A DNA stretch of 64,000 nucleotides from the NCBI RefSeq assembly GCF_900475275.1, contig NZ_LS483364.1, positions 682,001-746,000 on the forward strand, written 5' to 3'. Made by a program: the position numbers and the translations under genes. Positions within the stretch are counted from its first letter, which is position 1. Each line of letters opens with the position of its first letter. Origin of the DNA: Streptococcus sanguinis (GTDB taxonomy: Bacteria > Bacillota > Bacilli > Lactobacillales > Streptococcaceae). The notes beneath the pieces are model-generated. The model searched no databases. It was given only the letters and a program-made list of their open reading frames with translations, and was not told the origin of the DNA. Below are positions 1-64,000 of this stretch, piece by piece.

Positions 1-2
1 GT

Positions 3-758
3 ATGGGAAAAAATCAGAGACAGGACGAAATAGTTAAGCTGGTGGATCGAGCTGGGACAGTTACGGTTGCTGAGATTGTAGAGAGTATGAAGGTTTCAGA
101 CATGACGGTTCGGCGGGACTTGATTGAGCTGGAAAGTAAAGGGCTGCTGACTCGTGTTCACGGTGGGGCTAAAAGTAATCAGCACCTCAAGTACAGGGAA
201 ATCCCTCATGAAGAGAAGCTTTATCAGAATATCGAGGCCAAGCGGACTGTGGCCAAGAAGGCTGTGGAGCTGATTGAAGATGGCGATACTATTTTTCTTG
301 GGCCGGGGACTTCTGTGGAAGTGCTGGCTGAGGAAATCAGCAATCAGCATCTGCGCGTGATTACCAACTGCCTTCCGATCTTTCATGATCTTCTGAAGAA
401 GAAGTCGGATACCTTCAAAGTCTTTCTACTTGGTGGGGAGATGCGGGAAGCGACTCAAGCCTTTGTTGGTGAGATGACCAATGCCATCATGGATAAGATG
501 TATTTTACCAAGATGTTTTTCAGCGGCAATGGTATCAAAAATGGTCAGATTATGACTTCTTCTTTTGAAGAAGCCTACACCCAGAAGCTAGCTTTGGAGC
601 GCTCGACAGAGACTTACCTATTGATTGATTCTTCTAAGATTGGCAAGGAAGATTTTACCTCTATCTGTCCTTTGGCTGATATTACAGCTGTTATCACAGA
701 CCAGATGTCTGAAAATGCTCAAGAAGAACTTGAGGTTTATACCAAGATTATTTCCTAG
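3..758 (+). CDS. lacR: Lactose phosphotransferase system repressor LacR (DeoR family)
   Basis: This is a 251-residue DeoR-family repressor. The N-terminus has a winged helix-turn-helix (about residues 1-57, with VSDMTVRRDL as recognition segment). The C-terminal sugar-phosphate sensor domain carries the family features GDTIFLGPGTS and LLIDSSKIG. In streptococci and lactococci LacR represses the lac operon and is released by tagatose-6-phosphate. The gene lies directly upstream of lacA in the same orientation and is followed by its own hairpin terminator. The length is normal for the family, so the gene is complete, but its ribosome binding site lies outside the left edge. Function is assigned from family resemblance plus operon context. 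Confidence 0.95.
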   Translation: MGKNQRQDEIVKLVDRAGTVTVAEIVESMKVSDMTVRRDLIELESKGLLTRVHGGAKSNQHLKYREIPHEEKLYQNIEAKRTVAKKAVELIEDGDTIFLGPGTSVEVLAEEISNQHLRVITNCLPIFHDLLKKKSDTFKVFLLGGEMREATQAFVGEMTNAIMDKMYFTKMFFSGNGIKNGQIMTSSFEEAYTQKLALERSTETYLLIDSSKIGKEDFTSICPLADITAVITDQMSENAQEELEVYTKIIS

Positions 759-788
759 TTTATTTTAAATAGATGAAAAAATTATCAG

Positions 789-812
789 AAAGCTCTTTTT
801 AGGGCTTTTTTT
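789..812 (+). terminator. Rho-independent terminator after lacR
   Basis: AAAGCTC (789-795) pairs with GGGCTTT (802-808) around a TTTTTA loop, and a run of T follows. The T-run merges into the left arm of the downstream inverted repeat. Confidence 0.7.
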
Positions 813-860
813 GTTTATTTTAATCATATTTAAAAATATTTTGATTAAAATAAACAAAAA
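808..860 (+). promoter_or_regulatory. Candidate LacR operator: perfect 19-bp inverted repeat
   Basis: The arm at 808-826 is an exact reverse complement of the arm at 842-860 (core TGTTTATTTTAATCA), separated by a 15-nt AT spacer. The structure ends 4 nt before the -35 box of the lacA promoter. LacR operators in lactic acid bacteria flank the lac promoter and carry TGTTT ends, so this is the most likely primary operator. LacR binding is inferred from position and pattern. Confidence 0.6.
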
Positions 861-864
861 TCTG

Positions 865-893
865 TTGACAAATAACTTTTAAAGGAGTATAGT
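865..893 (+). promoter_or_regulatory. lacA promoter
   Basis: A consensus -35 TTGACA (865-870) and a -10 TATAGT (888-893) are separated by exactly 17 nt. It lies between the 19-bp inverted repeat and a second small palindrome, the arrangement expected for a tightly repressed operon. Confidence 0.8.
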
Positions 894-914
894 ATGCTTA
901 TAGGAAACAGAAAG

Positions 915-929
915 TGTTTTTTATAAACA
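915..929 (+). promoter_or_regulatory. Second candidate LacR operator
   Basis: TGTTTTTTATAAACA has 5-bp arms TGTTT/AAACA, the same ends as the upstream inverted repeat. It sits about 15-30 nt downstream of the expected transcription start, where a bound repressor could cooperate with the upstream site or block elongation. Inference only. Confidence 0.4.
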
Positions 930-966
930 ATATTCTGTGCAAAAAATCAAACAAAGGAGAATGCTC

Positions 967-1392
967 ATGGCAATTATTATTGGAGCAGATGCTGCTGGAA
1001 GCAAGCTGAAAGATGTAGTCAAGGATTTTCTCGTCGGAGAAAACTTTGAAGTGGTGGATGTGACGAAAGAAGGTCAGGATTTTGTTGATGTGACCCTTGC
1101 AGTTGCGGCTGAGGTGAATAAACAAGAGGAAAATCTTGGTATTGTCATTGACGCTTATGGTGCTGGTCCATTTATGGTAGCGACCAAAATCAAAGGTATG
1201 GTAGCGGCGGAAGTCTCAGATGAACGCTCTGCCTACATGACTCGCGGCCATAACAACTCTCGCATGATTACGATGGGAGCTGAAATCGTTGGTGAAGGGC
1301 TAGCTAAGAACATTGCCAAAGGCTTTGTCAATGGGAAATACGACGGCGGCCGTCACCAAATCCGGGTCGACATGCTCAACAAGATGTGCTAA
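967..1392 (+). CDS. lacA: Galactose-6-phosphate isomerase subunit LacA
   Basis: A 141-residue RpiB/LacAB-family subunit beginning [15 protein letters not shown]. With LacB it isomerises D-galactose-6-phosphate to D-tagatose-6-phosphate. The ATG at 967 was chosen over an upstream in-frame ATG at 937 because AAAGGAGA (953-960) is correctly spaced for it and the length then matches known LacA proteins. The gene ends 16 nt before lacB. LacA lacks the CGTG motif present in LacB, consistent with the heteromeric enzyme in which LacB supplies part of the active site. Confidence 0.95.
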
Positions 1393-1408
1393 GAAAAGGA
1401 GAAATCAA

Positions 1409-1924
1409 ATGAAAATTGCAATTGGATGTGACCATATCGTTACCAATGAAAAAATGGCAGTCTCAGATTTTCTAAAATCAAAAGGCTATGAAGTTCTTGA
1501 TTTTGGTACTTATGACCATACACGGACACATTATCCAATCTTTGGTAAAAAAGTAGGGGAGGCAGTCGTTAGTGGACAAGCTGATCTTGGTGTTTGTATT
1601 TGCGGTACAGGTGTCGGCATTAACAACGCGGTTAATAAGGTGCCTGGTGTTCGTTCAGCTTTGGTACGCGACATGACTTCAGCTCTCTATGCTAAAGAAG
1701 AACTCAACGCAAATGTTATTGGTTTTGGTGGTAAAATCACTGGTGAGCTCCTTATGTGTGACATCATAGAAGCTTTCATTCATGCGGAGTACAAACCATC
1801 TGAAGAAAACAAAAAATTGATTGCTAAGATTGAGCACGTTGAGACTCACAACGATCATCAAACAGATGCCAACTTCTTTACAGAATTTCTTGAAAAATGG
1901 GATCGTGGAGAGTACCACGATTAG
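1409..1924 (+). CDS. lacB: Galactose-6-phosphate isomerase subunit LacB
   Basis: A 171-residue RpiB-family protein beginning [15 protein letters not shown], with the conserved [11 protein letters not shown] active-site loop and RSALVRD segment. It partners LacA in the first step of the tagatose-6-phosphate pathway. The ATG at 1409 has an AAAGGAG site just upstream. A longer in-frame extension to 1313 overlaps lacA and has no comparable ribosome binding site, so it was rejected. Length is exactly that usual for LacB. Confidence 0.96.
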
Positions 1925-1936
1925 TGAGGTAGCTAG

Positions 1937-2866
1937 ATGATTCTTACAGTGACCATGAATCCTTCTATCGATATTTCCTATCCCTTAGAAGAATTGAAAA
2001 TAGATACTGTTAATCGTGTTTCGGAAGTCAGTAAAACAGCAGGCGGAAAGGGTCTCAACGTAACCAGGGTCTTGGCAGAAATTGGAGATAATGTTGCTGC
2101 GACGGGCCTGATTGGTGGGACTAATGGAGAGTTCTTATTACAAAACCTTCATCCTAATGTTAGACAATGCTTTTATAACATTTCGGGAGATACGAGAAAC
2201 TGTATTGCTATCTTACACGAAGGTAAGCAAACAGAAATCCTAGAAGCCGGTCCGACTATTACAGCGGATGAGGCAAATGGTTTTTTACATCATTTTAAAT
2301 CATTAATGGAATCAGCTGAGGTAGTTAGTATCTCGGGAAGTCTACCAACTGGTTTACCTGTTGAATATTATATTCAATTGGTTGAAATTGCTAATCAAGC
2401 TGGCAATAAGGTGGTGTTGGATTGCTCTGGAGCAGCTCTGGAAGCTGTACTCAAATCAGATGTGAAGCCAACTGCCATCAAACCTAATAATGAGGAACTT
2501 TCTCAGTTATTGGGCCGCGATGTTTCAAAAGATTTGGGTGAGTTAAAAGCTGTTCTTTCAGAACCGCTATTTGAAGGAATCGAGTGGATCATCGTATCTC
2601 TTGGTGCAGACGGAGCTTTTGCCAAACACTGGGACACTTTCTATAAAGTAGATATTCCTAAAATCCAAGTAGTCAATCCAGTTGGCTCTGGCGACTCAAC
2701 TGTTGCAGGAATTTCTTCAGCCTTGAGTCATCAAGCGGATGATGTTTCTCTGCTCAAAAAAGCTAACGTTCTCGGCATGCTCAATGCCCAAGAAAAAATG
2801 ACCGGTCATGTCAATGTTGAAAACTACGACGGCCTATACAATCAAATCACAGTAAAAGAGGTATAA
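1937..2866 (+). CDS. lacC: Tagatose-6-phosphate kinase LacC
   Basis: A 309-residue PfkB-family kinase that phosphorylates tagatose-6-phosphate to tagatose-1,6-bisphosphate with ATP. The N-terminal substrate motif [13 protein letters not shown] and the C-terminal PfkB signature [12 protein letters not shown] (anion hole and catalytic Asp, about residue 250) are both intact. It lies 12 nt after lacB and 3 nt before lacD, so the genes are clearly co-transcribed. Confidence 0.96.
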
Positions 2867-2869
2867 AGA

Positions 2870-3850
2870 ATGGTATTAACAGAACAAAAACGCAAGTACA
2901 TGGAAAAACTCTCTGATGAGAATGGCATCATTTCTGCCTTGGCATTTGACCAACGCGGTGCTTTGAAACGCCTCATGGCTCAACACCAGGAAGCAGAACC
3001 AACAGTAGCTCAAATGGAAGAACTGAAAGTTTTGGTCGCAGAAGAGTTAACTCCTTATGCTTCATCTATGTTGCTGGATCCTGAGTATGGACTGCCTGCT
3101 ACTAAGGCTTTGGACAAGAATGCTGGCTTGCTATTGGCCTATGAAAAGACAGGCTACGATACTTCTAGCACCAAGCGCCTGCCAGACTGTCTGGATGTTT
3201 GGTCTGCAAAACGCATCAAAGAACAAGGTGCGGATGCGGTTAAATTCCTCCTTTACTATGACGTAGACAGCTCAGAAGAACTCAACCAGCAAAAGCAGGC
3301 TTATATCGAGCGTGTGGGTTCTGAGTGTGTGGCTGAAGACATTCCTTTCTTCCTTGAAATCTTGGCTTACGATGAAAAGATTGCGGATGCTTCCAGCGCT
3401 GAGTACGCAAAAGTGAAACCTCACAAGGTTATCGGTGCCATGAAGGTCTTCTCAGATCCACGTTTCAATATTGATGTCTTGAAAGTGGAAGTACCAGTCA
3501 ATGTTAAATACGTTGAAGGCTTTGGCGATGGTGAAGTAGTTCATACTAAAGAACAAGCTGCTGCCTTCTTCAAGGAACAGGATGAAGCAACTAACCTGCC
3601 ATACATCTACTTGAGTGCTGGTGTATCTGCTAAACTCTTCCAAGAAACACTTGTGTTTGCTCATGAGTCAGGTGCTAACTTCAACGGCGTTCTTTGCGGA
3701 CGTGCGACTTGGGCTGGCAGTGTCAAAGACTACATTGAGCAAGGCGAAGAAGCAGCTCGCAAGTGGCTTCGTACAACAGGATTTGAAAATATTGATGAGC
3801 TCAACAAGGTTCTTCAAAAAACAGCTACCTCTTGGAAAGAAAGAGCCTAA
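2870..3850 (+). CDS. lacD: Tagatose-1,6-bisphosphate aldolase LacD
   Basis: A 326-residue class I aldolase that cleaves tagatose-1,6-bisphosphate into dihydroxyacetone phosphate and glyceraldehyde-3-phosphate. The [12 protein letters not shown] segment carries the probable Schiff-base lysine, and the N-terminus has the [11 protein letters not shown] motif. Length is standard for LacD. In some streptococci a second LacD copy has a regulatory role; here the operon position supports the catabolic enzyme. Confidence 0.96.
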
Positions 3851-3879
3851 AATTTGTTAAAAAATAAATAAAGTAAGGG

Positions 3880-3908
3880 TTTACATTCTGATGCTGATAT
3901 GCTATAAT
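3880..3908 (+). promoter_or_regulatory. Internal promoter for lacTFEG
   Basis: TTTACA (3880-3885), a 17-nt spacer and TATAAT (3903-3908) preceded by TGC (extended -10). It lies in the 196-bp lacD-lacT gap immediately before the antiterminator target. Confidence 0.75.
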
Positions 3909-3925
3909 GAAATCAGAAATTGAAT

Positions 3926-4015
3926 AGGGTGAGCGTTACTAAGTTGGATTAGGCGTGACCGCAAATAAATTGAGGGAAGATATAGCCTCGGTTTGTTTGT
4001 GGTCTTTTTGTTTTG
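3926..4015 (+). promoter_or_regulatory. LacT-responsive antiterminator/terminator switch
   Basis: A RAT-like element (about 3927-3958, with GAGCGTTACT and GGATTAGGCG) overlaps the 5' arm of a long terminator. The arm from GACCGCAAATAAA (3957) pairs with TTTGTTTGTGGTC (ending 4004), with an additional inner TTGAGG/CCTCGG stem, followed by TTTTTGTTTT. The two structures are mutually exclusive, as in BglG/LacT-type transcriptional antitermination. It probably makes lacTFEG expression depend on unphosphorylated LacE/LacF through LacT. The site and stem are seen; the mechanism is inferred from the family. Confidence 0.8.
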
Positions 4016-4046
4016 CCAGAACCCTAGAAAATGAAGAGGAGGAGAT

Positions 4047-4880
4047 ATGTATCGAATCATACATCCTATGAACAACAATGTTGCTCTAGCCAAACATGAA
4101 AATGGTGAAGAGGTTGTTCTGATTGGCAGTGGCATAGCTTTTAATAAAAAGAAGGGTGATATCGTTCTGGAAAGTAAGATTGAGAAAATCTTTCGCCTAA
4201 GAACGGAAGAGTCTAAAGAAAACTTTGTGGCCTTGCTCAAAGATGTTCCACTGGACTTTATCACAGTGACTTATGATGTGATTGACACCCTTTCTAAGAA
4301 GTATGATTACCCTGTCCAGGAGTATATCTATGTCACGCTGACGGATCACATCTACTGTTCATATCAGGCTCTGCAGCAGGGGCGATACAAGGAAAGTGAT
4401 CTGCCGGATGCTTCGGACAAATACCCTGTCCCTTATCAGATTGCCCAGGAAGCAGTAGCCATATACCGTGAGCGGTTGTTGGATCATTTCCCTAGCGACG
4501 AGGTCAATCGCATTGCCTATCACTTTATCAATGCTGAAGGGGAAACGGATCCTGAAAGTCAGAGTCACTTGGGCAGGCGAAAAGATATTTTGGCTGCTGT
4601 TGAGGCAGAGCTGAAGAAAAATGGTATTAAAAGAAGTGCAGAAAACAGCAACTTTTATGACCGTTTTATGATTCACCTGAACTACTTTTTGGACTATCTG
4701 GACCGAAGTCGTGATGACAATGTTTCCCTGCTGGAAATGGAAAGTCAGATCCAGATGACCTATCCTCAAGCCTATCAGGTCGGAAGTGATATTTACCACA
4801 TCATTGCCCAGAAGACGGGAATTGATCTCTACCGCAGCGAACGGGTCTACCTGGTGCTGCATATTCAACGCCTTTTATAA
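4047..4880 (+). CDS. lacT: Transcriptional antiterminator LacT (BglG family)
   Basis: A 277-residue BglG/SacY-family antiterminator. The N-terminal co-antiterminator RNA-binding domain (about residues 1-55) begins MYRIIHPMNNNVALAK. Two PTS regulation domains follow, with conserved histidines in segments such as ITVTYDVIDTL, VNRIAYHFINAEGE and MIHLNYFLDYL. It binds the RAT element in its own leader when lactose PTS components are not phosphorylating it. A strong GAGGAGG ribosome binding site precedes the ATG. Confidence 0.95.
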   Translation: MYRIIHPMNNNVALAKHENGEEVVLIGSGIAFNKKKGDIVLESKIEKIFRLRTEESKENFVALLKDVPLDFITVTYDVIDTLSKKYDYPVQEYIYVTLTDHIYCSYQALQQGRYKESDLPDASDKYPVPYQIAQEAVAIYRERLLDHFPSDEVNRIAYHFINAEGETDPESQSHLGRRKDILAAVEAELKKNGIKRSAENSNFYDRFMIHLNYFLDYLDRSRDDNVSLLEMESQIQMTYPQAYQVGSDIYHIIAQKTGIDLYRSERVYLVLHIQRLL

Positions 4881-4928
4881 TAGCAAATAATAATAAAATT
4901 TTACATAAGAATACAAGGAGGATCTCTC

Positions 4929-5246
4929 ATGAATAGAGAAGAAGTAACATTGCTCGGTTTTGAAATTGTGGCCTACGCTGGTGACGCTCGCTCCAAGCTC
5001 TTAGAAGCTTTGAAAGCAGCAGAAGCTGGGGATTTTGCTAAGGCAGATGCCTTGGTGGAAGAAGCCAATAGCTGCATCGCTGAAGCTCATCATGCTCAGA
5101 CAAGTCTCTTGACAAAAGAAGCGGCTGGCGAGGACTTGGCTTACAGTGTGACCATGATGCACGGCCAGGATCACTTAATGACTACTATCTTGCTAAAAGA
5201 CATGATGCACCATTTGATTGAACTATACAAAAGAGGAGTAAAATAA
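4929..5246 (+). CDS. lacF: Lactose-specific PTS enzyme IIA, LacF
   Basis: A 105-residue EIIA-Lac. It accepts phosphate from HPr on His78, visible in MMHGQDHL, with Asp81 as the usual metal ligand of the trimer, and passes it to the EIIB domain of LacE. The length and position of the active histidine match the family exactly. AAGGAGG precedes the start, and its stop overlaps the lacE start by 1 nt, implying translational coupling. Confidence 0.97.
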
Positions 5247-6952
5247 TGAACAAACTCATCGGACTTATTGAGAAAGGGAAGCCTTTCTTTGAGAAGATTT
5301 CTCGGAATATCTATCTCCGTGCTATTCGGGATGGCTTTATCGCTGGTATGCCAGTCATCCTCTTCTCATCTATCTTTATCTTGATTGCCTATGTTCCAAA
5401 TGCTTGGGGCTTCCATTGGTCTAAGGACATTGAAACTTTCCTAATGACCCCTTATAGCTATTCGATGGGGATTCTGGCTTTCTTTGTGGGTGGGACCACT
5501 GCCAAGGCTTTGACAGACTCTGTCAACCGCGACCTGCCTGCGACAAACCAGATTAACTTCTTGTCTACTATGCTGGCTTCTATGGTCGGCTTCCTCCTCA
5601 TGGCGGCTGAACCTGCCAAGGAAGGTGGCTTCCTAACTGCCTTCATGGGAACCAAAGGTCTTTTGACAGCTTTCATCGCAGCCTTTGTTACGGTTAATGT
5701 CTACAAGGTTTGTGTAAAAAATAATGTCACCATTCGCATGCCAGAAGAAGTTCCACCAAATATTTCGCAAGTATTTAAAGACTTGATTCCATTCACTGTT
5801 TCAGTCGTTCTACTCTACGGTTTGGAACTGCTTGTTAAAGCAAGTCTAGGAGTAACCGTTGCTGAATCCATCGGAACACTTCTTGCTCCACTCTTCTCAG
5901 CGGCAGATGGCTATCTGGGAATCACGCTTATCTTTGGTGCTTATGCTTTCTTCTGGTTCGTGGGAATTCACGGTCCGTCCATCGTTGAGCCTGCCATTGC
6001 TGCCATTACTTATGCCAATATCGATGCCAACTTGGCTCTGGTACAAGCTGGTCAGCATGCGGATAAGGTCATCACTTCTGGTACTCAAATGTTCATCGTT
6101 ACCATGGGTGGTACTGGTGCGACCTTGATTGTTCCATTCCTTTTCATGTGGATCTGTAAGTCCGAGCGTAACCGTGCAATTGGACGGGCATCTGTTGTCC
6201 CAACTTTCTTTGGTGTTAATGAGCCCATTCTCTTTGGTGCTCCAATCGTACTGAATCCAATTTTCTTCATTCCATTTATCTTTGCACCTATCGCAAACGT
6301 ATGGATTTTCAAATTCTTTGTTGATACTTTGAACATGAACTCCTTCTCAGCCAACCTTCCTTGGGTGACACCTGGACCTCTGGGAATTGTGCTGGGTACC
6401 AACTTCCAGCTTCTGTCCTTTGTTCTTGCAGCTCTTCTTGTCGTAGTGGATGTGATTATTTACTATCCATTTGTCAAGGTTTATGATGAACAAATCTTAG
6501 AAGAAGAACGTTCTGGCAAATCTAATGATGCTCTTAAAGAAAAAGTAGCAGCTAACTTTAATACTGCTAAAGCGGACGCTATCCTTGAAAAAGCAGGTGT
6601 GGATGAAGAAGCTCCAGCGCAAAACAATATTAGCGAAGAAACCAATGTTCTGGTGCTCTGTGCAGGCGGTGGTACTAGCGGATTGCTGGCCAACGCTTTG
6701 AATAAAGCAGCAGCTGAATACAATGTTCCTGTCAAAGCAGCAGCGGGTGGATACGGTGCTCACCGTGAAATGCTGCCTGAGTTTGACCTAGTTATCCTGG
6801 CTCCTCAAGTTGCCTCCAACTTTGAAGATATGAAGGCCGAAACTGATAAATTGGGTATCAAACTGGCTAAGACTGAAGGTGCCCAATACATCAAACTAAC
6901 CCGTGATGGTAAAGGAGCACTAGCCTTCGTTCAGGAGCAATTCAACAACTAA
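5246..6952 (+). CDS. lacE: Lactose-specific PTS enzyme IICB, LacE
   Basis: A 568-residue fused permease of the lactose/cellobiose PTS family. The N-terminal EIIC (about residues 1-420, multiple membrane segments) has the substrate-site motifs [15 protein letters not shown] and [11 protein letters not shown]. After an acidic, alanine-rich linker the C-terminal EIIB begins near residue 466, with the phosphocysteine at residue 472 in [12 protein letters not shown]. It imports lactose as lactose-6-phosphate. It overlaps lacF by 1 nt and is separated from lacG by a 98-nt gap holding a hairpin. Confidence 0.97.
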
Positions 6953-6964
6953 TTTGTTAGTTCA

Positions 6965-7029
6965 TTTGAGGTGAAGCAAAGTTCAATTCCCCTGTTATTT
7001 ACCTATTTACTTACTTGTTTCACTTCAAA
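6965..7029 (+). other. Intercistronic hairpin between lacE and lacG
   Basis: TTTGAGGTGAA (6965-6975) pairs with TTCACTTCAAA (7019-7029), with extra pairs inside and a large AT/pyrimidine loop. There is no T-run, so it is not a terminator. It may act as a processing or stability element that tunes lacG relative to lacE. Confidence 0.45.
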
Positions 7030-7038
7030 TACTATTGA

Positions 7039-8457
<1,419 letters not shown>

Positions 8458-8463
8458 AAAAGC

Positions 8464-8512
8464 AAAACTCCCTCCTTAGCTGAATGGAATCGGCTAGGAC
8501 GGGAGTTTTTTT
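8464..8512. terminator. Bidirectional terminator, lacG / XRE gene
   Basis: AAAACTCCC (8464-8472) pairs with GGGAGTTTT (8501-8509), with an inner TCCTTAGC/GCTAGGA stem. T-runs on both strands fit the convergent genes on either side. Confidence 0.85.
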
Positions 8513-8720
8513 ATTCTTCATCATCTGTAAATTCTAGGATGTCTCCGGGCTGGCAATCAAGGGCCTGACAGATAGCATTGAGGGTGCTAAAGCGGATAGC
8601 CTTAGCCTTGCCCGTTTTGAGGATGGAAAGGTTGGCGTTGGTAATACCGATGATATCGGCCAGTTCACCTAGTTTCATCTTTTTCTTGGCCAGCTGGACA
8701 TCAAGATTAACGATAATCAT
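8511..8720 (-). CDS. Small XRE-family DNA-binding protein (YozG-like)
   Basis: A 69-residue protein made up almost entirely of a Cro/CI helix-turn-helix (LGELADIIGITNANLSILK), with an acidic tail. It is preceded by AGGAGG with 8-nt spacing. It lies just downstream of a DUF2975 membrane protein, a pairing found widely in Firmicutes in which the small regulator probably controls its own locus. The target is unknown; a nearby TATCG-N5-CGATA palindrome is a candidate. Confidence 0.85.
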   Translation of the reverse strand: MIIVNLDVQLAKKKMKLGELADIIGITNANLSILKTGKAKAIRFSTLNAICQALDCQPGDILEFTDDEE

Positions 8721-8732
8721 GATAGCAGCCTC

Positions 8733-9260
8733 CTAGATGGTAAATTCATTTTCTTCAGCTATATCAATCCCCTTTTCCAGAATTTTCATCATCAGCCAAA
8801 TAATCAGAGCACCCAAGAGAGGTGAAAAGCTCATACTGGCGTTAAAAGAGAAGGGGAGGGCGATGGGATTGCCTGATGCAGCAACCTTAACGGAAAGAAA
8901 GGTCAGAGCCAGAAAGACTTTCCATGCCCTATCAGCTAGTTGCGTGTTTGATGAATCAAAAATCTTTCCACCAATCAAATTTTTGATGAAATTACGAGCA
9001 AGATAGATGAGATAAATAGTCAAAGAAGCTGTGAGAAGATTTATAACAAAGGTTAGAATACTCCACAAATTTGAAAAATCAACTGAGGGCAGAAATTGAA
9101 CATTGAGCTTTATTCCCAACCTGTCGGAAAGACCGGTGTAAGAAATCACACTTAGGATAGTAAGAAACACCAGAATAGCAGCATAACCCACTATGATAAG
9201 GTTTAATAGAGTAACAATATCTTTGAGCAAAGAGTTATTTTTTAATTCAATCTTTTTCAT
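8733..9260 (-). CDS. DUF2975 membrane protein
   Basis: A 175-residue hydrophobic protein with about four membrane segments (near residues 15-40, 60-85, 105-130 and 140-165). The NLIGGKIFDSSNTQLADRAWKVFL stretch, typical of DUF2975, lies between segments 2 and 3. It is transcribed with the XRE gene 12 nt downstream from a consensus promoter on the minus strand. Function is unknown. The family is repeatedly linked to YozG-like regulators, suggesting a membrane-sensing or immunity role (inference). Confidence 0.8.
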   Translation of the reverse strand: MKKIELKNNSLLKDIVTLLNLIIVGYAAILVFLTILSVISYTGLSDRLGIKLNVQFLPSVDFSNLWSILTFVINLLTASLTIYLIYLARNFIKNLIGGKIFDSSNTQLADRAWKVFLALTFLSVKVAASGNPIALPFSFNASMSFSPLLGALIIWLMMKILEKGIDIAEENEFTI

Positions 9261-9317
9261 GATGCTTACCTCTATCGAAAATCAGCCGGCAGTAGATTTT
9301 CTTTTCCTTTTATTCTT

Positions 9318-9346
9318 ATTATAATCTATTTTTTATTGTATTTCAA
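9318..9346 (-). promoter_or_regulatory. Promoter of the DUF2975-XRE operon
   Basis: On the minus strand TTGAAA (9346-9341), a 17-nt spacer and TATAAT (9323-9318) form a near-consensus promoter driving the DUF2975 gene. Confidence 0.75.
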
Positions 9347-9354
9347 GAAAAATA

Positions 9355-9369
9355 TATCGAAAAACGATA
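9355..9369. promoter_or_regulatory. TATCG-N5-CGATA palindrome
   Basis: A small perfect inverted repeat (TATCGAAAAACGATA) lies just upstream of the -35 of the DUF2975-XRE promoter and before the divergent gene. Further TATCGA motifs lie near 9275 and 9410. It is a possible operator for the XRE protein. Confidence 0.4.
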
Positions 9370-9405
9370 ATTTTTATAAAGGCAAAAAGATATCCTATAG
9401 AGACT

Positions 9406-9433
9406 TTGGTATCGATGAAAATTTTGATACAAT
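9406..9433 (+). promoter_or_regulatory. Promoter of the DUF3592 gene
   Basis: TTGGTA (9406-9411), a 16-nt spacer and TACAAT (9428-9433). The spacer and -35 contain ATCGAT, related to the neighbouring palindrome. Confidence 0.55.
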
Positions 9434-9468
9434 ATGTATTGAATATTAAAGTAACGAAGGAGATAGTA

Positions 9469-9975
9469 ATGAATCCTATGATTACGATTGTGGTGCTTGG
9501 GCTTCTCTGGCTAATTATTGTTTTTCCACTCTATCTTCACTATCGAAAAGAAATTTCTATTAGAAGTAAATCTACATCTTTAATATCAGGCAAAGTAGTA
9601 GGATATAACAGTACTATCTATAGTCGCCGTAGTAAGCCACCTCAGGTAGCCTTGCCTCTTGTAGAATATACTCTCTGTGGAAAACAATATCGAAAAAGTC
9701 TTAAGTATAAACAGTTTATCCCTGCCTCTTCAGGAAAAATCCAAAAAGATGTCTTTTCAAGTGATTATGTTTACGGATCGGATAGGAGTCTAGACTTGAA
9801 AAAAATATTTCCCGTCGGCTCAGGTATGACTGTCTATTATAATCCTAAGAATCCAGAAGAGGCATATGTTGAGCGCTGCATCAGCAATGAAAAGTATTTT
9901 AAATATTTGTTTATCGGATTTTCTATTTTCTTTCTCATTCTGATTGGAATTAATCTTTTCCGTATATTTTTGTAG
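9469..9975 (+). CDS. DUF3592-like membrane protein
   Basis: A 168-residue protein with an N-terminal membrane helix (about residues 3-23), a soluble beta-rich core and a C-terminal helix (about 143-166). The core pattern SGKVVGYNST, LVEYTLCGKQYRKS and VYYNPKNPEEAYVE is typical of DUF3592. The start at 9469 follows AAGGAG; an upstream ATG at 9415 overlaps the promoter and was rejected. Function is unknown. Confidence 0.75.
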   Translation: MNPMITIVVLGLLWLIIVFPLYLHYRKEISIRSKSTSLISGKVVGYNSTIYSRRSKPPQVALPLVEYTLCGKQYRKSLKYKQFIPASSGKIQKDVFSSDYVYGSDRSLDLKKIFPVGSGMTVYYNPKNPEEAYVERCISNEKYFKYLFIGFSIFFLILIGINLFRIFL

Positions 9976-10084
9976 TTTGAAAAGTCTGTTTTTGGATATT
10001 GAGGGATATAACATTGATCTTTTTCAAAATCTGTTGAATCCAAATAGACTAAAAAAGAGGATTGAACTCCTCTTTTTGCTTTCT

Positions 10085-11281
10085 TTATTTAAATTTAAAG
10101 CCTTCATAGACCAGATCTGCTTTAGGATTGGTCTTTTTAAATTCGTTGGCTAGCTTCTCCATCATCTTGACAGGGCCGCACATGAAGACGGTGGTTTGGT
10201 TATCCAGAGGATAATTCTTGAAGTCTAAATAGCCGGAGACCTTGCTATCGACCAAATGAAGATCAAACAACGGATTCTTGGCTGCATAGTCCTTGAGTAG
10301 GTCTAGGTAAACAGCATTTTCTGCTCCGGTATAAGCATAGTAGAAGCTGACTGGACGATTCAGATTAGGATTTTCTCGGATATAGGAGATGAAGGGCGTA
10401 ATGCCAATCCCACCAGCAATCCAGATTTGTTTTTCCTGCCCTTGGTCCAGAATCATGTGACCATAAGCTCGGTCAATGGAGACCTTGGTTCCCTCTTGGA
10501 TCTTGTCATAAAGTTTCTTAGTGTGATCGCCAGAGTTCTTGATAGTAAAGTAGACGATATTGTCATGGCCGCCAGAGATAGAGAAAGGATGTGGCGCTTT
10601 TTCAAATCCTTCTTGGAAAATCTTGACGAAGGCAAACTGACCGTACTGATAGTCTAGCTTTTGACTGAGTTGGATTTTCAACTCCACGGTATCGTGGTTC
10701 AGTCGTTTGACCTGCAGGATTTTCCCCAGATGGCGAAAGGCCAAACTTTGATAGAGGAAGATGATGTAAAAGCCAGAAGCTAAACCTATGATAGCGTAGA
10801 ATCCGACTACGAAACCTAGTAAGGTCGGTGTTAGGAGTCGACCGCCCATCAGCATATAGGCGTGGAAGAGACCAAAGATATAGGCCAAATAAACAAAGCG
10901 GTGAATCCAGCGCCAAGCCTCATATTTGATGTGCTTGCCAAGATAGGCCACTAGAACAATACTGACAAAGAGATAGATGCCAACATTTCCAAGCTGGGCT
11001 GCTAAATGAGAGCCCCAGAGACTGCCACCCATGGCAACATTGTGGAGAGCAAGCAGGACGACGGAAAAGATAGCTGTAAACTTATGATAAGCATACATCT
11101 TTTCGATGCCATTGAACCATTTTTCCAATAGGACGTTCCGAGTCGCAAGTAAAAAGGTCAGCGAAAGGGTAGTCAAGGCCAGACCAGGTACGATAAAGTT
11201 GGTCATCCCAGCTGAAGCCCAAGCATAGATGGTCAGGATTATGCTGATAGCGATAAGGGCGATTCCTTTGATAGATTTCAT
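10085..11281 (-). CDS. Ferric-reductase-like flavocytochrome / ferredoxin reductase-type oxidoreductase
   Basis: A 398-residue membrane oxidoreductase. The N-terminal half (about residues 1-190) has six or so membrane segments, with paired histidines in MYAYHKFTAIFS, VLLALHNVAMG, WRWIHRFVYL and GLFHAYML that could ligate heme. A FAD-binding beta-barrel with HPFSISGG follows, then a NAD(P)-binding domain with GGIGITPFIS and FMCGPVKMMEKL. The ATG at 11281 was chosen because AAAGGAAA precedes it; an upstream ATG adds nine residues. It probably moves electrons from NAD(P)H across the membrane; the acceptor (iron, oxygen, quinone) is not evident. The gene is monocistronic. Confidence 0.85.
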   Translation of the reverse strand: MKSIKGIALIAISIILTIYAWASAGMTNFIVPGLALTTLSLTFLLATRNVLLEKWFNGIEKMYAYHKFTAIFSVVLLALHNVAMGGSLWGSHLAAQLGNVGIYLFVSIVLVAYLGKHIKYEAWRWIHRFVYLAYIFGLFHAYMLMGGRLLTPTLLGFVVGFYAIIGLASGFYIIFLYQSLAFRHLGKILQVKRLNHDTVELKIQLSQKLDYQYGQFAFVKIFQEGFEKAPHPFSISGGHDNIVYFTIKNSGDHTKKLYDKIQEGTKVSIDRAYGHMILDQGQEKQIWIAGGIGITPFISYIRENPNLNRPVSFYYAYTGAENAVYLDLLKDYAAKNPLFDLHLVDSKVSGYLDFKNYPLDNQTTVFMCGPVKMMEKLANEFKKTNPKADLVYEGFKFK

Positions 11282-11345
11282 GATGGTTTCCTTTCTGGTT
11301 TTTATCACTACTTAGTTGTAAATGGATTTGTTACATTCTAACAAA

Positions 11346-11376
11346 GAAAAAACAAGCTGTCAAGATAAGAGCTTGT
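11346..11376 (-). terminator. Terminator of the DUF2974 gene
   Basis: AAACAAGCT pairs with AGCTTGTTT around an 11-nt loop. On the minus strand it is followed by a run of T, in the correct place to end the gene at 11440-12654. Confidence 0.6.
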
Positions 11377-11439
11377 TTCGTTTTTGGTATGGATAGGTCA
11401 AGTCTTCCGTTAGCCAAGCTATAGAAGAGAGTTGTGATT

Positions 11440-12654
11440 TTACTCTTGAACCTCTGAGGCAGTGTCTTCCTCTTTGTCAGTCTCAGACTGGCCGAAAGGC
11501 AACTGCTTACTCCAGCGTGATAGGTTTTCTCGGATATCCTTGCCAATAGCAGAAGGCTTAGGCAAGCTAATGGAGTCTTTCCAGCTTTGGACACGCATAT
11601 CCAGTAGGAGCTTGGACAAGCGCAGCAGCATGTCACGTTCTTGGTCTGTAAGAGATTGAGCATTTTTCAGGATATCAAGGACTTTGTTAAAGTTTTCAAC
11701 ATTGGACAGTTCGTCGACAGACTGAATACCAGCATCCAAAATCAGTCCGAAAAAGAGGTCGAAAAAATCTTTAAGTTCTTCATCTGAAACGGTGCTCACC
11801 CAATTTTTAAACGTTTTGTCTATCTGCAGGCTCTCTGCATCTAGTGTATCCAGCAATAGGAAAGAGTCTCCCTTGATTTTCCATGAAAAGGTATCGTGCT
11901 GGGCAAAGCCGCCGATAGCACTGCTTTTGACAATCCTTGCTTCCTTAGGTGTTTCCAGCATCATGCCGACGATAGAGTTCTGAGGCAGGTAGCGTTTCAT
12001 CCTTTCAACCATGGCCTGATAGCCATCGCTTTCGGTGACAGAGTGATTGAGACCGGGAGAGTCATAACTGTAGATGGCTTTAATGCGGTCTTGAAGCGAT
12101 GCTTCCATCTGACTGGCTGCATAAGAAGCTAGATTTCCCCCTTTGGAATGGCCGGTTAGGATAAAGTTACCGGGCAGATTTTCTAAGGCCTTCTGCAGGT
12201 AGCGGGCGGCCATTTTCTGAGCAGGGATCTGATCCATATAGGTCATGTGGAAGTCTTCCTTCCAGCCGACAATGGAGTCGTCCGTACCGCGAAAGACCAG
12301 AACATAGGTATCAGGCTTGATTTTGAAAATCAAGGCAGCGAATTGCTTCTGGATATCTTGGTCAACGTCATTGACATAGCCCATCAGTTTTAGATTTTTA
12401 AAGCGTGTAGAGGATGCGGCCAAATCTAGCAGTTTCAGTCGGTTTTTGCTGACCATCATGGAGAGGTCGCGCGGTACTTGATCGGCCAAATCCAGCAGCC
12501 GGCAGTCGCAGTAGGGGGACATGTCCTTGTGCACCAGCTGGTCAAAAGGCAAGTAGGTTAGCTCTGTCAGGATTAGCAGATCCAGTTCATTGAAAGGTTT
12601 ATCATAAATGCTGTCATGCTGGACTTCTTCAAGGTAAGTAAGAATATTGCTCAT
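11440..12654 (-). CDS. DUF2974 (Mbeg1-like) putative alpha/beta hydrolase
   Basis: A 404-residue soluble protein with a lipase-like nucleophile elbow GHSKGGN (about residue 168) after the VLVFRGTDDSIVGWKEDF segment seen in DUF2974/lipase class 3 proteins. The remainder is helical, with an acidic C-terminus. GGAGAT precedes the ATG. The substrate is unknown. A candidate catalytic His or Asp cannot be fixed without a structure. Confidence 0.8.
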   Translation of the reverse strand: MSNILTYLEEVQHDSIYDKPFNELDLLILTELTYLPFDQLVHKDMSPYCDCRLLDLADQVPRDLSMMVSKNRLKLLDLAASSTRFKNLKLMGYVNDVDQDIQKQFAALIFKIKPDTYVLVFRGTDDSIVGWKEDFHMTYMDQIPAQKMAARYLQKALENLPGNFILTGHSKGGNLASYAASQMEASLQDRIKAIYSYDSPGLNHSVTESDGYQAMVERMKRYLPQNSIVGMMLETPKEARIVKSSAIGGFAQHDTFSWKIKGDSFLLLDTLDAESLQIDKTFKNWVSTVSDEELKDFFDLFFGLILDAGIQSVDELSNVENFNKVLDILKNAQSLTDQERDMLLRLSKLLLDMRVQSWKDSISLPKPSAIGKDIRENLSRWSKQLPFGQSETDKEEDTASEVQE

Positions 12655-12769
12655 GTTTTATCTCCAATTTCTACTAGTTAGTATAGCATATTTTTCTGAT
12701 AGAATTTCTCTTTTCCAGAAAAATCCTACCTTAGACTGAGGATGATAAACAAGCAAGCGCATTTTTTGG

Positions 12770-12775
12770 TATAAT
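12770..12775 (+). promoter_or_regulatory. -10 element of the bceRS-type operon
   Basis: TATAAT preceded by TGG (extended -10), 28 nt before the response-regulator start. No BceR-type box is visible here, so the sensor operon appears not to share the repeated compound promoter. Confidence 0.55.
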
Positions 12776-12803
12776 GTTACTAGCAAGCAATCGGGAGGGA
12801 AAG

Positions 12804-13490
12804 ATGCACAAGATTTTACTAGTAGAAGATGATCCAGTCATTCGTCAGATGATTAAGAAAATGCTGGAACAGTGGGGCTTTCAGGTAGTGGCAGTCGAGG
12901 ACTTTATGGATGTGCTGACTGTCTTTGTCCGAGAGGAGCCGCATTTGGTACTGATGGATATCGGCCTGCCCTTGTTTAACGGCTATCACTGGTGTCAGGA
13001 AATCCGCAAGATTTCAACGGTGCCTATCATGTTTCTGTCTTCCCGTGATCAGTCCATGGACATTGTCATGGCTATCAATATGGGGGCAGATGACTATGTG
13101 ACCAAGCCTTTTGACAACAATGTCTTTCTGGCTAAAGTTCAGGGCTTGCTGCGCCGTTCCTATGAATTTGGAAATGACCAAAGTCTCTTGGAGCACCAAG
13201 GTGTCATTCTCAATCTCAAGTCAACAGATCTGGTCTTTGATGGGAAAGTGGTGACCTTGACAAAGAACGAATTTCAGATTTTACGGGTTCTCTTCGAGCA
13301 TTCTGATGGTATCGTGGCGCGTGATGACCTGATGAAGGAACTCTGGAACAGTGACTTTTTCATTGATGACAATACCCTATCGGTCAATGTCGCTCGCCTG
13401 CGTAAGAAGCTTGAAGAGCACGGACTGAAAAACTTCATCGAAACCAAAAAAGGAATAGGATACGGTCTCATCAATGGACACACAGGATAA
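12804..13490 (+). CDS. BceR/GraR-type response regulator
   Basis: A 228-residue OmpR-family response regulator. The receiver domain (about 1-115) has EDD acidic residues, the phosphoacceptor Asp52 in VLMDIGLP, and the TKPF lysine. The C-terminal winged-helix domain has the LTKNEFQIL and VNVARLRKKLEE segments. The start at 12804 follows GGGAGGGAAAG; the 10-residue longer form lacks one. It overlaps the kinase gene by 17 nt. It is likely the regulator that binds the five repeated ACAAAA-N-TGTAA promoters in this window (inference). Confidence 0.9.
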   Translation: MHKILLVEDDPVIRQMIKKMLEQWGFQVVAVEDFMDVLTVFVREEPHLVLMDIGLPLFNGYHWCQEIRKISTVPIMFLSSRDQSMDIVMAINMGADDYVTKPFDNNVFLAKVQGLLRRSYEFGNDQSLLEHQGVILNLKSTDLVFDGKVVTLTKNEFQILRVLFEHSDGIVARDDLMKELWNSDFFIDDNTLSVNVARLRKKLEEHGLKNFIETKKGIGYGLINGHTG

Positions 13491-14454
13491 ATTTTTCTTT
13501 CTTAAGTCTTACCTTTATTCGCGTCGATTTTTTCTAGCTCTGTTGATTCTGCTGCTAGGCTTTATTCTGATCTTTGCCTTTGTCTTTGATGCTTACCGCA
13601 GTCTGCTAGAATATGTCGCGCTCTTGCTGTCTTTTCTGTCTTTCTTGTTTATCGGAGCAGATGCTTGGACGTCCTATAAGGCTTATCGCAGCCAGAAGCT
13701 GCAGGTCTCTGCTCAGGCTCAGACTCCTCTAGAAAAGCTCTTGCAGGAAAGGGTGGAGGAGCTGGAGTACGAACAGAAGAATCAGCTCTTGGTTGAGCAG
13801 GAGAAATACAATGATTTGCTGGACTACTATACTCTGTGGGTTCATCAAGTCAAGACACCCATTGCTGCCAGCTCACTCTTAATTGGAGATTTGAAGGATA
13901 AGGAAGCCAAGTCTCAGCTAGAGCAGGAGCTCTTTAAGATCGAGTCCTACGTTCATCTGGTGCTTCAGTACCTCCGTCTGGAAAGCTTCCATGATGATCT
14001 AGTTCTGAAGCAGGAAAATCTGGCTGATTTGGTCAGGGAAGTAGTTAAGAAATATGCCCTTTTCTTTATTCAGCAAGGACTCAGCCTCAATCTTCATGAT
14101 CTAGACCACACGATTGTCACTGATAAAAAGTGGTTTCTAGTGATTTTGGAGCAGGTCCTGTCCAATAGTCTTAAATACACCAAAGAAGGCAGCATAGAGA
14201 TTTATTTTCATGAGGACAGACTCTACATCAAGGACACGGGTCTGGGCATTCAAAATGCTGATTTGCTGCGGGTTTTTGAGCGCGGTTTCTCAGGTTACAA
14301 CGGTCGTTTGACCCAGCAGTCCTCAGGCTTAGGTCTTTATCTGTCCAAGAAAATTGCTGACCAGCTGGGACACAAGATTGCTATAGACTCTCAAGTTGGT
14401 CAGGGAACGACGGTTTCCATCGCCTTTCCTGAGAAGAAATTGATCTTTGAGTAG
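13474..14454 (+). CDS. BceS-type intramembrane-sensing histidine kinase
   Basis: A 326-residue kinase with two membrane helices (about 19-38 and 44-62) separated by only a few residues, the hallmark of intramembrane-sensing BceS/GraS kinases that detect peptide antibiotics through a BceAB exporter. The phosphoacceptor is His124 in WVHQVKTPIA. The catalytic domain shows the N-box (EQVLSNSLKYT), DTGLGI and SGLGLYLSKKIA. It is translationally coupled to the response regulator. Confidence 0.9.
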   Translation: MDTQDKFFFLKSYLYSRRFFLALLILLLGFILIFAFVFDAYRSLLEYVALLLSFLSFLFIGADAWTSYKAYRSQKLQVSAQAQTPLEKLLQERVEELEYEQKNQLLVEQEKYNDLLDYYTLWVHQVKTPIAASSLLIGDLKDKEAKSQLEQELFKIESYVHLVLQYLRLESFHDDLVLKQENLADLVREVVKKYALFFIQQGLSLNLHDLDHTIVTDKKWFLVILEQVLSNSLKYTKEGSIEIYFHEDRLYIKDTGLGIQNADLLRVFERGFSGYNGRLTQQSSGLGLYLSKKIADQLGHKIAIDSQVGQGTTVSIAFPEKKLIFE

Positions 14455-14465
14455 GAGGAAGAAAG

Positions 14466-14846
14466 TTGCTAGTAGTGGTTTATGATAGTCTGACTGGTTT
14501 GGGCAAGAAGTTTGCTAAAAGTCTGGGGTTGCCTAGCCAGTCAGTCTGGAAAAAGCTGGAGGGACCCTGTATTTTAGTCAGCAGAAATAGCGGAGCAGGG
14601 CAGATTCCGTGGACGACCAAGCGCTTCATCAGAAAGTATAAGCATCTAATCAAAGGCTTTGTCATCAATGGCAATCAGAAGCGTTATCCGCGGACCTTTT
14701 GTGGGGCAACGGATAAGATAGTGGAGCAATACGGCCTCCGCCATATTCGTAACATAGAGGGCTCTGGAACGGAAGCAGACCGACAAGCGGTCAAAGGCTT
14801 TTTAGAACAGTTGCAGACAGATGAAAATTCTCATAAAAGTCACTAG
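14466..14846 (+). CDS. NrdI-like flavodoxin, copy 1
   Basis: A 126-residue NrdI-family protein with the FMN-loop region VVVYDSLTGLGKKFA, the SRNSGAGQIPWTTKRFI loop and TFCGATDKIVEQYG. NrdI proteins are flavodoxins that assemble the dimanganese-tyrosyl cofactor of class Ib ribonucleotide reductase. The start is TTG (14466) after TAGGAGGA. It follows the kinase gene by 11 nt, not nrdE/nrdF, so the role may be different. A paralogue lies at 23800. The assignment to the family is good; the function is inferred. Confidence 0.75.
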   Translation: MLVVVYDSLTGLGKKFAKSLGLPSQSVWKKLEGPCILVSRNSGAGQIPWTTKRFIRKYKHLIKGFVINGNQKRYPRTFCGATDKIVEQYGLRHIRNIEGSGTEADRQAVKGFLEQLQTDENSHKSH

Positions 14847-14890
14847 GTTTTGAGCTATTTTAGGTAGATGCTTTGCATGATTTTTAAAAG

Positions 14891-14964
14891 TGACAAAATT
14901 GTAAGAATAAAACTAGCAAATGAAAGGTTAGGTTATGGTACCGGCCTTTCTTTTTTATTATCAT
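14891..14964 (+). promoter_or_regulatory. BceR-type compound promoter, site A (traX)
   Basis: TGACAAAATTGTAAG (14891-14905), AATGAAAG (14919-14926), TTATGG (14933-14938), exactly 20 nt, then TATCAT (14959-14964). It shares its order and spacing with four other sites in the window and lies upstream of the TraX-family gene. Confidence 0.75.
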
Positions 14965-14994
14965 AGAGGCAAGAAATAAGAAGGAGACAGAAAA

Positions 14995-15750
14995 ATGAAA
15001 TCAAAAGGTATAAATGCTTTTCAGTTGAAGCTCTTCATGGCATTTCTTATGGTTTTTGACCACATCAGCCAGATACCGGGGCTGGTGCCGGATGGCTGGG
15101 ATGGCATCTTGCATGCCCTAACTCGCTGTGTCGGAGCAGCATTTGCCTTCATGGCAGTGGAAGGCTTTCTCCACACTCGCAACCGTCTGGCTTACAATAT
15201 GCGGCTCTTCTTTTGGGCAGCCCTGATGCAGACAGGAAACTGTATCCTGACGCTTCTCTTTCAGGAGAAGGGCATTTACCTCACTCACAACATCTTCCTG
15301 ACCTTGGCCTGCGGGGTCCTCATGCTGAGTCTTTTCTTTGGCTTTTCTGACAATGGCGGAGCTGCTAAGGATAGGAAGTCTGGTTTGCGGATAGCGGCAG
15401 GAGTATTAGTCTTGCTGGCCGGGCTTCTCTTTAGCGAAGGCGGCATGGCTCTGCTTCCTTTCATGCTCTTGACCTACCTTTTTAGAAATCAAGTCTTTTT
15501 CAGAAACTTGTTTTATGTAGTTTGGGCGGGAGTTCTCTTTGCCATGAGTATTCAAATTTATCCAACCTTGCAGGACACGCTATCAATGCTGCTCTATAAT
15601 TCAGACTGGCTCTTTATCAGTGCTCTTCCTCTCTTGCACTTCTATAATGGTGAGCGAGGATCCAGCAGCAAGTGGAGCAAATATTTCTTCTATATTTTCT
15701 ATCCAGCCCACCTTTGGCTAATTGCTTTGATTGCCTTTTGTGTAAAATAA
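14995..15750 (+). CDS. TraX-family integral membrane protein
   Basis: A 251-residue polytopic membrane protein (about seven or eight segments) with the TraX-family N-terminus (INAFQLKLFMAFLMVFDHI) and the TRCVGAAFAFMAVEGFLHTRN motif. The family is related to acyltransferase-like membrane proteins; F-plasmid TraX acetylates pilin. Here it has its own BceR-type promoter and sits between the sensor operon and bceAB, so a modification of envelope components during peptide-antibiotic stress is plausible (inference). AAGGAGACAG precedes the ATG. Confidence 0.85.
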   Translation: MKSKGINAFQLKLFMAFLMVFDHISQIPGLVPDGWDGILHALTRCVGAAFAFMAVEGFLHTRNRLAYNMRLFFWAALMQTGNCILTLLFQEKGIYLTHNIFLTLACGVLMLSLFFGFSDNGGAAKDRKSGLRIAAGVLVLLAGLLFSEGGMALLPFMLLTYLFRNQVFFRNLFYVVWAGVLFAMSIQIYPTLQDTLSMLLYNSDWLFISALPLLHFYNGERGSSSKWSKYFFYIFYPAHLWLIALIAFCVK

Positions 15751-15763
15751 AGCCCATCTCATC

Positions 15764-15836
15764 TTACAAAAGTGTAAGATTGCACTTTAAAATGTAAGCT
15801 TAGGTTATGGCAGGGTGGTTGGTATTGAGATAAAAT
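15764..15836 (+). promoter_or_regulatory. BceR-type compound promoter, site B (bceAB copy 1)
   Basis: TTACAAAAGTGTAAG (15764-15778), AATGTAAG (15791-15798), TTATGG (15805-15810), 20 nt, TAAAAT (15831-15836). It lies 83 nt before the first BceA-type ATPase gene. Confidence 0.8.
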
Positions 15837-15919
15837 AGACTTATCAATTAGGAGGCAGTTCATAAATACTGCTAAAAGCAGGGCTTTGATAGGTGCCTGC
15901 TAGACAGAAAGGAAGCAAG

Positions 15920-16699
15920 ATGACATTATTAGACGTACAGCACGTGAAAAAGATTTATAAAACCCGCTTTCAGGGCAGCCAAGTAGAGGCACTGAAGGAC
16001 ATTCACTTTACAGTAGAAAAAGGCGAATATGTCGCCATCATGGGTGAGTCAGGCTCTGGGAAATCCACCCTGCTCAACATCCTAGCCATGCTGGACAAGC
16101 CAACTGAGGGCCGCGTCTTTCTCAACGGAACTGACACGGCAACCATCAAAAACAGTCAGGCTTCCAGCTTCCGTAGGGAGAAATTAGGTTTTGTCTTTCA
16201 GGATTTCAATCTGCTGGATACCCTGTCGGTCAAGGATAATATTCTCCTGCCACTGGTGCTCTCTCGCCGTCCCATTACCGAGATGATGCAAAAGCTGGTC
16301 ACAACCTGCAACGAGCTGGGGATTAACAAGCTGCAAGAGAAGTTTCCTTATGAGATTTCCGGTGGCCAGAAGCAACGGGTTGCAGTAGCTCGAGCCATCA
16401 TCACAGATCCTGAGATTCTGCTGGCGGATGAGCCGACGGGAGCCTTGGATTCCAAATCTTCAGCAGCCCTGTTGGATGTCTTTGACGACATCAATGCCCG
16501 CGGTCAAACCATTCTCATGGTGACCCACTCAACTGCAGCGGCTAGCCGGGCCAAGCGGGTGCTCTTTATCAAGGATGGGATTCTCTACAACCAAATCTTC
16601 CGTGGTGACAAGACCGAGCGGCAGATGTTCCAAGAGATTTCTGATACTCTGACAGTTATGGCAAGTGAGGTGGGCAATTATGTTCAAACTAACGAGTAA
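15920..16699 (+). CDS. BceA-type ABC transporter ATP-binding protein, copy 1
   Basis: A 259-residue ATPase of the MacB/LolD-like branch used by peptide-antibiotic exporters. Walker A is GESGSGKST, the signature motif ISGGQKQRVAVARAI, and Walker B ILLADEPTGALD. The start at 15920 follows AAAGGAAGCAAG. Its last 20 nt overlap bceB. It is nearly identical to the copy at 33907, differing mainly at one Thr/Ile and in the final residues (GNYVQTNE here, KD there). Confidence 0.93.
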   Translation: MTLLDVQHVKKIYKTRFQGSQVEALKDIHFTVEKGEYVAIMGESGSGKSTLLNILAMLDKPTEGRVFLNGTDTATIKNSQASSFRREKLGFVFQDFNLLDTLSVKDNILLPLVLSRRPITEMMQKLVTTCNELGINKLQEKFPYEISGGQKQRVAVARAIITDPEILLADEPTGALDSKSSAALLDVFDDINARGQTILMVTHSTAAASRAKRVLFIKDGILYNQIFRGDKTERQMFQEISDTLTVMASEVGNYVQTNE

Positions 16700-18680
16700 A
16701 CTAGCTTTGTCCAATCTGGTTAAAAATCGCAGTTTGTATTATCCATTTGCTTTGGCGACGGTACTTGCAACAGCAATTTTGTATAGTTTTGTCTCACTAG
16801 CTTATAGCCCCAATATGGAGACCTCTTATGGCGGTTCGGCAGCTCGCATGACCTTGCAGTTTGGCATTCATGTCATTCAGATTGCCGTCCTTATCCTCAT
16901 TACCTATGCTAATAGCTTCGTCATGAAAAACCGCTCCCGAGAGTTGGGAGTCTATAGTCTGTTGGGCATGGAGAAAAAGCATCTGCTAGTCATGACCTTC
17001 TTTGAACTCTGTGTTTTTTATCTAGCTACAGTTGGTCTGGGTATCTTGTCTGGCCTAGCTTTAGATAAGATGCTCTACGTAGTTCTTTTGAAATTGATGG
17101 GAATGCCGGCAGTTCTTGCCTCAACCTTCCAATGGCAGAATGTCTGGATGACTCTAGCTAGTCTGGGTGTTGCTTTTGCGGTGATTTTGTTGCTCAACTC
17201 TACGCGCCTTCTACGCTATAGCTCTCTTAACCTAATGAAAGAAAAGAAAGCAGGCGAGAAGAAGGGACGATTCCTTTTTCTGCAAACCTTGCTGGGTCTC
17301 CTGCTCATGGGTGTGGCTTATTATATGGCTTTGACCGTTACCAAGCCTGTCGCTGCTATCGGCAATTTCTTTATAGCTGTGATCATGGTTATCCTAGCAA
17401 CCTATCTGCTTTTTAATGCAGGGTCAATTACACTATTGAAATTTCTCAAAAAGCGCAAAGGCTACTACTATAAAACGCAGAATTTCATTTCTGTTTCCAA
17501 TCTCATCTCGCGGATGCGTAAAAATGCAGCAGGATTGGCAACTATCTCCATTCTATCTACCATGCTCCTTGTGACTCTGGTAGGTACAATCAATATCTAT
17601 GTTGGAGGTCAGGATTATATTACTACCTTGCATCCGAAGGATTATAATGTCAGTATCGTCTTGCCGAAATCGACCGATCAGAAGGAGGCTTTGTTGGACA
17701 AGGTTCAGCAAGTGGCTCAGGACTCAGGTCTGAAGAAGCCAAGCTATACTACCTATCTCTACCAATCAGCCTTCATTACGAAACTGGCTGGTAATGATGT
17801 GACAGTTCCAATGCAAAGAGAGCTGGAGTCGGATACAAGTATCTTGACCAAGTCTGCCGGCACGATTACAGTTATCAATCGTCAGGATTATGAAAAAATG
17901 ACAGGGGAAAAGATAGACTTGGCAGACGATGAAACCCTAGTTTACGGGAAAAATATTTCCTTAAACAAGGACAAGCCACTCCGAGTGAATGGCAAGGACT
18001 GGAAGATTAAGCAGCTTTTATCGTCAAATTTCACGCATGGGGAAATCCCTAATCCAAACGATGTAACCATGGAACAGGGGCTCTATATGGTGGTCAATGA
18101 TAGCAAAGAGGTTAATCTCGATGTGGATCATTTCTACTACATTGGAGTTGCTTCAGAGACTAAGGGCAGTAAAAAGTTTGTCGAGCAAGTCCAACTGGGG
18201 TTGAGGGACACTTTGGATCAGGAACAAGCTCAAGATGGTAGCTTCGCAATGGCTAGTGACCGTTATAGTGCAGAAAAGAGCTATCAAGAACTTACTGGAA
18301 CTTTGCTCTTCATTGGTGTCTTCCTCTCCGTTATCTTCCTTCTAGGAGCCGTTCTCGTGATTTACTATAAGCAAATCTCTGAAGGCTATGAAGACCGAGA
18401 TGGCTTTATCATCTTGCAAAAAGTTGGTTTAGATGAAAAGCAGACTAGAAGTACCATTCGCAAGCAGATTTTGACTGTTTTCTTCCTACCTCTCATCTTT
18501 GCTTTTCTACATGTAGCAGCGGTCTTTCACATGTTGCGCTTGATAGTTGCCCTACTAGGTGTGACCAATCTTCCTCTTTTGATTCAGACAACACTTGCAA
18601 CTTGCGGAGTCTTCCTCCTGACCTATATTTTAGTTTTCTTACTGACTTCACGCAGTTACCGCAAGATTGTCGCCCGCTAA
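16680..18680 (+). CDS. BceB-type ABC transporter permease, copy 1
   Basis: A 666-residue permease of the FtsX/BceB family. It has about ten membrane segments, with a large extracellular domain (about residues 310-530) between segments 7 and 8 that normally recognises bacitracin or lantibiotic complexes and signals to BceS. The conserved C-terminal segment YYKQISEGYEDRDGFIILQKVG is present. The true start is the ATG at 16680, overlapping bceA by 20 nt. A strong terminator follows. The sensory domain is quite different from that of the second copy, implying a different ligand. Confidence 0.92.
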   Translation: MFKLTSKLALSNLVKNRSLYYPFALATVLATAILYSFVSLAYSPNMETSYGGSAARMTLQFGIHVIQIAVLILITYANSFVMKNRSRELGVYSLLGMEKKHLLVMTFFELCVFYLATVGLGILSGLALDKMLYVVLLKLMGMPAVLASTFQWQNVWMTLASLGVAFAVILLLNSTRLLRYSSLNLMKEKKAGEKKGRFLFLQTLLGLLLMGVAYYMALTVTKPVAAIGNFFIAVIMVILATYLLFNAGSITLLKFLKKRKGYYYKTQNFISVSNLISRMRKNAAGLATISILSTMLLVTLVGTINIYVGGQDYITTLHPKDYNVSIVLPKSTDQKEALLDKVQQVAQDSGLKKPSYTTYLYQSAFITKLAGNDVTVPMQRELESDTSILTKSAGTITVINRQDYEKMTGEKIDLADDETLVYGKNISLNKDKPLRVNGKDWKIKQLLSSNFTHGEIPNPNDVTMEQGLYMVVNDSKEVNLDVDHFYYIGVASETKGSKKFVEQVQLGLRDTLDQEQAQDGSFAMASDRYSAEKSYQELTGTLLFIGVFLSVIFLLGAVLVIYYKQISEGYEDRDGFIILQKVGLDEKQTRSTIRKQILTVFFLPLIFAFLHVAAVFHMLRLIVALLGVTNLPLLIQTTLATCGVFLLTYILVFLLTSRSYRKIVAR

Positions 18681-18684
18681 GAGC

Positions 18685-18714
18685 AAATCCCCGACCAGAG
18701 GTCGGGGATTTTTT
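18685..18714 (+). terminator. Terminator of bceAB copy 1
   Basis: AAATCCCCGACC pairs perfectly with GGTCGGGGATTT around AGA, followed by T residues. Confidence 0.92.
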
Positions 18715-18830
18715 GATGTCTGGATTTTCACCTCTCATCTCCCTCGTTTTACCGCTTGTCCAAAAAGCCGAGATTTTTCAAAAAAGACTTGCTATCATAG
18801 TCTCAGAAGTAAAGAAAAGGAGAAAAGATC

Positions 18831-19697
18831 ATGTTAGTAGAAACGAAAAATCTTAGCAAGGTTTATGGCGATAAGGTGGCAGTTAATGATCTGAATATTC
18901 AGATTGAGAGAGGTAGTTTTACAGCTATTCTAGGCCCTAATGGCGCAGGTAAGTCTACGACTATCCAGATGCTGATAGGTCTCTTGCGGCCGACATCCGG
19001 GCAGATTTGCTATGCTGAAAAGCTTAAGTTGGGTGTGGTTTTCCAAAACAGTGTGTTGGACGCCCGGCTGACAGTTTTGGAAAATCTGACTATCAGAGCC
19101 AAGCAGTACAAGGAGATGCCGACAGGTAGAATCGAGCGCTTGGTCTCTCAGCTGGGCTTGTCAGCCTTTGCCAAGCAGCCTTATGGGACACTTTCTGGCG
19201 GCCAAAAGCGTCGGGTGGACATTGCTCGAGCCCTGCTCAATAGTCCCGACCTGCTTTTTTTAGATGAGCCTACGACAGGACTGGACATTCAGACTCGGGA
19301 GAGTATCTGGAGCCTGCTCAAGCAGATTCAGAAAGAAGAGCAGATGACCATTGTCTTGACAACCCACTATCTCAATGAAGCTGATGATGCAGATAAGATC
19401 TATATCGTAGATCATGGTCAGGTCATTGCCCAAGGCTCTGCAGACCAGATTAAGGGAAACTATGCCCGCAATGTCTTACGGATTTTAAGTCAAGATGCAG
19501 CAAGTTTAGAGAAAAGCTTGCCAAGAGGCTGCGCTTGGGAGCAAGTCAAGGAAGGGGAATTTATCCTCCACCCTAAAACGACTCAAGAAGCTCTGACCTT
19601 ACTGGCTCAGGCTGGTCCCTATATCGAACAATTTGAATTCCAACCCGGAACTATGGACGATGCCTTTATGGCACTGACAGGAAGAGAGGTACGCTAA
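18831..19697 (+). CDS. ABC-2 type transporter, ATP-binding protein
   Basis: A 288-residue ATPase of the drug-exporter (DrrA/CcmA-like) class: Walker A GPNGAGKST, signature LSGGQKRRVDIARAL, Walker B LLFLDEPTTGLD, then a C-terminal extension of about 70 residues. It is 1 nt from the permease gene. The context with LytTR and DUF3021 genes resembles LytTR-controlled exporter cassettes of streptococci. The substrate is not evident. A GAAAAGGAGAAAAG site precedes the ATG. Confidence 0.9.
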   Translation: MLVETKNLSKVYGDKVAVNDLNIQIERGSFTAILGPNGAGKSTTIQMLIGLLRPTSGQICYAEKLKLGVVFQNSVLDARLTVLENLTIRAKQYKEMPTGRIERLVSQLGLSAFAKQPYGTLSGGQKRRVDIARALLNSPDLLFLDEPTTGLDIQTRESIWSLLKQIQKEEQMTIVLTTHYLNEADDADKIYIVDHGQVIAQGSADQIKGNYARNVLRILSQDAASLEKSLPRGCAWEQVKEGEFILHPKTTQEALTLLAQAGPYIEQFEFQPGTMDDAFMALTGREVR

Positions 19698-19698
19698 T

Positions 19699-20544
19699 AT
19701 GCTCGCTTTGATAAAACGTAATTTTTTACTTTATTTCCGCAACCGCAGTGGGGTAATTTTGTCCCTCTTCGGAGCCATTATTCCCTTTGTGCTTTATATC
19801 GTTTTTTTGAAAAATAATTACAAAGACCATTCCAGCCAGCTGATGGACTTGTGGCTGATTGGCGGCGTGTTGGCAGTTACAGGATTAACGACCACATTGG
19901 CAGCTTTCTCCCGGCAGGTCGAAGACTGGGAGCGGAAGGTGACAGACGACCTCTTTATCACAGACTTGGGACCATGGGGCTTGCAGCTTAGTTATCTTGT
20001 CAGCTCTGTTATTATCGGCTTTTTGATGCAGGTCATTATGTTTGCCTTTATGCTCAGCTATTTTACGCTAGCGGATAACATTTCCTTTGAGTGGGGAATC
20101 CTTCCTTACCTGGTTCTTCTGATGCTCTTAAATAGCCTCTTGGCCACACTGATAAATGCTCTGATTGTTCAATGCTTCAAATCAGTGGATAGTTTAGGGA
20201 AATTGGCGACAGTAGTTGGAGCAACTTCTGGTTTTCTAGTGGGTACCTATATCCCCATTGGAACCTTGCCGAATATGGCGCAAAACCTGATGAAGCTTAC
20301 GCCTTCTAACTACATGGCATCTCTTTTCAGACAGGTTCTCATGAAAGAAAGTCTAGCAGATACTTTTGCTAATAGCAGCCAGTCACAAGCAGCTTTTGAA
20401 AAAACAATGGGAATTCGCATTGAATGGCAGGAGCTCTTGACAAGGACAGAAACTTTCTATATAGTTGGAATAGTTTTAGTTGCAATAGCGCTTATTTGGA
20501 TGGTGCAAAATATAATTGCCATCCGCCGGCTGAAACTACAATAG
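19699..20544 (+). CDS. ABC-2 type transporter permease
   Basis: A 281-residue permease with six membrane segments and the ABC-2 family motif VGTYIPIGTLPNMAQ between segments 5 and 6. A periplasm-facing loop of about 60 residues lies before the last segment. It works with the ATPase encoded just upstream, probably exporting a peptide, lipid or drug. Function is assigned by family and pairing only. Confidence 0.88.
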   Translation: MLALIKRNFLLYFRNRSGVILSLFGAIIPFVLYIVFLKNNYKDHSSQLMDLWLIGGVLAVTGLTTTLAAFSRQVEDWERKVTDDLFITDLGPWGLQLSYLVSSVIIGFLMQVIMFAFMLSYFTLADNISFEWGILPYLVLLMLLNSLLATLINALIVQCFKSVDSLGKLATVVGATSGFLVGTYIPIGTLPNMAQNLMKLTPSNYMASLFRQVLMKESLADTFANSSQSQAAFEKTMGIRIEWQELLTRTETFYIVGIVLVAIALIWMVQNIIAIRRLKLQ

Positions 20545-20566
20545 AATGTGAATAGGGAGCTTTCTC

Positions 20567-21022
20567 TTGCAAGCAAAATTTGAAACAGATCCAACCATTT
20601 CATCCAAGGATCCGCTGGTTGTGGTCAAGGCAGACCAGCTAGGGGCAGAAGCCAAGGCCATCTTAGATTATTTAGAGCAGTACAAGGCAGGGCCAAGTGG
20701 CGTCCTGCCTATCAAGTCGGACGATAAACTGGTCATGTTGAGGACAGAAGATATTATCCTAGCAGACATCAACCAGACAACTCTGATGATTTACAGTAGA
20801 GATGGCATTTACCAGACGACAGAGACCTTGACTCGCTTTCAGCAGCGGATTAGCAGCTCGAACTTTATCCAGGTTTCCCGGCATGCTGTCATCAATATTG
20901 ACCATCTGGAGTCTTTGTCTGACAGCTTTTCTGGCAATATGACGGCCAAGCTGACCAATCAAATCAAGACCGAAGTCAGCCGTCGTTATGTCAAGCTCTT
21001 GATGGAATATCTGGGAATCTAG
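20567..21022 (+). CDS. LytTR-domain transcriptional regulator
   Basis: A 151-residue protein with an N-terminal segment of about 50 residues and a C-terminal LytTR DNA-binding domain (VMLRTEDIILADI, YQTTETLTRFQQRI, FIQVSRHAVINIDHL, VSRRYVKLLMEYL). It has no receiver domain. The start is TTG at 20567 after AGGGAGC. It is followed 10 nt later by a DUF3021 membrane protein. Such pairs form LytTR regulatory systems in which the membrane partner restrains the regulator (known from S. mutans; inferred here). Confidence 0.87.
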   Translation: MQAKFETDPTISSKDPLVVVKADQLGAEAKAILDYLEQYKAGPSGVLPIKSDDKLVMLRTEDIILADINQTTLMIYSRDGIYQTTETLTRFQQRISSSNFIQVSRHAVINIDHLESLSDSFSGNMTAKLTNQIKTEVSRRYVKLLMEYLGI

Positions 21023-21032
21023 GAGGTAAGTG

Positions 21033-21449
21033 ATGAGTATAAAAAAATGTCTACACGCTATATTAATGGGCATCCAAACAGGGAGTGCAGTCTATCTGAT
21101 TGTCCTTGCTCTCTCTATTCAAAAAAATCCGCCCACAACAAGTAATATCGTCAGTGTCATGGTGATGAGCGGTTTGATTGGAATTATCAGTTCAATGTTA
21201 AAAACTCTTGAAGACCGATTCTCTTTTTCAGTCTCGATTTTACTGCATTTCGCCGCTGTCGCAGTCTTAGTATGCTGTTTCATGGTCTATAATAACTGGG
21301 GATTTTTAATTGCCAGCTGGCATTTCTGGTTTAATTTTATTCTGATTTATCTCTTTGTATGGCTCTTTCGTTACTTGGATACAAATCTTAAGACCAAGAA
21401 GATTAACAGCGCCTTGGCCAAGCGTAGAAAGGAAAAAGAAGGCAAGTGA
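21033..21449 (+). CDS. DUF3021 membrane protein, partner of the LytTR regulator
   Basis: A 138-residue protein with four predicted membrane helices and a basic C-terminal tail (SALAKRRKEKEGK). AGGAGG precedes the ATG at 21033. DUF3021 genes are commonly adjacent to LytTR genes, and the partner probably acts as an inhibitor of the DNA-binding protein until a membrane signal arrives. The signal is unknown. A terminator follows at once. Confidence 0.8.
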   Translation: MSIKKCLHAILMGIQTGSAVYLIVLALSIQKNPPTTSNIVSVMVMSGLIGIISSMLKTLEDRFSFSVSILLHFAAVAVLVCCFMVYNNWGFLIASWHFWFNFILIYLFVWLFRYLDTNLKTKKINSALAKRRKEKEGK

Positions 21450-21491
21450 CTTGCTGAAAAACATTCTGACAAGCATATCATAAAAACAAAT

Positions 21492-21523
21492 GGAGCTGGG
21501 ACTGTATCCTGCTCCTGTTTTTT
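21492..21523 (+). terminator. Terminator after the DUF3021 gene
   Basis: GGAGC (21492-21496) pairs with GCTCC (21511-21515) and a T-rich tract follows. Confidence 0.6.
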
Positions 21524-21531
21524 GTATCTAA

Positions 21532-21564
21532 AAAACTCAAGCTAAATTTTCTAGCTTGAGTTTT
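21532..21564. terminator. Bidirectional terminator before the converging gene
   Basis: A perfect 13-bp stem AAAACTCAAGCTA / TAGCTTGAGTTTT with a 7-nt loop, with A-runs and T-runs on either side. It sits between the plus-strand DUF3021 gene and the minus-strand gene at 21573-22526. Confidence 0.85.
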
Positions 21565-21572
21565 ATGTGATA

Positions 21573-22526
21573 TTACACTCCCAATCTGATATGAGGGAAG
21601 TGGTTGTAGAGATAGTCAAAGGTTGACTGGAGTTTGGTATCTGTTGTTTTACCAATGTTCTTAATGGGCATTTGGTATTTCTTTTGATTGTTTCGAATAG
21701 CAACTAAGGTTGAGTTTCTGTTTGAAGCAACGAAGCCGCGCTGCATGGTGAGAATGTGGTGGTAGAGATGGACGACCTGTTTGAGATCAATCGCCTTGAA
21801 ACCTCTATAGTAGGTAATGAGATGGTCTTTATAGACAGCAATTTTTAGCACATCGTCGTGGAAAGAAGCTTGCTCAAGCAGGATATTGAGATTGTTCTTG
21901 GCCTCTGGATAGGCTGCATAGATTTCTTCGTAGGCAGCGATATTTTTCTTGCGGCCGATAATTCCCATAACGACAAAGAAAACACTGAGTCCAATCAAAA
22001 ACAGAATGTAGAACATGAATGCAAGATTGTCAGACTCAAATTCAGTGATAGAGATATAGGAGCTGCTTGACATTACTGTGATGACTTCGGGATTGTCTGC
22101 TAGGAGACCGCGAACGAGGCTGCCATAATTAGAGATATATCCCTGATTTTTTTTAGGGGAGTTAGCATTAACATAAGAGCCAACGATTCGGACAGGATTT
22201 TTTTCCAGCTCGCCCTTTTTCTCTTTTTCCAAGAGCTGGGCAATCTGCTTGTCCCCTTTTTTAGCCTGCAGACCAACATATCCGTCTTGGTAGGCAACCA
22301 GCCAAACTTGAGTATTATCTTCAACTTCAATCAGAGCCTCTGGAAAAATATATGACACTTCAGCATAGACTGCTGAATCTGCTCCAGACTCGCTATTTCG
22401 GTCATAGGCAGTCTTGGTGTTGACTTTTTGGTATTGGATAAAGCCCATCACTGCAGCAACAACTAGAAAAATAAGAGAAATTACCAATAGGGCGATGGTA
22501 CCCTGATTACGTCTTTCCTTGAGCAT
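21573..22526 (-). CDS. Uncharacterised two-helix membrane protein
   Basis: A 317-residue protein I do not recognise. It has an N-terminal membrane helix (about 11-31), an extracellular domain of about 135 residues, a second helix (about 170-192) ending in GRKKN, and a cytoplasmic domain with LKIAVYKDHLITYYRGFKAIDL and QVVHLYHHILTMQRG, resembling a PH-like or beta-rich fold. The layout (extracellular sensor, cytoplasmic domain) suggests a signalling or scaffolding role, but no catalytic motif is visible. Divergent from the TetR gene with a 151-nt gap. Confidence 0.7.
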   Translation of the reverse strand: MLKERRNQGTIALLVISLIFLVVAAVMGFIQYQKVNTKTAYDRNSESGADSAVYAEVSYIFPEALIEVEDNTQVWLVAYQDGYVGLQAKKGDKQIAQLLEKEKKGELEKNPVRIVGSYVNANSPKKNQGYISNYGSLVRGLLADNPEVITVMSSSSYISITEFESDNLAFMFYILFLIGLSVFFVVMGIIGRKKNIAAYEEIYAAYPEAKNNLNILLEQASFHDDVLKIAVYKDHLITYYRGFKAIDLKQVVHLYHHILTMQRGFVASNRNSTLVAIRNNQKKYQMPIKNIGKTTDTKLQSTFDYLYNHFPHIRLGV

Positions 22527-22604
22527 AGCTCAACCTCCAAAATATAATATAAAAAAATAATTTGATTAACAAACTATCTTTTTTGTATAGTATAACATAA
22601 ATGC

Positions 22605-22632
22605 TTGACAAATGGCAAGATTGTGTTAAAAT
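22605..22632 (+). promoter_or_regulatory. tetR promoter
   Basis: TTGACA (22605-22610), a 16-nt spacer, TAAAAT (22627-22632). The first 28-bp operator begins 1 nt after the -10. Confidence 0.75.
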
Positions 22633-22633
22633 A

Positions 22634-22661
22634 TGAATGAACACAAAATATAATTCATTCA
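22634..22661. promoter_or_regulatory. TetR operator 1: TGAATGA-N14-TCATTCA
   Basis: 7-bp inverted arms at 22634-22640 and 22655-22661 with a 14-nt spacer, immediately downstream of the tetR -10, suggesting autorepression. The same half-sites and spacing recur at 23273 and 23394. Confidence 0.75.
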
Positions 22662-22677
22662 TAAAAGAGGCATGGAA

Positions 22678-23244
22678 ATGGATAAAAAAAATGAGCTCCT
22701 GGCTGCGGCTAGAGAAGTCTTTGCGGAAAAAGGCTATAAGGCAGCTGGAATTTCTGATATTGCCAAGAAAAGCCAGATGGCTGTCGGATCCTTTTACAAG
22801 TATTATGAGTCCAAGGAAGCCATCTTCTTGGAGGTTTATATAGCTGAAAATAGCCGTATACGTGAGGAAATCATGCAACGAGTAGACTGGCAGGGCGAGC
22901 CCGAGGCAATCGTTGAACAGCTTTTTGCGGTAACTTTTGAGTTGATTTCACCCAATAAAATTCTGGCTGAGTGGAACAAGCCAGGCATTTCTCAGATTCT
23001 GCACGATTACTATAATCAGGATTCCGGACGAGCGTCCAATGCCTTTCATCAGTTTCTGATTCAGACCTTCAGCCAGCGCTTGCAGGAAGAGGGGTTTTCG
23101 AAGGAGAAAATAGCTGAGATCATGAAGGTTTATGACTTGATTTACTACATAGACATGCATATCACAGAGCAGGAATTTTCAGGCTACTTCGATAGTCTTG
23201 AGACTTTAGTGAAATATTTTGTTAAGGGGATTTTTTCCAAATAG
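22678..23244 (+). CDS. TetR/AcrR-family transcriptional regulator
   Basis: A 188-residue regulator with an N-terminal TetR helix-turn-helix (REVFAEKGYKAAGISDIAKKSQMAVGSFYKYYESKE broken as: helix 1 around AREVFAEKGY, turn GISDIAKK, recognition helix AVGSFYKYY). The C-terminal two thirds is a helical ligand-binding domain. The ATG at 22678 was preferred over 22672 because AAGAGG is then 7 nt away instead of 1. Three identical-pattern operators lie before and after the gene, so it probably represses itself and the cluster at 23443-24366. Confidence 0.9.
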   Translation: MDKKNELLAAAREVFAEKGYKAAGISDIAKKSQMAVGSFYKYYESKEAIFLEVYIAENSRIREEIMQRVDWQGEPEAIVEQLFAVTFELISPNKILAEWNKPGISQILHDYYNQDSGRASNAFHQFLIQTFSQRLQEEGFSKEKIAEIMKVYDLIYYIDMHITEQEFSGYFDSLETLVKYFVKGIFSK

Positions 23245-23272
23245 AGGAAATTCCTTTTCTTAGAAGTAGACA

Positions 23273-23300
23273 TGAATGAATTTAAAAAATCATTCATTCA
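23273..23300. promoter_or_regulatory. TetR operator 2: TGAATGA-N14-TCATTCA
   Basis: Arms at 23273-23279 and 23294-23300, 14-nt spacer. The symmetry extends to 9 bp (TGAATGAAT / ATTCATTCA, 23273-23281 and 23292-23300). Located between tetR and the small membrane-protein gene. Confidence 0.75.
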
Positions 23301-23307
23301 CAAACAA

Positions 23308-23328
23308 AGGAGGTGATGTCTTATGTAG
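23308..23328 (+). other. Perfect Shine-Dalgarno followed by ATG-TAG
   Basis: AAGGAGGTGAT (23307-23317), an exact anti-SD match, is followed by ATGTAG (23323-23328), a start codon directly followed by a stop. The alternative ATG at 23316 overlaps the SD and would encode only 15 residues (MSYVVRIGMGRNVIA). It may be a remnant of a lost gene or a start-stop ribosome-stalling element. Confidence 0.4.
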
Positions 23329-23393
23329 TGCGAATAGGAATGGGAAGAAATGTGATTGCATAAGTATAAAGTGAATTATTTTTTAGAAAGCTT

Positions 23394-23421
23394 TGAATGA
23401 ATATTTGGAAGCGTTCATTCA
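23394..23421. promoter_or_regulatory. TetR operator 3: TGAATGA-N14-TCATTCA
   Basis: Arms at 23394-23400 and 23415-23421 with a 14-nt spacer, ending 21 nt before the start of the 115-residue membrane-protein gene. Confidence 0.75.
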
Positions 23422-23442
23422 AAAATAGAAAGTGAGGAAAAA

Positions 23443-23790
23443 ATGAATAAGCAAGGAGGATTTGCCATGAGTGGAATGGCTATTTTGGGTATCTGTCTGG
23501 TCGCGATTGGTCTTTTGACCATTGGCTACGGCGGTGTGACAGTTGGTTTTAGTTTAAGTGTGGATTTTCAGTCATTTTTAGTCGGAGGTCTCATCATTGT
23601 TCTAATCGGAGCAGCTTTGATTCCGGGCTTGCCGGCAGTTGCTAAGCTGGCGGCACTGGCTTTGGCAACTGTGGCATTTTTGATTTACATTCACATGATG
23701 CCAGATTTGGAGTTCATGCTTATGCTCATCTCAGATGTTGTAGTTTTAGGCTTTGCGGCTTGGTTTGCTATCCTTTTTTTAAGAAAGTAG
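23443..23790 (+). CDS. Small four-helix membrane protein, TetR-controlled
   Basis: A 115-residue, very hydrophobic protein with about four membrane helices (near residues 9-29, 38-58, 65-82 and 88-112) and short loops. No motif assigns a function. It is the first gene after two TetR operators and is followed by the NrdI-like copy 2, 9 nt later. GTGAGGAAAA precedes the ATG. It could be a small efflux or stress-membrane protein by context only. Confidence 0.75.
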   Translation: MNKQGGFAMSGMAILGICLVAIGLLTIGYGGVTVGFSLSVDFQSFLVGGLIIVLIGAALIPGLPAVAKLAALALATVAFLIYIHMMPDLEFMLMLISDVVVLGFAAWFAILFLRK

Positions 23791-23799
23791 GTGATGAAG

Positions 23800-24147
23800 A
23801 TGATTGTAGTTTATGATTCAAATACTGGTATTGGAAAACGATTTGCAGAATCACTGGGCTATCCGACCCAGAGCATCAAGGAGAAACTGGAAGAGCCTTG
23901 CATTCTCATTACTCGAAATGCTGGTGCTGGGAAAATTCCGTGGTCCACCAAACGCTTCATCAAGAAACATCCTGGGCTGATTAAAGGTTTTGTTAACAAT
24001 GGTGACTCTGTTAAACACGGTCGGACCTTCTGCGGAGCGACTGCCTTGATTATTGAAAAGTATGGGCTACAGCATATCTGCGATATTGACCAAGGCGGTA
24101 GTTCAGAAGATGTCAAGACTGTGCAGGCATTTTTGGCGGAGTACTAG
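23800..24147 (+). CDS. NrdI-like flavodoxin, copy 2
   Basis: A 115-residue NrdI-family protein with the same landmarks as the gene at 14466 (VVYDSNTGIGKRFAESLG, ITRNAGAGKIPWSTKRFI, TFCGATALIIEKYG). The two are clear paralogues, with scattered substitutions and different tails. The start at 23800 follows TAGGTGATG; an ATG at 23794 is possible. It is not near nrd structural genes and lies in a TetR-controlled cluster. It may be a second RNR activator or a repurposed flavodoxin. Confidence 0.75.
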   Translation: MIVVYDSNTGIGKRFAESLGYPTQSIKEKLEEPCILITRNAGAGKIPWSTKRFIKKHPGLIKGFVNNGDSVKHGRTFCGATALIIEKYGLQHICDIDQGGSSEDVKTVQAFLAEY

Positions 24148-24180
24148 TCTCATCAAGTTTCGTATAAATGGAGGACTCGT

Positions 24181-24366
24181 ATGTCTGGGTTCAAGAAAAT
24201 TGGGAGCTTGTTTCTGGCTCTGATTTCTGTCTTTATCCTAACGGCCTGCGGGCATGTACAGAAAGATCCTGACACTTCAGATAAGACGGAAAGAAATTCT
24301 TCCAAACAAGAAGAAGTAGATCAGAATCAGGTAGACGCAACTTCCAGTGCGTCACAGAAAGATTGA
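24181..24366 (+). CDS. Small putative lipoprotein
   Basis: A 61-residue protein with a signal peptide and lipobox FILTACG, lipidated Cys at residue 23. The mature part of about 38 residues is hydrophilic and disordered (SDKTERNSSKQEEVDQNQVD). TGGAGG precedes the ATG. Function unknown; it closes the TetR-controlled cluster. Confidence 0.7.
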   Translation: MSGFKKIGSLFLALISVFILTACGHVQKDPDTSDKTERNSSKQEEVDQNQVDATSSASQKD

Positions 24367-24409
24367 CTTTTTTGTCAAAATAGAAGATCTTAATTTGTTC
24401 AATGATTTT

Positions 24410-24480
24410 TAGGTCATCTTTTGACCTGTTTTGTGTATCAATAGGAGAGAGAAGGCTTAGCATCTTCTTTCTCCTTTTTA
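24410..24480 (+). terminator. Tandem hairpins ending the TetR-controlled cluster
   Basis: AGGTCA-TCTTT-TGACCT followed by GTTTT (about 24411-24433), then GGAGAGAGAAG pairing with CTTCTTTCTCC and TTTTT (about 24443-24479). Confidence 0.7.
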
Positions 24481-24657
24481 TGATAAAACCCTGTGAGCAT
24501 TCCTATAGTTTTTTAATAGTCAATATGGTACAATGAATTAGTATTGTCTTTCCAGTGTTTGTCAAAAAGGCAGAAAAACATGAAAAGAGTGTGTTTAACT
24601 GGCTGGCCAATACGCTGTACTTTTAAACAAATTTTACTTGTGAGAAAGGAAGATTGC

Positions 24658-26511
24658 ATGAATAAAAAACTGAGAGTATGGTTTCAGCTAATCATTCTCT
24701 GTCTAGGCGTGTTCCTGCCTTTCCTAGCCGGAACCCTTAAGGCTCAGGCGGCTGAACTTAATGATGTCATCACTGAGATGCACCTCACCACTAACTCTGG
24801 TGAGCAGCTGACCGATGGTGTGGATATCTGGCAGACCTTCCGCGTCTATGCTAAGTTTGCCCTGCCAGATAACCAAGCCCATGCAGGTGATACAACGGTG
24901 ATTCATTTACCGAATGAGTTTACCTTTGGGAATTCTTCAGCTATTGAGCTCAAGGATGAAAACGGAGCCCTGGTGGCTAATGGAGTCCTGGATAGCGATG
25001 CCAAGACCATCACACTGACATATACAGACTATGTGGAGCAGAAGTCCAGTGTCAGAGGCGAGTTTTTCTTCTATTCGCGGATTGACCACGAGGTCGTCAC
25101 AGAGGAAAGAGATATTCCAGCTACTTTCACTGTAGGCAATAATAGGATTCCAGCCGGCAGCATTCACTATAATGGACCGCCGAAAAAGTATGAGTCCCTG
25201 CTAGAAAAAAGTGCTTTTCAGTGGGATGCTGATGCTAAGAATGAAATCCGCTACAATGTGGCCATTAACCGCAACATGGGGAACTACAAAAATGTCTCTG
25301 TGACGGACAAGCTGGGTGATACAAACGCTAAGATTGTTCAAGACTCTGTACGAGTTTATAAGGTTTCTTGGCGCTGGAATAATGGAGATTGGGCGCGTGA
25401 TTCGACTGAAGACGTAACAGCAGACTTCCAGTCTAAAATGACCTTTGGCGCTGAAGGCGATAGCTTGACAATCAACTTCGGTGATGTAGAAGGATTCGGC
25501 TACCTAGTTGAGTACAAGACATTGGCCGACTATGATTTGGCTGATGGAGAGGTTGTAGGAAATAAGGCTACCATGAACTACAACAATACCGAGACTGTGT
25601 CTGTCACCAATGAATACTCTTATCAGATTGCTGGCGGAAAGTCCGAAGGCTATAACTTCAAGGTTAAGGTTCACAAGACTGATGAGTCTAATGCTTCTCT
25701 GAGCGGTGCAGTCTTTGAAGTGGTGCGGAAAGCGACCAATAAGGTAGTTGGTACAATCACGACAGATGCGGATGGTAATGCGGAAGTTGGTAACCTTCTG
25801 CGTGACACTTATATTCTGCGTGAAACGACTGCTCCAGCTGGTTACGATCGCCTGACAGAGGATATTACTATCAGTCCGACGGATTTTGGTAAGACTTTGA
25901 ACGTAGGAAGTCCGGCATCTGGAGATTCTGGAGACAGCAGATTGGTTGCAGTCAATGTGGTCAATAAGCAAACTCAAACTCCAGCGGACAAACAGGTAAC
26001 TTTCAGCAAGGTCAATCTAGCTGGTGAGGAAATTGCTGGTGCACAGATTCAGATTTTCAAGGGACGGGAAAGCAAGGGCAGTCCTGTCGCATCTTGGACT
26101 TCAGAAGCTGACAAATCTAAAGAAATTAACCTAGAGCCAGGTGTTTACACCTTCCATGAGGAAGCGGCTCCGACAGGTTATCTGGCTGTGACTGATATTG
26201 TCTTCCAAGTCAATGAAGATGGCACTGTAACAGTTCTAGACGCTAATAGCAATGCTGTAGAATATACAGATGGTAAGTTGTTCATTACTGACCAAGCGGC
26301 ACCAGCTGAACCTGGTACGCCTGATAAAGCAGTTCAAGGTGGTATTAAGCCAAATCAATCATCTGATTCTGATAAAGCAGCAGATGGTCAAGGAAAACCT
26401 AAAAAAGTGCTTCCTGCGACTGGCTCTGCTGAAAGTCTTGGACTAGTTCTTGCTGGTCTGGTAGTTCTGACTCTTTTAGGACTTTACCATAAGACTCGAC
26501 TGAGCAAATAA
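24658..26511 (+). CDS. LPXTG cell-wall-anchored Cna-type adhesin with one terminal B repeat
   Basis: A 617-residue surface protein. It has a signal peptide (about 1-36, ending QAQAA), a Cna-A/collagen-binding-like region (about 37-330, with DVITEMHLTTNSG and FGNSSAIELKDENG), a SpaA/Cna-B domain with GAVFEVV and TAPAGYD (about 335-440), a second Cna-B repeat from about residue 446 (FSKVNLAGEEIAGAQI, FHEEAAPTGYL), a short Pro/Lys linker and the sorting signal LPATG with a hydrophobic tail. The repeats carry Lys, Glu and Asp positions suited to intramolecular isopeptide bonds. The start at 24658 follows AAAGGA; an upstream in-frame ATG lacks a signal sequence. It resembles the collagen-binding adhesin CbpA of S. 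sanguinis and is paralogous to the gene at 27765. Confidence 0.9.
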   Translation: MNKKLRVWFQLIILCLGVFLPFLAGTLKAQAAELNDVITEMHLTTNSGEQLTDGVDIWQTFRVYAKFALPDNQAHAGDTTVIHLPNEFTFGNSSAIELKDENGALVANGVLDSDAKTITLTYTDYVEQKSSVRGEFFFYSRIDHEVVTEERDIPATFTVGNNRIPAGSIHYNGPPKKYESLLEKSAFQWDADAKNEIRYNVAINRNMGNYKNVSVTDKLGDTNAKIVQDSVRVYKVSWRWNNGDWARDSTEDVTADFQSKMTFGAEGDSLTINFGDVEGFGYLVEYKTLADYDLADGEVVGNKATMNYNNTETVSVTNEYSYQIAGGKSEGYNFKVKVHKTDESNASLSGAVFEVVRKATNKVVGTITTDADGNAEVGNLLRDTYILRETTAPAGYDRLTEDITISPTDFGKTLNVGSPASGDSGDSRLVAVNVVNKQTQTPADKQVTFSKVNLAGEEIAGAQIQIFKGRESKGSPVASWTSEADKSKEINLEPGVYTFHEEAAPTGYLAVTDIVFQVNEDGTVTVLDANSNAVEYTDGKLFITDQAAPAEPGTPDKAVQGGIKPNQSSDSDKAADGQGKPKKVLPATGSAESLGLVLAGLVVLTLLGLYHKTRLSK

Positions 26512-26513
26512 AT

Positions 26514-26549
26514 AAAGAGAGGATAGGGCAGAATGCTTTATCTTCTTTT
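26514..26549 (+). terminator. Terminator after the short adhesin
   Basis: AAAGAGAGGATA pairs with TATCTTCTTTT (one or two G-T pairs) with an inner GGGC/GCTT stem, followed by T residues. Confidence 0.65.
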
Positions 26550-26696
26550 GTTTGCACATTTTTTGTCTAGTTTTTTGCAGCTTACTGAGCAATTTCTTCC
26601 AGTTACTCATGCTGGGCAGCCACTTACGGAAAAACTCTTGTTTTTGTCTCAGAATCCTCTATAATAAATGGCAAATAGAAAAAGGAGACAGAAGAT

Positions 26697-27437
26697 ATGA
26701 CAGATACAAAAATACAAGAGAAGCTGAAGCCAGGTTTGAAGTTAGCGGATTTTCAAAAAGATGGAGACATCTATCTGGCGCTGAATCCGGACTATGTCTC
26801 AGGGGACAATGCCAAGTATATGACCATGTACAATCGCTTGGCTCGCTGGTATGATTTTGGTGAGAAATGGATGGGGCCACTTCTCCATGGCAAGGCTATT
26901 GACAAGCTGAGAAAGGACCAGATGGCAGAAATAGAATGGAAGGATTATTTGTCAGTTCTTTATGTCTCTATCGGAACAGGTCACGACCTACGCTACATCC
27001 CTGAGAATATTGACCTGAAAAGCCTAGACTTTTTCGGGGCAGATATTTCCATAGGCATGCTGAAAAAATGCCAGAAATCCTGCGCCAAGAAGACAAATCT
27101 GCAGCTCTTTCATGCTTGTGCGGAGGACCTTCCCTTTGCGGATAACAGCTTTGACATCGTCTATCATATCGGCGGAATTAATTTCTTTAGTGATAAGGCC
27201 AAGGCCATGCAGGAAATGCTGCGGGTGGCTAAGCCAGGAACTAAGATTATGATTTCAGACGAGACGGCAGACTATGTCGACCAGCAATATAAGAAGAACC
27301 ACTTCAGCAAGAACTATTTTAAGGACGCTACTGTTGATTTAGGAGAAATTGAGGCCGTTATACCGGCAGGGGTTAAGGAGAAGGAGTTGAAACTCCTCTG
27401 GGATGGGAAATTTTATGTCCTGACGTTTAGGAAATAA
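26697..27437 (+). CDS. Class I SAM-dependent methyltransferase
   Basis: A 246-residue UbiE-like methyltransferase. Motif I is VSIGTGHDLRYIP, the acidic motif II segment is DFFGADISIGM, and the motif near ADNSFDIVYHIGGINFF plus EMLRVAKPGTKIMISDE is typical of the fold. The substrate is unknown. It sits between the two adhesins with its own AAAGGAGA site and its own terminator, so co-regulation with the adhesins is not obvious. Confidence 0.85.
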   Translation: MTDTKIQEKLKPGLKLADFQKDGDIYLALNPDYVSGDNAKYMTMYNRLARWYDFGEKWMGPLLHGKAIDKLRKDQMAEIEWKDYLSVLYVSIGTGHDLRYIPENIDLKSLDFFGADISIGMLKKCQKSCAKKTNLQLFHACAEDLPFADNSFDIVYHIGGINFFSDKAKAMQEMLRVAKPGTKIMISDETADYVDQQYKKNHFSKNYFKDATVDLGEIEAVIPAGVKEKELKLLWDGKFYVLTFRK

Positions 27438-27445
27438 ATCAGAAG

Positions 27446-27469
27446 AACCGGACTTTGTTTCCGGTTTTT
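27446..27469 (+). terminator. Terminator of the methyltransferase gene
   Basis: AACCGGA (27446-27452) pairs with TCCGGTT (27460-27466), followed by TTT. Confidence 0.75.
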
Positions 27470-27665
27470 CTATGTTATTGAGGACATTGATTGTCAGACG
27501 TAATTGACCCTAACAATAGTGGTTTGATTTGCGAATGAACCATATAAATCGTCCACCTCTTCTAAATGACAAAAAGGTAAACAAATGTTAAAAAAATTTT
27601 CTTTTGTGTATAGCCATTTTTCTTATAGTATGATAAAATGTAGATGTAATGTATCTATAAATGTT

Positions 27666-27681
27666 CGCTTTCTAGAAAGCG
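27666..27681. promoter_or_regulatory. Perfect 16-bp palindrome CGCTTTCTAGAAAGCG
   Basis: Self-complementary without a loop, 84 nt before the large adhesin start. Flanking GTT/GGC can extend pairing by G-T pairs in RNA. It could be an operator or a leader hairpin; nothing similar precedes the short adhesin. Confidence 0.45.
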
Positions 27682-27764
27682 GGCACTGACAAGATGGGGA
27701 AGCTCAGTTAGTATACAATTACATTGTACATTTAAAACTGAATATTGTGAGAAAGGAAAATTGC

Positions 27765-30700
27765 ATGAACAAAAGGATTAGAGCATTGCTCCACCTTATT
27801 ATTCTTTGTTTAGGAGTCATTTTGCCATCAGTAGCTCCTCTTACTCAGGTGCAAGCAGCTGAGTTTGGTGATGTTATCACTGAGATGAGCCTGAAGAACT
27901 CTTCAGGTGGTGATTTGACGCAGGGAATTGATATTTGGGAAACTTTTCGAGTTTACGCAAAGTTTGTCTTGCCGGATAACCAAGTACATCAAGGAGATAC
28001 GACAAAAATCACCTTGCCCTCTGAGTATGCTTTTGGGAACTCTTCAGCTATTGAACTTAAGGACAGCTCAGATAACGTAGTGGCAAATGGATTTTTGGAT
28101 TCAACCAACAAGACCATTACTTTGACCTATACAAATTATGTTGAGCAAAAGTCTGGTGTTCAAGGAGAATTCTTCTTCTATGCACGAGTTGACCATGATG
28201 TTGTGAGACAAGAAGGTGACTTGAATGGTGGATTTACCGTAGGAGGTCGGATGTTGTATCCGGGAATCGTCCATTATAATGGACCACCCAAAAGATATGA
28301 CTCAAAAATTGAGAAGAGCTCTTATCAGGCAGCAGAAGACGGTAAGAACGAGGTTCATTACAATATTGCGATTAACCGCAATATGGAGCATTATACCGGA
28401 GTAACGATAACTGACAAAATTACCTCGCCTAATTTTAAAATCATGAGAGACTCAATTCGGGTCTATAAAATTGCTTGGCGCTGGAATAATGGAGATTGGG
28501 TGCGGGATTCAACAGAAGACGTGACAGCTAATTTCCAATCAAAAATCACAGAGAATGCTGCTGGTGATGGATTCACGATTGACCTTGGCGACATGGATGG
28601 TTTCGGGTATTTGCTGGACTATAAGACAAAAGCAGATTACGATCTAGTTGATGGTGAGCGCGTTTCCAACAGTGCTACCATGACCTATAATGGTGGTCAA
28701 ACAACGACATCATCTGAAAATCGTTCTTATCAGATTGCAGGCGGTGTTGGAGAAGGCTATGTTTTCACCATTAAGCTCCATAAGGTTAATGAAAATGGTG
28801 AGGACCTGCAAGGTGCAGAATTTGAAGTTGTTCGTGATCGGAGCGGAGCAGTTGTCGGAAAATTAACTACAGATTCTAACGGGAATGCCAACTTGGGTGA
28901 CTTGTTGCGCGATGATTATACCATCCGTGAAGTGACTCCTCCTACAGGATATGATAAATTAACTGAGGAAATTAAGATTGGTTCCCAGGATTTTGGAACA
29001 GACAAATCTGTATCGCGCGAGATCGTCAATAAGAAGACGGTAACCGAGCAGGATGTAACTTTCAAAAAAGTAGATCCAAACGGGAAAGAAATTCCTGGTG
29101 CGCAACTGAAAATCTATAAAGGTGATCATGTTGATCAGGAAGAAGCTCCTGTTGCAGACTGGACTTCTGAGGCTGACACTTCTAAAGTCATAAAATTGTC
29201 TCCAGGAACCTATACACTGACTGAAGCTAACGCTCCTGCTGGTTATCAATATGTAGAAGATATCACATTTACAGTAGGCGATAATGGTACTGTTGCTCTT
29301 GTGAAAAAAGGAGCAGAAGATACTGTTCAAGCAGCGGGCTCAATTCTGACGATTACCGACAAGGAGGATAATAGTCCTAAAGCCATTACCTTTAGTAAGG
29401 TCAACCTAGGCGGTACAGAAATTGCTGGCGCTCAAATTAAGATTTTCAAGGGCAACAAAGCGCAGGGTCAAGCAGTAGAAAGCTGGACTTCCGAAGCTAA
29501 TCAGTCTAAAGAAATCAATTTGGAGCCTGGTATTTACACCTTCCATGAGGAAGCAGCTCCAACTGGTTACCTGAAAGTAACCGACATCACTTTCCAAGTC
29601 AAACATGACGGCACAGTGGAAGTGACCAATGTCGGCGAGAAAGACTCTAAAGGTGAAAACAACAAGGTTGTGACTGACGGAGCAACTTTGAAGGTAACAG
29701 ACAAGGATGACGACTCAGAACGTGATGTGACGATCAAGAAAGTAGATCCAAACGGGAAGGAAATCCCAGGGGCGAAATTGAAACTCTACAAAGGCAGTCG
29801 GATTCGTCCTGAAGCTAAACCTCTTGCAGAGTGGACTTCCGAAGCCAACGCATCTAAGGTGGTTAAGTTAGCTCCAGGGACCTATTCTCTGAAAGAAAGC
29901 CTTGCTCCTGCTGGATTTGTAGCTGTAGAAGATATTAAGTTCACAGTTCATTTTGATGGTACCATTACAGTTGATGCTAAAGGTGCAACAGATTCTGTTG
30001 AAGCAAATGGCTTGGTTCTTACTGTAACCGATAAAGAGGACAATAGTCTGAAAGCCATTACTTTCAGTAAGGTCAACCTCGGCGGTACTGAGATTGCTGG
30101 CGCAGAGATTAAGATCTACAAGGGAGACAAAGCTGAAGGTGCAGCCGTTGAAAGCTGGACTTCCGAGGCTAATCAGTCTAAGGACATCAACTTAGCACCT
30201 GGCACTTACACTTTCCATGAGGAAGCCGCACCAACAGGTTACCTCAAAGTAACCGACATCACTTTCCAAGTCAAAACAGACGGAACAGTGGAAGTGACAA
30301 ACGTTGGTGAGAAAGACGCTAAGGGTGAATCTAACACCGTTGCGACCCATGGAGCAACACTGACAGTAACGGATAAAGATGATGACCTACCGCGTAAGGT
30401 AACCTTCAGTAAGGTCAGTCTTGGCGGTACTGAAATCGCAGGTGCAGAGATTAAGATCTACAAAGGCGATAAAGCTGAAGGCCAAGCTGTAGAAAGCTGG
30501 ACTTCAGAAGCTGGCAAGTCCAAAGACCTTAACTTGGCACCAGGTACTTATACCTTCCATGAGGAAGCGGCCCCAACGGGTTACCTCAAAGTGACTGACA
30601 TCACTTTCCAAGTCAAAACAGACGGTACAGTGGAAGTGACCAATGTCGGCGAGAAGGACGCTAAGGGTGAAGACAACAAGGTCGTAACCAACGGCTCAAC

Positions 30701-33326
30701 TGTTACAGTAACGGATAAAGATGATGACCTACCGCGTAAGATTACCTTCAGTAAGGTCAACCTTGGTGGAACTGAAATCGCAGAAGCTCAAATCAAGATT
30801 TACAAGGGCGATAAAGCTGAAGGTACAGCCGTAGAAAGCTGGACTTCAGAAGCTGGTAAGTCTAAAGACCTTAACTTGGCACCTGGCACTTACACCTTCC
30901 ATGAGGAAGCAGCCCCAACCGGCTACCTCAAAGTAACGGACATCACCTTCCAAGTCAAGCATGACGGCACAGTAGAAGTGACCAATGTTGGTGAGAAGGA
31001 CGCTAAGGGTGAATCTAACACCGTAGCAACAAATGGTTCAACTGTTACGGTGACTGACAAGGACGACGATCTTCCACGTAAGGTGACCTTCAGTAAGGTC
31101 AACCTCGGCGGTACTGAAATCGCTGGTGCTCAGATCAAAATCTACAAGGGCGACAAGGCAGAAGGCAATCCAGTAGAAAGCTGGACATCTGAAGCTGGTA
31201 AGTCTAAAGAATTGAACTTGACTCCTGGTACTTATACTTTCCATGAAGAAGCAGCCCCAACCGGCTACCTCAAAGTAACGGACATCACCTTCCAAGTTAA
31301 ACATGACGGTACAGTGGAAGTGACCAATGTCGGCGAGAAAGACGCTAAGGGTGAAGAGAACAAGGTCGTAACAAACGGTTCAACTGTTACAGTGACTGAC
31401 AAGGATGATGATCTCCCACGTAAGATTACCTTCAGCAAGGTCAACCTCGGCGGTACTGAAATTGCCGGTGCTGAAATCAAGATTTACAAGGGCGAGAAAG
31501 CTGAAGGTACAGCCGTTGAAAGCTGGACATCTGAAGCTAATCAGTCTAAGGACATCAACTTGGCACCTGGCACTTACACCTTCCATGAGGAAGCAGCCCC
31601 AACCGGCTACCTCAAAGTGACCGACATCACCTTCCAAGTCAAGCATGATGGCAAAGTGAAAGTGACCAATGTCGGCGAGAAAGACGCTAAGGGTGAAGAC
31701 AACAAGGTCGTAACCAACGGCTCAACTGTTACAGTAACGGATAAAGACGATGATAGTCCAAAAGCTATTACTTTCAGTAAAGTTAACCTTGGTGGAACTG
31801 AAATCGCAGGAGCTCAAATCAAGATCTACAAGGGCGACAAGGCAGAAGGCAATCCAGTAGAAAGCTGGACATCTGAAGCTGGTAAGTCTAAAGAATTGAA
31901 CTTGACTCCTGGTACTTATACTTTCCATGAGGAAGCCGCACCAACCGGCTACCTCAAAGTAACCGACATCACCTTCCAAGTCAAAACAGACGGTACAGTG
32001 GAAGTGACTAGCGTAGGAGAAAAAGATTCTAAGGGTGAAGAAAACAAGGTCATAGCTAATGGTTCTAAAGTTACTGTAACGGATAAAGACGATGACAGTC
32101 CCAAGACTATTACTTTCAGTAAAGTTAATCTCGGCGGTACTGAAATCGCAGGTGCAAAGATCAAGATCTACAAGGGCGACAAGGCAGAAGGCCAAACAGT
32201 AGAAAGCTGGACATCCGAAGCTGGTAAGTCTAAAGATATAAACTTGGCACCAGGTACTTACACCTTCCATGAGGAAGCGGCTCCAACGGGTTACCTCAAA
32301 GTAACAGACATTACTTTCCAAGTGAACCATGATGGTACAGTGAAAGTGACCAATGTCGGAGAGAAAGACTCTAAGGGTGAAGAAAACAAGGTTGTAACCG
32401 ATGGTTCTAAAGTGACTATTACCGATAAGGATGACGACCTTCCACGTAAGGTAACCTTCAGTAAGGTCAACTTAGGCGGTACTGAGATTGCTGGTGCTGA
32501 AATCAAGATTTACAAGGGCGAGAAAGCTGAAGGAAACGCAGTCGAAAGCTGGACATCCGAAGCTGGTAAGTCTAAAGAATTGAACTTGACTCCAGGTACT
32601 TATACTTTCCATGAGGAAGCAGCCCCAACGGGTTACCTCAAAGTAACCGACATCACTTTCCAAGTCAAACAAGACGGCACAGTGGAAGTGACAAACGTTG
32701 GCGAGAAAGACTCCAAGGGTGAAGAGAACAAGGTCGTAACAAACGGCTCAACTGTTACAGTAACGGATAAGGACGATAATCTTCCACGTAAGGTAACCTT
32801 CAGTAAGGTCAACCTCGGTGGTACAGAAATTGCTGGTGCAGAGATTCAAATTTTCCAAGGCAAAGAGGCAACTGGCAATCCTGTAGCAAAATGGACTTCA
32901 GAAGCAAATACATCGCATGAGCTTGGATTAGCTCCTGGAGTATATACCTTCCATGAAGCTGCAGCCCCAACCGGTTACCTAGCTGTTACCGACATTGTGT
33001 TCCAAGTGAATCTCGATGGCACAGTAACAGTTGTAAATGCTGACGGAAATACAGTAGAATACAAGGATGGGACGTTAGTCGTAACTGACCAAACGAAACC
33101 GACTGGCCCAGACAAGGATCCGTCTAAAAAAACAGATGAACCAGATCCGAAAAAATCAAATCAAGATAAACCAATAGAAAAAGACCAAGATAAACCTGGA
33201 GATAAGGGGAAGACGAAGAAAGTTCTGCCTTTCACAGGTACAGAAATCAGCTTTACGCTACTTGCTTTCGGTCTGATTCTGATAGTTGGTTGTGGGGTTT
33301 ATTTCGGGATTCGTTTCAAAAAATAA
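27765..33326 (+). CDS. Giant LPXTG adhesin with twelve Cna-B repeats
   Basis: A 1853-residue surface protein: signal peptide (about 1-37, ending VQAA), a Cna-A-like region homologous to the short adhesin (about 38-330), one SpaA/Cna-B domain (about 335-428, GAEFEVV, PPTGYD), then twelve tandem B repeats from residue 430, a Lys/Asp/Pro-rich wall spacer and the sorting signal LPFTG, a hydrophobic helix and a RFKK tail. Most repeats are 114 residues; the first and third are 110 and of a different subtype (KKVDPNGKEIPGA). Each has Lys (FSKVN), Glu (FHEEAAP) and terminal Asp (VTDKD), fitting Lys-Asp isopeptide stabilisation. The start at 27765 follows AAAGGA. It probably projects an adhesion head on a rigid stalk anchored by sortase A. 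Confidence 0.93.
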   Translation: MNKRIRALLHLIILCLGVILPSVAPLTQVQAAEFGDVITEMSLKNSSGGDLTQGIDIWETFRVYAKFVLPDNQVHQGDTTKITLPSEYAFGNSSAIELKDSSDNVVANGFLDSTNKTITLTYTNYVEQKSGVQGEFFFYARVDHDVVRQEGDLNGGFTVGGRMLYPGIVHYNGPPKRYDSKIEKSSYQAAEDGKNEVHYNIAINRNMEHYTGVTITDKITSPNFKIMRDSIRVYKIAWRWNNGDWVRDSTEDVTANFQSKITENAAGDGFTIDLGDMDGFGYLLDYKTKADYDLVDGERVSNSATMTYNGGQTTTSSENRSYQIAGGVGEGYVFTIKLHKVNENGEDLQGAEFEVVRDRSGAVVGKLTTDSNGNANLGDLLRDDYTIREVTPPTGYDKLTEEIKIGSQDFGTDKSVSREIVNKKTVTEQDVTFKKVDPNGKEIPGAQLKIYKGDHVDQEEAPVADWTSEADTSKVIKLSPGTYTLTEANAPAGYQYVEDITFTVGDNGTVALVKKGAEDTVQAAGSILTITDKEDNSPKAITFSKVNLGGTEIAGAQIKIFKGNKAQGQAVESWTSEANQSKEINLEPGIYTFHEEAAPTGYLKVTDITFQVKHDGTVEVTNVGEKDSKGENNKVVTDGATLKVTDKDDDSERDVTIKKVDPNGKEIPGAKLKLYKGSRIRPEAKPLAEWTSEANASKVVKLAPGTYSLKESLAPAGFVAVEDIKFTVHFDGTITVDAKGATDSVEANGLVLTVTDKEDNSLKAITFSKVNLGGTEIAGAEIKIYKGDKAEGAAVESWTSEANQSKDINLAPGTYTFHEEAAPTGYLKVTDITFQVKTDGTVEVTNVGEKDAKGESNTVATHGATLTVTDKDDDLPRKVTFSKVSLGGTEIAGAEIKIYKGDKAEGQAVESWTSEAGKSKDLNLAPGTYTFHEEAAPTGYLKVTDITFQVKTDGTVEVTNVGEKDAKGEDNKVVTNGSTVTVTDKDDDLPRKITFSKVNLGGTEIAEAQIKIYKGDKAEGTAVESWTSEAGKSKDLNLAPGTYTFHEEAAPTGYLKVTDITFQVKHDGTVEVTNVGEKDAKGESNTVATNGSTVTVTDKDDDLPRKVTFSKVNLGGTEIAGAQIKIYKGDKAEGNPVESWTSEAGKSKELNLTPGTYTFHEEAAPTGYLKVTDITFQVKHDGTVEVTNVGEKDAKGEENKVVTNGSTVTVTDKDDDLPRKITFSKVNLGGTEIAGAEIKIYKGEKAEGTAVESWTSEANQSKDINLAPGTYTFHEEAAPTGYLKVTDITFQVKHDGKVKVTNVGEKDAKGEDNKVVTNGSTVTVTDKDDDSPKAITFSKVNLGGTEIAGAQIKIYKGDKAEGNPVESWTSEAGKSKELNLTPGTYTFHEEAAPTGYLKVTDITFQVKTDGTVEVTSVGEKDSKGEENKVIANGSKVTVTDKDDDSPKTITFSKVNLGGTEIAGAKIKIYKGDKAEGQTVESWTSEAGKSKDINLAPGTYTFHEEAAPTGYLKVTDITFQVNHDGTVKVTNVGEKDSKGEENKVVTDGSKVTITDKDDDLPRKVTFSKVNLGGTEIAGAEIKIYKGEKAEGNAVESWTSEAGKSKELNLTPGTYTFHEEAAPTGYLKVTDITFQVKQDGTVEVTNVGEKDSKGEENKVVTNGSTVTVTDKDDNLPRKVTFSKVNLGGTEIAGAEIQIFQGKEATGNPVAKWTSEANTSHELGLAPGVYTFHEAAAPTGYLAVTDIVFQVNLDGTVTVVNADGNTVEYKDGTLVVTDQTKPTGPDKDPSKKTDEPDPKKSNQDKPIEKDQDKPGDKGKTKKVLPFTGTEISFTLLAFGLILIVGCGVYFGIRFKK
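29052..33083 (+). repeat. Tandem array of twelve 330/342-bp repeats in the large adhesin
   Basis: Unit starts are 29052, 29382, 29724, 30054, 30396, 30738, 31080, 31422, 31764, 32106, 32448 and 32790. Units 1 and 3 are 330 bp (subtype A); units 2 and 4-11 are 342 bp (subtype B); unit 12 is a shorter, divergent B unit. Units 4-11 are highly alike at the DNA level, so unit number is likely to vary by recombination or replication slippage. Confidence 0.93.
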
Positions 33327-33331
33327 AACAG

Positions 33332-33367
33332 AAAACAAGTGTCAATGAACGTTGACGCTTGTTTTTT
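33332..33367 (+). terminator. Terminator of the large adhesin gene
   Basis: AAAACAAGTGTCAA pairs with TTGACGCTTGTTTT (one G-T pair) around a 6-nt loop, followed by T residues. Confidence 0.9.
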
Positions 33368-33454
33368 ATGTGCTTGATGAAAGAAGCCGATAGTTATCGT
33401 TGAATTTAGGCCTATTGATGCAGTTTAAGGGCAATCGAAAACTATTTTTCTAAG

Positions 33455-33527
33455 TGACAAAAATGTAAGTTTAAAGGCTAAAATGAAAGGTTATCTTATG
33501 GCAGCTAGCCTGGGAATCCGGTATCCT
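33455..33527 (+). promoter_or_regulatory. BceR-type compound promoter, site C (43-aa peptide gene)
   Basis: TGACAAAAATGTAAG (33455-33469), AATGAAAG (33482-33489), TTATGG (33496-33501), 20 nt, TATCCT (33522-33527). It is 70 nt before the small ORF. Confidence 0.75.
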
Positions 33528-33596
33528 ATAAGTGTAAAGAAAAAGAAGATAACTATCTTCCAAACTAATAATCAGATTTCAAGAAGGAGGCCCGCT

Positions 33597-33728
33597 ATGA
33601 AAATCAATCTTTTTAACCATCGCCAAAGTAAACCTAAAGCTCAAAAGATTTCCAAGGAAGAAATCGAGAAGACTCGTCTAGGCTGTGCTTCCAGTCAATA
33701 TTATTTCTGGCTGCAGTACAGTCACTGA
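33597..33728 (+). CDS. Unrecognised 43-residue basic/aromatic peptide under a BceR-type promoter
   Basis: A 43-residue ORF starting at the ATG at 33597, with an excellent AAGGAGG 5 nt upstream. I do not recognise it. The N-terminal two thirds is basic and hydrophilic (MKINLFNHRQSKPKAQK...), followed by a KEEIEKTRLG turn and an unusually aromatic end with a single Cys (GCASSQYYFWLQYSH). It has no signal peptide or double-glycine motif. It has its own compound promoter and lies just before bceAB copy 2, so it may be induced by the same antibiotic signal. An in-frame extension to 33483 runs through the promoter and was rejected. Confidence 0.65.
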   Translation: MKINLFNHRQSKPKAQKISKEEIEKTRLGCASSQYYFWLQYSH

Positions 33729-33745
33729 GAGTTTCCAGTATTCAA

Positions 33746-33782
33746 GGATAAGAGAAAGGTCGGTTGACTTTTCTCTTTATCC
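33746..33782 (+). other. Hairpin after the 43-aa peptide gene
   Basis: GGATAAGAGAAAG pairs with CTTTTCTCTTTATCC with two single-base bulges. No T-run follows, so it may be a weak terminator or an mRNA 3' stabilising stem. Confidence 0.45.
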
Positions 33783-33798
33783 GACTTGGAGCACAAGA

Positions 33799-33871
33799 TG
33801 ACAAAAATGTAAGATTGGCAGGCAAAATGAAAGATTAGGTTATGGAAACTTGTCTGTCTTTCCGGTATGAT
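33799..33871 (+). promoter_or_regulatory. BceR-type compound promoter, site D (bceAB copy 2)
   Basis: TGACAAAAATGTAAG (33799-33813), AATGAAAG (33826-33833), TTATGG (33840-33845), 20 nt, TATGAT (33866-33871), 35 nt before the second BceA gene. Confidence 0.8.
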
Positions 33872-33906
33872 AGTAGTATCAAGTTAAATAAAGAAGAGGT
33901 TCGAGT

Positions 33907-34668
33907 ATGACATTATTAGACGTACAGCACGTGAAAAAGATTTATAAAACCCGCTTTCAGGGCAGTCAAGTAGAGGCATTGAAAGACATTCACTTTACGG
34001 TAGAAAAAGGCGAATATGTCGCCATCATGGGGGAGTCGGGCTCCGGGAAATCCACCCTGCTCAACATCCTAGCCATGTTGGACAAGCCGACTGAGGGCCG
34101 CGTCTTTCTCAATGGAATTGACACAGCAACCATCAAAAACAGCCAGGCTTCCAGCTTCCGCCGAGAAAAGCTAGGCTTTGTCTTTCAGGATTTCAACCTG
34201 CTAGATACCCTGTCGGTCAAGGATAATATTCTTCTGCCGCTAGTCCTCTCTCGCCGTCCCATTACCGAGATGATGCAAAAGCTGGTCACGACCTGCAACG
34301 AGCTGGGGATTAACAAGCTGCAAGAGAAGTTTCCTTATGAGATTTCCGGTGGCCAGAAGCAACGGGTTGCAGTAGCTCGAGCCATCATCACAGATCCTGA
34401 GATTCTGCTGGCGGATGAGCCGACGGGAGCCTTGGATTCCAAATCTTCAGCAGCCCTGTTGGATGTCTTTGACGACATCAATGCCCGCGGTCAAACCATT
34501 CTCATGGTGACCCACTCAACGGCAGCGGCTAGCCGGGCCAAGCGGGTGCTCTTTATCAAGGATGGGATTCTCTACAACCAAATCTTCCGTGGTGACAAGA
34601 CCGAGCGGCAGATGTTCCAAGAGATTTCCGATACTCTGACAGTTATGGCAAGTGAGGTGAAGGACTAG
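33907..34668 (+). CDS. BceA-type ABC transporter ATP-binding protein, copy 2
   Basis: A 253-residue ATPase with the same Walker A (GESGSGKST), signature (ISGGQKQRVAVARAI) and Walker B (LLADEPTGALD) as the copy at 15920. DNA identity is near-complete over the last ~370 bp, while the first half shows many synonymous differences, suggesting gene conversion. It ends in SEVKD, and its stop codon overlaps the bceB2 start by 1 nt. Confidence 0.93.
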   Translation: MTLLDVQHVKKIYKTRFQGSQVEALKDIHFTVEKGEYVAIMGESGSGKSTLLNILAMLDKPTEGRVFLNGIDTATIKNSQASSFRREKLGFVFQDFNLLDTLSVKDNILLPLVLSRRPITEMMQKLVTTCNELGINKLQEKFPYEISGGQKQRVAVARAIITDPEILLADEPTGALDSKSSAALLDVFDDINARGQTILMVTHSTAAASRAKRVLFIKDGILYNQIFRGDKTERQMFQEISDTLTVMASEVKD

Positions 34669-36662
34669 TGTTTCGATTAGCAGCAAAATTGGCGGTATCC
34701 AATCTGATTAAGAACCGCCGTCTCTATTATCCTTTTGCACTGGCTACCTGTGTGGCTGTAGCCATTTCTTATATTTTCAACTCCTTGGCTTTTAATCCCA
34801 ATCTATCCAAAATGACAGGTGCCAGCTCTGTTATCCTCGTTTTGGTCCTAGGGGTTGTTATTGTAAACATCACAGCCGGAATTATTGTCTTTTATGCCAA
34901 TCAATTTGTTATGAAGAATCGCTCCAAGGAGCTGGGACTTTATGGCATGCTAGGTCTCAATAAACGTCATCTCTTTGTTATGACTTTTATTGAGCTTCTG
35001 ATTTTCGGGCTAATGGCTGTAATCTTGGGGCTGACTATTGGTGTTCTCTTTGACCAGCTGATTTATGCCTTTTTGCTCAAGCTCATGGGTACCAAGGTGG
35101 TTTTGGTTTCAACTTTCCAGCTACCGGTCTTGATTCTTGTTTTTATTTTCTATGGCTTTATTTTTGCAGGCTTGGTCTTTGTTAATGGTTGGCGAATTCT
35201 GCGTTTTGATTCTCTGAAGATGGCTAAGGAAAAGGCCAGCGGAGAGAAGAAGAGCCGGTTTTTACTGCCACAGACCTTTATTGGCCTGGCGGCTCTGCTC
35301 TACGGCTACTATCTGGCTCAGACTGTGCGTAATCCTATGGAGGCAATCTTCATCTTTTTTGGAGCAGTCCTCTTGGTCATTTTAGGAACATACCTGCTCT
35401 TTAATGCTGGTATTACAGTCTTTCTGCAGCTTCTGCAAAAGAACAAAAAGTATTACTACCAGCCCAATAATATGATTTCCGTCTCAAATCTTATTTACCG
35501 TATGAAGAAAAATGCAGTGGGGCTGGCTACTATTTCCATCCTATCAACAATGGTTCTAGTGACCTTCTCTGCCGGTATGAACATCTATTCTGGCGCGGAA
35601 TTTATGCAGAAACTTATGTTTCCGCATGATTTCTCTATCAATGGCGGTGTGAATGCAAAAAAAGAACAGCTGGATCAGGTCTTGACAGAGTTTGTAGCAG
35701 AGAATCAGCTGAAGGTCAAGCAACAGGAGACCTATCAGTTTTATTCAATGGGTGTCAAGAAGAAAGAGGGTAACAGTCTAGATATTTATCCTAAGGGACA
35801 ATGGACTGTGTCACCTAATACCTATATCTTGATGTTTTCCAGCGAGGATTACGAAAAGCTGACAGGAAAGGATCTATCTTTGCAGGAAAATGAGATTGCC
35901 GTCTTTAACAAGGGGGTGGATCTGGATTATAAGCAACCTCTGCAGCTGGCTGGCCAAAACTTGACGATCAAGACAGTCCTGTCTGAAGATTTTATTTTTC
36001 ACAAGATTCCAGATGAGTATAATATCATCATTCCTAAAGGCCTGTATCTAGTAGCCAAGGATCCTAGTCAACTCTTAGCTCATCAGATGGAGCAGCAAGC
36101 TATTAATCCTGTTCTCTATGGTAGTCTGGATATTGAAGCATCAGAAGATGAAAAGGCTAAGCTGGATACAATCTATCAAAAGAAAATGACGGACTATAAC
36201 CAGTCCCTGCCAGAAGGTGCCGGAGGTGTCCACGGTCAAACTGGTGTGATTGGCATACTTGAAATTAAGGGTATGCTAGGTGGTGTCTTCTTTATAGGGA
36301 TTTTCCTCTCTATTGTCTTCATGATGGGAACAGTGCTGGTTATCTACTACAAGCAGATTTCCGAAGGTTACGAAGACCGTGATCGCTTCATCATCCTGCA
36401 GAAAGTCGGCTTAGACGAGCAACAGACTAGAAAGACCATTCGTAAACAAGTACAGACTGTCTTCTTCCTGCCCCTAATCTTTGCTTTCCTTCATTTGGCT
36501 TTTGCCTATCATATGCTCAGTCTCATTTTACAGATGTTGGGCGTGCTCAACGCAAGTCTTATGTTAGTGGTGACTCTGAGGGTTTGCGCTCTGTTTATTG
36601 CAGTATATGTCGGTGTCTTTCTCATTACTTCTCGCAGCTATCGCAAAATTGTGGCCATGTGA
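34668..36662 (+). CDS. BceB-type ABC transporter permease, copy 2
   Basis: A 664-residue FtsX/BceB-family permease with about ten membrane segments and a large extracellular domain (about residues 310-530). It starts with GTG overlapping the bceA2 stop. The membrane parts and the C-terminal YYKQISEGYEDRDRFIILQKVG are similar to copy 1, but the extracellular domain is much less alike, so the two transporters probably handle different peptide antibiotics or divide sensing and detoxification. A terminator follows. Confidence 0.92.
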   Translation: MFRLAAKLAVSNLIKNRRLYYPFALATCVAVAISYIFNSLAFNPNLSKMTGASSVILVLVLGVVIVNITAGIIVFYANQFVMKNRSKELGLYGMLGLNKRHLFVMTFIELLIFGLMAVILGLTIGVLFDQLIYAFLLKLMGTKVVLVSTFQLPVLILVFIFYGFIFAGLVFVNGWRILRFDSLKMAKEKASGEKKSRFLLPQTFIGLAALLYGYYLAQTVRNPMEAIFIFFGAVLLVILGTYLLFNAGITVFLQLLQKNKKYYYQPNNMISVSNLIYRMKKNAVGLATISILSTMVLVTFSAGMNIYSGAEFMQKLMFPHDFSINGGVNAKKEQLDQVLTEFVAENQLKVKQQETYQFYSMGVKKKEGNSLDIYPKGQWTVSPNTYILMFSSEDYEKLTGKDLSLQENEIAVFNKGVDLDYKQPLQLAGQNLTIKTVLSEDFIFHKIPDEYNIIIPKGLYLVAKDPSQLLAHQMEQQAINPVLYGSLDIEASEDEKAKLDTIYQKKMTDYNQSLPEGAGGVHGQTGVIGILEIKGMLGGVFFIGIFLSIVFMMGTVLVIYYKQISEGYEDRDRFIILQKVGLDEQQTRKTIRKQVQTVFFLPLIFAFLHLAFAYHMLSLILQMLGVLNASLMLVVTLRVCALFIAVYVGVFLITSRSYRKIVAM

Positions 36663-36707
36663 TAGTAGAGACAGGCTTCATATACCTTTCATCTATTTTA
36701 AAGACTT

Positions 36708-36735
36708 AGGCTGAGATTTTTCTCAGCCTTTCTTT
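36708..36735 (+). terminator. Terminator of bceAB copy 2
   Basis: AGGCTGAGA (36708-36716) pairs perfectly with TCTCAGCCT (36721-36729) around TTTT, followed by TTCTTTTC. Confidence 0.88.
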
Positions 36736-36818
36736 TCGGTAAATTTCTGAGAAGGATTCCTAAAAGGGAGGAAATATGATAAAATAGGGCGTTAATGCAA
36801 TTAGGAGAATAAGAATAG

Positions 36819-38219
36819 ATGAATATATTTAGAAAAAAAGATGCTAGCAAGGACAGAACGGGCATGCGCCGTCACTTGAAAATTCCAGATCTGATTTTGC
36901 TTGGTATTGGAGCCATGGTAGGAACTGGGATTTTCACCATCACAGGGACCGGGGCGGCCAAATATGCTGGGCCTGCTCTGACTGTTTCGATTGTCATTTC
37001 AGCGCTTTGTGTGAGTATTTCGGCCCTTTTTTACGCTGAGTTTGCCTCACGGATTCCGGCCAATGGCGGAGCTTACAGTTATATTTATGCTGTTCTGGGA
37101 GAATTTCCTGCTTGGCTGGCTGGCTGGCTGACCATCATGGAGTTCATGACCGCTATCTCAGGTGTTGCCTCTGGCTGGGGCTCTTATCTGAAAGGATTGC
37201 TCAGCGGCTTTGGTATCCAGCTGCCGGCAGCCCTGAATGGCACTTTCAATCCCAAAGCAGGTACTTATGTGGACTTGCTGCCCATTCTGGTCTTGGCCTT
37301 TGTTACGGGAGTTGTCCTTTTGAACTCCAAGGCAGCCCTGCGCTTCAACTCAGCCTTGGTAGTCTTGAAATTCTCAGCCTTGGCGCTCTTTATCATTGCA
37401 GGATTTTTCTTCATCAAACCAGAAAATTGGTCTAACTTTGCACCTTTTGGCTTTGGAGAAATTTATGGCGGCAAGGTCGGCATTATGGCTGGGGCTTCAC
37501 TCATGTTCTTTGCCTTTCTTGGCTTTGAGTCCATTTCCATGGCGGTCGATGAAATTAAGGAGCCCCAAAAGAATGTTCCGCGCGGGATTGTTTTGTCCTT
37601 GAGCATTGTGACCATTCTCTATATTTTGGTGACCTTGGTCTTGACTGGGATTGTCCACTATAGCAAGCTGGATGTCTCAGATGCGGTGGCCTTTGCCCTG
37701 CGCAGCGTCGGACTTGGTTGGGCAGCTAACTATATCTCTGTCGTCGCTATTTTGACACTGATTACGGTCTGCATCTCCATGACCTACGCCTTGTCGCGGA
37801 TGATTTACAGTATTGCGCGTGATGGGCTCTTGCCTGGCTCTTTCAAGAAATTGACAGAGATCAGTCGGGTGCCAAAGAATGCCACGATTTTAGTAGGGAT
37901 TGCCTCAGCTGTTTGTGCAGGTATTTTCCCCTTGGCTAGCATCGCCTCTTTCCTTAATATCTGTACCTTGGCCTATCTGATTTTATTGGCACTTGCTGTC
38001 TTGAAATTGCGGAAAGATCAAGGAATGCCGAAAGCAGGAGAATTCAAAACGCCTCTGGTACCTCTGACACCGATTTTATCCATTATCATCTGCCTGTCCT
38101 TCATGACCCAGTATACCAAGGAAACCTGGCAAGCCTTTGGAATTGCCCTAGCGTTGGGAAGTCTCATCTATGCCTTCTATGGCTATAGAAACTCAGAAAT
38201 CGCTGTAAAAGAGGAGTAG
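36819..38219 (+). CDS. APC-superfamily amino-acid permease (cationic amino acid transporter-like)
   Basis: A 466-residue permease with twelve membrane segments. The N-terminal LLGIGAMVGTGIFTITGTGAA motif is the substrate-binding unwound helix of APC transporters, and FLGFESISMAVDEIKEPQKNVPRGI matches the CAT/YfnA group. It probably imports or exchanges amino acids; the specific substrate cannot be read from sequence. It follows the bceB2 terminator with its own -10 (TATGATAAAAT). Confidence 0.88.
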   Translation: MNIFRKKDASKDRTGMRRHLKIPDLILLGIGAMVGTGIFTITGTGAAKYAGPALTVSIVISALCVSISALFYAEFASRIPANGGAYSYIYAVLGEFPAWLAGWLTIMEFMTAISGVASGWGSYLKGLLSGFGIQLPAALNGTFNPKAGTYVDLLPILVLAFVTGVVLLNSKAALRFNSALVVLKFSALALFIIAGFFFIKPENWSNFAPFGFGEIYGGKVGIMAGASLMFFAFLGFESISMAVDEIKEPQKNVPRGIVLSLSIVTILYILVTLVLTGIVHYSKLDVSDAVAFALRSVGLGWAANYISVVAILTLITVCISMTYALSRMIYSIARDGLLPGSFKKLTEISRVPKNATILVGIASAVCAGIFPLASIASFLNICTLAYLILLALAVLKLRKDQGMPKAGEFKTPLVPLTPILSIIICLSFMTQYTKETWQAFGIALALGSLIYAFYGYRNSEIAVKEE

Positions 38220-38262
38220 GGATAAAGTATTGATATTAAAGAGAAAGAAGAAATAGAAAAGA

Positions 38263-38532
38263 ATGAAAAAACTTAACCTAACCCAAAAGAAGAAAATCTG
38301 GCTCTTTGCCCTTGCTTTTATCGCCCTGATCTTATTGGCGATTGTGATTAATATTCAGCTGAACCAGCCTGAAGATATGCATGCTGATTATGTTCGGCTT
38401 TGGAAGTCAAGGTGGCATGAGGAAAATAAAGACTGGCTCTATCCACTGAAAAATATCTGTCTTGTTATTCTGGCAGTTCTAGCTGGGTCTGGTTTGATGA
38501 TTGCATGTTCCAAGAGTGAGAGATGGAAATAG
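38263..38532 (+). CDS. Small two-helix membrane protein
   Basis: An 89-residue protein with a basic N-terminus, one helix at about 12-32, an extracellular loop rich in Trp and charged residues (VRLWKSRWHEENKDWLYP), and a second helix at about 62-82. I do not recognise it. The ribosome binding site is weak (GAAAGAAGAAAT). It lies 43 nt after the permease gene and may be co-transcribed with it. Confidence 0.6.
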   Translation: MKKLNLTQKKKIWLFALAFIALILLAIVINIQLNQPEDMHADYVRLWKSRWHEENKDWLYPLKNICLVILAVLAGSGLMIACSKSERWK

Positions 38533-38559
38533 GCTTCTGTAGATTTAAATGAAATCATC

Positions 38560-38633
38560 TTACAAAAATGTAAGATTAACGATAATAAATGTAAGGTAGA
38601 GACATGGAAAACGTGTCTCTATTTTGCTATAAT
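38560..38633 (+). promoter_or_regulatory. BceR-type compound promoter, site E (S41 peptidase gene)
   Basis: TTACAAAAATGTAAG (38560-38574), AATGTAAG (38588-38595), ACATGG (38602-38607), 20 nt, TATAAT (38628-38633). It is the strongest inverted repeat (TTACA-N4-TGTAA) and has the best -10 of the five sites. Confidence 0.75.
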
Positions 38634-38669
38634 CAGCTCAGGAATCTTAACAAGAAAGGTTGCGCGATT

Positions 38670-39614
38670 ATGAAAAAAGTCCTTTTAGGTTGCTTGGGAA
38701 CGGTGCTGATTTTGCTTGCTCTTTCAATAGGTTTTCTAGCCTACTTTGGTCCAGACTATGGCATTTTTCTTTTTCCACCTAGTCCGCAGGACTACGCTCG
38801 CTCGGTCGTGAAAAAGCTTGATTTCGGTCTTTATACGGGCAAAGACTGGGAAAATGAGAAAAAGAAAGCTTTAGAGAAGCTTGAATCAGCCAAGACTTAT
38901 CAAGACACCTATCCTGTCTTGGAAAAATTAACCAAAGAGGCTGGCGGGAAACATTCTTATTTTTTAAGTCCACAGGATAATCCCGAAAATAGTCCAGAAA
39001 GCAAAAATCAGCCTGAAGTGCAGAATAGAGAGGGTATTCTCTATTTAAAAGTTCCTGCTTTTACCGGTGATGCACAAGCGGCGAAGACTTATACCAACAA
39101 ACTGTCAGCAGCTCTTAAAAAGGATGATTATCAGGCAGTTCTTGTGGATTTGAGAGACAATACTGGCGGGAATATGTATCCGATGATTGCGGGACTATCC
39201 TCTCTTCTGCCTAATGAAGACCTCTTCCAATTCGTGTATAAAAACGGAAGCAAGAGCGCGGTTTCGCGATCAGATGTCCTTAAGCAGCTTGGTCTGGAGC
39301 AGACTGATGAGAAAGCAAAGAAAGTTCCGATAGCTGTACTTACCAATGGGAAAACAGGTAGCTCAGGAGAGATAACTGTTTTAGCTTTTAAGGGACTTGA
39401 AAATGTTAAAATTTTTGGTCAGCCAACGGCAAGCTATACTACGGGAAATAATTATTATCAACTATATGATGGAGCGGTTTTGCTCTTGACTACCTCGAGT
39501 ATCTTAGATCGCACGGGCAAGCTTTATGAGAATGAGGCAATTCAGCCCGATGTCCTAACAGACCAGCCTTTAGAAGAGGCGGAATCTTGGTTGAAGGGAC
39601 AGATAGGAGAATAG
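38670..39614 (+). CDS. Membrane-anchored S41-family (C-terminal processing-like) peptidase
   Basis: A 314-residue protein with an N-terminal membrane anchor or signal (about 5-27) and an S41 peptidase fold: VLVDLRDNTGGNMYP and the nucleophile region TNGKTGSSGEITVLAFKG, with Ser in GSSGE, then FGQPTASYTTGNN. There is no PDZ domain, as in tail-specific-protease relatives of Gram-positive immunity loci. The ATG at 38670 (after AGAAAGG) was chosen because an in-frame ATG at 38604 lies inside the promoter. Under a BceR-type promoter it could degrade incoming peptides at the surface (inference). Confidence 0.82.
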   Translation: MKKVLLGCLGTVLILLALSIGFLAYFGPDYGIFLFPPSPQDYARSVVKKLDFGLYTGKDWENEKKKALEKLESAKTYQDTYPVLEKLTKEAGGKHSYFLSPQDNPENSPESKNQPEVQNREGILYLKVPAFTGDAQAAKTYTNKLSAALKKDDYQAVLVDLRDNTGGNMYPMIAGLSSLLPNEDLFQFVYKNGSKSAVSRSDVLKQLGLEQTDEKAKKVPIAVLTNGKTGSSGEITVLAFKGLENVKIFGQPTASYTTGNNYYQLYDGAVLLLTTSSILDRTGKLYENEAIQPDVLTDQPLEEAESWLKGQIGE

Positions 39615-39621
39615 TTCATTG

Positions 39622-39645
39622 AAAGCAGTCAAAGAGACTGCTTTT
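39622..39645 (+). terminator. Terminator of the S41 peptidase gene
   Basis: AAAGCAGTC / GACTGCTTT with a 5-nt loop and a following T tract. An extended -10 (TGCTATAAT, ending 39655) for the next gene follows directly. Confidence 0.8.
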
Positions 39646-39677
39646 CTGCTATAATAAAGAGAAGAACGAGGTGACAA

Positions 39678-40103
39678 ATGATTCGTAAGATAAAACTAAG
39701 AGATGCTGCAGCCATTCAGTGGCTTAATGCTGAGTGTCTGGGCTATGACTTTGATAGGGAAGCGACGGAGGCTCAACTGAAGAGGCTACTAGAGAATGAC
39801 CAGCATTTGATTTTGGTAGCTGAAGAAGGCGGACAGGTCATAGGTTACGCTCATGCGGCTAGCTACGACTGTCTCTATTTCCCGTCCTTGCTCAATCTCT
39901 TGGCTTTGGCCGTCGCTCAGGATTTTCAGGGGCAGGGACATGGCAGAGCGCTGATGCAAGCTTTGCGTGAAAAGGGGAAAGAGGCTGGCTACACAGGAAT
40001 TCGAATTAATTCAGGCATTTCCCGCACAGCTGCCCACGAATTCTATCGCAGCCTCGGCTGCAGCGAAAAAGCAGACCAGAAACGATTTTATTGGGAGTTT
40101 TAG
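39678..40103 (+). CDS. GNAT-family N-acetyltransferase
   Basis: A 141-residue acetyltransferase. The acetyl-CoA site motif is VAQDFQGQGHGRALMQ (Q/R-x-x-G-x-G/A), preceded by LILVAEEGGQVIGYAHA and followed by INSGISRTAAHEFYRSLGC. The substrate is unknown. GAGGTGAC precedes the ATG. It is the first of three GNAT genes between 39 and 44.4 kb. Confidence 0.87.
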   Translation: MIRKIKLRDAAAIQWLNAECLGYDFDREATEAQLKRLLENDQHLILVAEEGGQVIGYAHAASYDCLYFPSLLNLLALAVAQDFQGQGHGRALMQALREKGKEAGYTGIRINSGISRTAAHEFYRSLGCSEKADQKRFYWEF

Positions 40104-40132
40104 AGAATTTAAGGAGAAAAAAATAGACGGTC

Positions 40133-41095
40133 ATGAGAAAAAAGAAGATAGTGTATGTTTTATTGAGTATTCTTTTATTGGGAGCTTTAGGTCTACTCTC
40201 CTTATGGGTTATTAAAATAAATACTAAAGTTTATACTGATATACGAGAAACAAAATTTAAGAGCATTCAGCTTTTTGATAACAATAAATTCGTGTTGGTC
40301 GCTGTGGATGAGAAAAATAATCGAGCTGATATTTACTATGGCCAAAATTATGTTTCAACTATTGCTGTTCATTCTTGGCGAATTGGAGAAGTTAAAAACT
40401 CTCCACCAATTGGGAAAGAAGAATACTATAAGATAATCAGCTACGATTTAAATAGCCCTAATCTATCAAGGAAAGAACTAGACCTGTATGAATTGCCTAG
40501 AATTCAGACACAAAAGTTTAGACTCAATGAAGTCTTAAGCAGTTATTATGGTAATGGGAAAGACTATATGGCACGAGACAATCTTTACCAATATGTTAAT
40601 GGAGAATATTTTGAGCAAAGTTTTTTACTGGATATTGATAATGAGGAGCTCTTTTTTAAAGATGTTGCTCAAAGAAGAAATGAGATGGCGACGAAAGATC
40701 CATATCGAAACAAAGTGAGTTTGACTCCTGGTGGACTAGGGGACAGCTTAAGTGCTCAGTTGAGAGAATACCATTTATTGCAATTGCGAGGGGCTATTAT
40801 TCCAGACTTAGATTCTGATAATAAAATTGATATTTCTAACACCAACTTTGCTCAGCTTTATCCAGAAGTAGCCAAAAATATGAAGGATATGACTCAACTT
40901 TATTTCCGGCCTGAGTAGTATAATCAGAAAGAATGGTTTGACAACCTTTTGCATTGGTTTGCACCTAAGGAACAGGATGTGATGGAGGTGTATGCGACAG
41001 ATTCTGCAACAGGTGAGAAAACACAAATCAAGTCATTTGATGACTATTTAGCATGGCGAGAAGCCCACCCAGAGGAGGTGAAAAAATATGAGTAA
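40133..41095 (+). pseudogene. Uncharacterised membrane-anchored protein interrupted by an in-frame TAG
   Basis: The intact part (40133-40918) encodes 261 residues, with an N-terminal helix (about 5-27) and an extracellular domain I do not recognise. The TAG at 40916-40918 is followed in the same frame by 58 more open codons (YNQKEWFDNLLHWF...) ending at TAA 41093-41095. That end overlaps the next gene's ATG by 8 nt, the normal spacing of coupled genes, so the original product was about 320 residues. Either a recent nonsense mutation or read-through; a sequencing error is also possible. The remainder may still make a shortened protein. Confidence 0.7.
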
Positions 41096-41552
41096 TAAAA
41101 TTGAACGGCTAACTCAACAGCATGCTTTAGAAATTGCCAATGATTGGCATTACGAGGCGCCTTATGACTTTTATGATATGAAAAATGATTTGGAAGATTA
41201 TGAAGAAATAGTCTCCCAAGAAGCGCGTAGAGACCGTTATTATCAAGTCCTGAGAGAAGGAGAACTCTATGGATTTTTCTGCTTGGAGCAGAAAGGAGAG
41301 CGAACTTTGGAGCTTGGTTTGGGGATGAAGCCAGAGCATTGCGGAAAAGGTCAGGGCGCGGGATTTCTGCAGGAAATTCTGGAATTTATCATGGCAAATT
41401 TGGCGCCCCAAGTCATAAGGCTATACGTGGTTGACTTCAATCACCGAGCCCAGCAGCTTTATCTCAACATGGGCTTTGAAGTGGTGAGGCGCATCCCGCA
41501 GGAAAGCAATGGCGATATTCATCTCTTTGTGGAGATGGTGAAGAAGGTCTAA
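41088..41552 (+). CDS. GNAT-family N-acetyltransferase
   Basis: A 154-residue acetyltransferase with the acetyl-CoA motif MKPEHCGKGQGAGFLQEI and a C-terminal VDFNHRAQQLYLNMGFEVV. The N-terminus (LTQQHALEIANDWHYEAPYDFYDM) is the arrangement of RimI-like streptococcal acetyltransferases. Its ATG overlaps the end of the interrupted upstream frame; GAGGAGGTG serves as ribosome binding site. Confidence 0.88.
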   Translation: MSNKIERLTQQHALEIANDWHYEAPYDFYDMKNDLEDYEEIVSQEARRDRYYQVLREGELYGFFCLEQKGERTLELGLGMKPEHCGKGQGAGFLQEILEFIMANLAPQVIRLYVVDFNHRAQQLYLNMGFEVVRRIPQESNGDIHLFVEMVKKV

Positions 41553-41682
41553 TTTTAGACTTTGTTGCAAAGCGTCAGATAAAATTATTGACAGTCAAGA
41601 AAAAGTCGTTCAATATACTTATGACTACTGGCGGCTAGTAGGGATTTTGTCAATGATTACCAATAAACAAAAGGAGAAAACC

Positions 41683-41919
41683 ATGACATTTGAAGAAATT
41701 TTACCAGGCCTTAAGGCCAAGAAAAAATATGTGCGTACAGGTTGGGGTGGAGCAGAGAACTACGTCCAGCTCTTTGACACGATTGAGCAGAATGGGGTGG
41801 CTCTCGAGGTGACACCTTATTTCCTCATCAATGTTTCTGGTGAGGGGGAGGGCTTCTCCATGTGGAGTCCGACTCCTTGTGATGTCCTCGCGACAGATTG
41901 GGTGGAAGTAGATGACTAA
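41683..41919 (+). CDS. DUF2829 protein, related to Thoeris anti-defence protein Tad2
   Basis: A 78-residue protein. The opening MTFEEILPGLKAKKKYVRTGWGG and the ending MWSPTPCDVLATDWVEVD are the DUF2829 pattern. The family includes phage Tad2, which sequesters the cyclic ADP-ribose signal of Thoeris defence. Here the gene is chromosomal, without phage genes nearby. The start at 41683 was chosen because AAAAGGAG precedes it. The last 8 nt overlap the SDR gene. Whether it binds a nucleotide signal is unknown. Confidence 0.75.
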   Translation: MTFEEILPGLKAKKKYVRTGWGGAENYVQLFDTIEQNGVALEVTPYFLINVSGEGEGFSMWSPTPCDVLATDWVEVDD

Positions 41920-42610
41920 GACGGTACTGGTGACGGGAGCTAGCTCTGGCATCGGCCGAGCTCAGGCTCTGACCTTTTTGGAAAATGGCTACCGGGTTTA
42001 TGGGGTGGACAAGGATGAAAATCCAGGCTTTCTAAATGAGCTACGTTTTGTCAAGCTGGATTTGACGGGTGATTTGACACCGCTCTTCACTAACTTACCT
42101 GAGGTGGATATTCTCTGCAATACAGCAGGTATCTTGGACGATTATCGTCCCCTACACGAGATAAGTGACGAGGACTGGGAGCAGATTTTTGCTATCAATC
42201 TGACCGCTACCATAAAAATCACTCGCTTTTACCTGCAGAAAATGTTGGAGAAAAAGTCCGGTATCATCATTAACATGTGCTCGATTGCTAGCTTTTTGGC
42301 TGGTGGCGGTGGTGCTGCCTATACAGCTTCTAAGCATGCTCTAGCCGGCCTGACCAAGCAGATAGCCTTAGACTATGCGGATAAAAATATCCAAGTCTTT
42401 GGTCTAGCGCCAGGCGCTGTTAAGACAGCTATGACTGCCGCAGATTTTGAGCCAGGCGGACTGGCAGACTGGGTTGCTGAGGAAACGCCGATCAAGCGTT
42501 GGCTGGATCCTCAGGAAGTGGCAGATGTCAGCCTCTTTCTAGCCAGTGGCAAGGCAGCTGCTATGCAGGGCGAGATTATCAAAATTGACGGCGGCTGGAG
42601 TTTGAAGTAA
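41912..42610 (+). CDS. Short-chain dehydrogenase/reductase
   Basis: A 232-residue SDR with the cofactor motif TGASSGIGRAQ (N-terminus), NTAGIL (NNAG variant with Thr), the catalytic Ser in MCSIASF and Tyr/Lys in YTASKHA. It resembles 3-oxoacyl-ACP reductases, but outside a fatty-acid cluster the substrate is unclear. It overlaps the DUF2829 gene by 8 nt, so the pair is translationally coupled. Confidence 0.9.
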   Translation: MTKTVLVTGASSGIGRAQALTFLENGYRVYGVDKDENPGFLNELRFVKLDLTGDLTPLFTNLPEVDILCNTAGILDDYRPLHEISDEDWEQIFAINLTATIKITRFYLQKMLEKKSGIIINMCSIASFLAGGGGAAYTASKHALAGLTKQIALDYADKNIQVFGLAPGAVKTAMTAADFEPGGLADWVAEETPIKRWLDPQEVADVSLFLASGKAAAMQGEIIKIDGGWSLK

Positions 42611-42619
42611 GGAAATAAA

Positions 42620-43600
42620 ATGTTTAAATGGGAAAAATGCAAGAAGATTTATCTAGTTTGTTTAGCTCTGCTATTTCTTATCTGGTTAAACAATACAAGC
42701 ATCTTTTCTAATAAAGATGGACAGGAATATAAAATCCTAGCTCATCGAGGACTTGCGCAGACCTTTGATGAATCTAAAGCAGACTGGGATAGCAATACGG
42801 CAGCCATGATTGACCCGCCTACGCATCCCTATCTTGAGAACACCCTTTCTTCGATGCAGGCGGCCTTTGACCTAGGAGCGGATGCAGTGGAGTTTGATGT
42901 GAAATTGTCCAAAGACCAGCAACTAGCAGTCTTTCATGATGCAACTCTGGAATTCAAAACTGGCATTGAGGGAGAAATTCAGGACTATACGATGGCTGAG
43001 CTCAAAAAGATGGATATCGGTTACGGTTATACGGCTGATGGCGGAAAAACCTATCCTTTTAGAGGAAAAGGAGTCGGCCAGATGCCCACAATAGATGAGG
43101 TTTTTGAGGCCTTTCCAGACAAGGAGTTTGTGATTGAGGTCAAAGACGGGAAATTAGAAACCTATAAAGTCTTGTGGGAAAAGCTAAAAACGCTCTCGCC
43201 CAAAAGGTTAAACAAACTCAGTGTTTGTGGGGCAAGCGAGGAAGGCGTTCATTGGTTGCGCAGTCAGAGCAGCAGTCTCAAGCTCTTGTCCAAAAATCGC
43301 ATGCTTAATGCTCTTATCCAATATGAATTATTGGGCTTTACGGGCTATATCCCTGAGGAAATGAAAAATGCAGAGCTGCGCATTCCTTTGAAATATGCCA
43401 AATTCTTATGGGGTTGGCCAAACAAATTTATGGAAAGAATGGAAGCTGTCAATACATGGGTTGAGCTAACAGCTGGCGGCAGCGATTTATCAGAAGGTTT
43501 CGATCATATCCATAGTCTAAAAGATATCCCAGAGGGCTTTGACGGCTATATCTGGACGAATAAAATCAATGAACTGCATCTGAAAGAAGGTAAAGAATGA
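42620..43600 (+). CDS. Membrane-anchored glycerophosphodiester phosphodiesterase-like protein
   Basis: A 326-residue protein with an N-terminal membrane helix (about 8-27) and a GDPD TIM-barrel: ILAHRGLAQ, ENTLSSMQAAFDLGADAVEFDV and LAVFHDATLEF carry the His, Glu and Asp catalytic residues. Such enzymes hydrolyse glycerophosphodiesters to glycerol-3-phosphate. The barrel seems short after EFVIEVKDG, so substrate scope may differ. It overlaps the following GNAT gene by 4 nt. Confidence 0.85.
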   Translation: MFKWEKCKKIYLVCLALLFLIWLNNTSIFSNKDGQEYKILAHRGLAQTFDESKADWDSNTAAMIDPPTHPYLENTLSSMQAAFDLGADAVEFDVKLSKDQQLAVFHDATLEFKTGIEGEIQDYTMAELKKMDIGYGYTADGGKTYPFRGKGVGQMPTIDEVFEAFPDKEFVIEVKDGKLETYKVLWEKLKTLSPKRLNKLSVCGASEEGVHWLRSQSSSLKLLSKNRMLNALIQYELLGFTGYIPEEMKNAELRIPLKYAKFLWGWPNKFMERMEAVNTWVELTAGGSDLSEGFDHIHSLKDIPEGFDGYIWTNKINELHLKEGKE

Positions 43601-44340
43601 AGGCAAAGGATACTTTTTTCCAATCCTGGACCAAAAATATGGTACTTTACGGTTTGGATGCTGGCCTAGGGCAGTTCTTCATGAATGCGCCTGAGACATC
43701 CTGCCTTTACCAACTAGGAAATTTCATCTTTCCTGCTGGTCAGGTGGATTGTTATTTTTGGCAGGATTTTAGCAAAAAATATAGTTTAGCTGACAAGGTC
43801 ATTATCTCCGAGGAGCGCAGTTGGCAAGAGTTTCTGGATAGTCAGAGTGAGCTGCAGCAGTTCACTCGCTATGCTTTTACGGACAGGGCCGACTTTGATA
43901 CAGAGGCTTTGGAGAAATGGCGGAGCAGTCTACCTGCAAACTACTACCTTTGTCCGATTGATAAGGAGAGTTATGAGCGTTTGGCTGAGGAAGTCTGGTC
44001 TCAGGATTTGCAGGGTGACTTTTCCGATTTTGACCATTTACAAGCGACGGGTGGCTTTGGCTTTTTACTCTATTCAGGGAAGGAAATCATCGCTGCTGTA
44101 TCGACAGGATTGGTCTATCATGGAGCCCTTGATATTGAAATTGCTACCAAGCCGACCTACCAAAGACAAGGCTTGGCCAAAATCTTGGGTGCCCAGATGA
44201 TTCTAGAAGCTCAAAAACGCTCACTCTTTCCACTATGGGATGCGCACAATGAAGCTTCCAAGAAGGTCGCAGAAAGCTTGGGCTATCAGTGTCTAGGAGC
44301 TTATCCGGCCTATGAATGGAAAGGGACTTTTGACCAATGA
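43597..44340 (+). CDS. GNAT acetyltransferase (two-domain type)
   Basis: A 247-residue protein with an N-terminal domain of about 120 residues and a C-terminal GNAT domain (about 125-247). The acetyl-CoA motif is TKPTYQRQGLAKILGAQMI, followed by DAHNEASKKVAESLGYQ. It belongs to the larger GNAT group found in streptococci; the substrate is unknown. It overlaps the GDPD-like gene and the following 49-residue ORF. Confidence 0.85.
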   Translation: MKAKDTFFQSWTKNMVLYGLDAGLGQFFMNAPETSCLYQLGNFIFPAGQVDCYFWQDFSKKYSLADKVIISEERSWQEFLDSQSELQQFTRYAFTDRADFDTEALEKWRSSLPANYYLCPIDKESYERLAEEVWSQDLQGDFSDFDHLQATGGFGFLLYSGKEIIAAVSTGLVYHGALDIEIATKPTYQRQGLAKILGAQMILEAQKRSLFPLWDAHNEASKKVAESLGYQCLGAYPAYEWKGTFDQ

Positions 44341-44486
44341 AGAAAAACCAAAGCTATTTCTTAAAAGACATCATGGAGGCTGTAAAATCGGAAGTGCTAG
44401 ATGATGATTTATGTTTGTATGACAAGAACGATGGAGAACTGAATTTTCAGGACAGCTACTTGCCTTGTAGATACATTTGGCAATGA
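44337..44486 (+). CDS. 49-residue ORF overlapping the GNAT stop
   Basis: ATG at 44337 overlaps the GNAT TGA (ATGA), a typical coupled start. The product begins MKKNQSYFLKDIMEAV and ends YLPCRYIWQ. I do not recognise it. It may be a small genuine gene or the N-terminal remnant of a longer one, since the sequence after the stop is not obviously intergenic. Confidence 0.4.
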   Translation: MKKNQSYFLKDIMEAVKSEVLDDDLCLYDKNDGELNFQDSYLPCRYIWQ

Positions 44487-44555
44487 CCTTGAGAGTTTGA
44501 AAAACTAACTAGCATTTCTTCCGCTACAGTCTTCAAAGACCGTTTCTGAAAAAGA

Positions 44556-44584
44556 TTGAAAATAGCTCTAAAAAAGCTTATAAT
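44556..44584 (+). promoter_or_regulatory. Promoter of the 264-residue exported-protein gene
   Basis: TTGAAA (44556-44561), a 17-nt spacer, TATAAT (44579-44584). Confidence 0.7.
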
Positions 44585-44625
44585 ATAAGCTATAAAATGA
44601 CAGAAGGCTTCTAGGAGGATTGATT

Positions 44626-45420
44626 TTGAAGAAGGTTCATTTTTTTATCATTTACGGCTGTGTCTGTTTTGTACTGATTGGCGGAACCTTTCTTTATACC
44701 TACTTTAAACCTGGAGGCATAGCGGAAGCAATCGAGTCCCGCTTTAAGCTGTCTGCTGTAGTGAATGCATCCTTGAAAAAATTCGAACATGACAGTTTCT
44801 ACATGGATCGGCTGTCTGAGTCGACCTATCTAGAAGGCTACAAAAAAAGAAAAGCCAAGACAGTTAAACAGCTGACTGTTTCAGATTCACCTTATTTAGC
44901 TAAGCTTTACGAAACCTATGATGATCAAGAACTGACCCATTATTTCAGCGAAGATCGGATGTACTTGGAAGAAAAGGATGGATTTGAGACCATTGATGAC
45001 ACCGACTCCCGGAAACATATTGATGGCTATTCGGGCATGTCCTCCTTTAAGGCTTTGCTGCAGGTCATGGTAGATAATGAGTCAGAACTGACTAAGAAAA
45101 AAGTGGACGGGGGCTATGAGTTTTCGGTGACAGCAGAAGGTGATTTGGCCTATGACCTTATCGATGCCTTCTACTATGCTTATAATGATGAACATTATGA
45201 TACGACCATTGATATTGAGAAGTGTCAGGTTGCCTTTGTGGTTGACCCTAAGACTCGGACCATTCGCTCTATTGATATGACCATGGATTTGGACGAAGAT
45301 ACAGCCTTAGATGGAGAATTGATTTACTTCAAGCAGAGGGCAGTCTTCAAGGACTATGGCAAGGCAAAAGTCCATCTTCCAAAGAAAATCAAAGAAAAAG
45401 AAGCAAAATCAGCTGTTTAA
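44626..45420 (+). CDS. Uncharacterised exported or membrane-anchored protein
   Basis: A 264-residue protein with an N-terminal hydrophobic segment (about 4-25, no lipobox) and a soluble, acidic extracellular part. I do not recognise it. The alternation of charged and hydrophobic residues in the second half (YDTTIDIEKCQVAFVVDP, RSIDMTMDLDED) suggests a beta-sheet domain. TTG at 44626 was preferred to TTG at 44620 because AGGAGG is then 7 nt upstream. The stop codon lies inside the terminator hairpin. Confidence 0.7.
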   Translation: MKKVHFFIIYGCVCFVLIGGTFLYTYFKPGGIAEAIESRFKLSAVVNASLKKFEHDSFYMDRLSESTYLEGYKKRKAKTVKQLTVSDSPYLAKLYETYDDQELTHYFSEDRMYLEEKDGFETIDDTDSRKHIDGYSGMSSFKALLQVMVDNESELTKKKVDGGYEFSVTAEGDLAYDLIDAFYYAYNDEHYDTTIDIEKCQVAFVVDPKTRTIRSIDMTMDLDEDTALDGELIYFKQRAVFKDYGKAKVHLPKKIKEKEAKSAV

Positions 45421-45434
45421 AGGCTGATTTTTTT
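45405..45434 (+). terminator. Terminator overlapping the end of the 264-residue gene
   Basis: AAAATCAGC (45405-45413) pairs with GCTGATTTT (45423-45431), enclosing the TAA stop in the loop; a T-run follows. Confidence 0.8.
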
Positions 45435-45544
45435 GTGCAAAAGTTTTTTTGTTGCAGATTTTTATGGGGATGACTTGATTTTAAATTTTTAAAAATTACC
45501 TTTTAGTGATATAATAAAGGTGATATCCTACAGAAAAGAGATAA

Positions 45545-46927
<1,383 letters not shown>

Positions 46928-46935
46928 GTTTAATC

Positions 46936-47487
46936 ATGGAATTTGAAGAAAAAACCGTCCAACGGACGGAGATTTATCAGGGATCGATTTTTAAAGTGGT
47001 TCAGGACCAGGTAGAGCTGCCAGAGGGCAAGGGTCAAGCCCAACGGGATTTGATTTTTCATAATGGTGCGGTGGCTGTGATTGCTATCACTCCGGAAAAT
47101 AAGATGATTTTAGTCAAGCAGTACCGCAAGGCAATTGAAGCGACTTCTTACGAGATTCCAGCTGGCAAGCTGGAGGTAGGAGAGAATGCAGATCCTCAAG
47201 CGGCGGCCCTCCGAGAATTAGAAGAAGAGACCGGCTACACAGGACAGTTGGAGTTGGTCTATGATTTCTACTCTGCCATCGGTTTTTGTAATGAAAAAAT
47301 CAAGCTCTACAGCGCCAGCCATTTAACAAAGGTCGAAAACCCTCGTCCCCAAGACGAGGATGAAACATTGGAACTTTTTGAAGTCAGTCTGGAGGAGGCG
47401 CATCAGTTGCTGCAAAACGGTGACATCTGCGATGCCAAGACCATCATGGCCCTTCAGTACTGGCAACAAAAAAATCTGAATAAATAG
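46936..47487 (+). CDS. Nudix hydrolase, ADP-ribose pyrophosphatase-like
   Basis: A 183-residue Nudix protein whose box runs from GKLEVGENADPQAAALREL to EEETGY. The N-terminal half (VKQYRKAIEATSYEIPAG) is the pattern of ADP-ribose pyrophosphatases (NudF). It lies 8 nt after glmU and 12 nt before macP, the conserved streptococcal order. Confidence 0.9.
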   Translation: MEFEEKTVQRTEIYQGSIFKVVQDQVELPEGKGQAQRDLIFHNGAVAVIAITPENKMILVKQYRKAIEATSYEIPAGKLEVGENADPQAAALRELEEETGYTGQLELVYDFYSAIGFCNEKIKLYSASHLTKVENPRPQDEDETLELFEVSLEEAHQLLQNGDICDAKTIMALQYWQQKNLNK

Positions 47488-47499
47488 GAACGTAGATCA

Positions 47500-47922
47500 A
47501 TGGGAAAAGCTTTATTAACAGATGAAATCATTGAGCGGGCCAACCGCGGTGAGGATATTTCGGGGCCGCCTCTCATGGATGACGAGGAAACCAAAATTCT
47601 TTCAACTGGCAGAAGCTCCTTTAGCTCGCAGCAGTCTAGCCGACAGGATACTCAGTTTGGTTATCAAAGCCCTCAAAACCGCTTTGGTTATGAAGAAGCT
47701 CGGTCTCAGCAGAATCAGAGTCGTTTTGGTTATCAGACTGCTCAAAACCAAGAGGAGTTTACGGATGAGACTCTGCACATTGAGGTAGATCCGACCGTGA
47801 CTAAGAGCCGTCGGATTGAAAATCAGAAGCGAAGCCTCTTTCAAGCCAAACTCAATAAGATTCTCCTTTGGGTAGTTATCCTACTGATTGGTTTGATTGC
47901 TGCTATTATTTGGTGGCCTTAA
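47500..47922 (+). CDS. macP: MacP, membrane-anchored activator of PBP2a
   Basis: A 140-residue protein starting [20 protein letters not shown], with a disordered Gln/Ser-rich middle ([19 protein letters not shown]), three FGYQ-like repeats and a single C-terminal membrane helix (about 118-138). MacP activates the class A enzyme PBP2a in pneumococcus and is a StkP phosphorylation target. The identity is supported by sequence and by its place between a Nudix gene and mtnN. Confidence 0.88.
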
Positions 47923-47944
47923 AAAACTGCTCTATTGCACTTAA

Positions 47945-47975
47945 AAGGAAGCCTAGCCTGTCTAAGCTTCTTTTT
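47945..47975 (+). terminator. Terminator after macP
   Basis: AAGGAAGC pairs with GCTTCTTT (one G-T pair) around a 13-nt loop, with a TTTTT tract. Confidence 0.6.
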
Positions 47976-47998
47976 CATCAGATGATTTGAGGTATTAT

Positions 47999-48691
47999 AT
48001 GAAAATTGGAATTATCGCTGCCATGCCCGAGGAGTTGAAGATTCTGTTGGAGCATTTAGAAAACCCGCAGAAGCACCTGCGTTTGGGCCATGTCTATCAT
48101 ACGGGCTCCATCGGCTATCATGAAGTGGTGTTGGTCGAAAGCGGGATTGGCAAGGTTATGTCTGCTATGAGCGTGGCTGTTTTGGTCAATGACTTCAAGG
48201 TCACAGCCGTGATTAACACAGGCTCAGCTGGAGCAGTGGCAGAAGGTTTGGCTATCGGCGATGTGGTGGTCGCAGATCGTCTGGTCTACCATGATGTGGA
48301 TGTGACGGCCTTTGGCTATGACTACGGTCAGATGGCACGACAGCCACTCTATTTTGAAGCGAGTCGCTATCTGGTTGCTGAAATGAAGAAAATTTTAGAC
48401 AAGACTCATCAGAAGGCCAGAGTAGGGTTGATTGCGACAGGTGACAGCTTTGTTGCAGGTCAAGACAAGATTGACCGCATCAAGGAGCATTTCCCAGATG
48501 TCCTTGCTGTCGAGATGGAAGGGGCAGCTATTGCTCAAGCTACACATTCGATTGGCCTGCCCTTTATGGTTATTCGCGCCATGAGCGACACAGCTAGCCA
48601 TGATGCTAATGTTACTTTTGATGAATTCATTCTTGAAGCTGGTAAACGCTCTGCAGAGACCCTGATTCAATTTCTGAAAGAGTTGGTTTAA
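47999..48691 (+). CDS. mtnN: 5'-methylthioadenosine/S-adenosylhomocysteine nucleosidase
   Basis: A 230-residue nucleoside phosphorylase-fold protein with GIIAAMPEEL, NTGSAGAV, ATGDSFV and the VEMEGAAIAQ and SDTASHDA active-site segments. It cleaves MTA and SAH, feeding S-ribosylhomocysteine to LuxS and AI-2 synthesis. The ATG at 47999 follows GAGGTATT; the in-frame ATG at 47987 would add only four residues. Confidence 0.95.
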   Translation: MKIGIIAAMPEELKILLEHLENPQKHLRLGHVYHTGSIGYHEVVLVESGIGKVMSAMSVAVLVNDFKVTAVINTGSAGAVAEGLAIGDVVVADRLVYHDVDVTAFGYDYGQMARQPLYFEASRYLVAEMKKILDKTHQKARVGLIATGDSFVAGQDKIDRIKEHFPDVLAVEMEGAAIAQATHSIGLPFMVIRAMSDTASHDANVTFDEFILEAGKRSAETLIQFLKELV

Positions 48692-48704
48692 AGGGGGAGA
48701 TAGT

Positions 48705-49013
48705 ATGTACAAAGAGTCTTATTTTGATGGTGGTCTCTTTTCTTACATCGGTCATGTGATTTTAGCTACCTTGATTACAGTATTTACGCTGGGAATTTGT
48801 GCACCTTGGGGCATGTGTATTCTGTATAATTGGAAGATAAAACATACAGTTATTGACGGGCACCGTCTTTACTTTGATGGTACTGCCATGCAGCTTTTTG
48901 GGAATTGGATCAAGTGGTGGCTCCTGACCATTGTTACCTTTGGTATTTATGGCTTTTGGCTGAAAATCAAACTGACCCAGTGGATTACCAAGCATACGCA
49001 TCATGTGAATTGA
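48705..49013 (+). CDS. DUF898-family small membrane protein
   Basis: A 102-residue protein with two hydrophobic regions and the DUF898 repeats FDGGLFSYIGH and FDGTAMQLFGNWIKWWLLT. It lies 13 nt after mtnN behind GGGGGAG. Function unknown. Confidence 0.8.
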   Translation: MYKESYFDGGLFSYIGHVILATLITVFTLGICAPWGMCILYNWKIKHTVIDGHRLYFDGTAMQLFGNWIKWWLLTIVTFGIYGFWLKIKLTQWITKHTHHVN

Positions 49014-49124
49014 GACCAAGCAAGCGAGACTTAAGTGGCTCGCTTTTCCCTTTCTTCAGTCTTGCCAAAAAATCCCTTTTGATGGTATAATCAAGGAACT
49101 GCAATCAATGATAGAGGAGAAAAA

Positions 49125-50666
49125 ATGAGTATTTTAGAAGTAAAAAATCTCAGCCACGGTTTCGGAGACCGGGCTATTTTTGAGGATGTATCCTTCCGCC
49201 TCCTTAAAGGTGAGCATATCGGCCTAGTCGGTGCCAATGGTGAGGGAAAGTCAACCTTTATGAGCATTGTGACAGGTAAAATGCTGCCGGACGAAGGTAA
49301 GGTTGAGTGGTCCAAGTATGTGACGGCTGGCTATCTGGACCAGCATGCAGTGCTGGAGCAAGGTCAGTCTGTCCGTGATGTCTTGCGTATAGCCTTTGAC
49401 GATCTTTTCAAGACAGAGGCCCGCATCAATGAAATCTATATGAGCATGGCTGAGGATGGAGCAGACGTTGATGCCCTTATGGAAGAAGTGGGCGAGCTGC
49501 AGGACCGCTTGGAGAGCCGAGATTTCTATACTCTAGATGCCAAGATTGACGAGGTCGCACGGGCACTAGGTGTTATGGATTACGGTATGGAGAGTGATGT
49601 GACGGAGCTATCTGGCGGACAGCGGACCAAGGTTCTCTTGGCTAAGTTGCTTCTGGAAAAACCGGATATCCTGCTCTTGGACGAGCCGACCAACTATCTG
49701 GATGCGGAGCACATTGACTGGCTCAAGCGTTACCTACAGAACTATGAAAATGCCTTTGTTCTGATCTCGCATGATATTCCTTTCCTGAATGACGTGATTA
49801 ATATCGTCTACCATGTGGAAAATCAGCACTTGACCCGTTATTCTGGCGACTACTATCAGTTCCAGGAAGTCTATGAGATGAAAAAATCTCAGCTGGAAGC
49901 AGCCTATGAGCGCCAGCAGAAAGAAATTGCGGACCTTAAGGACTTTGTGGCTCGCAATAAAGCCCGTGTGGCGACCCGTAATATGGCCATGTCCCGCCAG
50001 AAAAAGCTGGATAAGATGGATATTATTGAGCTGCAGAGTGAGAAGCCAAAGCCTACCTTTGACTTCAAGCCTGCCCGCACACCTGGCCGTTTTATCTTCC
50101 AAGCCAAAGATTTGCAGATTGGTTACGACCGACCGCTGACCCAGCCCCTTAACCTGACCTTTGAGCGCAATCAGAAGGTGGCTATCATCGGGGCAAATGG
50201 GATTGGGAAAACGACCCTGCTCAAGAGTTTGCTAGGGATTATCCCGCCTATCGAAGGTCAAGTCGAGCGCGGGGACTATCTGGAGCTGGGTTATTTCGAG
50301 CAGGAAGTCGAAGGCGGCAATCGTCAGACACCGCTGGAAGCAGTCTGGAACGCCTTTCCGGCTCTTAACCAAGCAGAAGTCCGAGCTGCTTTAGCTAGAT
50401 GTGGTCTGACCTCCAAGCACATCGAGAGCCAAATTCAGGTCCTTTCAGGTGGAGAGCAGGCCAAGGTCCGCCTTTGCCTCCTTATGAACCGAGAAAATAA
50501 TGTTCTTGTGCTGGACGAGCCGACCAACCACCTGGATGTCGATGCCAAGGAAGAGCTCAAACGGGCGCTGAAAGAATACAAGGGCAGTATCCTCATGGTC
50601 TGCCACGAGCCTGATTTCTATGAAGGCTGGATGGATCAGATTTGGAATTTTAACCAGTTGACTTGA
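49125..50666 (+). CDS. ABC-F family ATPase (YbiT-like)
   Basis: A 513-residue protein with two ABC domains: Walker A GANGEGKST and GANGIGKTT; signatures LSGGQRTKVLLAKLL and LSGGEQAKVRLCLL; Walker B LLLDEPTNYLD and LVLDEPTNHLD. A charged linker rich in Lys/Gln (QLEAAYERQQKEIADLKDF) joins the domains. There are no membrane segments. ABC-F proteins act at the ribosome; this one resembles the YbiT group rather than an antibiotic-resistance member. Confidence 0.92.
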   Translation: MSILEVKNLSHGFGDRAIFEDVSFRLLKGEHIGLVGANGEGKSTFMSIVTGKMLPDEGKVEWSKYVTAGYLDQHAVLEQGQSVRDVLRIAFDDLFKTEARINEIYMSMAEDGADVDALMEEVGELQDRLESRDFYTLDAKIDEVARALGVMDYGMESDVTELSGGQRTKVLLAKLLLEKPDILLLDEPTNYLDAEHIDWLKRYLQNYENAFVLISHDIPFLNDVINIVYHVENQHLTRYSGDYYQFQEVYEMKKSQLEAAYERQQKEIADLKDFVARNKARVATRNMAMSRQKKLDKMDIIELQSEKPKPTFDFKPARTPGRFIFQAKDLQIGYDRPLTQPLNLTFERNQKVAIIGANGIGKTTLLKSLLGIIPPIEGQVERGDYLELGYFEQEVEGGNRQTPLEAVWNAFPALNQAEVRAALARCGLTSKHIESQIQVLSGGEQAKVRLCLLMNRENNVLVLDEPTNHLDVDAKEELKRALKEYKGSILMVCHEPDFYEGWMDQIWNFNQLT

Positions 50667-50683
50667 TAAAATTTAATAAAAGA

Positions 50684-50716
50684 AAAGAGATGGTTCATTG
50701 AGAATCGTCTCTTTCT
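50684..50716. terminator. Terminator between ABC-F and zinc-ribbon genes
   Basis: AAAGAGATGGTTC pairs with GAATCGTCTCTTT (two G-T pairs) around ATTGA. It ends the plus-strand gene and may serve the converging minus-strand gene too. Confidence 0.75.
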
Positions 50717-50720
50717 ATTA

Positions 50721-50957
50721 CTAATAATTCAAAAACTGCTCGATTTCCTGCTTCTCAATCTGTTTACCGTGCTGGCATACAGGGCAGGTGAGGTAATGTT
50801 TTCTACCGTAAGGAAAGGTTGGAATCCAATAGAGTGTAAACTTTCGGCCGGTTTCAATAATGTCCCAAGGTGCGACATTGTGGCAGTTGGCACATTCGAT
50901 ATTGCTTTGGGTCTGTCCTACGTTTTTCTGATAACCTTTATATCCCCAGATAATCAT
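50721..50957 (-). CDS. Small zinc-ribbon protein
   Basis: A 78-residue protein with two CxxC pairs (ECANCHN and LTCPVCQH) separated by about 35 residues, and a central hydrophobic segment (TLYWIPTFPYGRKHY). This is a zinc-ribbon fold of unknown function. AAAGGAGGG precedes its ATG. It is 36 nt downstream of the PPIase gene on the same strand. Confidence 0.75.
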   Translation of the reverse strand: MIIWGYKGYQKNVGQTQSNIECANCHNVAPWDIIETGRKFTLYWIPTFPYGRKHYLTCPVCQHGKQIEKQEIEQFLNY

Positions 50958-50992
50958 ATTGATTTCCCTCCTTTATTGGTTGGGCAGCAAGC

Positions 50993-51811
50993 TTATTTGC
51001 TGAAGTCATAGTCCTTGATAATCTCGATTTTTTCAATCTTGATATCTTTTTTAGGCTTGTCGTTGTCGTCTGTTTCTGCGGCAGCGATTTTGTCCACCAC
51101 ATCCATCCCTTCCAGCACTTGGCCAAATACGGTATAAGCTCCGCCATCTAAAGTAGGATTTCCACCGTTTTTATAGGCTTCGATGATTTTAGCTGGGAAA
51201 GAATCCGTAGACATTTGGCTGGACAGGTCTTTCTTGCTTTGGTTAATGAAGAACTGACTGCCATTGGTATCAGGGCCTGCATTGGCCATGGATAGAGCGC
51301 CACGAATATTATAAAGATATGGAGAATACTCATTTTTAAAGCCGTTTCCAGAGTCTTTAGACTTGTCTTTTCCCTTCCAGATAGACTCGCCTCCAGTGCC
51401 GTTGCCTTTAGGATCTCCGGTCTGAATCATAAATTCATTGATAACACGGTGGAATATAATACCGTCATAATAGCCTTCCTTAGCATGGGTCAGGAAGTTT
51501 TCGACCGCCAGTGGGGCTTGTTTTGGAAAGAGCTTGATGCGGATATCCCCTTCAGTCGTTACCAATTTGACTTCCGCTTCATCTTCAGCAACTTCTGTAG
51601 ACAGCTGCGGGAAGTTGGCATTTTCGTTGGTCATGGCATCCTTGAATTGCTCACGGAGTTTGCTGGTTTCCTCTGGGTCAGAGCTAGAGCTCACTAGCGA
51701 AGAACTGCTGGATGAGTTGGAGGAGCTAGTAGTCTCCTCTTTCTTACCTTTACCAGAGCAGCCAGCCAAGACAAGTCCTGATAAGAGGCTGATAAGAAGA
51801 ATTTTTTTCAT
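50993..51811 (-). CDS. Cyclophilin-type peptidyl-prolyl isomerase lipoprotein
   Basis: A 272-residue lipoprotein with lipobox LVLAGCS (Cys18), a Ser-rich linker (about 27-48), and a cyclophilin domain with FHRVINEFMIQTGDPKGNGTGG and SMANAGPDTNGSQFFI. It folds secreted proteins outside the membrane. AAAGG precedes the ATG. In streptococci this protein is often annotated as SlrA-like. Confidence 0.92.
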   Translation of the reverse strand: MKKILLISLLSGLVLAGCSGKGKKEETTSSSNSSSSSSLVSSSSDPEETSKLREQFKDAMTNENANFPQLSTEVAEDEAEVKLVTTEGDIRIKLFPKQAPLAVENFLTHAKEGYYDGIIFHRVINEFMIQTGDPKGNGTGGESIWKGKDKSKDSGNGFKNEYSPYLYNIRGALSMANAGPDTNGSQFFINQSKKDLSSQMSTDSFPAKIIEAYKNGGNPTLDGGAYTVFGQVLEGMDVVDKIAAAETDDNDKPKKDIKIEKIEIIKDYDFSK

Positions 51812-51865
51812 ATAAAACCTTTCTCACATTAGATTGTAAACTACTGATATTTTACTACAATTAGG

Positions 51866-52285
51866 CTAGTTTTTCAAACCCTCCTGTGTCAGACAATCCA
51901 GGAGCAGATTTTTAAGTCCTGCTAGCCGTAAGTTCAGGTCGCGAATTGCTTCTATATCTAGCCATTCAGGCTGATAGAGATTCTGGGCATGACTGCGAAG
52001 GGCTTCCTCGCCCTGAATCACTGGGGCTGATGTATGGCTGATAGCGGCATGAAAATAGATTTCTAAGCGTTGGCCATTTCTGAAAGTAAAGGCTGGCTGC
52101 AGCTGCTTTTCAGACAAGCTCCAACCCAGCTCTTCCTGAATTTCTCGCTGAGCTGCTTTGACTGCAGTCTCACCTGACTCGGCTCCGCCGCCCGGTATCA
52201 CAAAATACTCTTCTCCATTTTTCCAGCGGTGGATGAGTAGTATTTGCTTGGTTTCGGGATTGAAAAGAATGACTCCGGCTCGCAT
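51866..52285 (-). CDS. Nudix hydrolase
   Basis: A 139-residue Nudix protein; the box is GGGAESGETAVKAAQREIQEELGW. Substrate unknown. AAGGAA precedes the ATG. Divergent from the pspC-like gene with a 222-nt gap. Confidence 0.88.
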   Translation of the reverse strand: MRAGVILFNPETKQILLIHRWKNGEEYFVIPGGGAESGETAVKAAQREIQEELGWSLSEKQLQPAFTFRNGQRLEIYFHAAISHTSAPVIQGEEALRSHAQNLYQPEWLDIEAIRDLNLRLAGLKNLLLDCLTQEGLKN

Positions 52286-52446
52286 TATTTTCCTTCTGAA
52301 ATATTTTTACTGTTAATTAGAATTTCTCTATATTCTAACATAAGAACAAGAGTTTTGCTTGGACTTGTTAAAAGTATGGTAGAGTGAACAAATCATCTTG
52401 ATGTAATTAAATTTTATCTAAAGAGAGAGCTTAATAGCAGGCGAAC

Positions 52447-52475
52447 TTGTGCATTGAGAGATGTTATGGTAAAAT
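52447..52475 (+). promoter_or_regulatory. Promoter of the PspC-domain gene
   Basis: TTGTGC (52447-52452), a 17-nt spacer and an extended -10 TGGTAAAAT (hexamer 52470-52475). The upstream part of the 222-nt gap is AT-rich and holds no ORF. Confidence 0.6.
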
Positions 52476-52507
52476 AAACAAAGTAAAAATAATAAGGAGT
52501 GTTTTCC

Positions 52508-52690
52508 ATGGAGAAAAGACTGACAAGAGATGTCAAAAACAAGAAAATCGCTGGTGTATGTGCTGGTATCGCAAACTACTTTGATTTAGATCCAACCTTG
52601 GTCCGTATTCTTTGTATTGTTTTTTGCTGTGCAGCAGGTACAGGTGTCTTGGCTTACTTGATTGCCTGGGCGGTTATGCCAGAGGCTTAA
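52508..52690 (+). CDS. PspC-domain small membrane protein
   Basis: A 60-residue protein that is essentially one PspC domain: KRLTRDVKNKKIAGVCAGIANYF and a hydrophobic segment ending in AWAVMP. Such proteins are envelope-stress (phage-shock-like) components. AAGGAG is 9 nt before the ATG at 52508; an in-frame GTG at 52499 is too close to it. Confidence 0.85.
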   Translation: MEKRLTRDVKNKKIAGVCAGIANYFDLDPTLVRILCIVFCCAAGTGVLAYLIAWAVMPEA

Positions 52691-52803
52691 TAAGAATTTT
52701 GTGATAGTGAAATGAGAACTGGTTAGTCCAGTTCTTTTTGCGTGGATAAATAAGTTTTTTGTTTCTGATCTAGATAAAAGATTTCTCATCTATGGCTCAA
52801 ATA

Positions 52804-52812
52804 TGGTATAAT
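52804..52812 (+). promoter_or_regulatory. Extended -10 element abutting the ftsK start
   Basis: TGGTATAAT (52804-52812), with the ftsK ATG beginning 8 nt after the hexamer. The expected transcription start coincides with the A of the ATG. Confidence 0.55.
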
Positions 52813-52819
52813 AAGGGTT

Positions 52820-55126
52820 ATGGCAACTAAGAAAAACACGAAAAAAGGCCGGACAACTCGCCGGCCGACAAAAGCAGAATTAGAAAGACAAAAAGCAATA
52901 AAGAGAATGATTGCCACCTTTGTGCTGGCTCTTATTCTTTTGTTTGCAGCTATAAAGCTGGGCGCCTTTGGGGTTACCATTTATAATATGATTCGCCTCT
53001 TGGTGGGAAGCTTGGCTTATCTGGCTATTCTGGCCAGCTTTGGCTATCTCTTTTTTTTCAAGTGGCTGCACAAGCACGAGGGGACGGTTTCAGGATTTAT
53101 CAGCCTCTTTTTAGGGTTGGAGTTGATCTTCCAAGCTTATTTTGTCAGTGTGTTGAAGCTAGAAGGGGCAGCTGTCTTATCCACAACTCTAGGCAGGGTC
53201 TTGACTGATTTGACAGCTTTTAAGGTCAGCTCCTTCGCGGGTGGCGGCCTGCTGGGCTCTCTCCTGTACGCACCTATCTCTTTCCTTTTTTCAAATATTG
53301 GCTCCTATTTCTTCGGCTTGCTCCTCATTCTTTTGGGCGGTCTGCTCATGAGCCCTTGGTCTATCTATGACATTTCAGAAAAGGCTATGGCAGCCTTTCA
53401 AAATTGGAGAGAGAAGCAGGAAGAAAAGCGGCAGCTCCGTTTCTTGGAGCAGGAAGAGAAAGCTGCACAGGCAGCGATGCAAGCCATTGAAGTAGAGCAA
53501 GAAGAAGCTGAAGTCGATCCTGAAACAGGAGAGATTTTAGATGACGAGGACTTGTCAGATACAGCTGTGGACTTTGACGAGGCAGACTATGAGGAAGTGG
53601 GGGAGTATGACCCCCATGAGCCTCTGGACTTTGGTCGTGAAGAAGAGACGGAGGAGGCAGATGCGGATGTAGAGGTAGAAGTGGACTTTACCGCCAAGGA
53701 AAGTCTGGACTATAAGCTGCCGACCATCAACCTCTTTGCGCCCGACAAGCCTAAAAACCAGTCCAAGGAAAAACGCATTGTCCGAGACAATATTAAGATT
53801 TTGGAAGAGACCTTTGCTAGTTTTGGGATCAAGGCTGCTGTTGAGCGGGCTGAAATCGGACCTTCCGTCACTAAGTACGAGGTCAAGCCAGCTGTTGGTG
53901 TTCGGGTCAATCGGATTTCCAATCTGGCTGATGACTTGGCTCTTGCCCTAGCTGCCAAGGATGTACGGATTGAGGCACCGATTCCTGGGAAATCCCTAGT
54001 AGGGATTGAAGTGCCCAACTCTGAAGTTGCGACCGTGACTTTCCGAGAACTTTGGGAACAGTCGAAGACGGATGCCAGCAAGCTCCTAGAAATCCCACTT
54101 GGGAAGGCTGTCAACGGCTCTGTCCGCTCCTTTGACTTGGCTAAGATGCCCCATCTCTTGGTAGCGGGCTCTACTGGTTCTGGAAAATCTGTGGCCGTCA
54201 ACGGTATTATTGCCAGCATTCTCATGAAAGCCAGACCTGATGAAGTCAAGTTTATGATGGTGGATCCTAAGATGGTGGAGCTGTCCGTTTATAATGACAT
54301 TCCCCACTTGCTTATCCCAGTCGTGACCAATCCTCGCAAGGCTAGCCGTGCACTCCAGAAGGTTGTAGATGAGATGGAAAACCGCTATGAACTCTTCTCC
54401 AAGGTCGGTGCCCGTAACATTGCTGGCTACAATGCTAAAGTAGCCGAGTACAATGCTCAGTCAGAATACAAGCAGGTTCCCCTGCCTTTAATCGTCGTCA
54501 TCGTGGACGAGCTGGCTGACCTTATGATGGTGGCCAGCAAGGAAGTGGAAGACGCCATTATCCGTTTAGGGCAGAAAGCGCGTGCGGCTGGGATTCACAT
54601 GATTCTGGCTACCCAGCGGCCATCTGTAGATGTTATCTCCGGTCTGATTAAGGCTAATGTGCCTTCTCGGATTGCCTTTGCAGTCTCCAGCGGGACAGAC
54701 AGTCGGACCATTCTGGATGAAAATGGGGCAGAAAAGCTCTTGGGTCGAGGGGATATGCTCTTTAAGCCAATTGATGAAAACCATCCGGTTCGTCTGCAGG
54801 GCTCCTTTATCTCAGATGAAGATGTAGAGCGAATCGTAGCCTTCGTCAAGAATCAAGCTGAAGCTGACTATGATGATAGCTTTGATCCTGGTGAAGTATC
54901 TGAAAGTGATTTGGATACTGGCGGGGGCGACGATGAAGGCGATCCTCTCTTTGAAGAAGCCAAGGCCTTGGTCATCGAGACTCAGAAAGCTAGCGCTTCA
55001 ATGATCCAGCGGAGACTCTCGGTCGGCTTTAATCGAGCCACTCGTCTTATGGAAGAACTTGAAGCGGCAGGCGTTATCGGACCAGCAGAAGGAACCAAGC
55101 CGAGAAAAGTTTTGCAGACTAATTAA
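52820..55126 (+). CDS. ftsK: DNA translocase FtsK/SpoIIIE
   Basis: A 768-residue translocase. Four N-terminal membrane segments (about 30-175), an acidic linker (about 195-310, many Glu/Asp), then the motor domain with Walker [14 protein letters not shown] and Walker [14 protein letters not shown], and a C-terminal gamma domain ([23 protein letters not shown]) that reads KOPS/SRS-like sequences. It clears chromosome from the division septum. There is no Shine-Dalgarno before the ATG, and a -10 abuts it, so a leaderless transcript is likely. Confidence 0.96.
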
Positions 55127-55172
55127 TTCTAATTTCACTAGTCTGCCAGCAAGATAATCATTTGATAAAAAT

Positions 55173-55204
55173 AAATCTGCCAGCAGTCAGCCGGCAGATT
55201 TTCT
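55173..55204 (+). terminator. Terminator after ftsK
   Basis: AAATCTGCC pairs with GGCAGATTT around an 11-nt loop, then TTCT. Confidence 0.75.
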
Positions 55205-55239
55205 CTACTTACACATTGCCAAGGAAAGGAAAAGAAGGT

Positions 55240-55626
55240 ATGAAACTAGACACTATTCACCATATAGCCATCATTGGCCATGATTATGCCAAGACTAGGG
55301 AGTTTTATGTGGACAAGCTGGGCTTTGAGCAGCTGGATGAGCACCATCGGCCAGACAAGCAGGACATTCTCTTTAACGTTCGCAAGGGAAATCTAATTCT
55401 GGAAATTTTTATCAAGGAAGAAGCTCCCAAGCGGCCAGCCTTGCCTGCTCCAGAGCATACGGGTCTGCGGCATCTGGCCTTCCGAGTGACAAATGTCGAA
55501 GAAACGCTAGAGGAATTTGACCGTTTGGAGATTCCTCATACCGAGCTGCGCTATGACGACTTTGACGGCCGTAAGATGGCTTTCTTCTTTGATCCAGATG
55601 GCCTGCCTCTGGAGATTCATGAATAA
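55240..55626 (+). CDS. VOC-family (glyoxalase-like) protein
   Basis: A 128-residue VOC-fold protein starting MKLDTIHHIAIIGHDYAKTREFYVDKLGFE, with metal-ligand positions in HHIAI, LRHLAF and LEIHE. It resembles the GloA2-type streptococcal members. The ATG at 55240 (after GAAGGT) was chosen; a longer in-frame ORF starting at 55162 lies across the ftsK terminator. Confidence 0.88.
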   Translation: MKLDTIHHIAIIGHDYAKTREFYVDKLGFEQLDEHHRPDKQDILFNVRKGNLILEIFIKEEAPKRPALPAPEHTGLRHLAFRVTNVEETLEEFDRLEIPHTELRYDDFDGRKMAFFFDPDGLPLEIHE

Positions 55627-55689
55627 GACTAGGAGCATCGTAAGGTTCTTCTTTCACGGCAAAAGAAGGACTTGTAAATCTCACATATG

Positions 55690-55726
55690 AAAAACCCATC
55701 AGCTATCTCATAACCGATGGGTTTTG
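55690..55726. terminator. Bidirectional terminator between VOC and DUF3397 genes
   Basis: AAAACCCATC pairs with GATGGGTTTT around a 15-nt loop, followed by TTGTTTT, between two converging genes. Confidence 0.8.
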
Positions 55727-55736
55727 TTTTACATTA

Positions 55737-56084
55737 TTACAAAAAGAGTCCGATGACCATGGCTAGGTACATGAAGAAGGTCAGAAGAAAACCGGCCCGC
55801 CAGAAGAACTTAAAGAACTTAGGGTAGTAGAAGCTCCGTTTTTTCTTGAGAAAATAGATGGTGATGGCGATAGCAAGAACTGAGAGAGCCAGAGTCAGCT
55901 GGGGCAGCAAGCTATGATAGTAGGCCTTGTCTGAAATAATATAAAATTCCACAACAAAAAGCGGAAAAGCCAAGTCCGCAAAGTTTAAACCGTATTTTCT
56001 TAATTGAAAAACTCGCACTGTAATAGTGGTTAAAATCAATGTTAAAAAGATAAATAAAATCGAAGCAATCTTTAATAGTGTCAT
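55737..56084 (-). CDS. DUF3397-family membrane protein
   Basis: A 115-residue protein with four membrane helices and the DUF3397-like NFADLAFPLFVVEFYIIS segment. There is no convincing ribosome binding site, and on the minus strand an extended -10 (TGGTAAAAT) ends 6 nt before the ATG, so the mRNA may be leaderless. Function unknown. Confidence 0.8.
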   Translation of the reverse strand: MTLLKIASILFIFLTLILTTITVRVFQLRKYGLNFADLAFPLFVVEFYIISDKAYYHSLLPQLTLALSVLAIAITIYFLKKKRSFYYPKFFKFFWRAGFLLTFFMYLAMVIGLFL

Positions 56085-56129
56085 AAGATTATTTTACCAC
56101 AAAAAATTCAAAAAAGAAGATAAAATTCC

Positions 56130-56157
56130 TTGCATTTAACAAAGTTTAGTGTATAAT
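56130..56157 (+). promoter_or_regulatory. rplK promoter
   Basis: TTGCAT (56130-56135), a 16-nt spacer, TATAAT (56152-56157). Confidence 0.7.
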
Positions 56158-56163
56158 AGAAAG

Positions 56164-56220
56164 GTATGCAAAAAGCATACTTGTGGGAGGTAAAAATCTT
56201 TATTTACCGCCAAAACCACA
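56164..56220 (+). promoter_or_regulatory. Structured 5' leader of rplK
   Basis: A short GTATGC/GCATAC hairpin (56164-56180) is followed by a two-part stem: TGTGG/CCACA (56182-56186 and 56216-56220) enclosing GGTAAA/TTTACC. It lies between the promoter and AAAGGAGG. It looks like a ribosomal-protein leader; the ligand is not proven. Confidence 0.45.
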
Positions 56221-56235
56221 AAGGAGGATTTAAAA

Positions 56236-56661
56236 ATGGCTAAAAAAGTCGAAAAACTTGTAAAATTGCAAATCCCTGCTGGTAAAGCTACTCCAGCTCC
56301 ACCAGTTGGTCCTGCGCTTGGTCAAGCCGGTATCAACATCATGGGATTCACTAAGGAGTTCAACGCTCGTACAGCTGATCAAGCTGGTATGATTATTCCA
56401 GTTGTTATCTCAGTATACGAAGACAAATCATTCACTTTCGTGACTAAGACTCCGCCAGCTGCTGTTCTTCTGAAGAAAGCTGCAGGTGTTGAAAAAGGTT
56501 CTGGTGAGCCAAACAAAACGAAAGTTGCAACAGTTACTCGTGCGCAAGTACAAGAAATTGCTGAAACTAAGATGCCAGATTTGAACGCTGCAAACATCGA
56601 GTCTGCAATGCGTATGATTGAAGGTACTGCTCGTTCTATGGGATTCACTGTTGTTGACTAA
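56236..56661 (+). CDS. rplK: 50S ribosomal protein L11
   Basis: A 141-residue L11 with [23 protein letters not shown], the signature region and C-terminal RNA-binding domain [15 protein letters not shown]. It forms the GTPase-associated centre with 23S rRNA and is the thiostrepton target. Strong AAAGGAGG. Confidence 0.98.
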
Positions 56662-56716
56662 TCAATAACGCTCGTCCCATTTGCCCGCACTACACTTGAT
56701 CAGATTGATGAGTGAC

Positions 56717-56743
56717 GTGGGAGATGAAAATCGATTGAACCAC
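56717..56743 (+). promoter_or_regulatory. Candidate L1 binding hairpin between rplK and rplA
   Basis: GTGG (56717-56720) pairs with CCAC (56740-56743), enclosing GATGAAAATC as a small GAT-GAAA-ATC hairpin. L1 is known to repress its own operon through an mRNA mimic of its rRNA site. The match is short and the assignment is tentative. Confidence 0.3.
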
Positions 56744-56762
56744 TTACAAGGAGAAAGATAAA

Positions 56763-57452
56763 ATGGCTAAAAAAAGCAAACAACTTCGTGCTGCTCTTGA
56801 AAAAATCGACAGCACAAAAGCATACAGCGTAGAAGAAGCTGTAGCACTTGCAAAAGAAACTAACTTTGCAAAATTCGACGCAACTGTAGAAGTTGCTTAT
56901 AACTTGAACATCGACGTTAAAAAAGCTGACCAACAAATCCGTGGCGCAATGGTATTGCCAAACGGAACTGGTAAAACTTCACGCGTTCTTGTTTTCGCAC
57001 GTGGTGCTAAAGCAGAAGAAGCGAAAGCTGCTGGTGCAGACTTCGTTGGTGAAGATGACCTCGTTGCAAAAATCAACGACGGTTGGTTGGACTTTGATGT
57101 AGTAATCGCTACACCTGATATGATGGCACTTGTAGGTCGCCTTGGACGTGTCCTTGGACCTCGTAACTTGATGCCAAACCCTAAGACTGGTACTGTAACA
57201 ATGGACGTTGCAAAAGCAGTTGAAGAGTCTAAAGGTGGTAAGATTACTTACCGTGCAGACCGTGCAGGTAACGTACAAGCTATCATTGGTAAAGTTTCAT
57301 TTGAAGCTGACAAGTTGGTTGAAAACTTCAAAGCTTTCAACGACACAATCCAAAAAGCGAAACCAGCTACTGCTAAAGGTACTTACGTAACCAACCTGAC
57401 TATCACTACTACACAAGGTGTTGGTATCAAGGTTGACGTAAACTCACTTTAA
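56763..57452 (+). CDS. rplA: 50S ribosomal protein L1
   Basis: A 229-residue L1 with [31 protein letters not shown] and [14 protein letters not shown]. It forms the L1 stalk at the tRNA exit site. AAGGAGAAAG precedes the ATG, 101 nt after rplK. Confidence 0.98.
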
Positions 57453-57462
57453 GAATTTATAT

Positions 57463-57491
57463 TGAACTGCCTTTAGGTAGTTCTTTTTTTG
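57463..57491 (+). terminator. Terminator of rplKA
   Basis: GAACTGCC pairs with GGTAGTTC (one G-T pair) around a TTTA loop, followed by a run of seven T. Confidence 0.8.
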
Positions 57492-57582
57492 AAATAAAAA
57501 TGCTGATAGCGATTAAAAACTCATAGAAACATGTTATAATAATATCGAATCAATTTATTTTATAACAAAAGGAGACGGTGTC

Positions 57583-59034
57583 ATGAAAAAAGATCAGAAC
57601 CAGCTAACTTGGCTGATGGTATCTCTGATTGCTTTTAATATGGTCTGGGGTCTGGGAAATGTAGTTAATAACTACTCCCAGCAGGGCATTTCGGTAATTG
57701 TTTCTTGGATTCTTATCCTGGCTATTTACTTTATTCCCTATGCCCTCATCGTGGGACAGTTAGGCTCTACTTTTAAGGAGAGCGGAGGCGGTGTCAGCGA
57801 CTGGGTGGAGAAAACCTCTACCAAGCGGCTGGCTTATTTTGCGGCCTGGACTTACTGGGTGGTGCACATTCCCTATCTGGCTCAGAAGCCGCAGGGAGTT
57901 TTGATTCCGCTGGGCTGGGCTATTCAGGGGAATGGCGACTTTTTGAGTAGCCTTGATATTCATTGGATTGTTATTCTTGGCTTGCTGATTTTTGGTGCCT
58001 TTCTCTACTTGTCAACCAAGGGGCTGTCTACACTCAAGGTGATTGGGGGCTTGGCAGGAAGTGCTATGCTGATTATGTCTTTCCTCTTCGTCCTCTTAGC
58101 GGTCGGGGCTCCTTTTATCAAACCTGATATGCAGTTTGCGACGGCCAATATGGATAAGCTCAGCACTTACATTCCCAATTTTGATTTTTCTTATTTCACG
58201 ACTATCTCCCTCTTGGTCTTTGCGGTCGGCGGGGCTGAGAAAATCTCGCCTTACGTTAACCAAACACGCAATCCAGCCAAGGAATTTCCAAAGGGGATGA
58301 TTGTCATGGCTGTCATGGTTGGTGCATCTGCTATCCTAGGCTCTCTGGCTATGGGCATGCTTTTTGATGGCAGTAATATTCCTGAAGACCTGATGCGAAA
58401 TGGAGCTTACCAAGCCTTCCAAAAGCTGGGCAACTACTGGGGAGTGGGCAATGTACTAGTAGTCATCTATGCCCTGACCAATATGGTTGGACAGATTGCT
58501 GCACTGGCTTTCTCTATTGACGCACCTCTGCAAATCATGCTCAATAATGCAGATGAAGAGTTTGTTCCAAGTTGGTTGCGCAAGAGAACATCAAAAGGGG
58601 TCCTCATTAACGGTTACATTCTGACGGGGATTTTGGTTAGCTTCTTGATTATTCTGCCTATCTTTGGAATCAAAGAAATTGACGGCCTGGTCAAATGGAT
58701 GACCAATCTCAACTCCATCGTTATGCCCATGCGTTATCTCTGGGTATTCCTGGCCTATATGATGTTGAACAAGGCCTGGAAGAAGTACAAGGATGCTGAG
58801 TACAAGTTTACCAAAAATCCCAAAGTTGGCTTTGCCATCGGAGCTTGGTGCTTCCTCTTTACAGCCTTTGCCTGCATTTTAGGGATGGTTCCGAAAGTGG
58901 ACTTTGCCAAAGATCCAGCTGGATGGCAATTCTCTCTCTTGACAAATATCCTGACACCAATCGTCTTGATCAGTCTGGGTGTCATCCTGCCACTCTTAGC
59001 TAAGCGGGAAAAGAAACAGTCTCTCAAGCAGTGA
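57583..59034 (+). CDS. APC-superfamily amino acid permease (glutamate/GABA antiporter-like)
   Basis: A 483-residue permease with twelve membrane segments and the N-terminal MVWGLGNVVNNY motif in place of the usual GxG helix break. It is related to the YjeM/GadC branch. The substrate is not predictable. AAGGAGACG precedes the ATG, and a TATAAT lies upstream near 57534. Confidence 0.85.
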   Translation: MKKDQNQLTWLMVSLIAFNMVWGLGNVVNNYSQQGISVIVSWILILAIYFIPYALIVGQLGSTFKESGGGVSDWVEKTSTKRLAYFAAWTYWVVHIPYLAQKPQGVLIPLGWAIQGNGDFLSSLDIHWIVILGLLIFGAFLYLSTKGLSTLKVIGGLAGSAMLIMSFLFVLLAVGAPFIKPDMQFATANMDKLSTYIPNFDFSYFTTISLLVFAVGGAEKISPYVNQTRNPAKEFPKGMIVMAVMVGASAILGSLAMGMLFDGSNIPEDLMRNGAYQAFQKLGNYWGVGNVLVVIYALTNMVGQIAALAFSIDAPLQIMLNNADEEFVPSWLRKRTSKGVLINGYILTGILVSFLIILPIFGIKEIDGLVKWMTNLNSIVMPMRYLWVFLAYMMLNKAWKKYKDAEYKFTKNPKVGFAIGAWCFLFTAFACILGMVPKVDFAKDPAGWQFSLLTNILTPIVLISLGVILPLLAKREKKQSLKQ

Positions 59035-59224
59035 GTAGACCTAGCAAAAGATGATTAAAGTATTCATTCCCAGTCCTATCTGATGATGGGGCTGGTTTTT
59101 CTGTGAAATGAGTTAGTCTGCTCTGCTATTTTACAAAAAGGAAAAAAGAAAAAATTCAGTGATTTAACTATATAAAAATCATAAAATGTGGTAAAATAGT
59201 ACAGATAAAATAAGGAGTAAAAAA

Positions 59225-59950
59225 ATGGTAGAACCTAAGTATAAGCGTATTTTGATTAAGTTGTCAGGTGAAGCTCTTGCCGGTGAAAAAGGCGTTGGTA
59301 TTGATATTCAAACTGTTCAGAAGATGGCGGAAGAAATCAAAGAAGTTCATGATTTGGGAGTTCAAATTGCTCTGGTTATCGGAGGCGGAAACCTTTGGCG
59401 GGGTGAGCCGGCAGCAGAAGCGGGTATGGATCGTGTGCAGGCCGATTATACTGGTATGTTGGGCACTGTCATGAATGCGCTGGTAATGGCGGATTCGCTG
59501 CAGCAGGTAGGTGTAGATACGCGCGTGCAGACAGCGATTGCTATGCAGCAGGTTGCTGAACCTTACATCCGTGGTCGGGCCCTTCGTCATCTGGAAAAAG
59601 GCCGTATCGTCATTTTCGGTGCAGGTATTGGTTCTCCTTATTTTTCAACCGATACAACCGCTGCCTTGCGATCAGCAGAGATTGAAGCGGATGCGATTCT
59701 CATGGCTAAAAATGGCGTGGACGGTGTCTATAATGCCGATCCTAAGAAGGACAAGACTGCAGTTAAGTTTGATGAACTGACCCACCGGGATGTCATCAGT
59801 AAGGGACTGCGGATTATGGACTCAACGGCTTCGACCTTGTCTATGGACAATGATATTGACTTGGTTGTCTTTAACATGAATGAGCCAGGCAATATCAAAC
59901 GTGTTGTTATCGGTGAGCAAATCGGAACAACAGTATCAAATAATTTATAA
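59225..59950 (+). CDS. pyrH: UMP kinase
   Basis: A 241-residue PyrH of the amino acid kinase family: [36 protein letters not shown] and [15 protein letters not shown]. It converts UMP to UDP and is the conserved partner of frr, 19 nt downstream. TAAGGAGT precedes the ATG. Confidence 0.97.
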
Positions 59951-59969
59951 GAACGGAGATTAGAAACTC

Positions 59970-60527
59970 ATGGCAAATGCAATTGTAGAAAAAGCAAAAG
60001 AAAGAATGATCCACTCGCACCAAAGTCTGGCTCGTGAATTTGGCAGCATCCGTGCAGGCCGCGCCAATGCCAGCCTTTTGGATCGCATCCATGTGGAGTA
60101 CTATGGAGTAGAAACTCCGCTCAACCAAATCGCTTCGATTACGATTCCGGAAGCACGTGTTCTTTTGGTAACACCTTTTGACAAGTCTTCTATCAAGGAT
60201 ATTGAGCGTGCGCTTAATGCTTCTGACCTTGGAATTACTCCAGCCAGCGATGGCTCTGTGATTCGTCTGGTCATTCCAGCTCTGACAGAGGAAACTCGCC
60301 GGGACTTGGCTAAAGAAGTGAAAAAGGTCGGTGAAAATGCTAAAGTTGCTATCCGCAACATCCGTCGCGATGCTATGGATGAAGCTAAGAAGCAGGAAAA
60401 AGCCAAAGAAATCACTGAAGACGAATTGAAGACCCTGGAAAAGGATATTCAAAAAGTAACGGACGATGCTGTCAAACATATCGATGAAATGACAGCAAAC
60501 AAAGAAAAAGAACTTTTAGAAGTTTAA
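59970..60527 (+). CDS. frr: Ribosome recycling factor
   Basis: A 185-residue RRF with [28 protein letters not shown] and the C-terminal [21 protein letters not shown]. It splits post-termination ribosomes with EF-G. Normal length; GAACGGAGATTAG supplies the ribosome binding site. Confidence 0.97.
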
Positions 60528-60545
60528 CATTTTTATCAGAATCAA

Positions 60546-60578
60546 AACTCAGTTGGCTTTGGCTGACTGAGTTGTTTT
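60546..60578 (+). terminator. Terminator after frr
   Basis: AACTCAGT pairs with ACTGAGTT around an inner TGGC/GGCT-type loop, followed by GTTTT. Confidence 0.7.
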
Positions 60579-60631
60579 AACATCAAAAATCCTTGCCCGG
60601 TTTGAAGAAGCAAGGTAGAAAATAGGTCTAT

Positions 60632-61486
60632 ATGAATACAAATCTTGCCAGCTTCATCGTGGGTATCATCACGGATGAAAATGATCGCTTTTACTTTGTT
60701 CAAAAGGACGGTCAGGTTTACGCTCTTTCTAAGGAAGAGGGAACGCATGAGCTGGGTCAGTCTGTCAAAGGCTTTGCCTATAGCGATATGAAGCAGAAGC
60801 TTCGTTTGACAACTCTCGAAGTTACAGCGACCCAAGACCAGTTTGGCTGGGGAACGGTAACGGAGGTCCGAAAGGATCTAGGCGTCTTTGTCGATACCGG
60901 TCTGCCGGATAAGCAAATCGTCGTGTCACTAGACATCTTGCCAGAGATCAAGGAACTCTGGCCTAAGAAGGGCGACCGCCTTTATATCCGTCTGGAGGTG
61001 GACAAAAAAGACCGCATCTGGGGTCAACTGGCTTATCAAGAGGATTTCCAGCGTCTGGCTCGTCCTGCCTACAATAACATGCAGAACCAAAACTGGCCAG
61101 CCATCGTTTATCGGCTCAAGCTTTCTGGCACCTTTGTCTACCTGCCGGAGAATAATATGCTGGGCTTTATCCATCCGAGTGAGCGCTATGCAGAGCCACG
61201 TTTGGGGCAGGTCTTGGACGCACGGGTGATTGGCTTCCGTGAAGTAGACCGCACGCTTAATCTCTCCCTCAAGCCTCGTTCCTTTGAAATGTTGGAAAAC
61301 GATGCCCAGATGATTCTGACCTATCTGGAGAGCAATGGCGGTTTTATGACTTTGAACGATAAATCTTCACCAGACGACATCAAGGCTACCTTTGGAATTT
61401 CCAAAGGCCAGTTTAAAAAAGCTCTAGGTGGGCTGATGAAAGCTGGTAAAATCAAGCAGGACCCGACTGGAACGGAGTTGGTGTGA
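60632..61486 (+). CDS. cvfB: CvfB-type S1 RNA-binding protein
   Basis: A 284-residue protein with tandem S1-like domains (GWGTVTEVRKDLGVFVDTGLPDKQIVVSLD and GQVLDARVIGFREVDRTLNLSLK regions) and a C-terminal winged helix (TFGISKGQFKKALGGLMKAGKI). CvfB homologues influence virulence gene expression at the RNA level. It is the first gene of a run leading to phoH. Confidence 0.9.
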   Translation: MNTNLASFIVGIITDENDRFYFVQKDGQVYALSKEEGTHELGQSVKGFAYSDMKQKLRLTTLEVTATQDQFGWGTVTEVRKDLGVFVDTGLPDKQIVVSLDILPEIKELWPKKGDRLYIRLEVDKKDRIWGQLAYQEDFQRLARPAYNNMQNQNWPAIVYRLKLSGTFVYLPENNMLGFIHPSERYAEPRLGQVLDARVIGFREVDRTLNLSLKPRSFEMLENDAQMILTYLESNGGFMTLNDKSSPDDIKATFGISKGQFKKALGGLMKAGKIKQDPTGTELV

Positions 61487-61554
61487 GGATAGAGAGTCTC
61501 ATATCTAGAGCTGATGCTTGGAAGGATATGATCTTAAAGAAATGAAAGGAACCC

Positions 61555-61770
61555 ATGAGAAAATCTTTTTACAGCTGGCTGATGACAGAGCGCAATCCTA
61601 AGAGCAAGGAGCCTAAGGCTATTTTGGCGGATTTGGCTTTTCAGGATACTGCCTTTCCCAAGCATACGGATGATTTTGATGAGGTCAGTCGTTTTCTGGA
61701 GGAGCACGCAAATTTTTCCTTTAACTTGGGGGAATTCGATGCTATTTGGGAAGAATATCAAGCCCATTAA
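61555..61770 (+). CDS. YozE-family protein
   Basis: A 71-residue YozE/DUF1250-like SAM-fold protein: [42 protein letters not shown] and a C-terminal EFDAIWEEY. Function unknown. GAAAGGAACC precedes the ATG. Confidence 0.88.
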
Positions 61771-61860
61771 GTGGATAGTGGCTAGGGATAGTCATTTTCT
61801 GCTTGCTTTGATATAATAAAGGTAATTTATTCAAAAAAATAAAATAGAGAGGTTCTTTGT

Positions 61861-62850
61861 TTGCAGGAACATTCAGTAGAATTGAAACTGGGCCATCCAG
61901 ATGATGCCTTTCATCTCTTTGGCTCTAATGAACGCCATCTGCGCCTGATGGAGCAGGAATTGAAGGTAACCATTCATGCCCGAACCGAGATTGTGCAGAT
62001 TTTGGGTACGGAGGCTGCCTGTGAGGAGACTCGACAGGTCATTCAGGCTCTGTTGGTCTTGGTCAATCGTGGCATGACCATCGGCACACCCGATGTTGTG
62101 ACAGCCATTACCATGGTCAAAAATGATGAAATTGATAAGTTTGTAGCTCTTTACGAAGAAGAGATTATCAAGGATAGCTATGGCAAGCCAATTCGGGTCA
62201 AGACACTTGGTCAAAAAATCTATGTGGACAGCGTTAAAAATCATGATATTGTCTTTGGGATCGGGCCGGCTGGAACAGGGAAGACCTTTTTGGCGGTGAC
62301 CTTGGCCGTGACAGCTCTCAAACGTGGGCAGGTCAAGCGAATCATCTTAACACGGCCAGCAGTGGAAGCTGGTGAGAGTTTGGGCTTTTTGCCTGGTGAT
62401 CTTAAGGAAAAGGTTGATCCATATCTGCGCCCGGTCTATGATGCCTTGTATCAGATTTTGGGCAAGGACCAGACGACACGCCTTATGGAGCGAGAAATCA
62501 TTGAGATTGCACCTTTAGCCTATATGCGGGGGCGGACGCTGGATGATGCCTTTGTGATTCTGGATGAGGCTCAAAATACCACCATCATGCAGATGAAGAT
62601 GTTTCTGACACGCCTCGGTTTCCAGTCCAAGATGATTGTCAATGGAGACATCAGCCAGATTGACCTGCCTCGCAATGTTAAATCAGGACTCATTGATGCT
62701 CAGGAGAAATTGAAGAACATCTCCCAGATCGATTTTGTGCATTTCTCAGCTAAGGATGTCGTTCGTCATCCAGTGGTGGCGCAGATTATCAGGGCTTATG
62801 AACCAGCTCCTGTTAAAGAGGCTGCAACTGAGCCAGAAGAAATGGAATAA
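61861..62850 (+). CDS. phoH: PhoH-family ATPase
   Basis: A 329-residue PhoH protein with Walker A GIGPAGTGKTFLAV, RPAVEAGESLGFLPGDL and Walker B FVILDEAQNTT. The N-terminal KH-like region is typical of bacterial PhoH. Start is TTG at 61861, the first in-frame start after GAGAGG. It probably assists RNA turnover or rRNA processing with YbeY-type neighbours (not in this window). Confidence 0.93.
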   Translation: MQEHSVELKLGHPDDAFHLFGSNERHLRLMEQELKVTIHARTEIVQILGTEAACEETRQVIQALLVLVNRGMTIGTPDVVTAITMVKNDEIDKFVALYEEEIIKDSYGKPIRVKTLGQKIYVDSVKNHDIVFGIGPAGTGKTFLAVTLAVTALKRGQVKRIILTRPAVEAGESLGFLPGDLKEKVDPYLRPVYDALYQILGKDQTTRLMEREIIEIAPLAYMRGRTLDDAFVILDEAQNTTIMQMKMFLTRLGFQSKMIVNGDISQIDLPRNVKSGLIDAQEKLKNISQIDFVHFSAKDVVRHPVVAQIIRAYEPAPVKEAATEPEEME

Positions 62851-62856
62851 CATACG

Positions 62857-62886
62857 AAAAGAGCAGATTTATTTCTGCTCTTTTTT
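62857..62886. terminator. Bidirectional terminator, phoH / ald
   Basis: AAAAGAGCAGA pairs with TCTGCTCTTTT around a 6-nt loop; T-runs on both strands serve the converging genes. Confidence 0.88.
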
Positions 62887-62917
62887 GTGAGATTGATTTT
62901 AAAGTCGAAATTTTCAA

Positions 62918-64000
62918 CTAAACGAGTTCGTCAATAGATGTGTAGTTCTTGTTGAGGCCTTCTGCAACTGGCTGGCTAGTGATGTGACCTTGGTAAGTTG
63001 TGACACCTTGGCGCAGTCCTTGGTCATCTGCAATAGCTTGTTTGAAGCCTTTTTCTGCCAAAGCCTCTACATAAGGAAGGGTAACATTGGTCAAGGCAAT
63101 GGTAGAAGTGCGGGCTACAGCGCCAGGGATATTTGCAACTGCATAGTGGAGAACACCATGTTTTTCGTAAACAGGCTCAGTGTGAGTCGTTACGCGGTCA
63201 GCTGTTTCAATGACACCTCCTTGGTCAACAGCTACGTCTACAATGACAGAGCCTGGACGCATTTGCTTAACCATATCGTCTGTTACCAGTTTCGGAGCCT
63301 TTGCACCTGGAATGAGGACAGCGCCAATCACGACATCTGCCTCTCGAACGCTAGCTTCGATATTGAACGGATTAGACATAAGGGTCTGGATTTGGTGGCC
63401 AAAGACGTCTTCTAGGACAGACAGACGCTTAGCGCTGATATCCAGAATAGTCACTTGAGCACCCAGTCCTAGAGCGATACGAGCGGCATGAGTTCCCACG
63501 ACACCGCCACCAATTATGGTAACTTTTCCTTTTGGAACGCCCGGTACACCGCCGAGAAGTACGCCAGATCCGCCTTCACGCTTAGTCAGGAAGTGGGCTC
63601 CGATTTGGACCGCCATCCGACCAGCCACCTCACTCATAGGTACCAAGAGTGGCAGTTGTCCATCTTGATCGCGGACAGTTTCGTAAGCCAGACCGGTTGT
63701 CTTAGCACTAGTCATAGCATCTGCTAGCTCAGGAGCGGCAGCCATGTGCAGGTAGGTAAAGAGCAAGAGGTCATCACGGAGGAATCCATATTCAGCTGCC
63801 AGAGGTTCTTTGACCTTGACCACTAGCTCAGCTGCCCAAGCTTCTGCAGCAGTAGGGACGATTTTTGCACCTTGCTTTTGGTAGTCTGCATCTGTAAAAC
63901 CAGATCCCAGCCCAGCATTTGTCTCAATCAGAACTTCATGGCCTTTACCAACGAGGCTATGAACACCAGCTGGTGTCAGAGCGACACGATTTTCATTGTT
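62918..64000 (-). CDS. ald: Alanine dehydrogenase, 5' end cut by the window edge
   Basis: Reading on the minus strand, the frame is open from the right edge ([15 protein letters not shown], the usual residues from about 12) to the stop at 62918. The protein has [20 protein letters not shown] and [20 protein letters not shown] (Rossmann, NAD) segments and a C-terminal [11 protein letters not shown]. Ald interconverts alanine and pyruvate plus ammonia. An internal Met at 63823 is not the start; only about ten N-terminal residues lie outside. Confidence 0.93.

Follow-up and report, generated by a model that had tools for sequence, protein, structure and literature searches.

The stretch of DNA analysed here (the window, 64,000 nucleotides of Streptococcus sanguinis, with positions counted from its first base) raises the question of whether one regulator governs several scattered genes through a single type of promoter. 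A sequence-only reading had proposed that five sites share one layout and form a BceR regulon, and all five were present at the bases it gave. TKACAAAANTGTAAG begins at 14891, 15764, 33455, 33799 and 38560, and the sites are as follows.

14891 to 14964, forward strand: promoter 1, before traX (both half-motif searches)
15764 to 15836, forward strand: promoter 2, before bceA1B1 (half-motif searches; stable hairpin absent)
33455 to 33527, forward strand: promoter 3, before the gene for a 43-aa peptide (half-motif searches; stable hairpin absent)
33799 to 33871, forward strand: promoter 4, before bceA2B2 (half-motif searches; no clear hairpin, z -1.4)
38560 to 38633, forward strand: promoter 5, before the S41 peptidase gene (both half-motif searches)

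The compound promoter has the syntax TKACA-N4-TGTAAG, N13-14, ATGWAAG, N8, ATGG, N20, TANNNT. Within the window the main linker between operator and ATGWAAG (13–14 nt, or 12–13 nt if measured to AATGWAAG) is the sole element of variable length, by 1 nt, and the proposed fixed gap of 20 nt from ATGG to TANNNT is exact at all five sites. The TTATGG-like box of the sequence-only reading is present but is better written as ATGG, site 5 having ACATGG. The genome-wide search suggested there as a check returned six exact places in the whole 2.33-Mb genome with the upstream half-motif alone, and the downstream half alone (AATGWAAG-N8-ATGG-N20-TANNNT) gave the identical six: the five window sites and a sixth copy outside the window (G000:C1:817560) which, like the peptidase resemblance and the hairpin within the promoter described below, goes beyond the earlier reading. 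With two or fewer mismatches allowed, the downstream half matched 7 + 9 times on the two strands versus 8 + 6 for a reversed control, so that background starts at one to two mismatches. The reversed compound pattern had zero matches in 147 Streptococcus genomes; with this control empty and six exact matches per half-motif, a chance origin was set aside.

A standard sigma-70 scan of positions 14400–16000 reported nothing for promoter 1, and its one match at promoter 2 was ATGGCA with a spacer of 18 nt; an ordinary -35 reading was set aside. The rigid, activator-type promoter that had been proposed instead is supported by the spacing and by loci fetched with neither ATGG nor the -10 in the query: 16 of these 27 loci show the operator, half-site and -10 (the other 11 lack such a site), and ATGG stands at the same position in 15 of the 16. 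Similarly, in 122 contig sites (a sample of taxa among the matches listed, Streptococcus to Clostridia), TANNNT lay outside the query and was found at +20 in 88 and at +21 in the remaining 34. ATGWAAG is present 3' of the main operator at 6/6 genomic sites and, judged by sequence, is a putative second operator half-site. BceR promoters of B. subtilis reportedly have an inverted-repeat main site and a weaker secondary site before the core promoter, and the main and downstream secondary sites here are arranged likewise by sequence; to our knowledge no fixed ATGG, two linker classes or embedded hairpin have been described there.

The regulator and transporter genes of the window are the following.

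12804 to 13490, forward strand: response regulator, BceR-type, OmpR family (Pfam Response_reg and Trans_reg_C)
13474 to 14454, forward strand: histidine kinase, BceS-type (HATPase_c, hydropathy)
15920 to 16699, forward strand: BceA1, ATPase (TIGR03608 at cut-off)
16680 to 18680, forward strand: BceB1, permease (FtsX domain, hydropathy)
33907 to 34668, forward strand: BceA2, ATPase (TIGR03608, 254.4 bits against a cut-off of 254.85)
34668 to 36662, forward strand: BceB2, permease (FtsX domain, hydropathy)

The BceRS pair placed at 12804–14454 is borne out by these domains and by the nearest solved structures to the response regulator (5dcm/5dcl, E 2e-49), which we take to be S. agalactiae NsrR, a BceR-type regulator; in the list of open reading frames this gene starts at 12774. 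By hydropathy the kinase has two almost contiguous hydrophobic stretches (residues 13–66) and lacks a sensor domain, and it is the sole BceS match in the S. sanguinis genome at E ≤ 1e-20. The two permeases are 45% identical, and a gap of about 226 residues in BceB1 (309 to 536) and about 220 in BceB2 (304 to 525) separates their hydrophobic stretches. The window combines the components of a Bce module: a kinase with two membrane stretches and hardly any extracellular portion, an FtsX-type permease with a predicted extracellular loop of about 200 residues and an OmpR-family regulator.

That the promoters are alike merely through a recent joint duplication with the transporters, and not through selection on the syntax, is hardly credible and was set aside: although BceA1 and BceA2 are identical at 250/251 residues, which indicates past exchange between both loci, the linkers, N8 and spacers diverge between copies while boxes and distances stay constant, and the syntax is found ahead of unrelated genes and also in distant taxa.

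Operators of OmpR-family regulators are alike, and another member of the family could control these sites with BceR as a mere bystander or cross-talk partner; we regard this as quite improbable given how the promoter is distributed. Among the 147 Streptococcus genomes compared, it occurs in 102 of the 107 that encode a BceS-type kinase at about 45% identity or higher and in none of the 40 others, counting two variants, one with a TTGTAAG half-site and one with a linker about one helical turn shorter; p-values for this co-occurrence, as for the short-linker class and the hairpin, are inflated by the relatedness of the compared genomes. All three promoter patterns are absent from five of the 107 kinase-positive genomes; of the three whose loci were inspected, two carry near-variants (L242, L244) and one shows none (L241). 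The short-linker class (9–10 bp shorter) occurs in 16 genomes with every site at most 69 nt from the kinase match, directly after the kinase gene, and S. sanguinis itself has the single such kinase noted above. Linkage to bceAB points the same way. Among the matches listed, a BceB-like gene lies downstream on the same strand at 85 of the 102 contig sites (those of the 122 followed by 1.5 kb or more of sequence; a BceB-like match was required), and a BceS-like gene (E ≤ 1e-25) lies within 1.3 kb upstream at 72 of the 122. The 17 listed sites without BceB comprise four that face gor, two that precede an S41 peptidase gene and 11 others, one of which (L075) has the same promoter as a TraX-family gene elsewhere.

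The operator core had been said to resemble operators of BceR/GraR-type regulators, and the same operator before bceAB has been published for S. pneumoniae: in the available passages, the purified regulator of TCS01 (BceRS), the pneumococcal orthologue, shifts the bceAB promoter carrying it, and the consensus is quoted as TNACA-N4-TGTAA (PMC9020739). The motif is given there for 6/6 regulated operons (available passages of PMC9020739 and PMC11034029). The two systems thus agree in a BceR-type regulator and in the operator before bceAB, whereas ATGWAAG, ATGG, the fixed -10 distance and the hairpin are undescribed in those passages. The regulon named there includes pavB and the rtg operon, whereas gor, TraX and NSR are missing from it; the passages of PMC11034029 do not name what a regulator-specific antisense RNA targets. 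For S. agalactiae a nine-gene BceRS regulon is reported in which BceR controls BceAB and BceP, an extracellular protease, a set comparable to the one predicted here (available passages of PMC11502775). Its passages contain neither the promoter syntax nor a gor-directed promoter; TraX is absent from the text and gor appears once, never as a target. In the literature look-up no published motif or terminator of the compound promoter was found, and in the papers searched, as far as their text was available, the core BceR operator is already known while the gor-facing promoter and the embedded terminator were not found.

Kinase co-occurrence, bceAB linkage, the regulator's structural relatives and the pneumococcal shift support the BceR assignment well, and the five window sites, as predicted from sequence, and the sixth are very probably the promoters of one BceR regulon, which would serve in defence against antibiotics that act on the cell wall. 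BceAB would serve to sense peptide antibiotics that bind lipid-II-cycle intermediates and BceS would phosphorylate BceR, a dimer of which would bind TKACA-N4-TGTAA (centre about -73) while a second BceR would contact the half-site ATGWAAG (about -51 to -45), the two sites lying about two helical turns apart on the same DNA face. BceR would then recruit RNA polymerase to a promoter whose ATGG occupies the -35 region (about -36 to -33), the -10 lying at a fixed distance. The two linker classes, which differ by about one helical turn, offer a natural test of this two-site model, and so strict a syntax should make BceR regulons readable from sequence in many Firmicutes. Both BceAB transporters would be targets, and with them a TraX-family protein, a peptidase of NSR type, a small peptide and a transcript directed toward the 3' end of gor; apart from the transporters and gor these are encoded as follows.

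14995 to 15750, forward strand: TraX-family membrane protein (PF05857, E 2e-15)
33597 to 33728, forward strand: 43-aa peptide (relatives adjoin bceAB in other genomes)
38670 to 39614, forward strand: S41 peptidase, nisin-resistance-protein type (Peptidase_S41, 4y68, hydropathy)

The S41 peptidase matches 4y68, a putative nisin-resistance protein, over residues 27–313 (E 3e-66) and has a hydrophobic stretch at its N-terminus by hydropathy; it resembles, and is predicted to be, a membrane-anchored enzyme of the NSR type, the NSR peptidase being presumably the BceP of S. agalactiae. The 43-aa peptide has no match in Pfam, NCBIfam or PADLOC, nor a 36-aa relative in Pfam, and its C-terminus (YYFWLQYSH) is invariant among close relatives; in other genomes its family is located between the compound promoter and bceA. 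The syntax flags targets beyond the usual annotation, among them this transporter-side peptide family and a putative gor-directed RNA. Target types were counted in 38 stretches from 20 hand-picked genomes out of 37 Streptococcus, which is no survey, and genes adjoining sites were assigned with a longest-ORF rule.

In two of the window promoters a stem followed by a T-run is embedded; promoters 2, 3 and 4 have none.

14922 to 14956, forward strand: hairpin and six T in promoter 1, a putative terminator for the NrdI-like gene upstream
38591 to 38627, forward strand: 16-bp hairpin in promoter 5, a putative terminator for the 89-aa gene upstream

The first folds at -12.4 kcal/mol (z -3.3) and the second, which conforms to the stem-plus-T-run rule, at -22.3 kcal/mol (z -9.2). 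Such hairpins may be a by-product of purine-rich linkers opposite pyrimidine-rich spacers, or a feature of the promoter DNA; we consider this unlikely, while giving it real weight. Consistent with it, a consensus terminator scan (loop limit 8) did not report the hairpin of promoter 1, reverse-orientation stems bearing an A-run are likewise more frequent than in the control (15 versus 4.0), and spacers swapped between sites still pair to a mean of 4.82 and yield 13.2 stem-plus-T-run cases (sd 2.6) in 111 non-redundant sites. The true partners, however, give 40 such cases in the same 111, pair better (6.17 versus 4.82, sd 0.10, for swapped arms) and fold more stably (-13.6 versus -9.2, sd 0.3). 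Moreover the hairpin covaries, clostridial and streptococcal copies reaching the same result by different arms, and it is commoner where a co-directional upstream gene ends within 30 nt (28 of 45 sites versus 12 of 63 others; three of the 111, without an upstream gene, are in neither group). In the non-redundant sets, sites at most 12 mismatches from a kept one were dropped (128 to 81 for pairing, 128 to 92 for energy, 206 to 111 for stem plus T-run); the 111-site set excludes sites near locus ends and keeps one row, L303, that contains N. A nearby gene end does not always bring a hairpin, since promoter 2 (upstream gene 13 nt off) and L214 (5 nt off) have none.

That the embedded hairpin and T-run are a putative terminator of the upstream gene is, on these sequence comparisons, the reading we consider fairly probable; no embedded terminator in a BceR promoter was found in the available text of the open-licence literature. 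Where an upstream gene ends nearby, the promoter would often also terminate that gene. A bolder reading, offered only tentatively, is that a composite of about 60 bp would end the upstream operon, often that of the sensor kinase, and start the induced one, so shielding the resistance operon against read-through. A hairpin acting in this way would make an activator-dependent promoter the terminator of its own sensor operon as well.

The sixth promoter is directed toward the 3' end of the glutathione reductase gene, gor (identity confirmed by NCBIfam), an arrangement not found in the available text of the open-licence literature. A gor-directed RNA fired from it could retune glutathione reductase during lipid-II antibiotic stress. 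We give a functional transcript a little less than an even chance, and the joint proposition, that BceR promoters are often composite promoter-terminators and that a BceR-fired conserved promoter is directed against gor in streptococci, is offered only tentatively. Evenly balanced, in our judgement, is the alternative that this copy, as a relic or as the promoter of an unrecognised small gene, does not serve gor. In S. sanguinis a weak hairpin and T-run lie within about 50 nt downstream (z -1.2, with 28 of 200 shuffles folding equally well), and the RNA might stop there, before gor; a terminator scan of the region reported none. The stretch separating the promoter from gor shows no conservation, and the region has no Rfam match. 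Against a relic, the gor-facing copy is found in at least 13 genomes (this one and 12 others) with boxes and -10 intact, and at least four kinds of gene lie on its other side.

Each of the five promoters proposed for a BceR regulon by the sequence-only reading was confirmed at its position in the window, and one further copy lies elsewhere in the genome:

14891, promoter 1, traX
15764, promoter 2, bceA1B1
33455, promoter 3, 43-aa peptide
33799, promoter 4, bceA2B2
38560, promoter 5, S41 peptidase
G000:C1:817560 (whole-genome coordinate, outside the window), sixth copy, facing gor

The measured syntax of the five window sites is TKACAAAANTGTAAG, 13–14 nt, ATGWAAG, 8 nt, ATGG, 20 nt and TANNNT. 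The genome-wide search with the spaced motif, as proposed in that reading, was run across the whole 2.33-Mb genome with the upstream and downstream halves of the motif taken separately; either half gave exactly six perfect matches, at the identical six places, five of them inside the window, and the sixth has the complete syntax including the 20-nt gap. For this genome, sequence comparison upholds the six sites as a predicted BceR regulon whose promoters are rigid and of activator type. Regulons of this kind are known; the core operator and its link to bceAB are already in print (PMC9020739). To this the analysis adds the wide syntax in its two linker classes, the hairpin embedded in the promoter, the copy that faces gor, and the family of small peptides.

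Among 147 Streptococcus genomes the long-linker pattern was present in 37, a short-linker form in 16 and a form with a TTGTAAG half-site in 52, with zero matches for the reversed control of each search. A BceS search of the same genomes found 107 with a kinase of at least about 45% identity and 40 with remote matches only or none; 102 of the 107 carried a promoter of one of the three forms, against none of the 40; as the genomes are related, the p-value for this contrast is inflated. At E ≤ 1e-20 the finding genome yields a single BceS match. In the short form the distance from operator to half-site is less by 9–10 bp, about one helical turn; it occurs as a single copy per genome, never more than 69 nt from the kinase match, and is restricted to genomes that lack the long form and whose best kinase is 45–53% identical. 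As an independent set, 27 loci were fetched via kinase position or peptide, with neither ATGG nor the −10 in the query. No site with operator, half-site and −10 was found at 11 of these; at the other 16, seven of which are near-identical copies from one group, ATGG was kept in 15.

A scan of species-level genomes with the pattern lacking the −10 returned at least 120 stretches, the listed matches including Streptococcus, Lachnospiraceae, Oscillospiraceae, Clostridium, Acetobacterium and Fredinandcohnia. Among 122 listed sites, 88 had TANNNT at +20 and the remaining 34 had it at +21; 72 had a BceS-like gene (E ≤ 1e-25) within 1.3 kb upstream. A same-strand BceB-like gene followed 85 of the 102 listed sites for which 1.5 kb or more of sequence was available downstream; of the other 17, four face gor, two precede an S41 peptidase, one (L075) has the promoter found at a TraX-family gene in other genomes, and ten are others.

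Both transporters are of the BceAB type, judged by ATPase family, FtsX domain and long loop. BceA1 (15920–16699) and BceA2 (33907–34668) are identical at 250 of 251 residues, while BceB1 (16680–18680) and BceB2 (34668–36662) are 45% identical, an apparent gene conversion limited to the ATPase gene. traX follows the same promoter in three other loci (L193, L209 and L221), and a second TraX-family gene stands behind it in other genomes (e.g. L198:1469–2197); no seventh site for such a gene was found in the finding genome. The nearest solved structure to the S41 peptidase is the nisin-resistance protein 4y68 (E 3e-66), and relatives with 39–40% identity in L207 and L213 share both the promoter and the preceding permease gene. 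Its place behind the promoter agrees with the S. agalactiae BceR regulon, which contains an extracellular protease (PMC11502775).

Seven genomes, represented by eight fetched stretches, encode relatives of the 43-aa peptide. When 295 genomes of the order were searched with a profile, 11 produced a match, two strong and nine weak; seven of the nine weak-match genomes encode a 36–37-aa peptide directly behind a TTGTAAG-form promoter, with bceA next in the two read further (L269 and L275), and the other two weak matches lie outside the genus. The pneumococcal operator is placed 227 bases before bceA in PMC9020739, a gap that would leave space for a small peptide gene there.

The sixth promoter is directed at the 3′ end of an opposite-strand gene named by NCBIfam as glutathione-disulfide reductase (gor). 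This arrangement is seen at 15 loci (L006, L195, L197, L199, L205, L206, L212, L222, L225, L229, L230, L054, L064, L072 and L092) in 13 distinct genomes, L054 and L092 being contigs of L222 and L225. From the ATGG box to the end of gor is 64–104 nt in nine of ten stretches (the L195–L230 set) and 370 nt in L206. The genes called beyond the promoter, away from gor, form three homologue groups and two singletons, one of them only a 134-aa ORF, which makes gor the constant partner. Within about 50 nt after the copy in the finding genome come a weak hairpin (z −1.2) and a T-run, so the RNA made from it may be very short or, via read-through, antisense to gor; a terminator scan and Rfam reported nothing over this region.

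Many of the promoters also contain a hairpin. A frequent form in Clostridia has GGGAAATG as linker end and half-site, with CATTTCCC and then T in the spacer; in streptococci the arms differ, e.g. GAAAGG and CCTTTC-TTTTTT at promoter 1. Mean stem length was 6.17 with true spacers versus 4.82 (sd 0.10) with swapped ones (81 sites), and folding energy −13.6 versus −9.2 (sd 0.3; 92 sites). A stem plus T-run was present at 40 of 111 sites against 13.2 (sd 2.6) with swapped spacers, or at 37 of 92 against 24.3 (sd 2.6) under a laxer rule, and at 28 of 45 sites with a co-directional gene end within 30 nt compared with 12 of 63 others. Our reading is that the promoter incorporates a putative intrinsic terminator for the gene that ends upstream. 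Some findings count against this: promoter 2 and L214 have no hairpin despite upstream genes 13 and 5 nt away, reverse-orientation forms also exceed the control (15 versus 4.0), and gene order is partly confounded with taxonomy. In the window the hairpin is present at promoters 1 (z −3.3) and 5 (z −9.2), with none clear at promoters 2, 3 and 4 (z 0.9, 0.1 and −1.4).

Between bceS and promoter 1 lies an NrdI-like flavodoxin gene (14466–14846) that scores under the NCBIfam NrdI cut-off; L196 and L200 have a similar gene ahead of the promoter and peptide. An 89-aa ORF without a Pfam match (38263–38532) directly precedes promoter 5. Immediately upstream of promoter 3 is a 1859-codon ORF (27747–33326). 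Its product, probably a surface adhesin, has a Big_8 domain and SpaA prealbumin-like domains repeated over 13 stretches.
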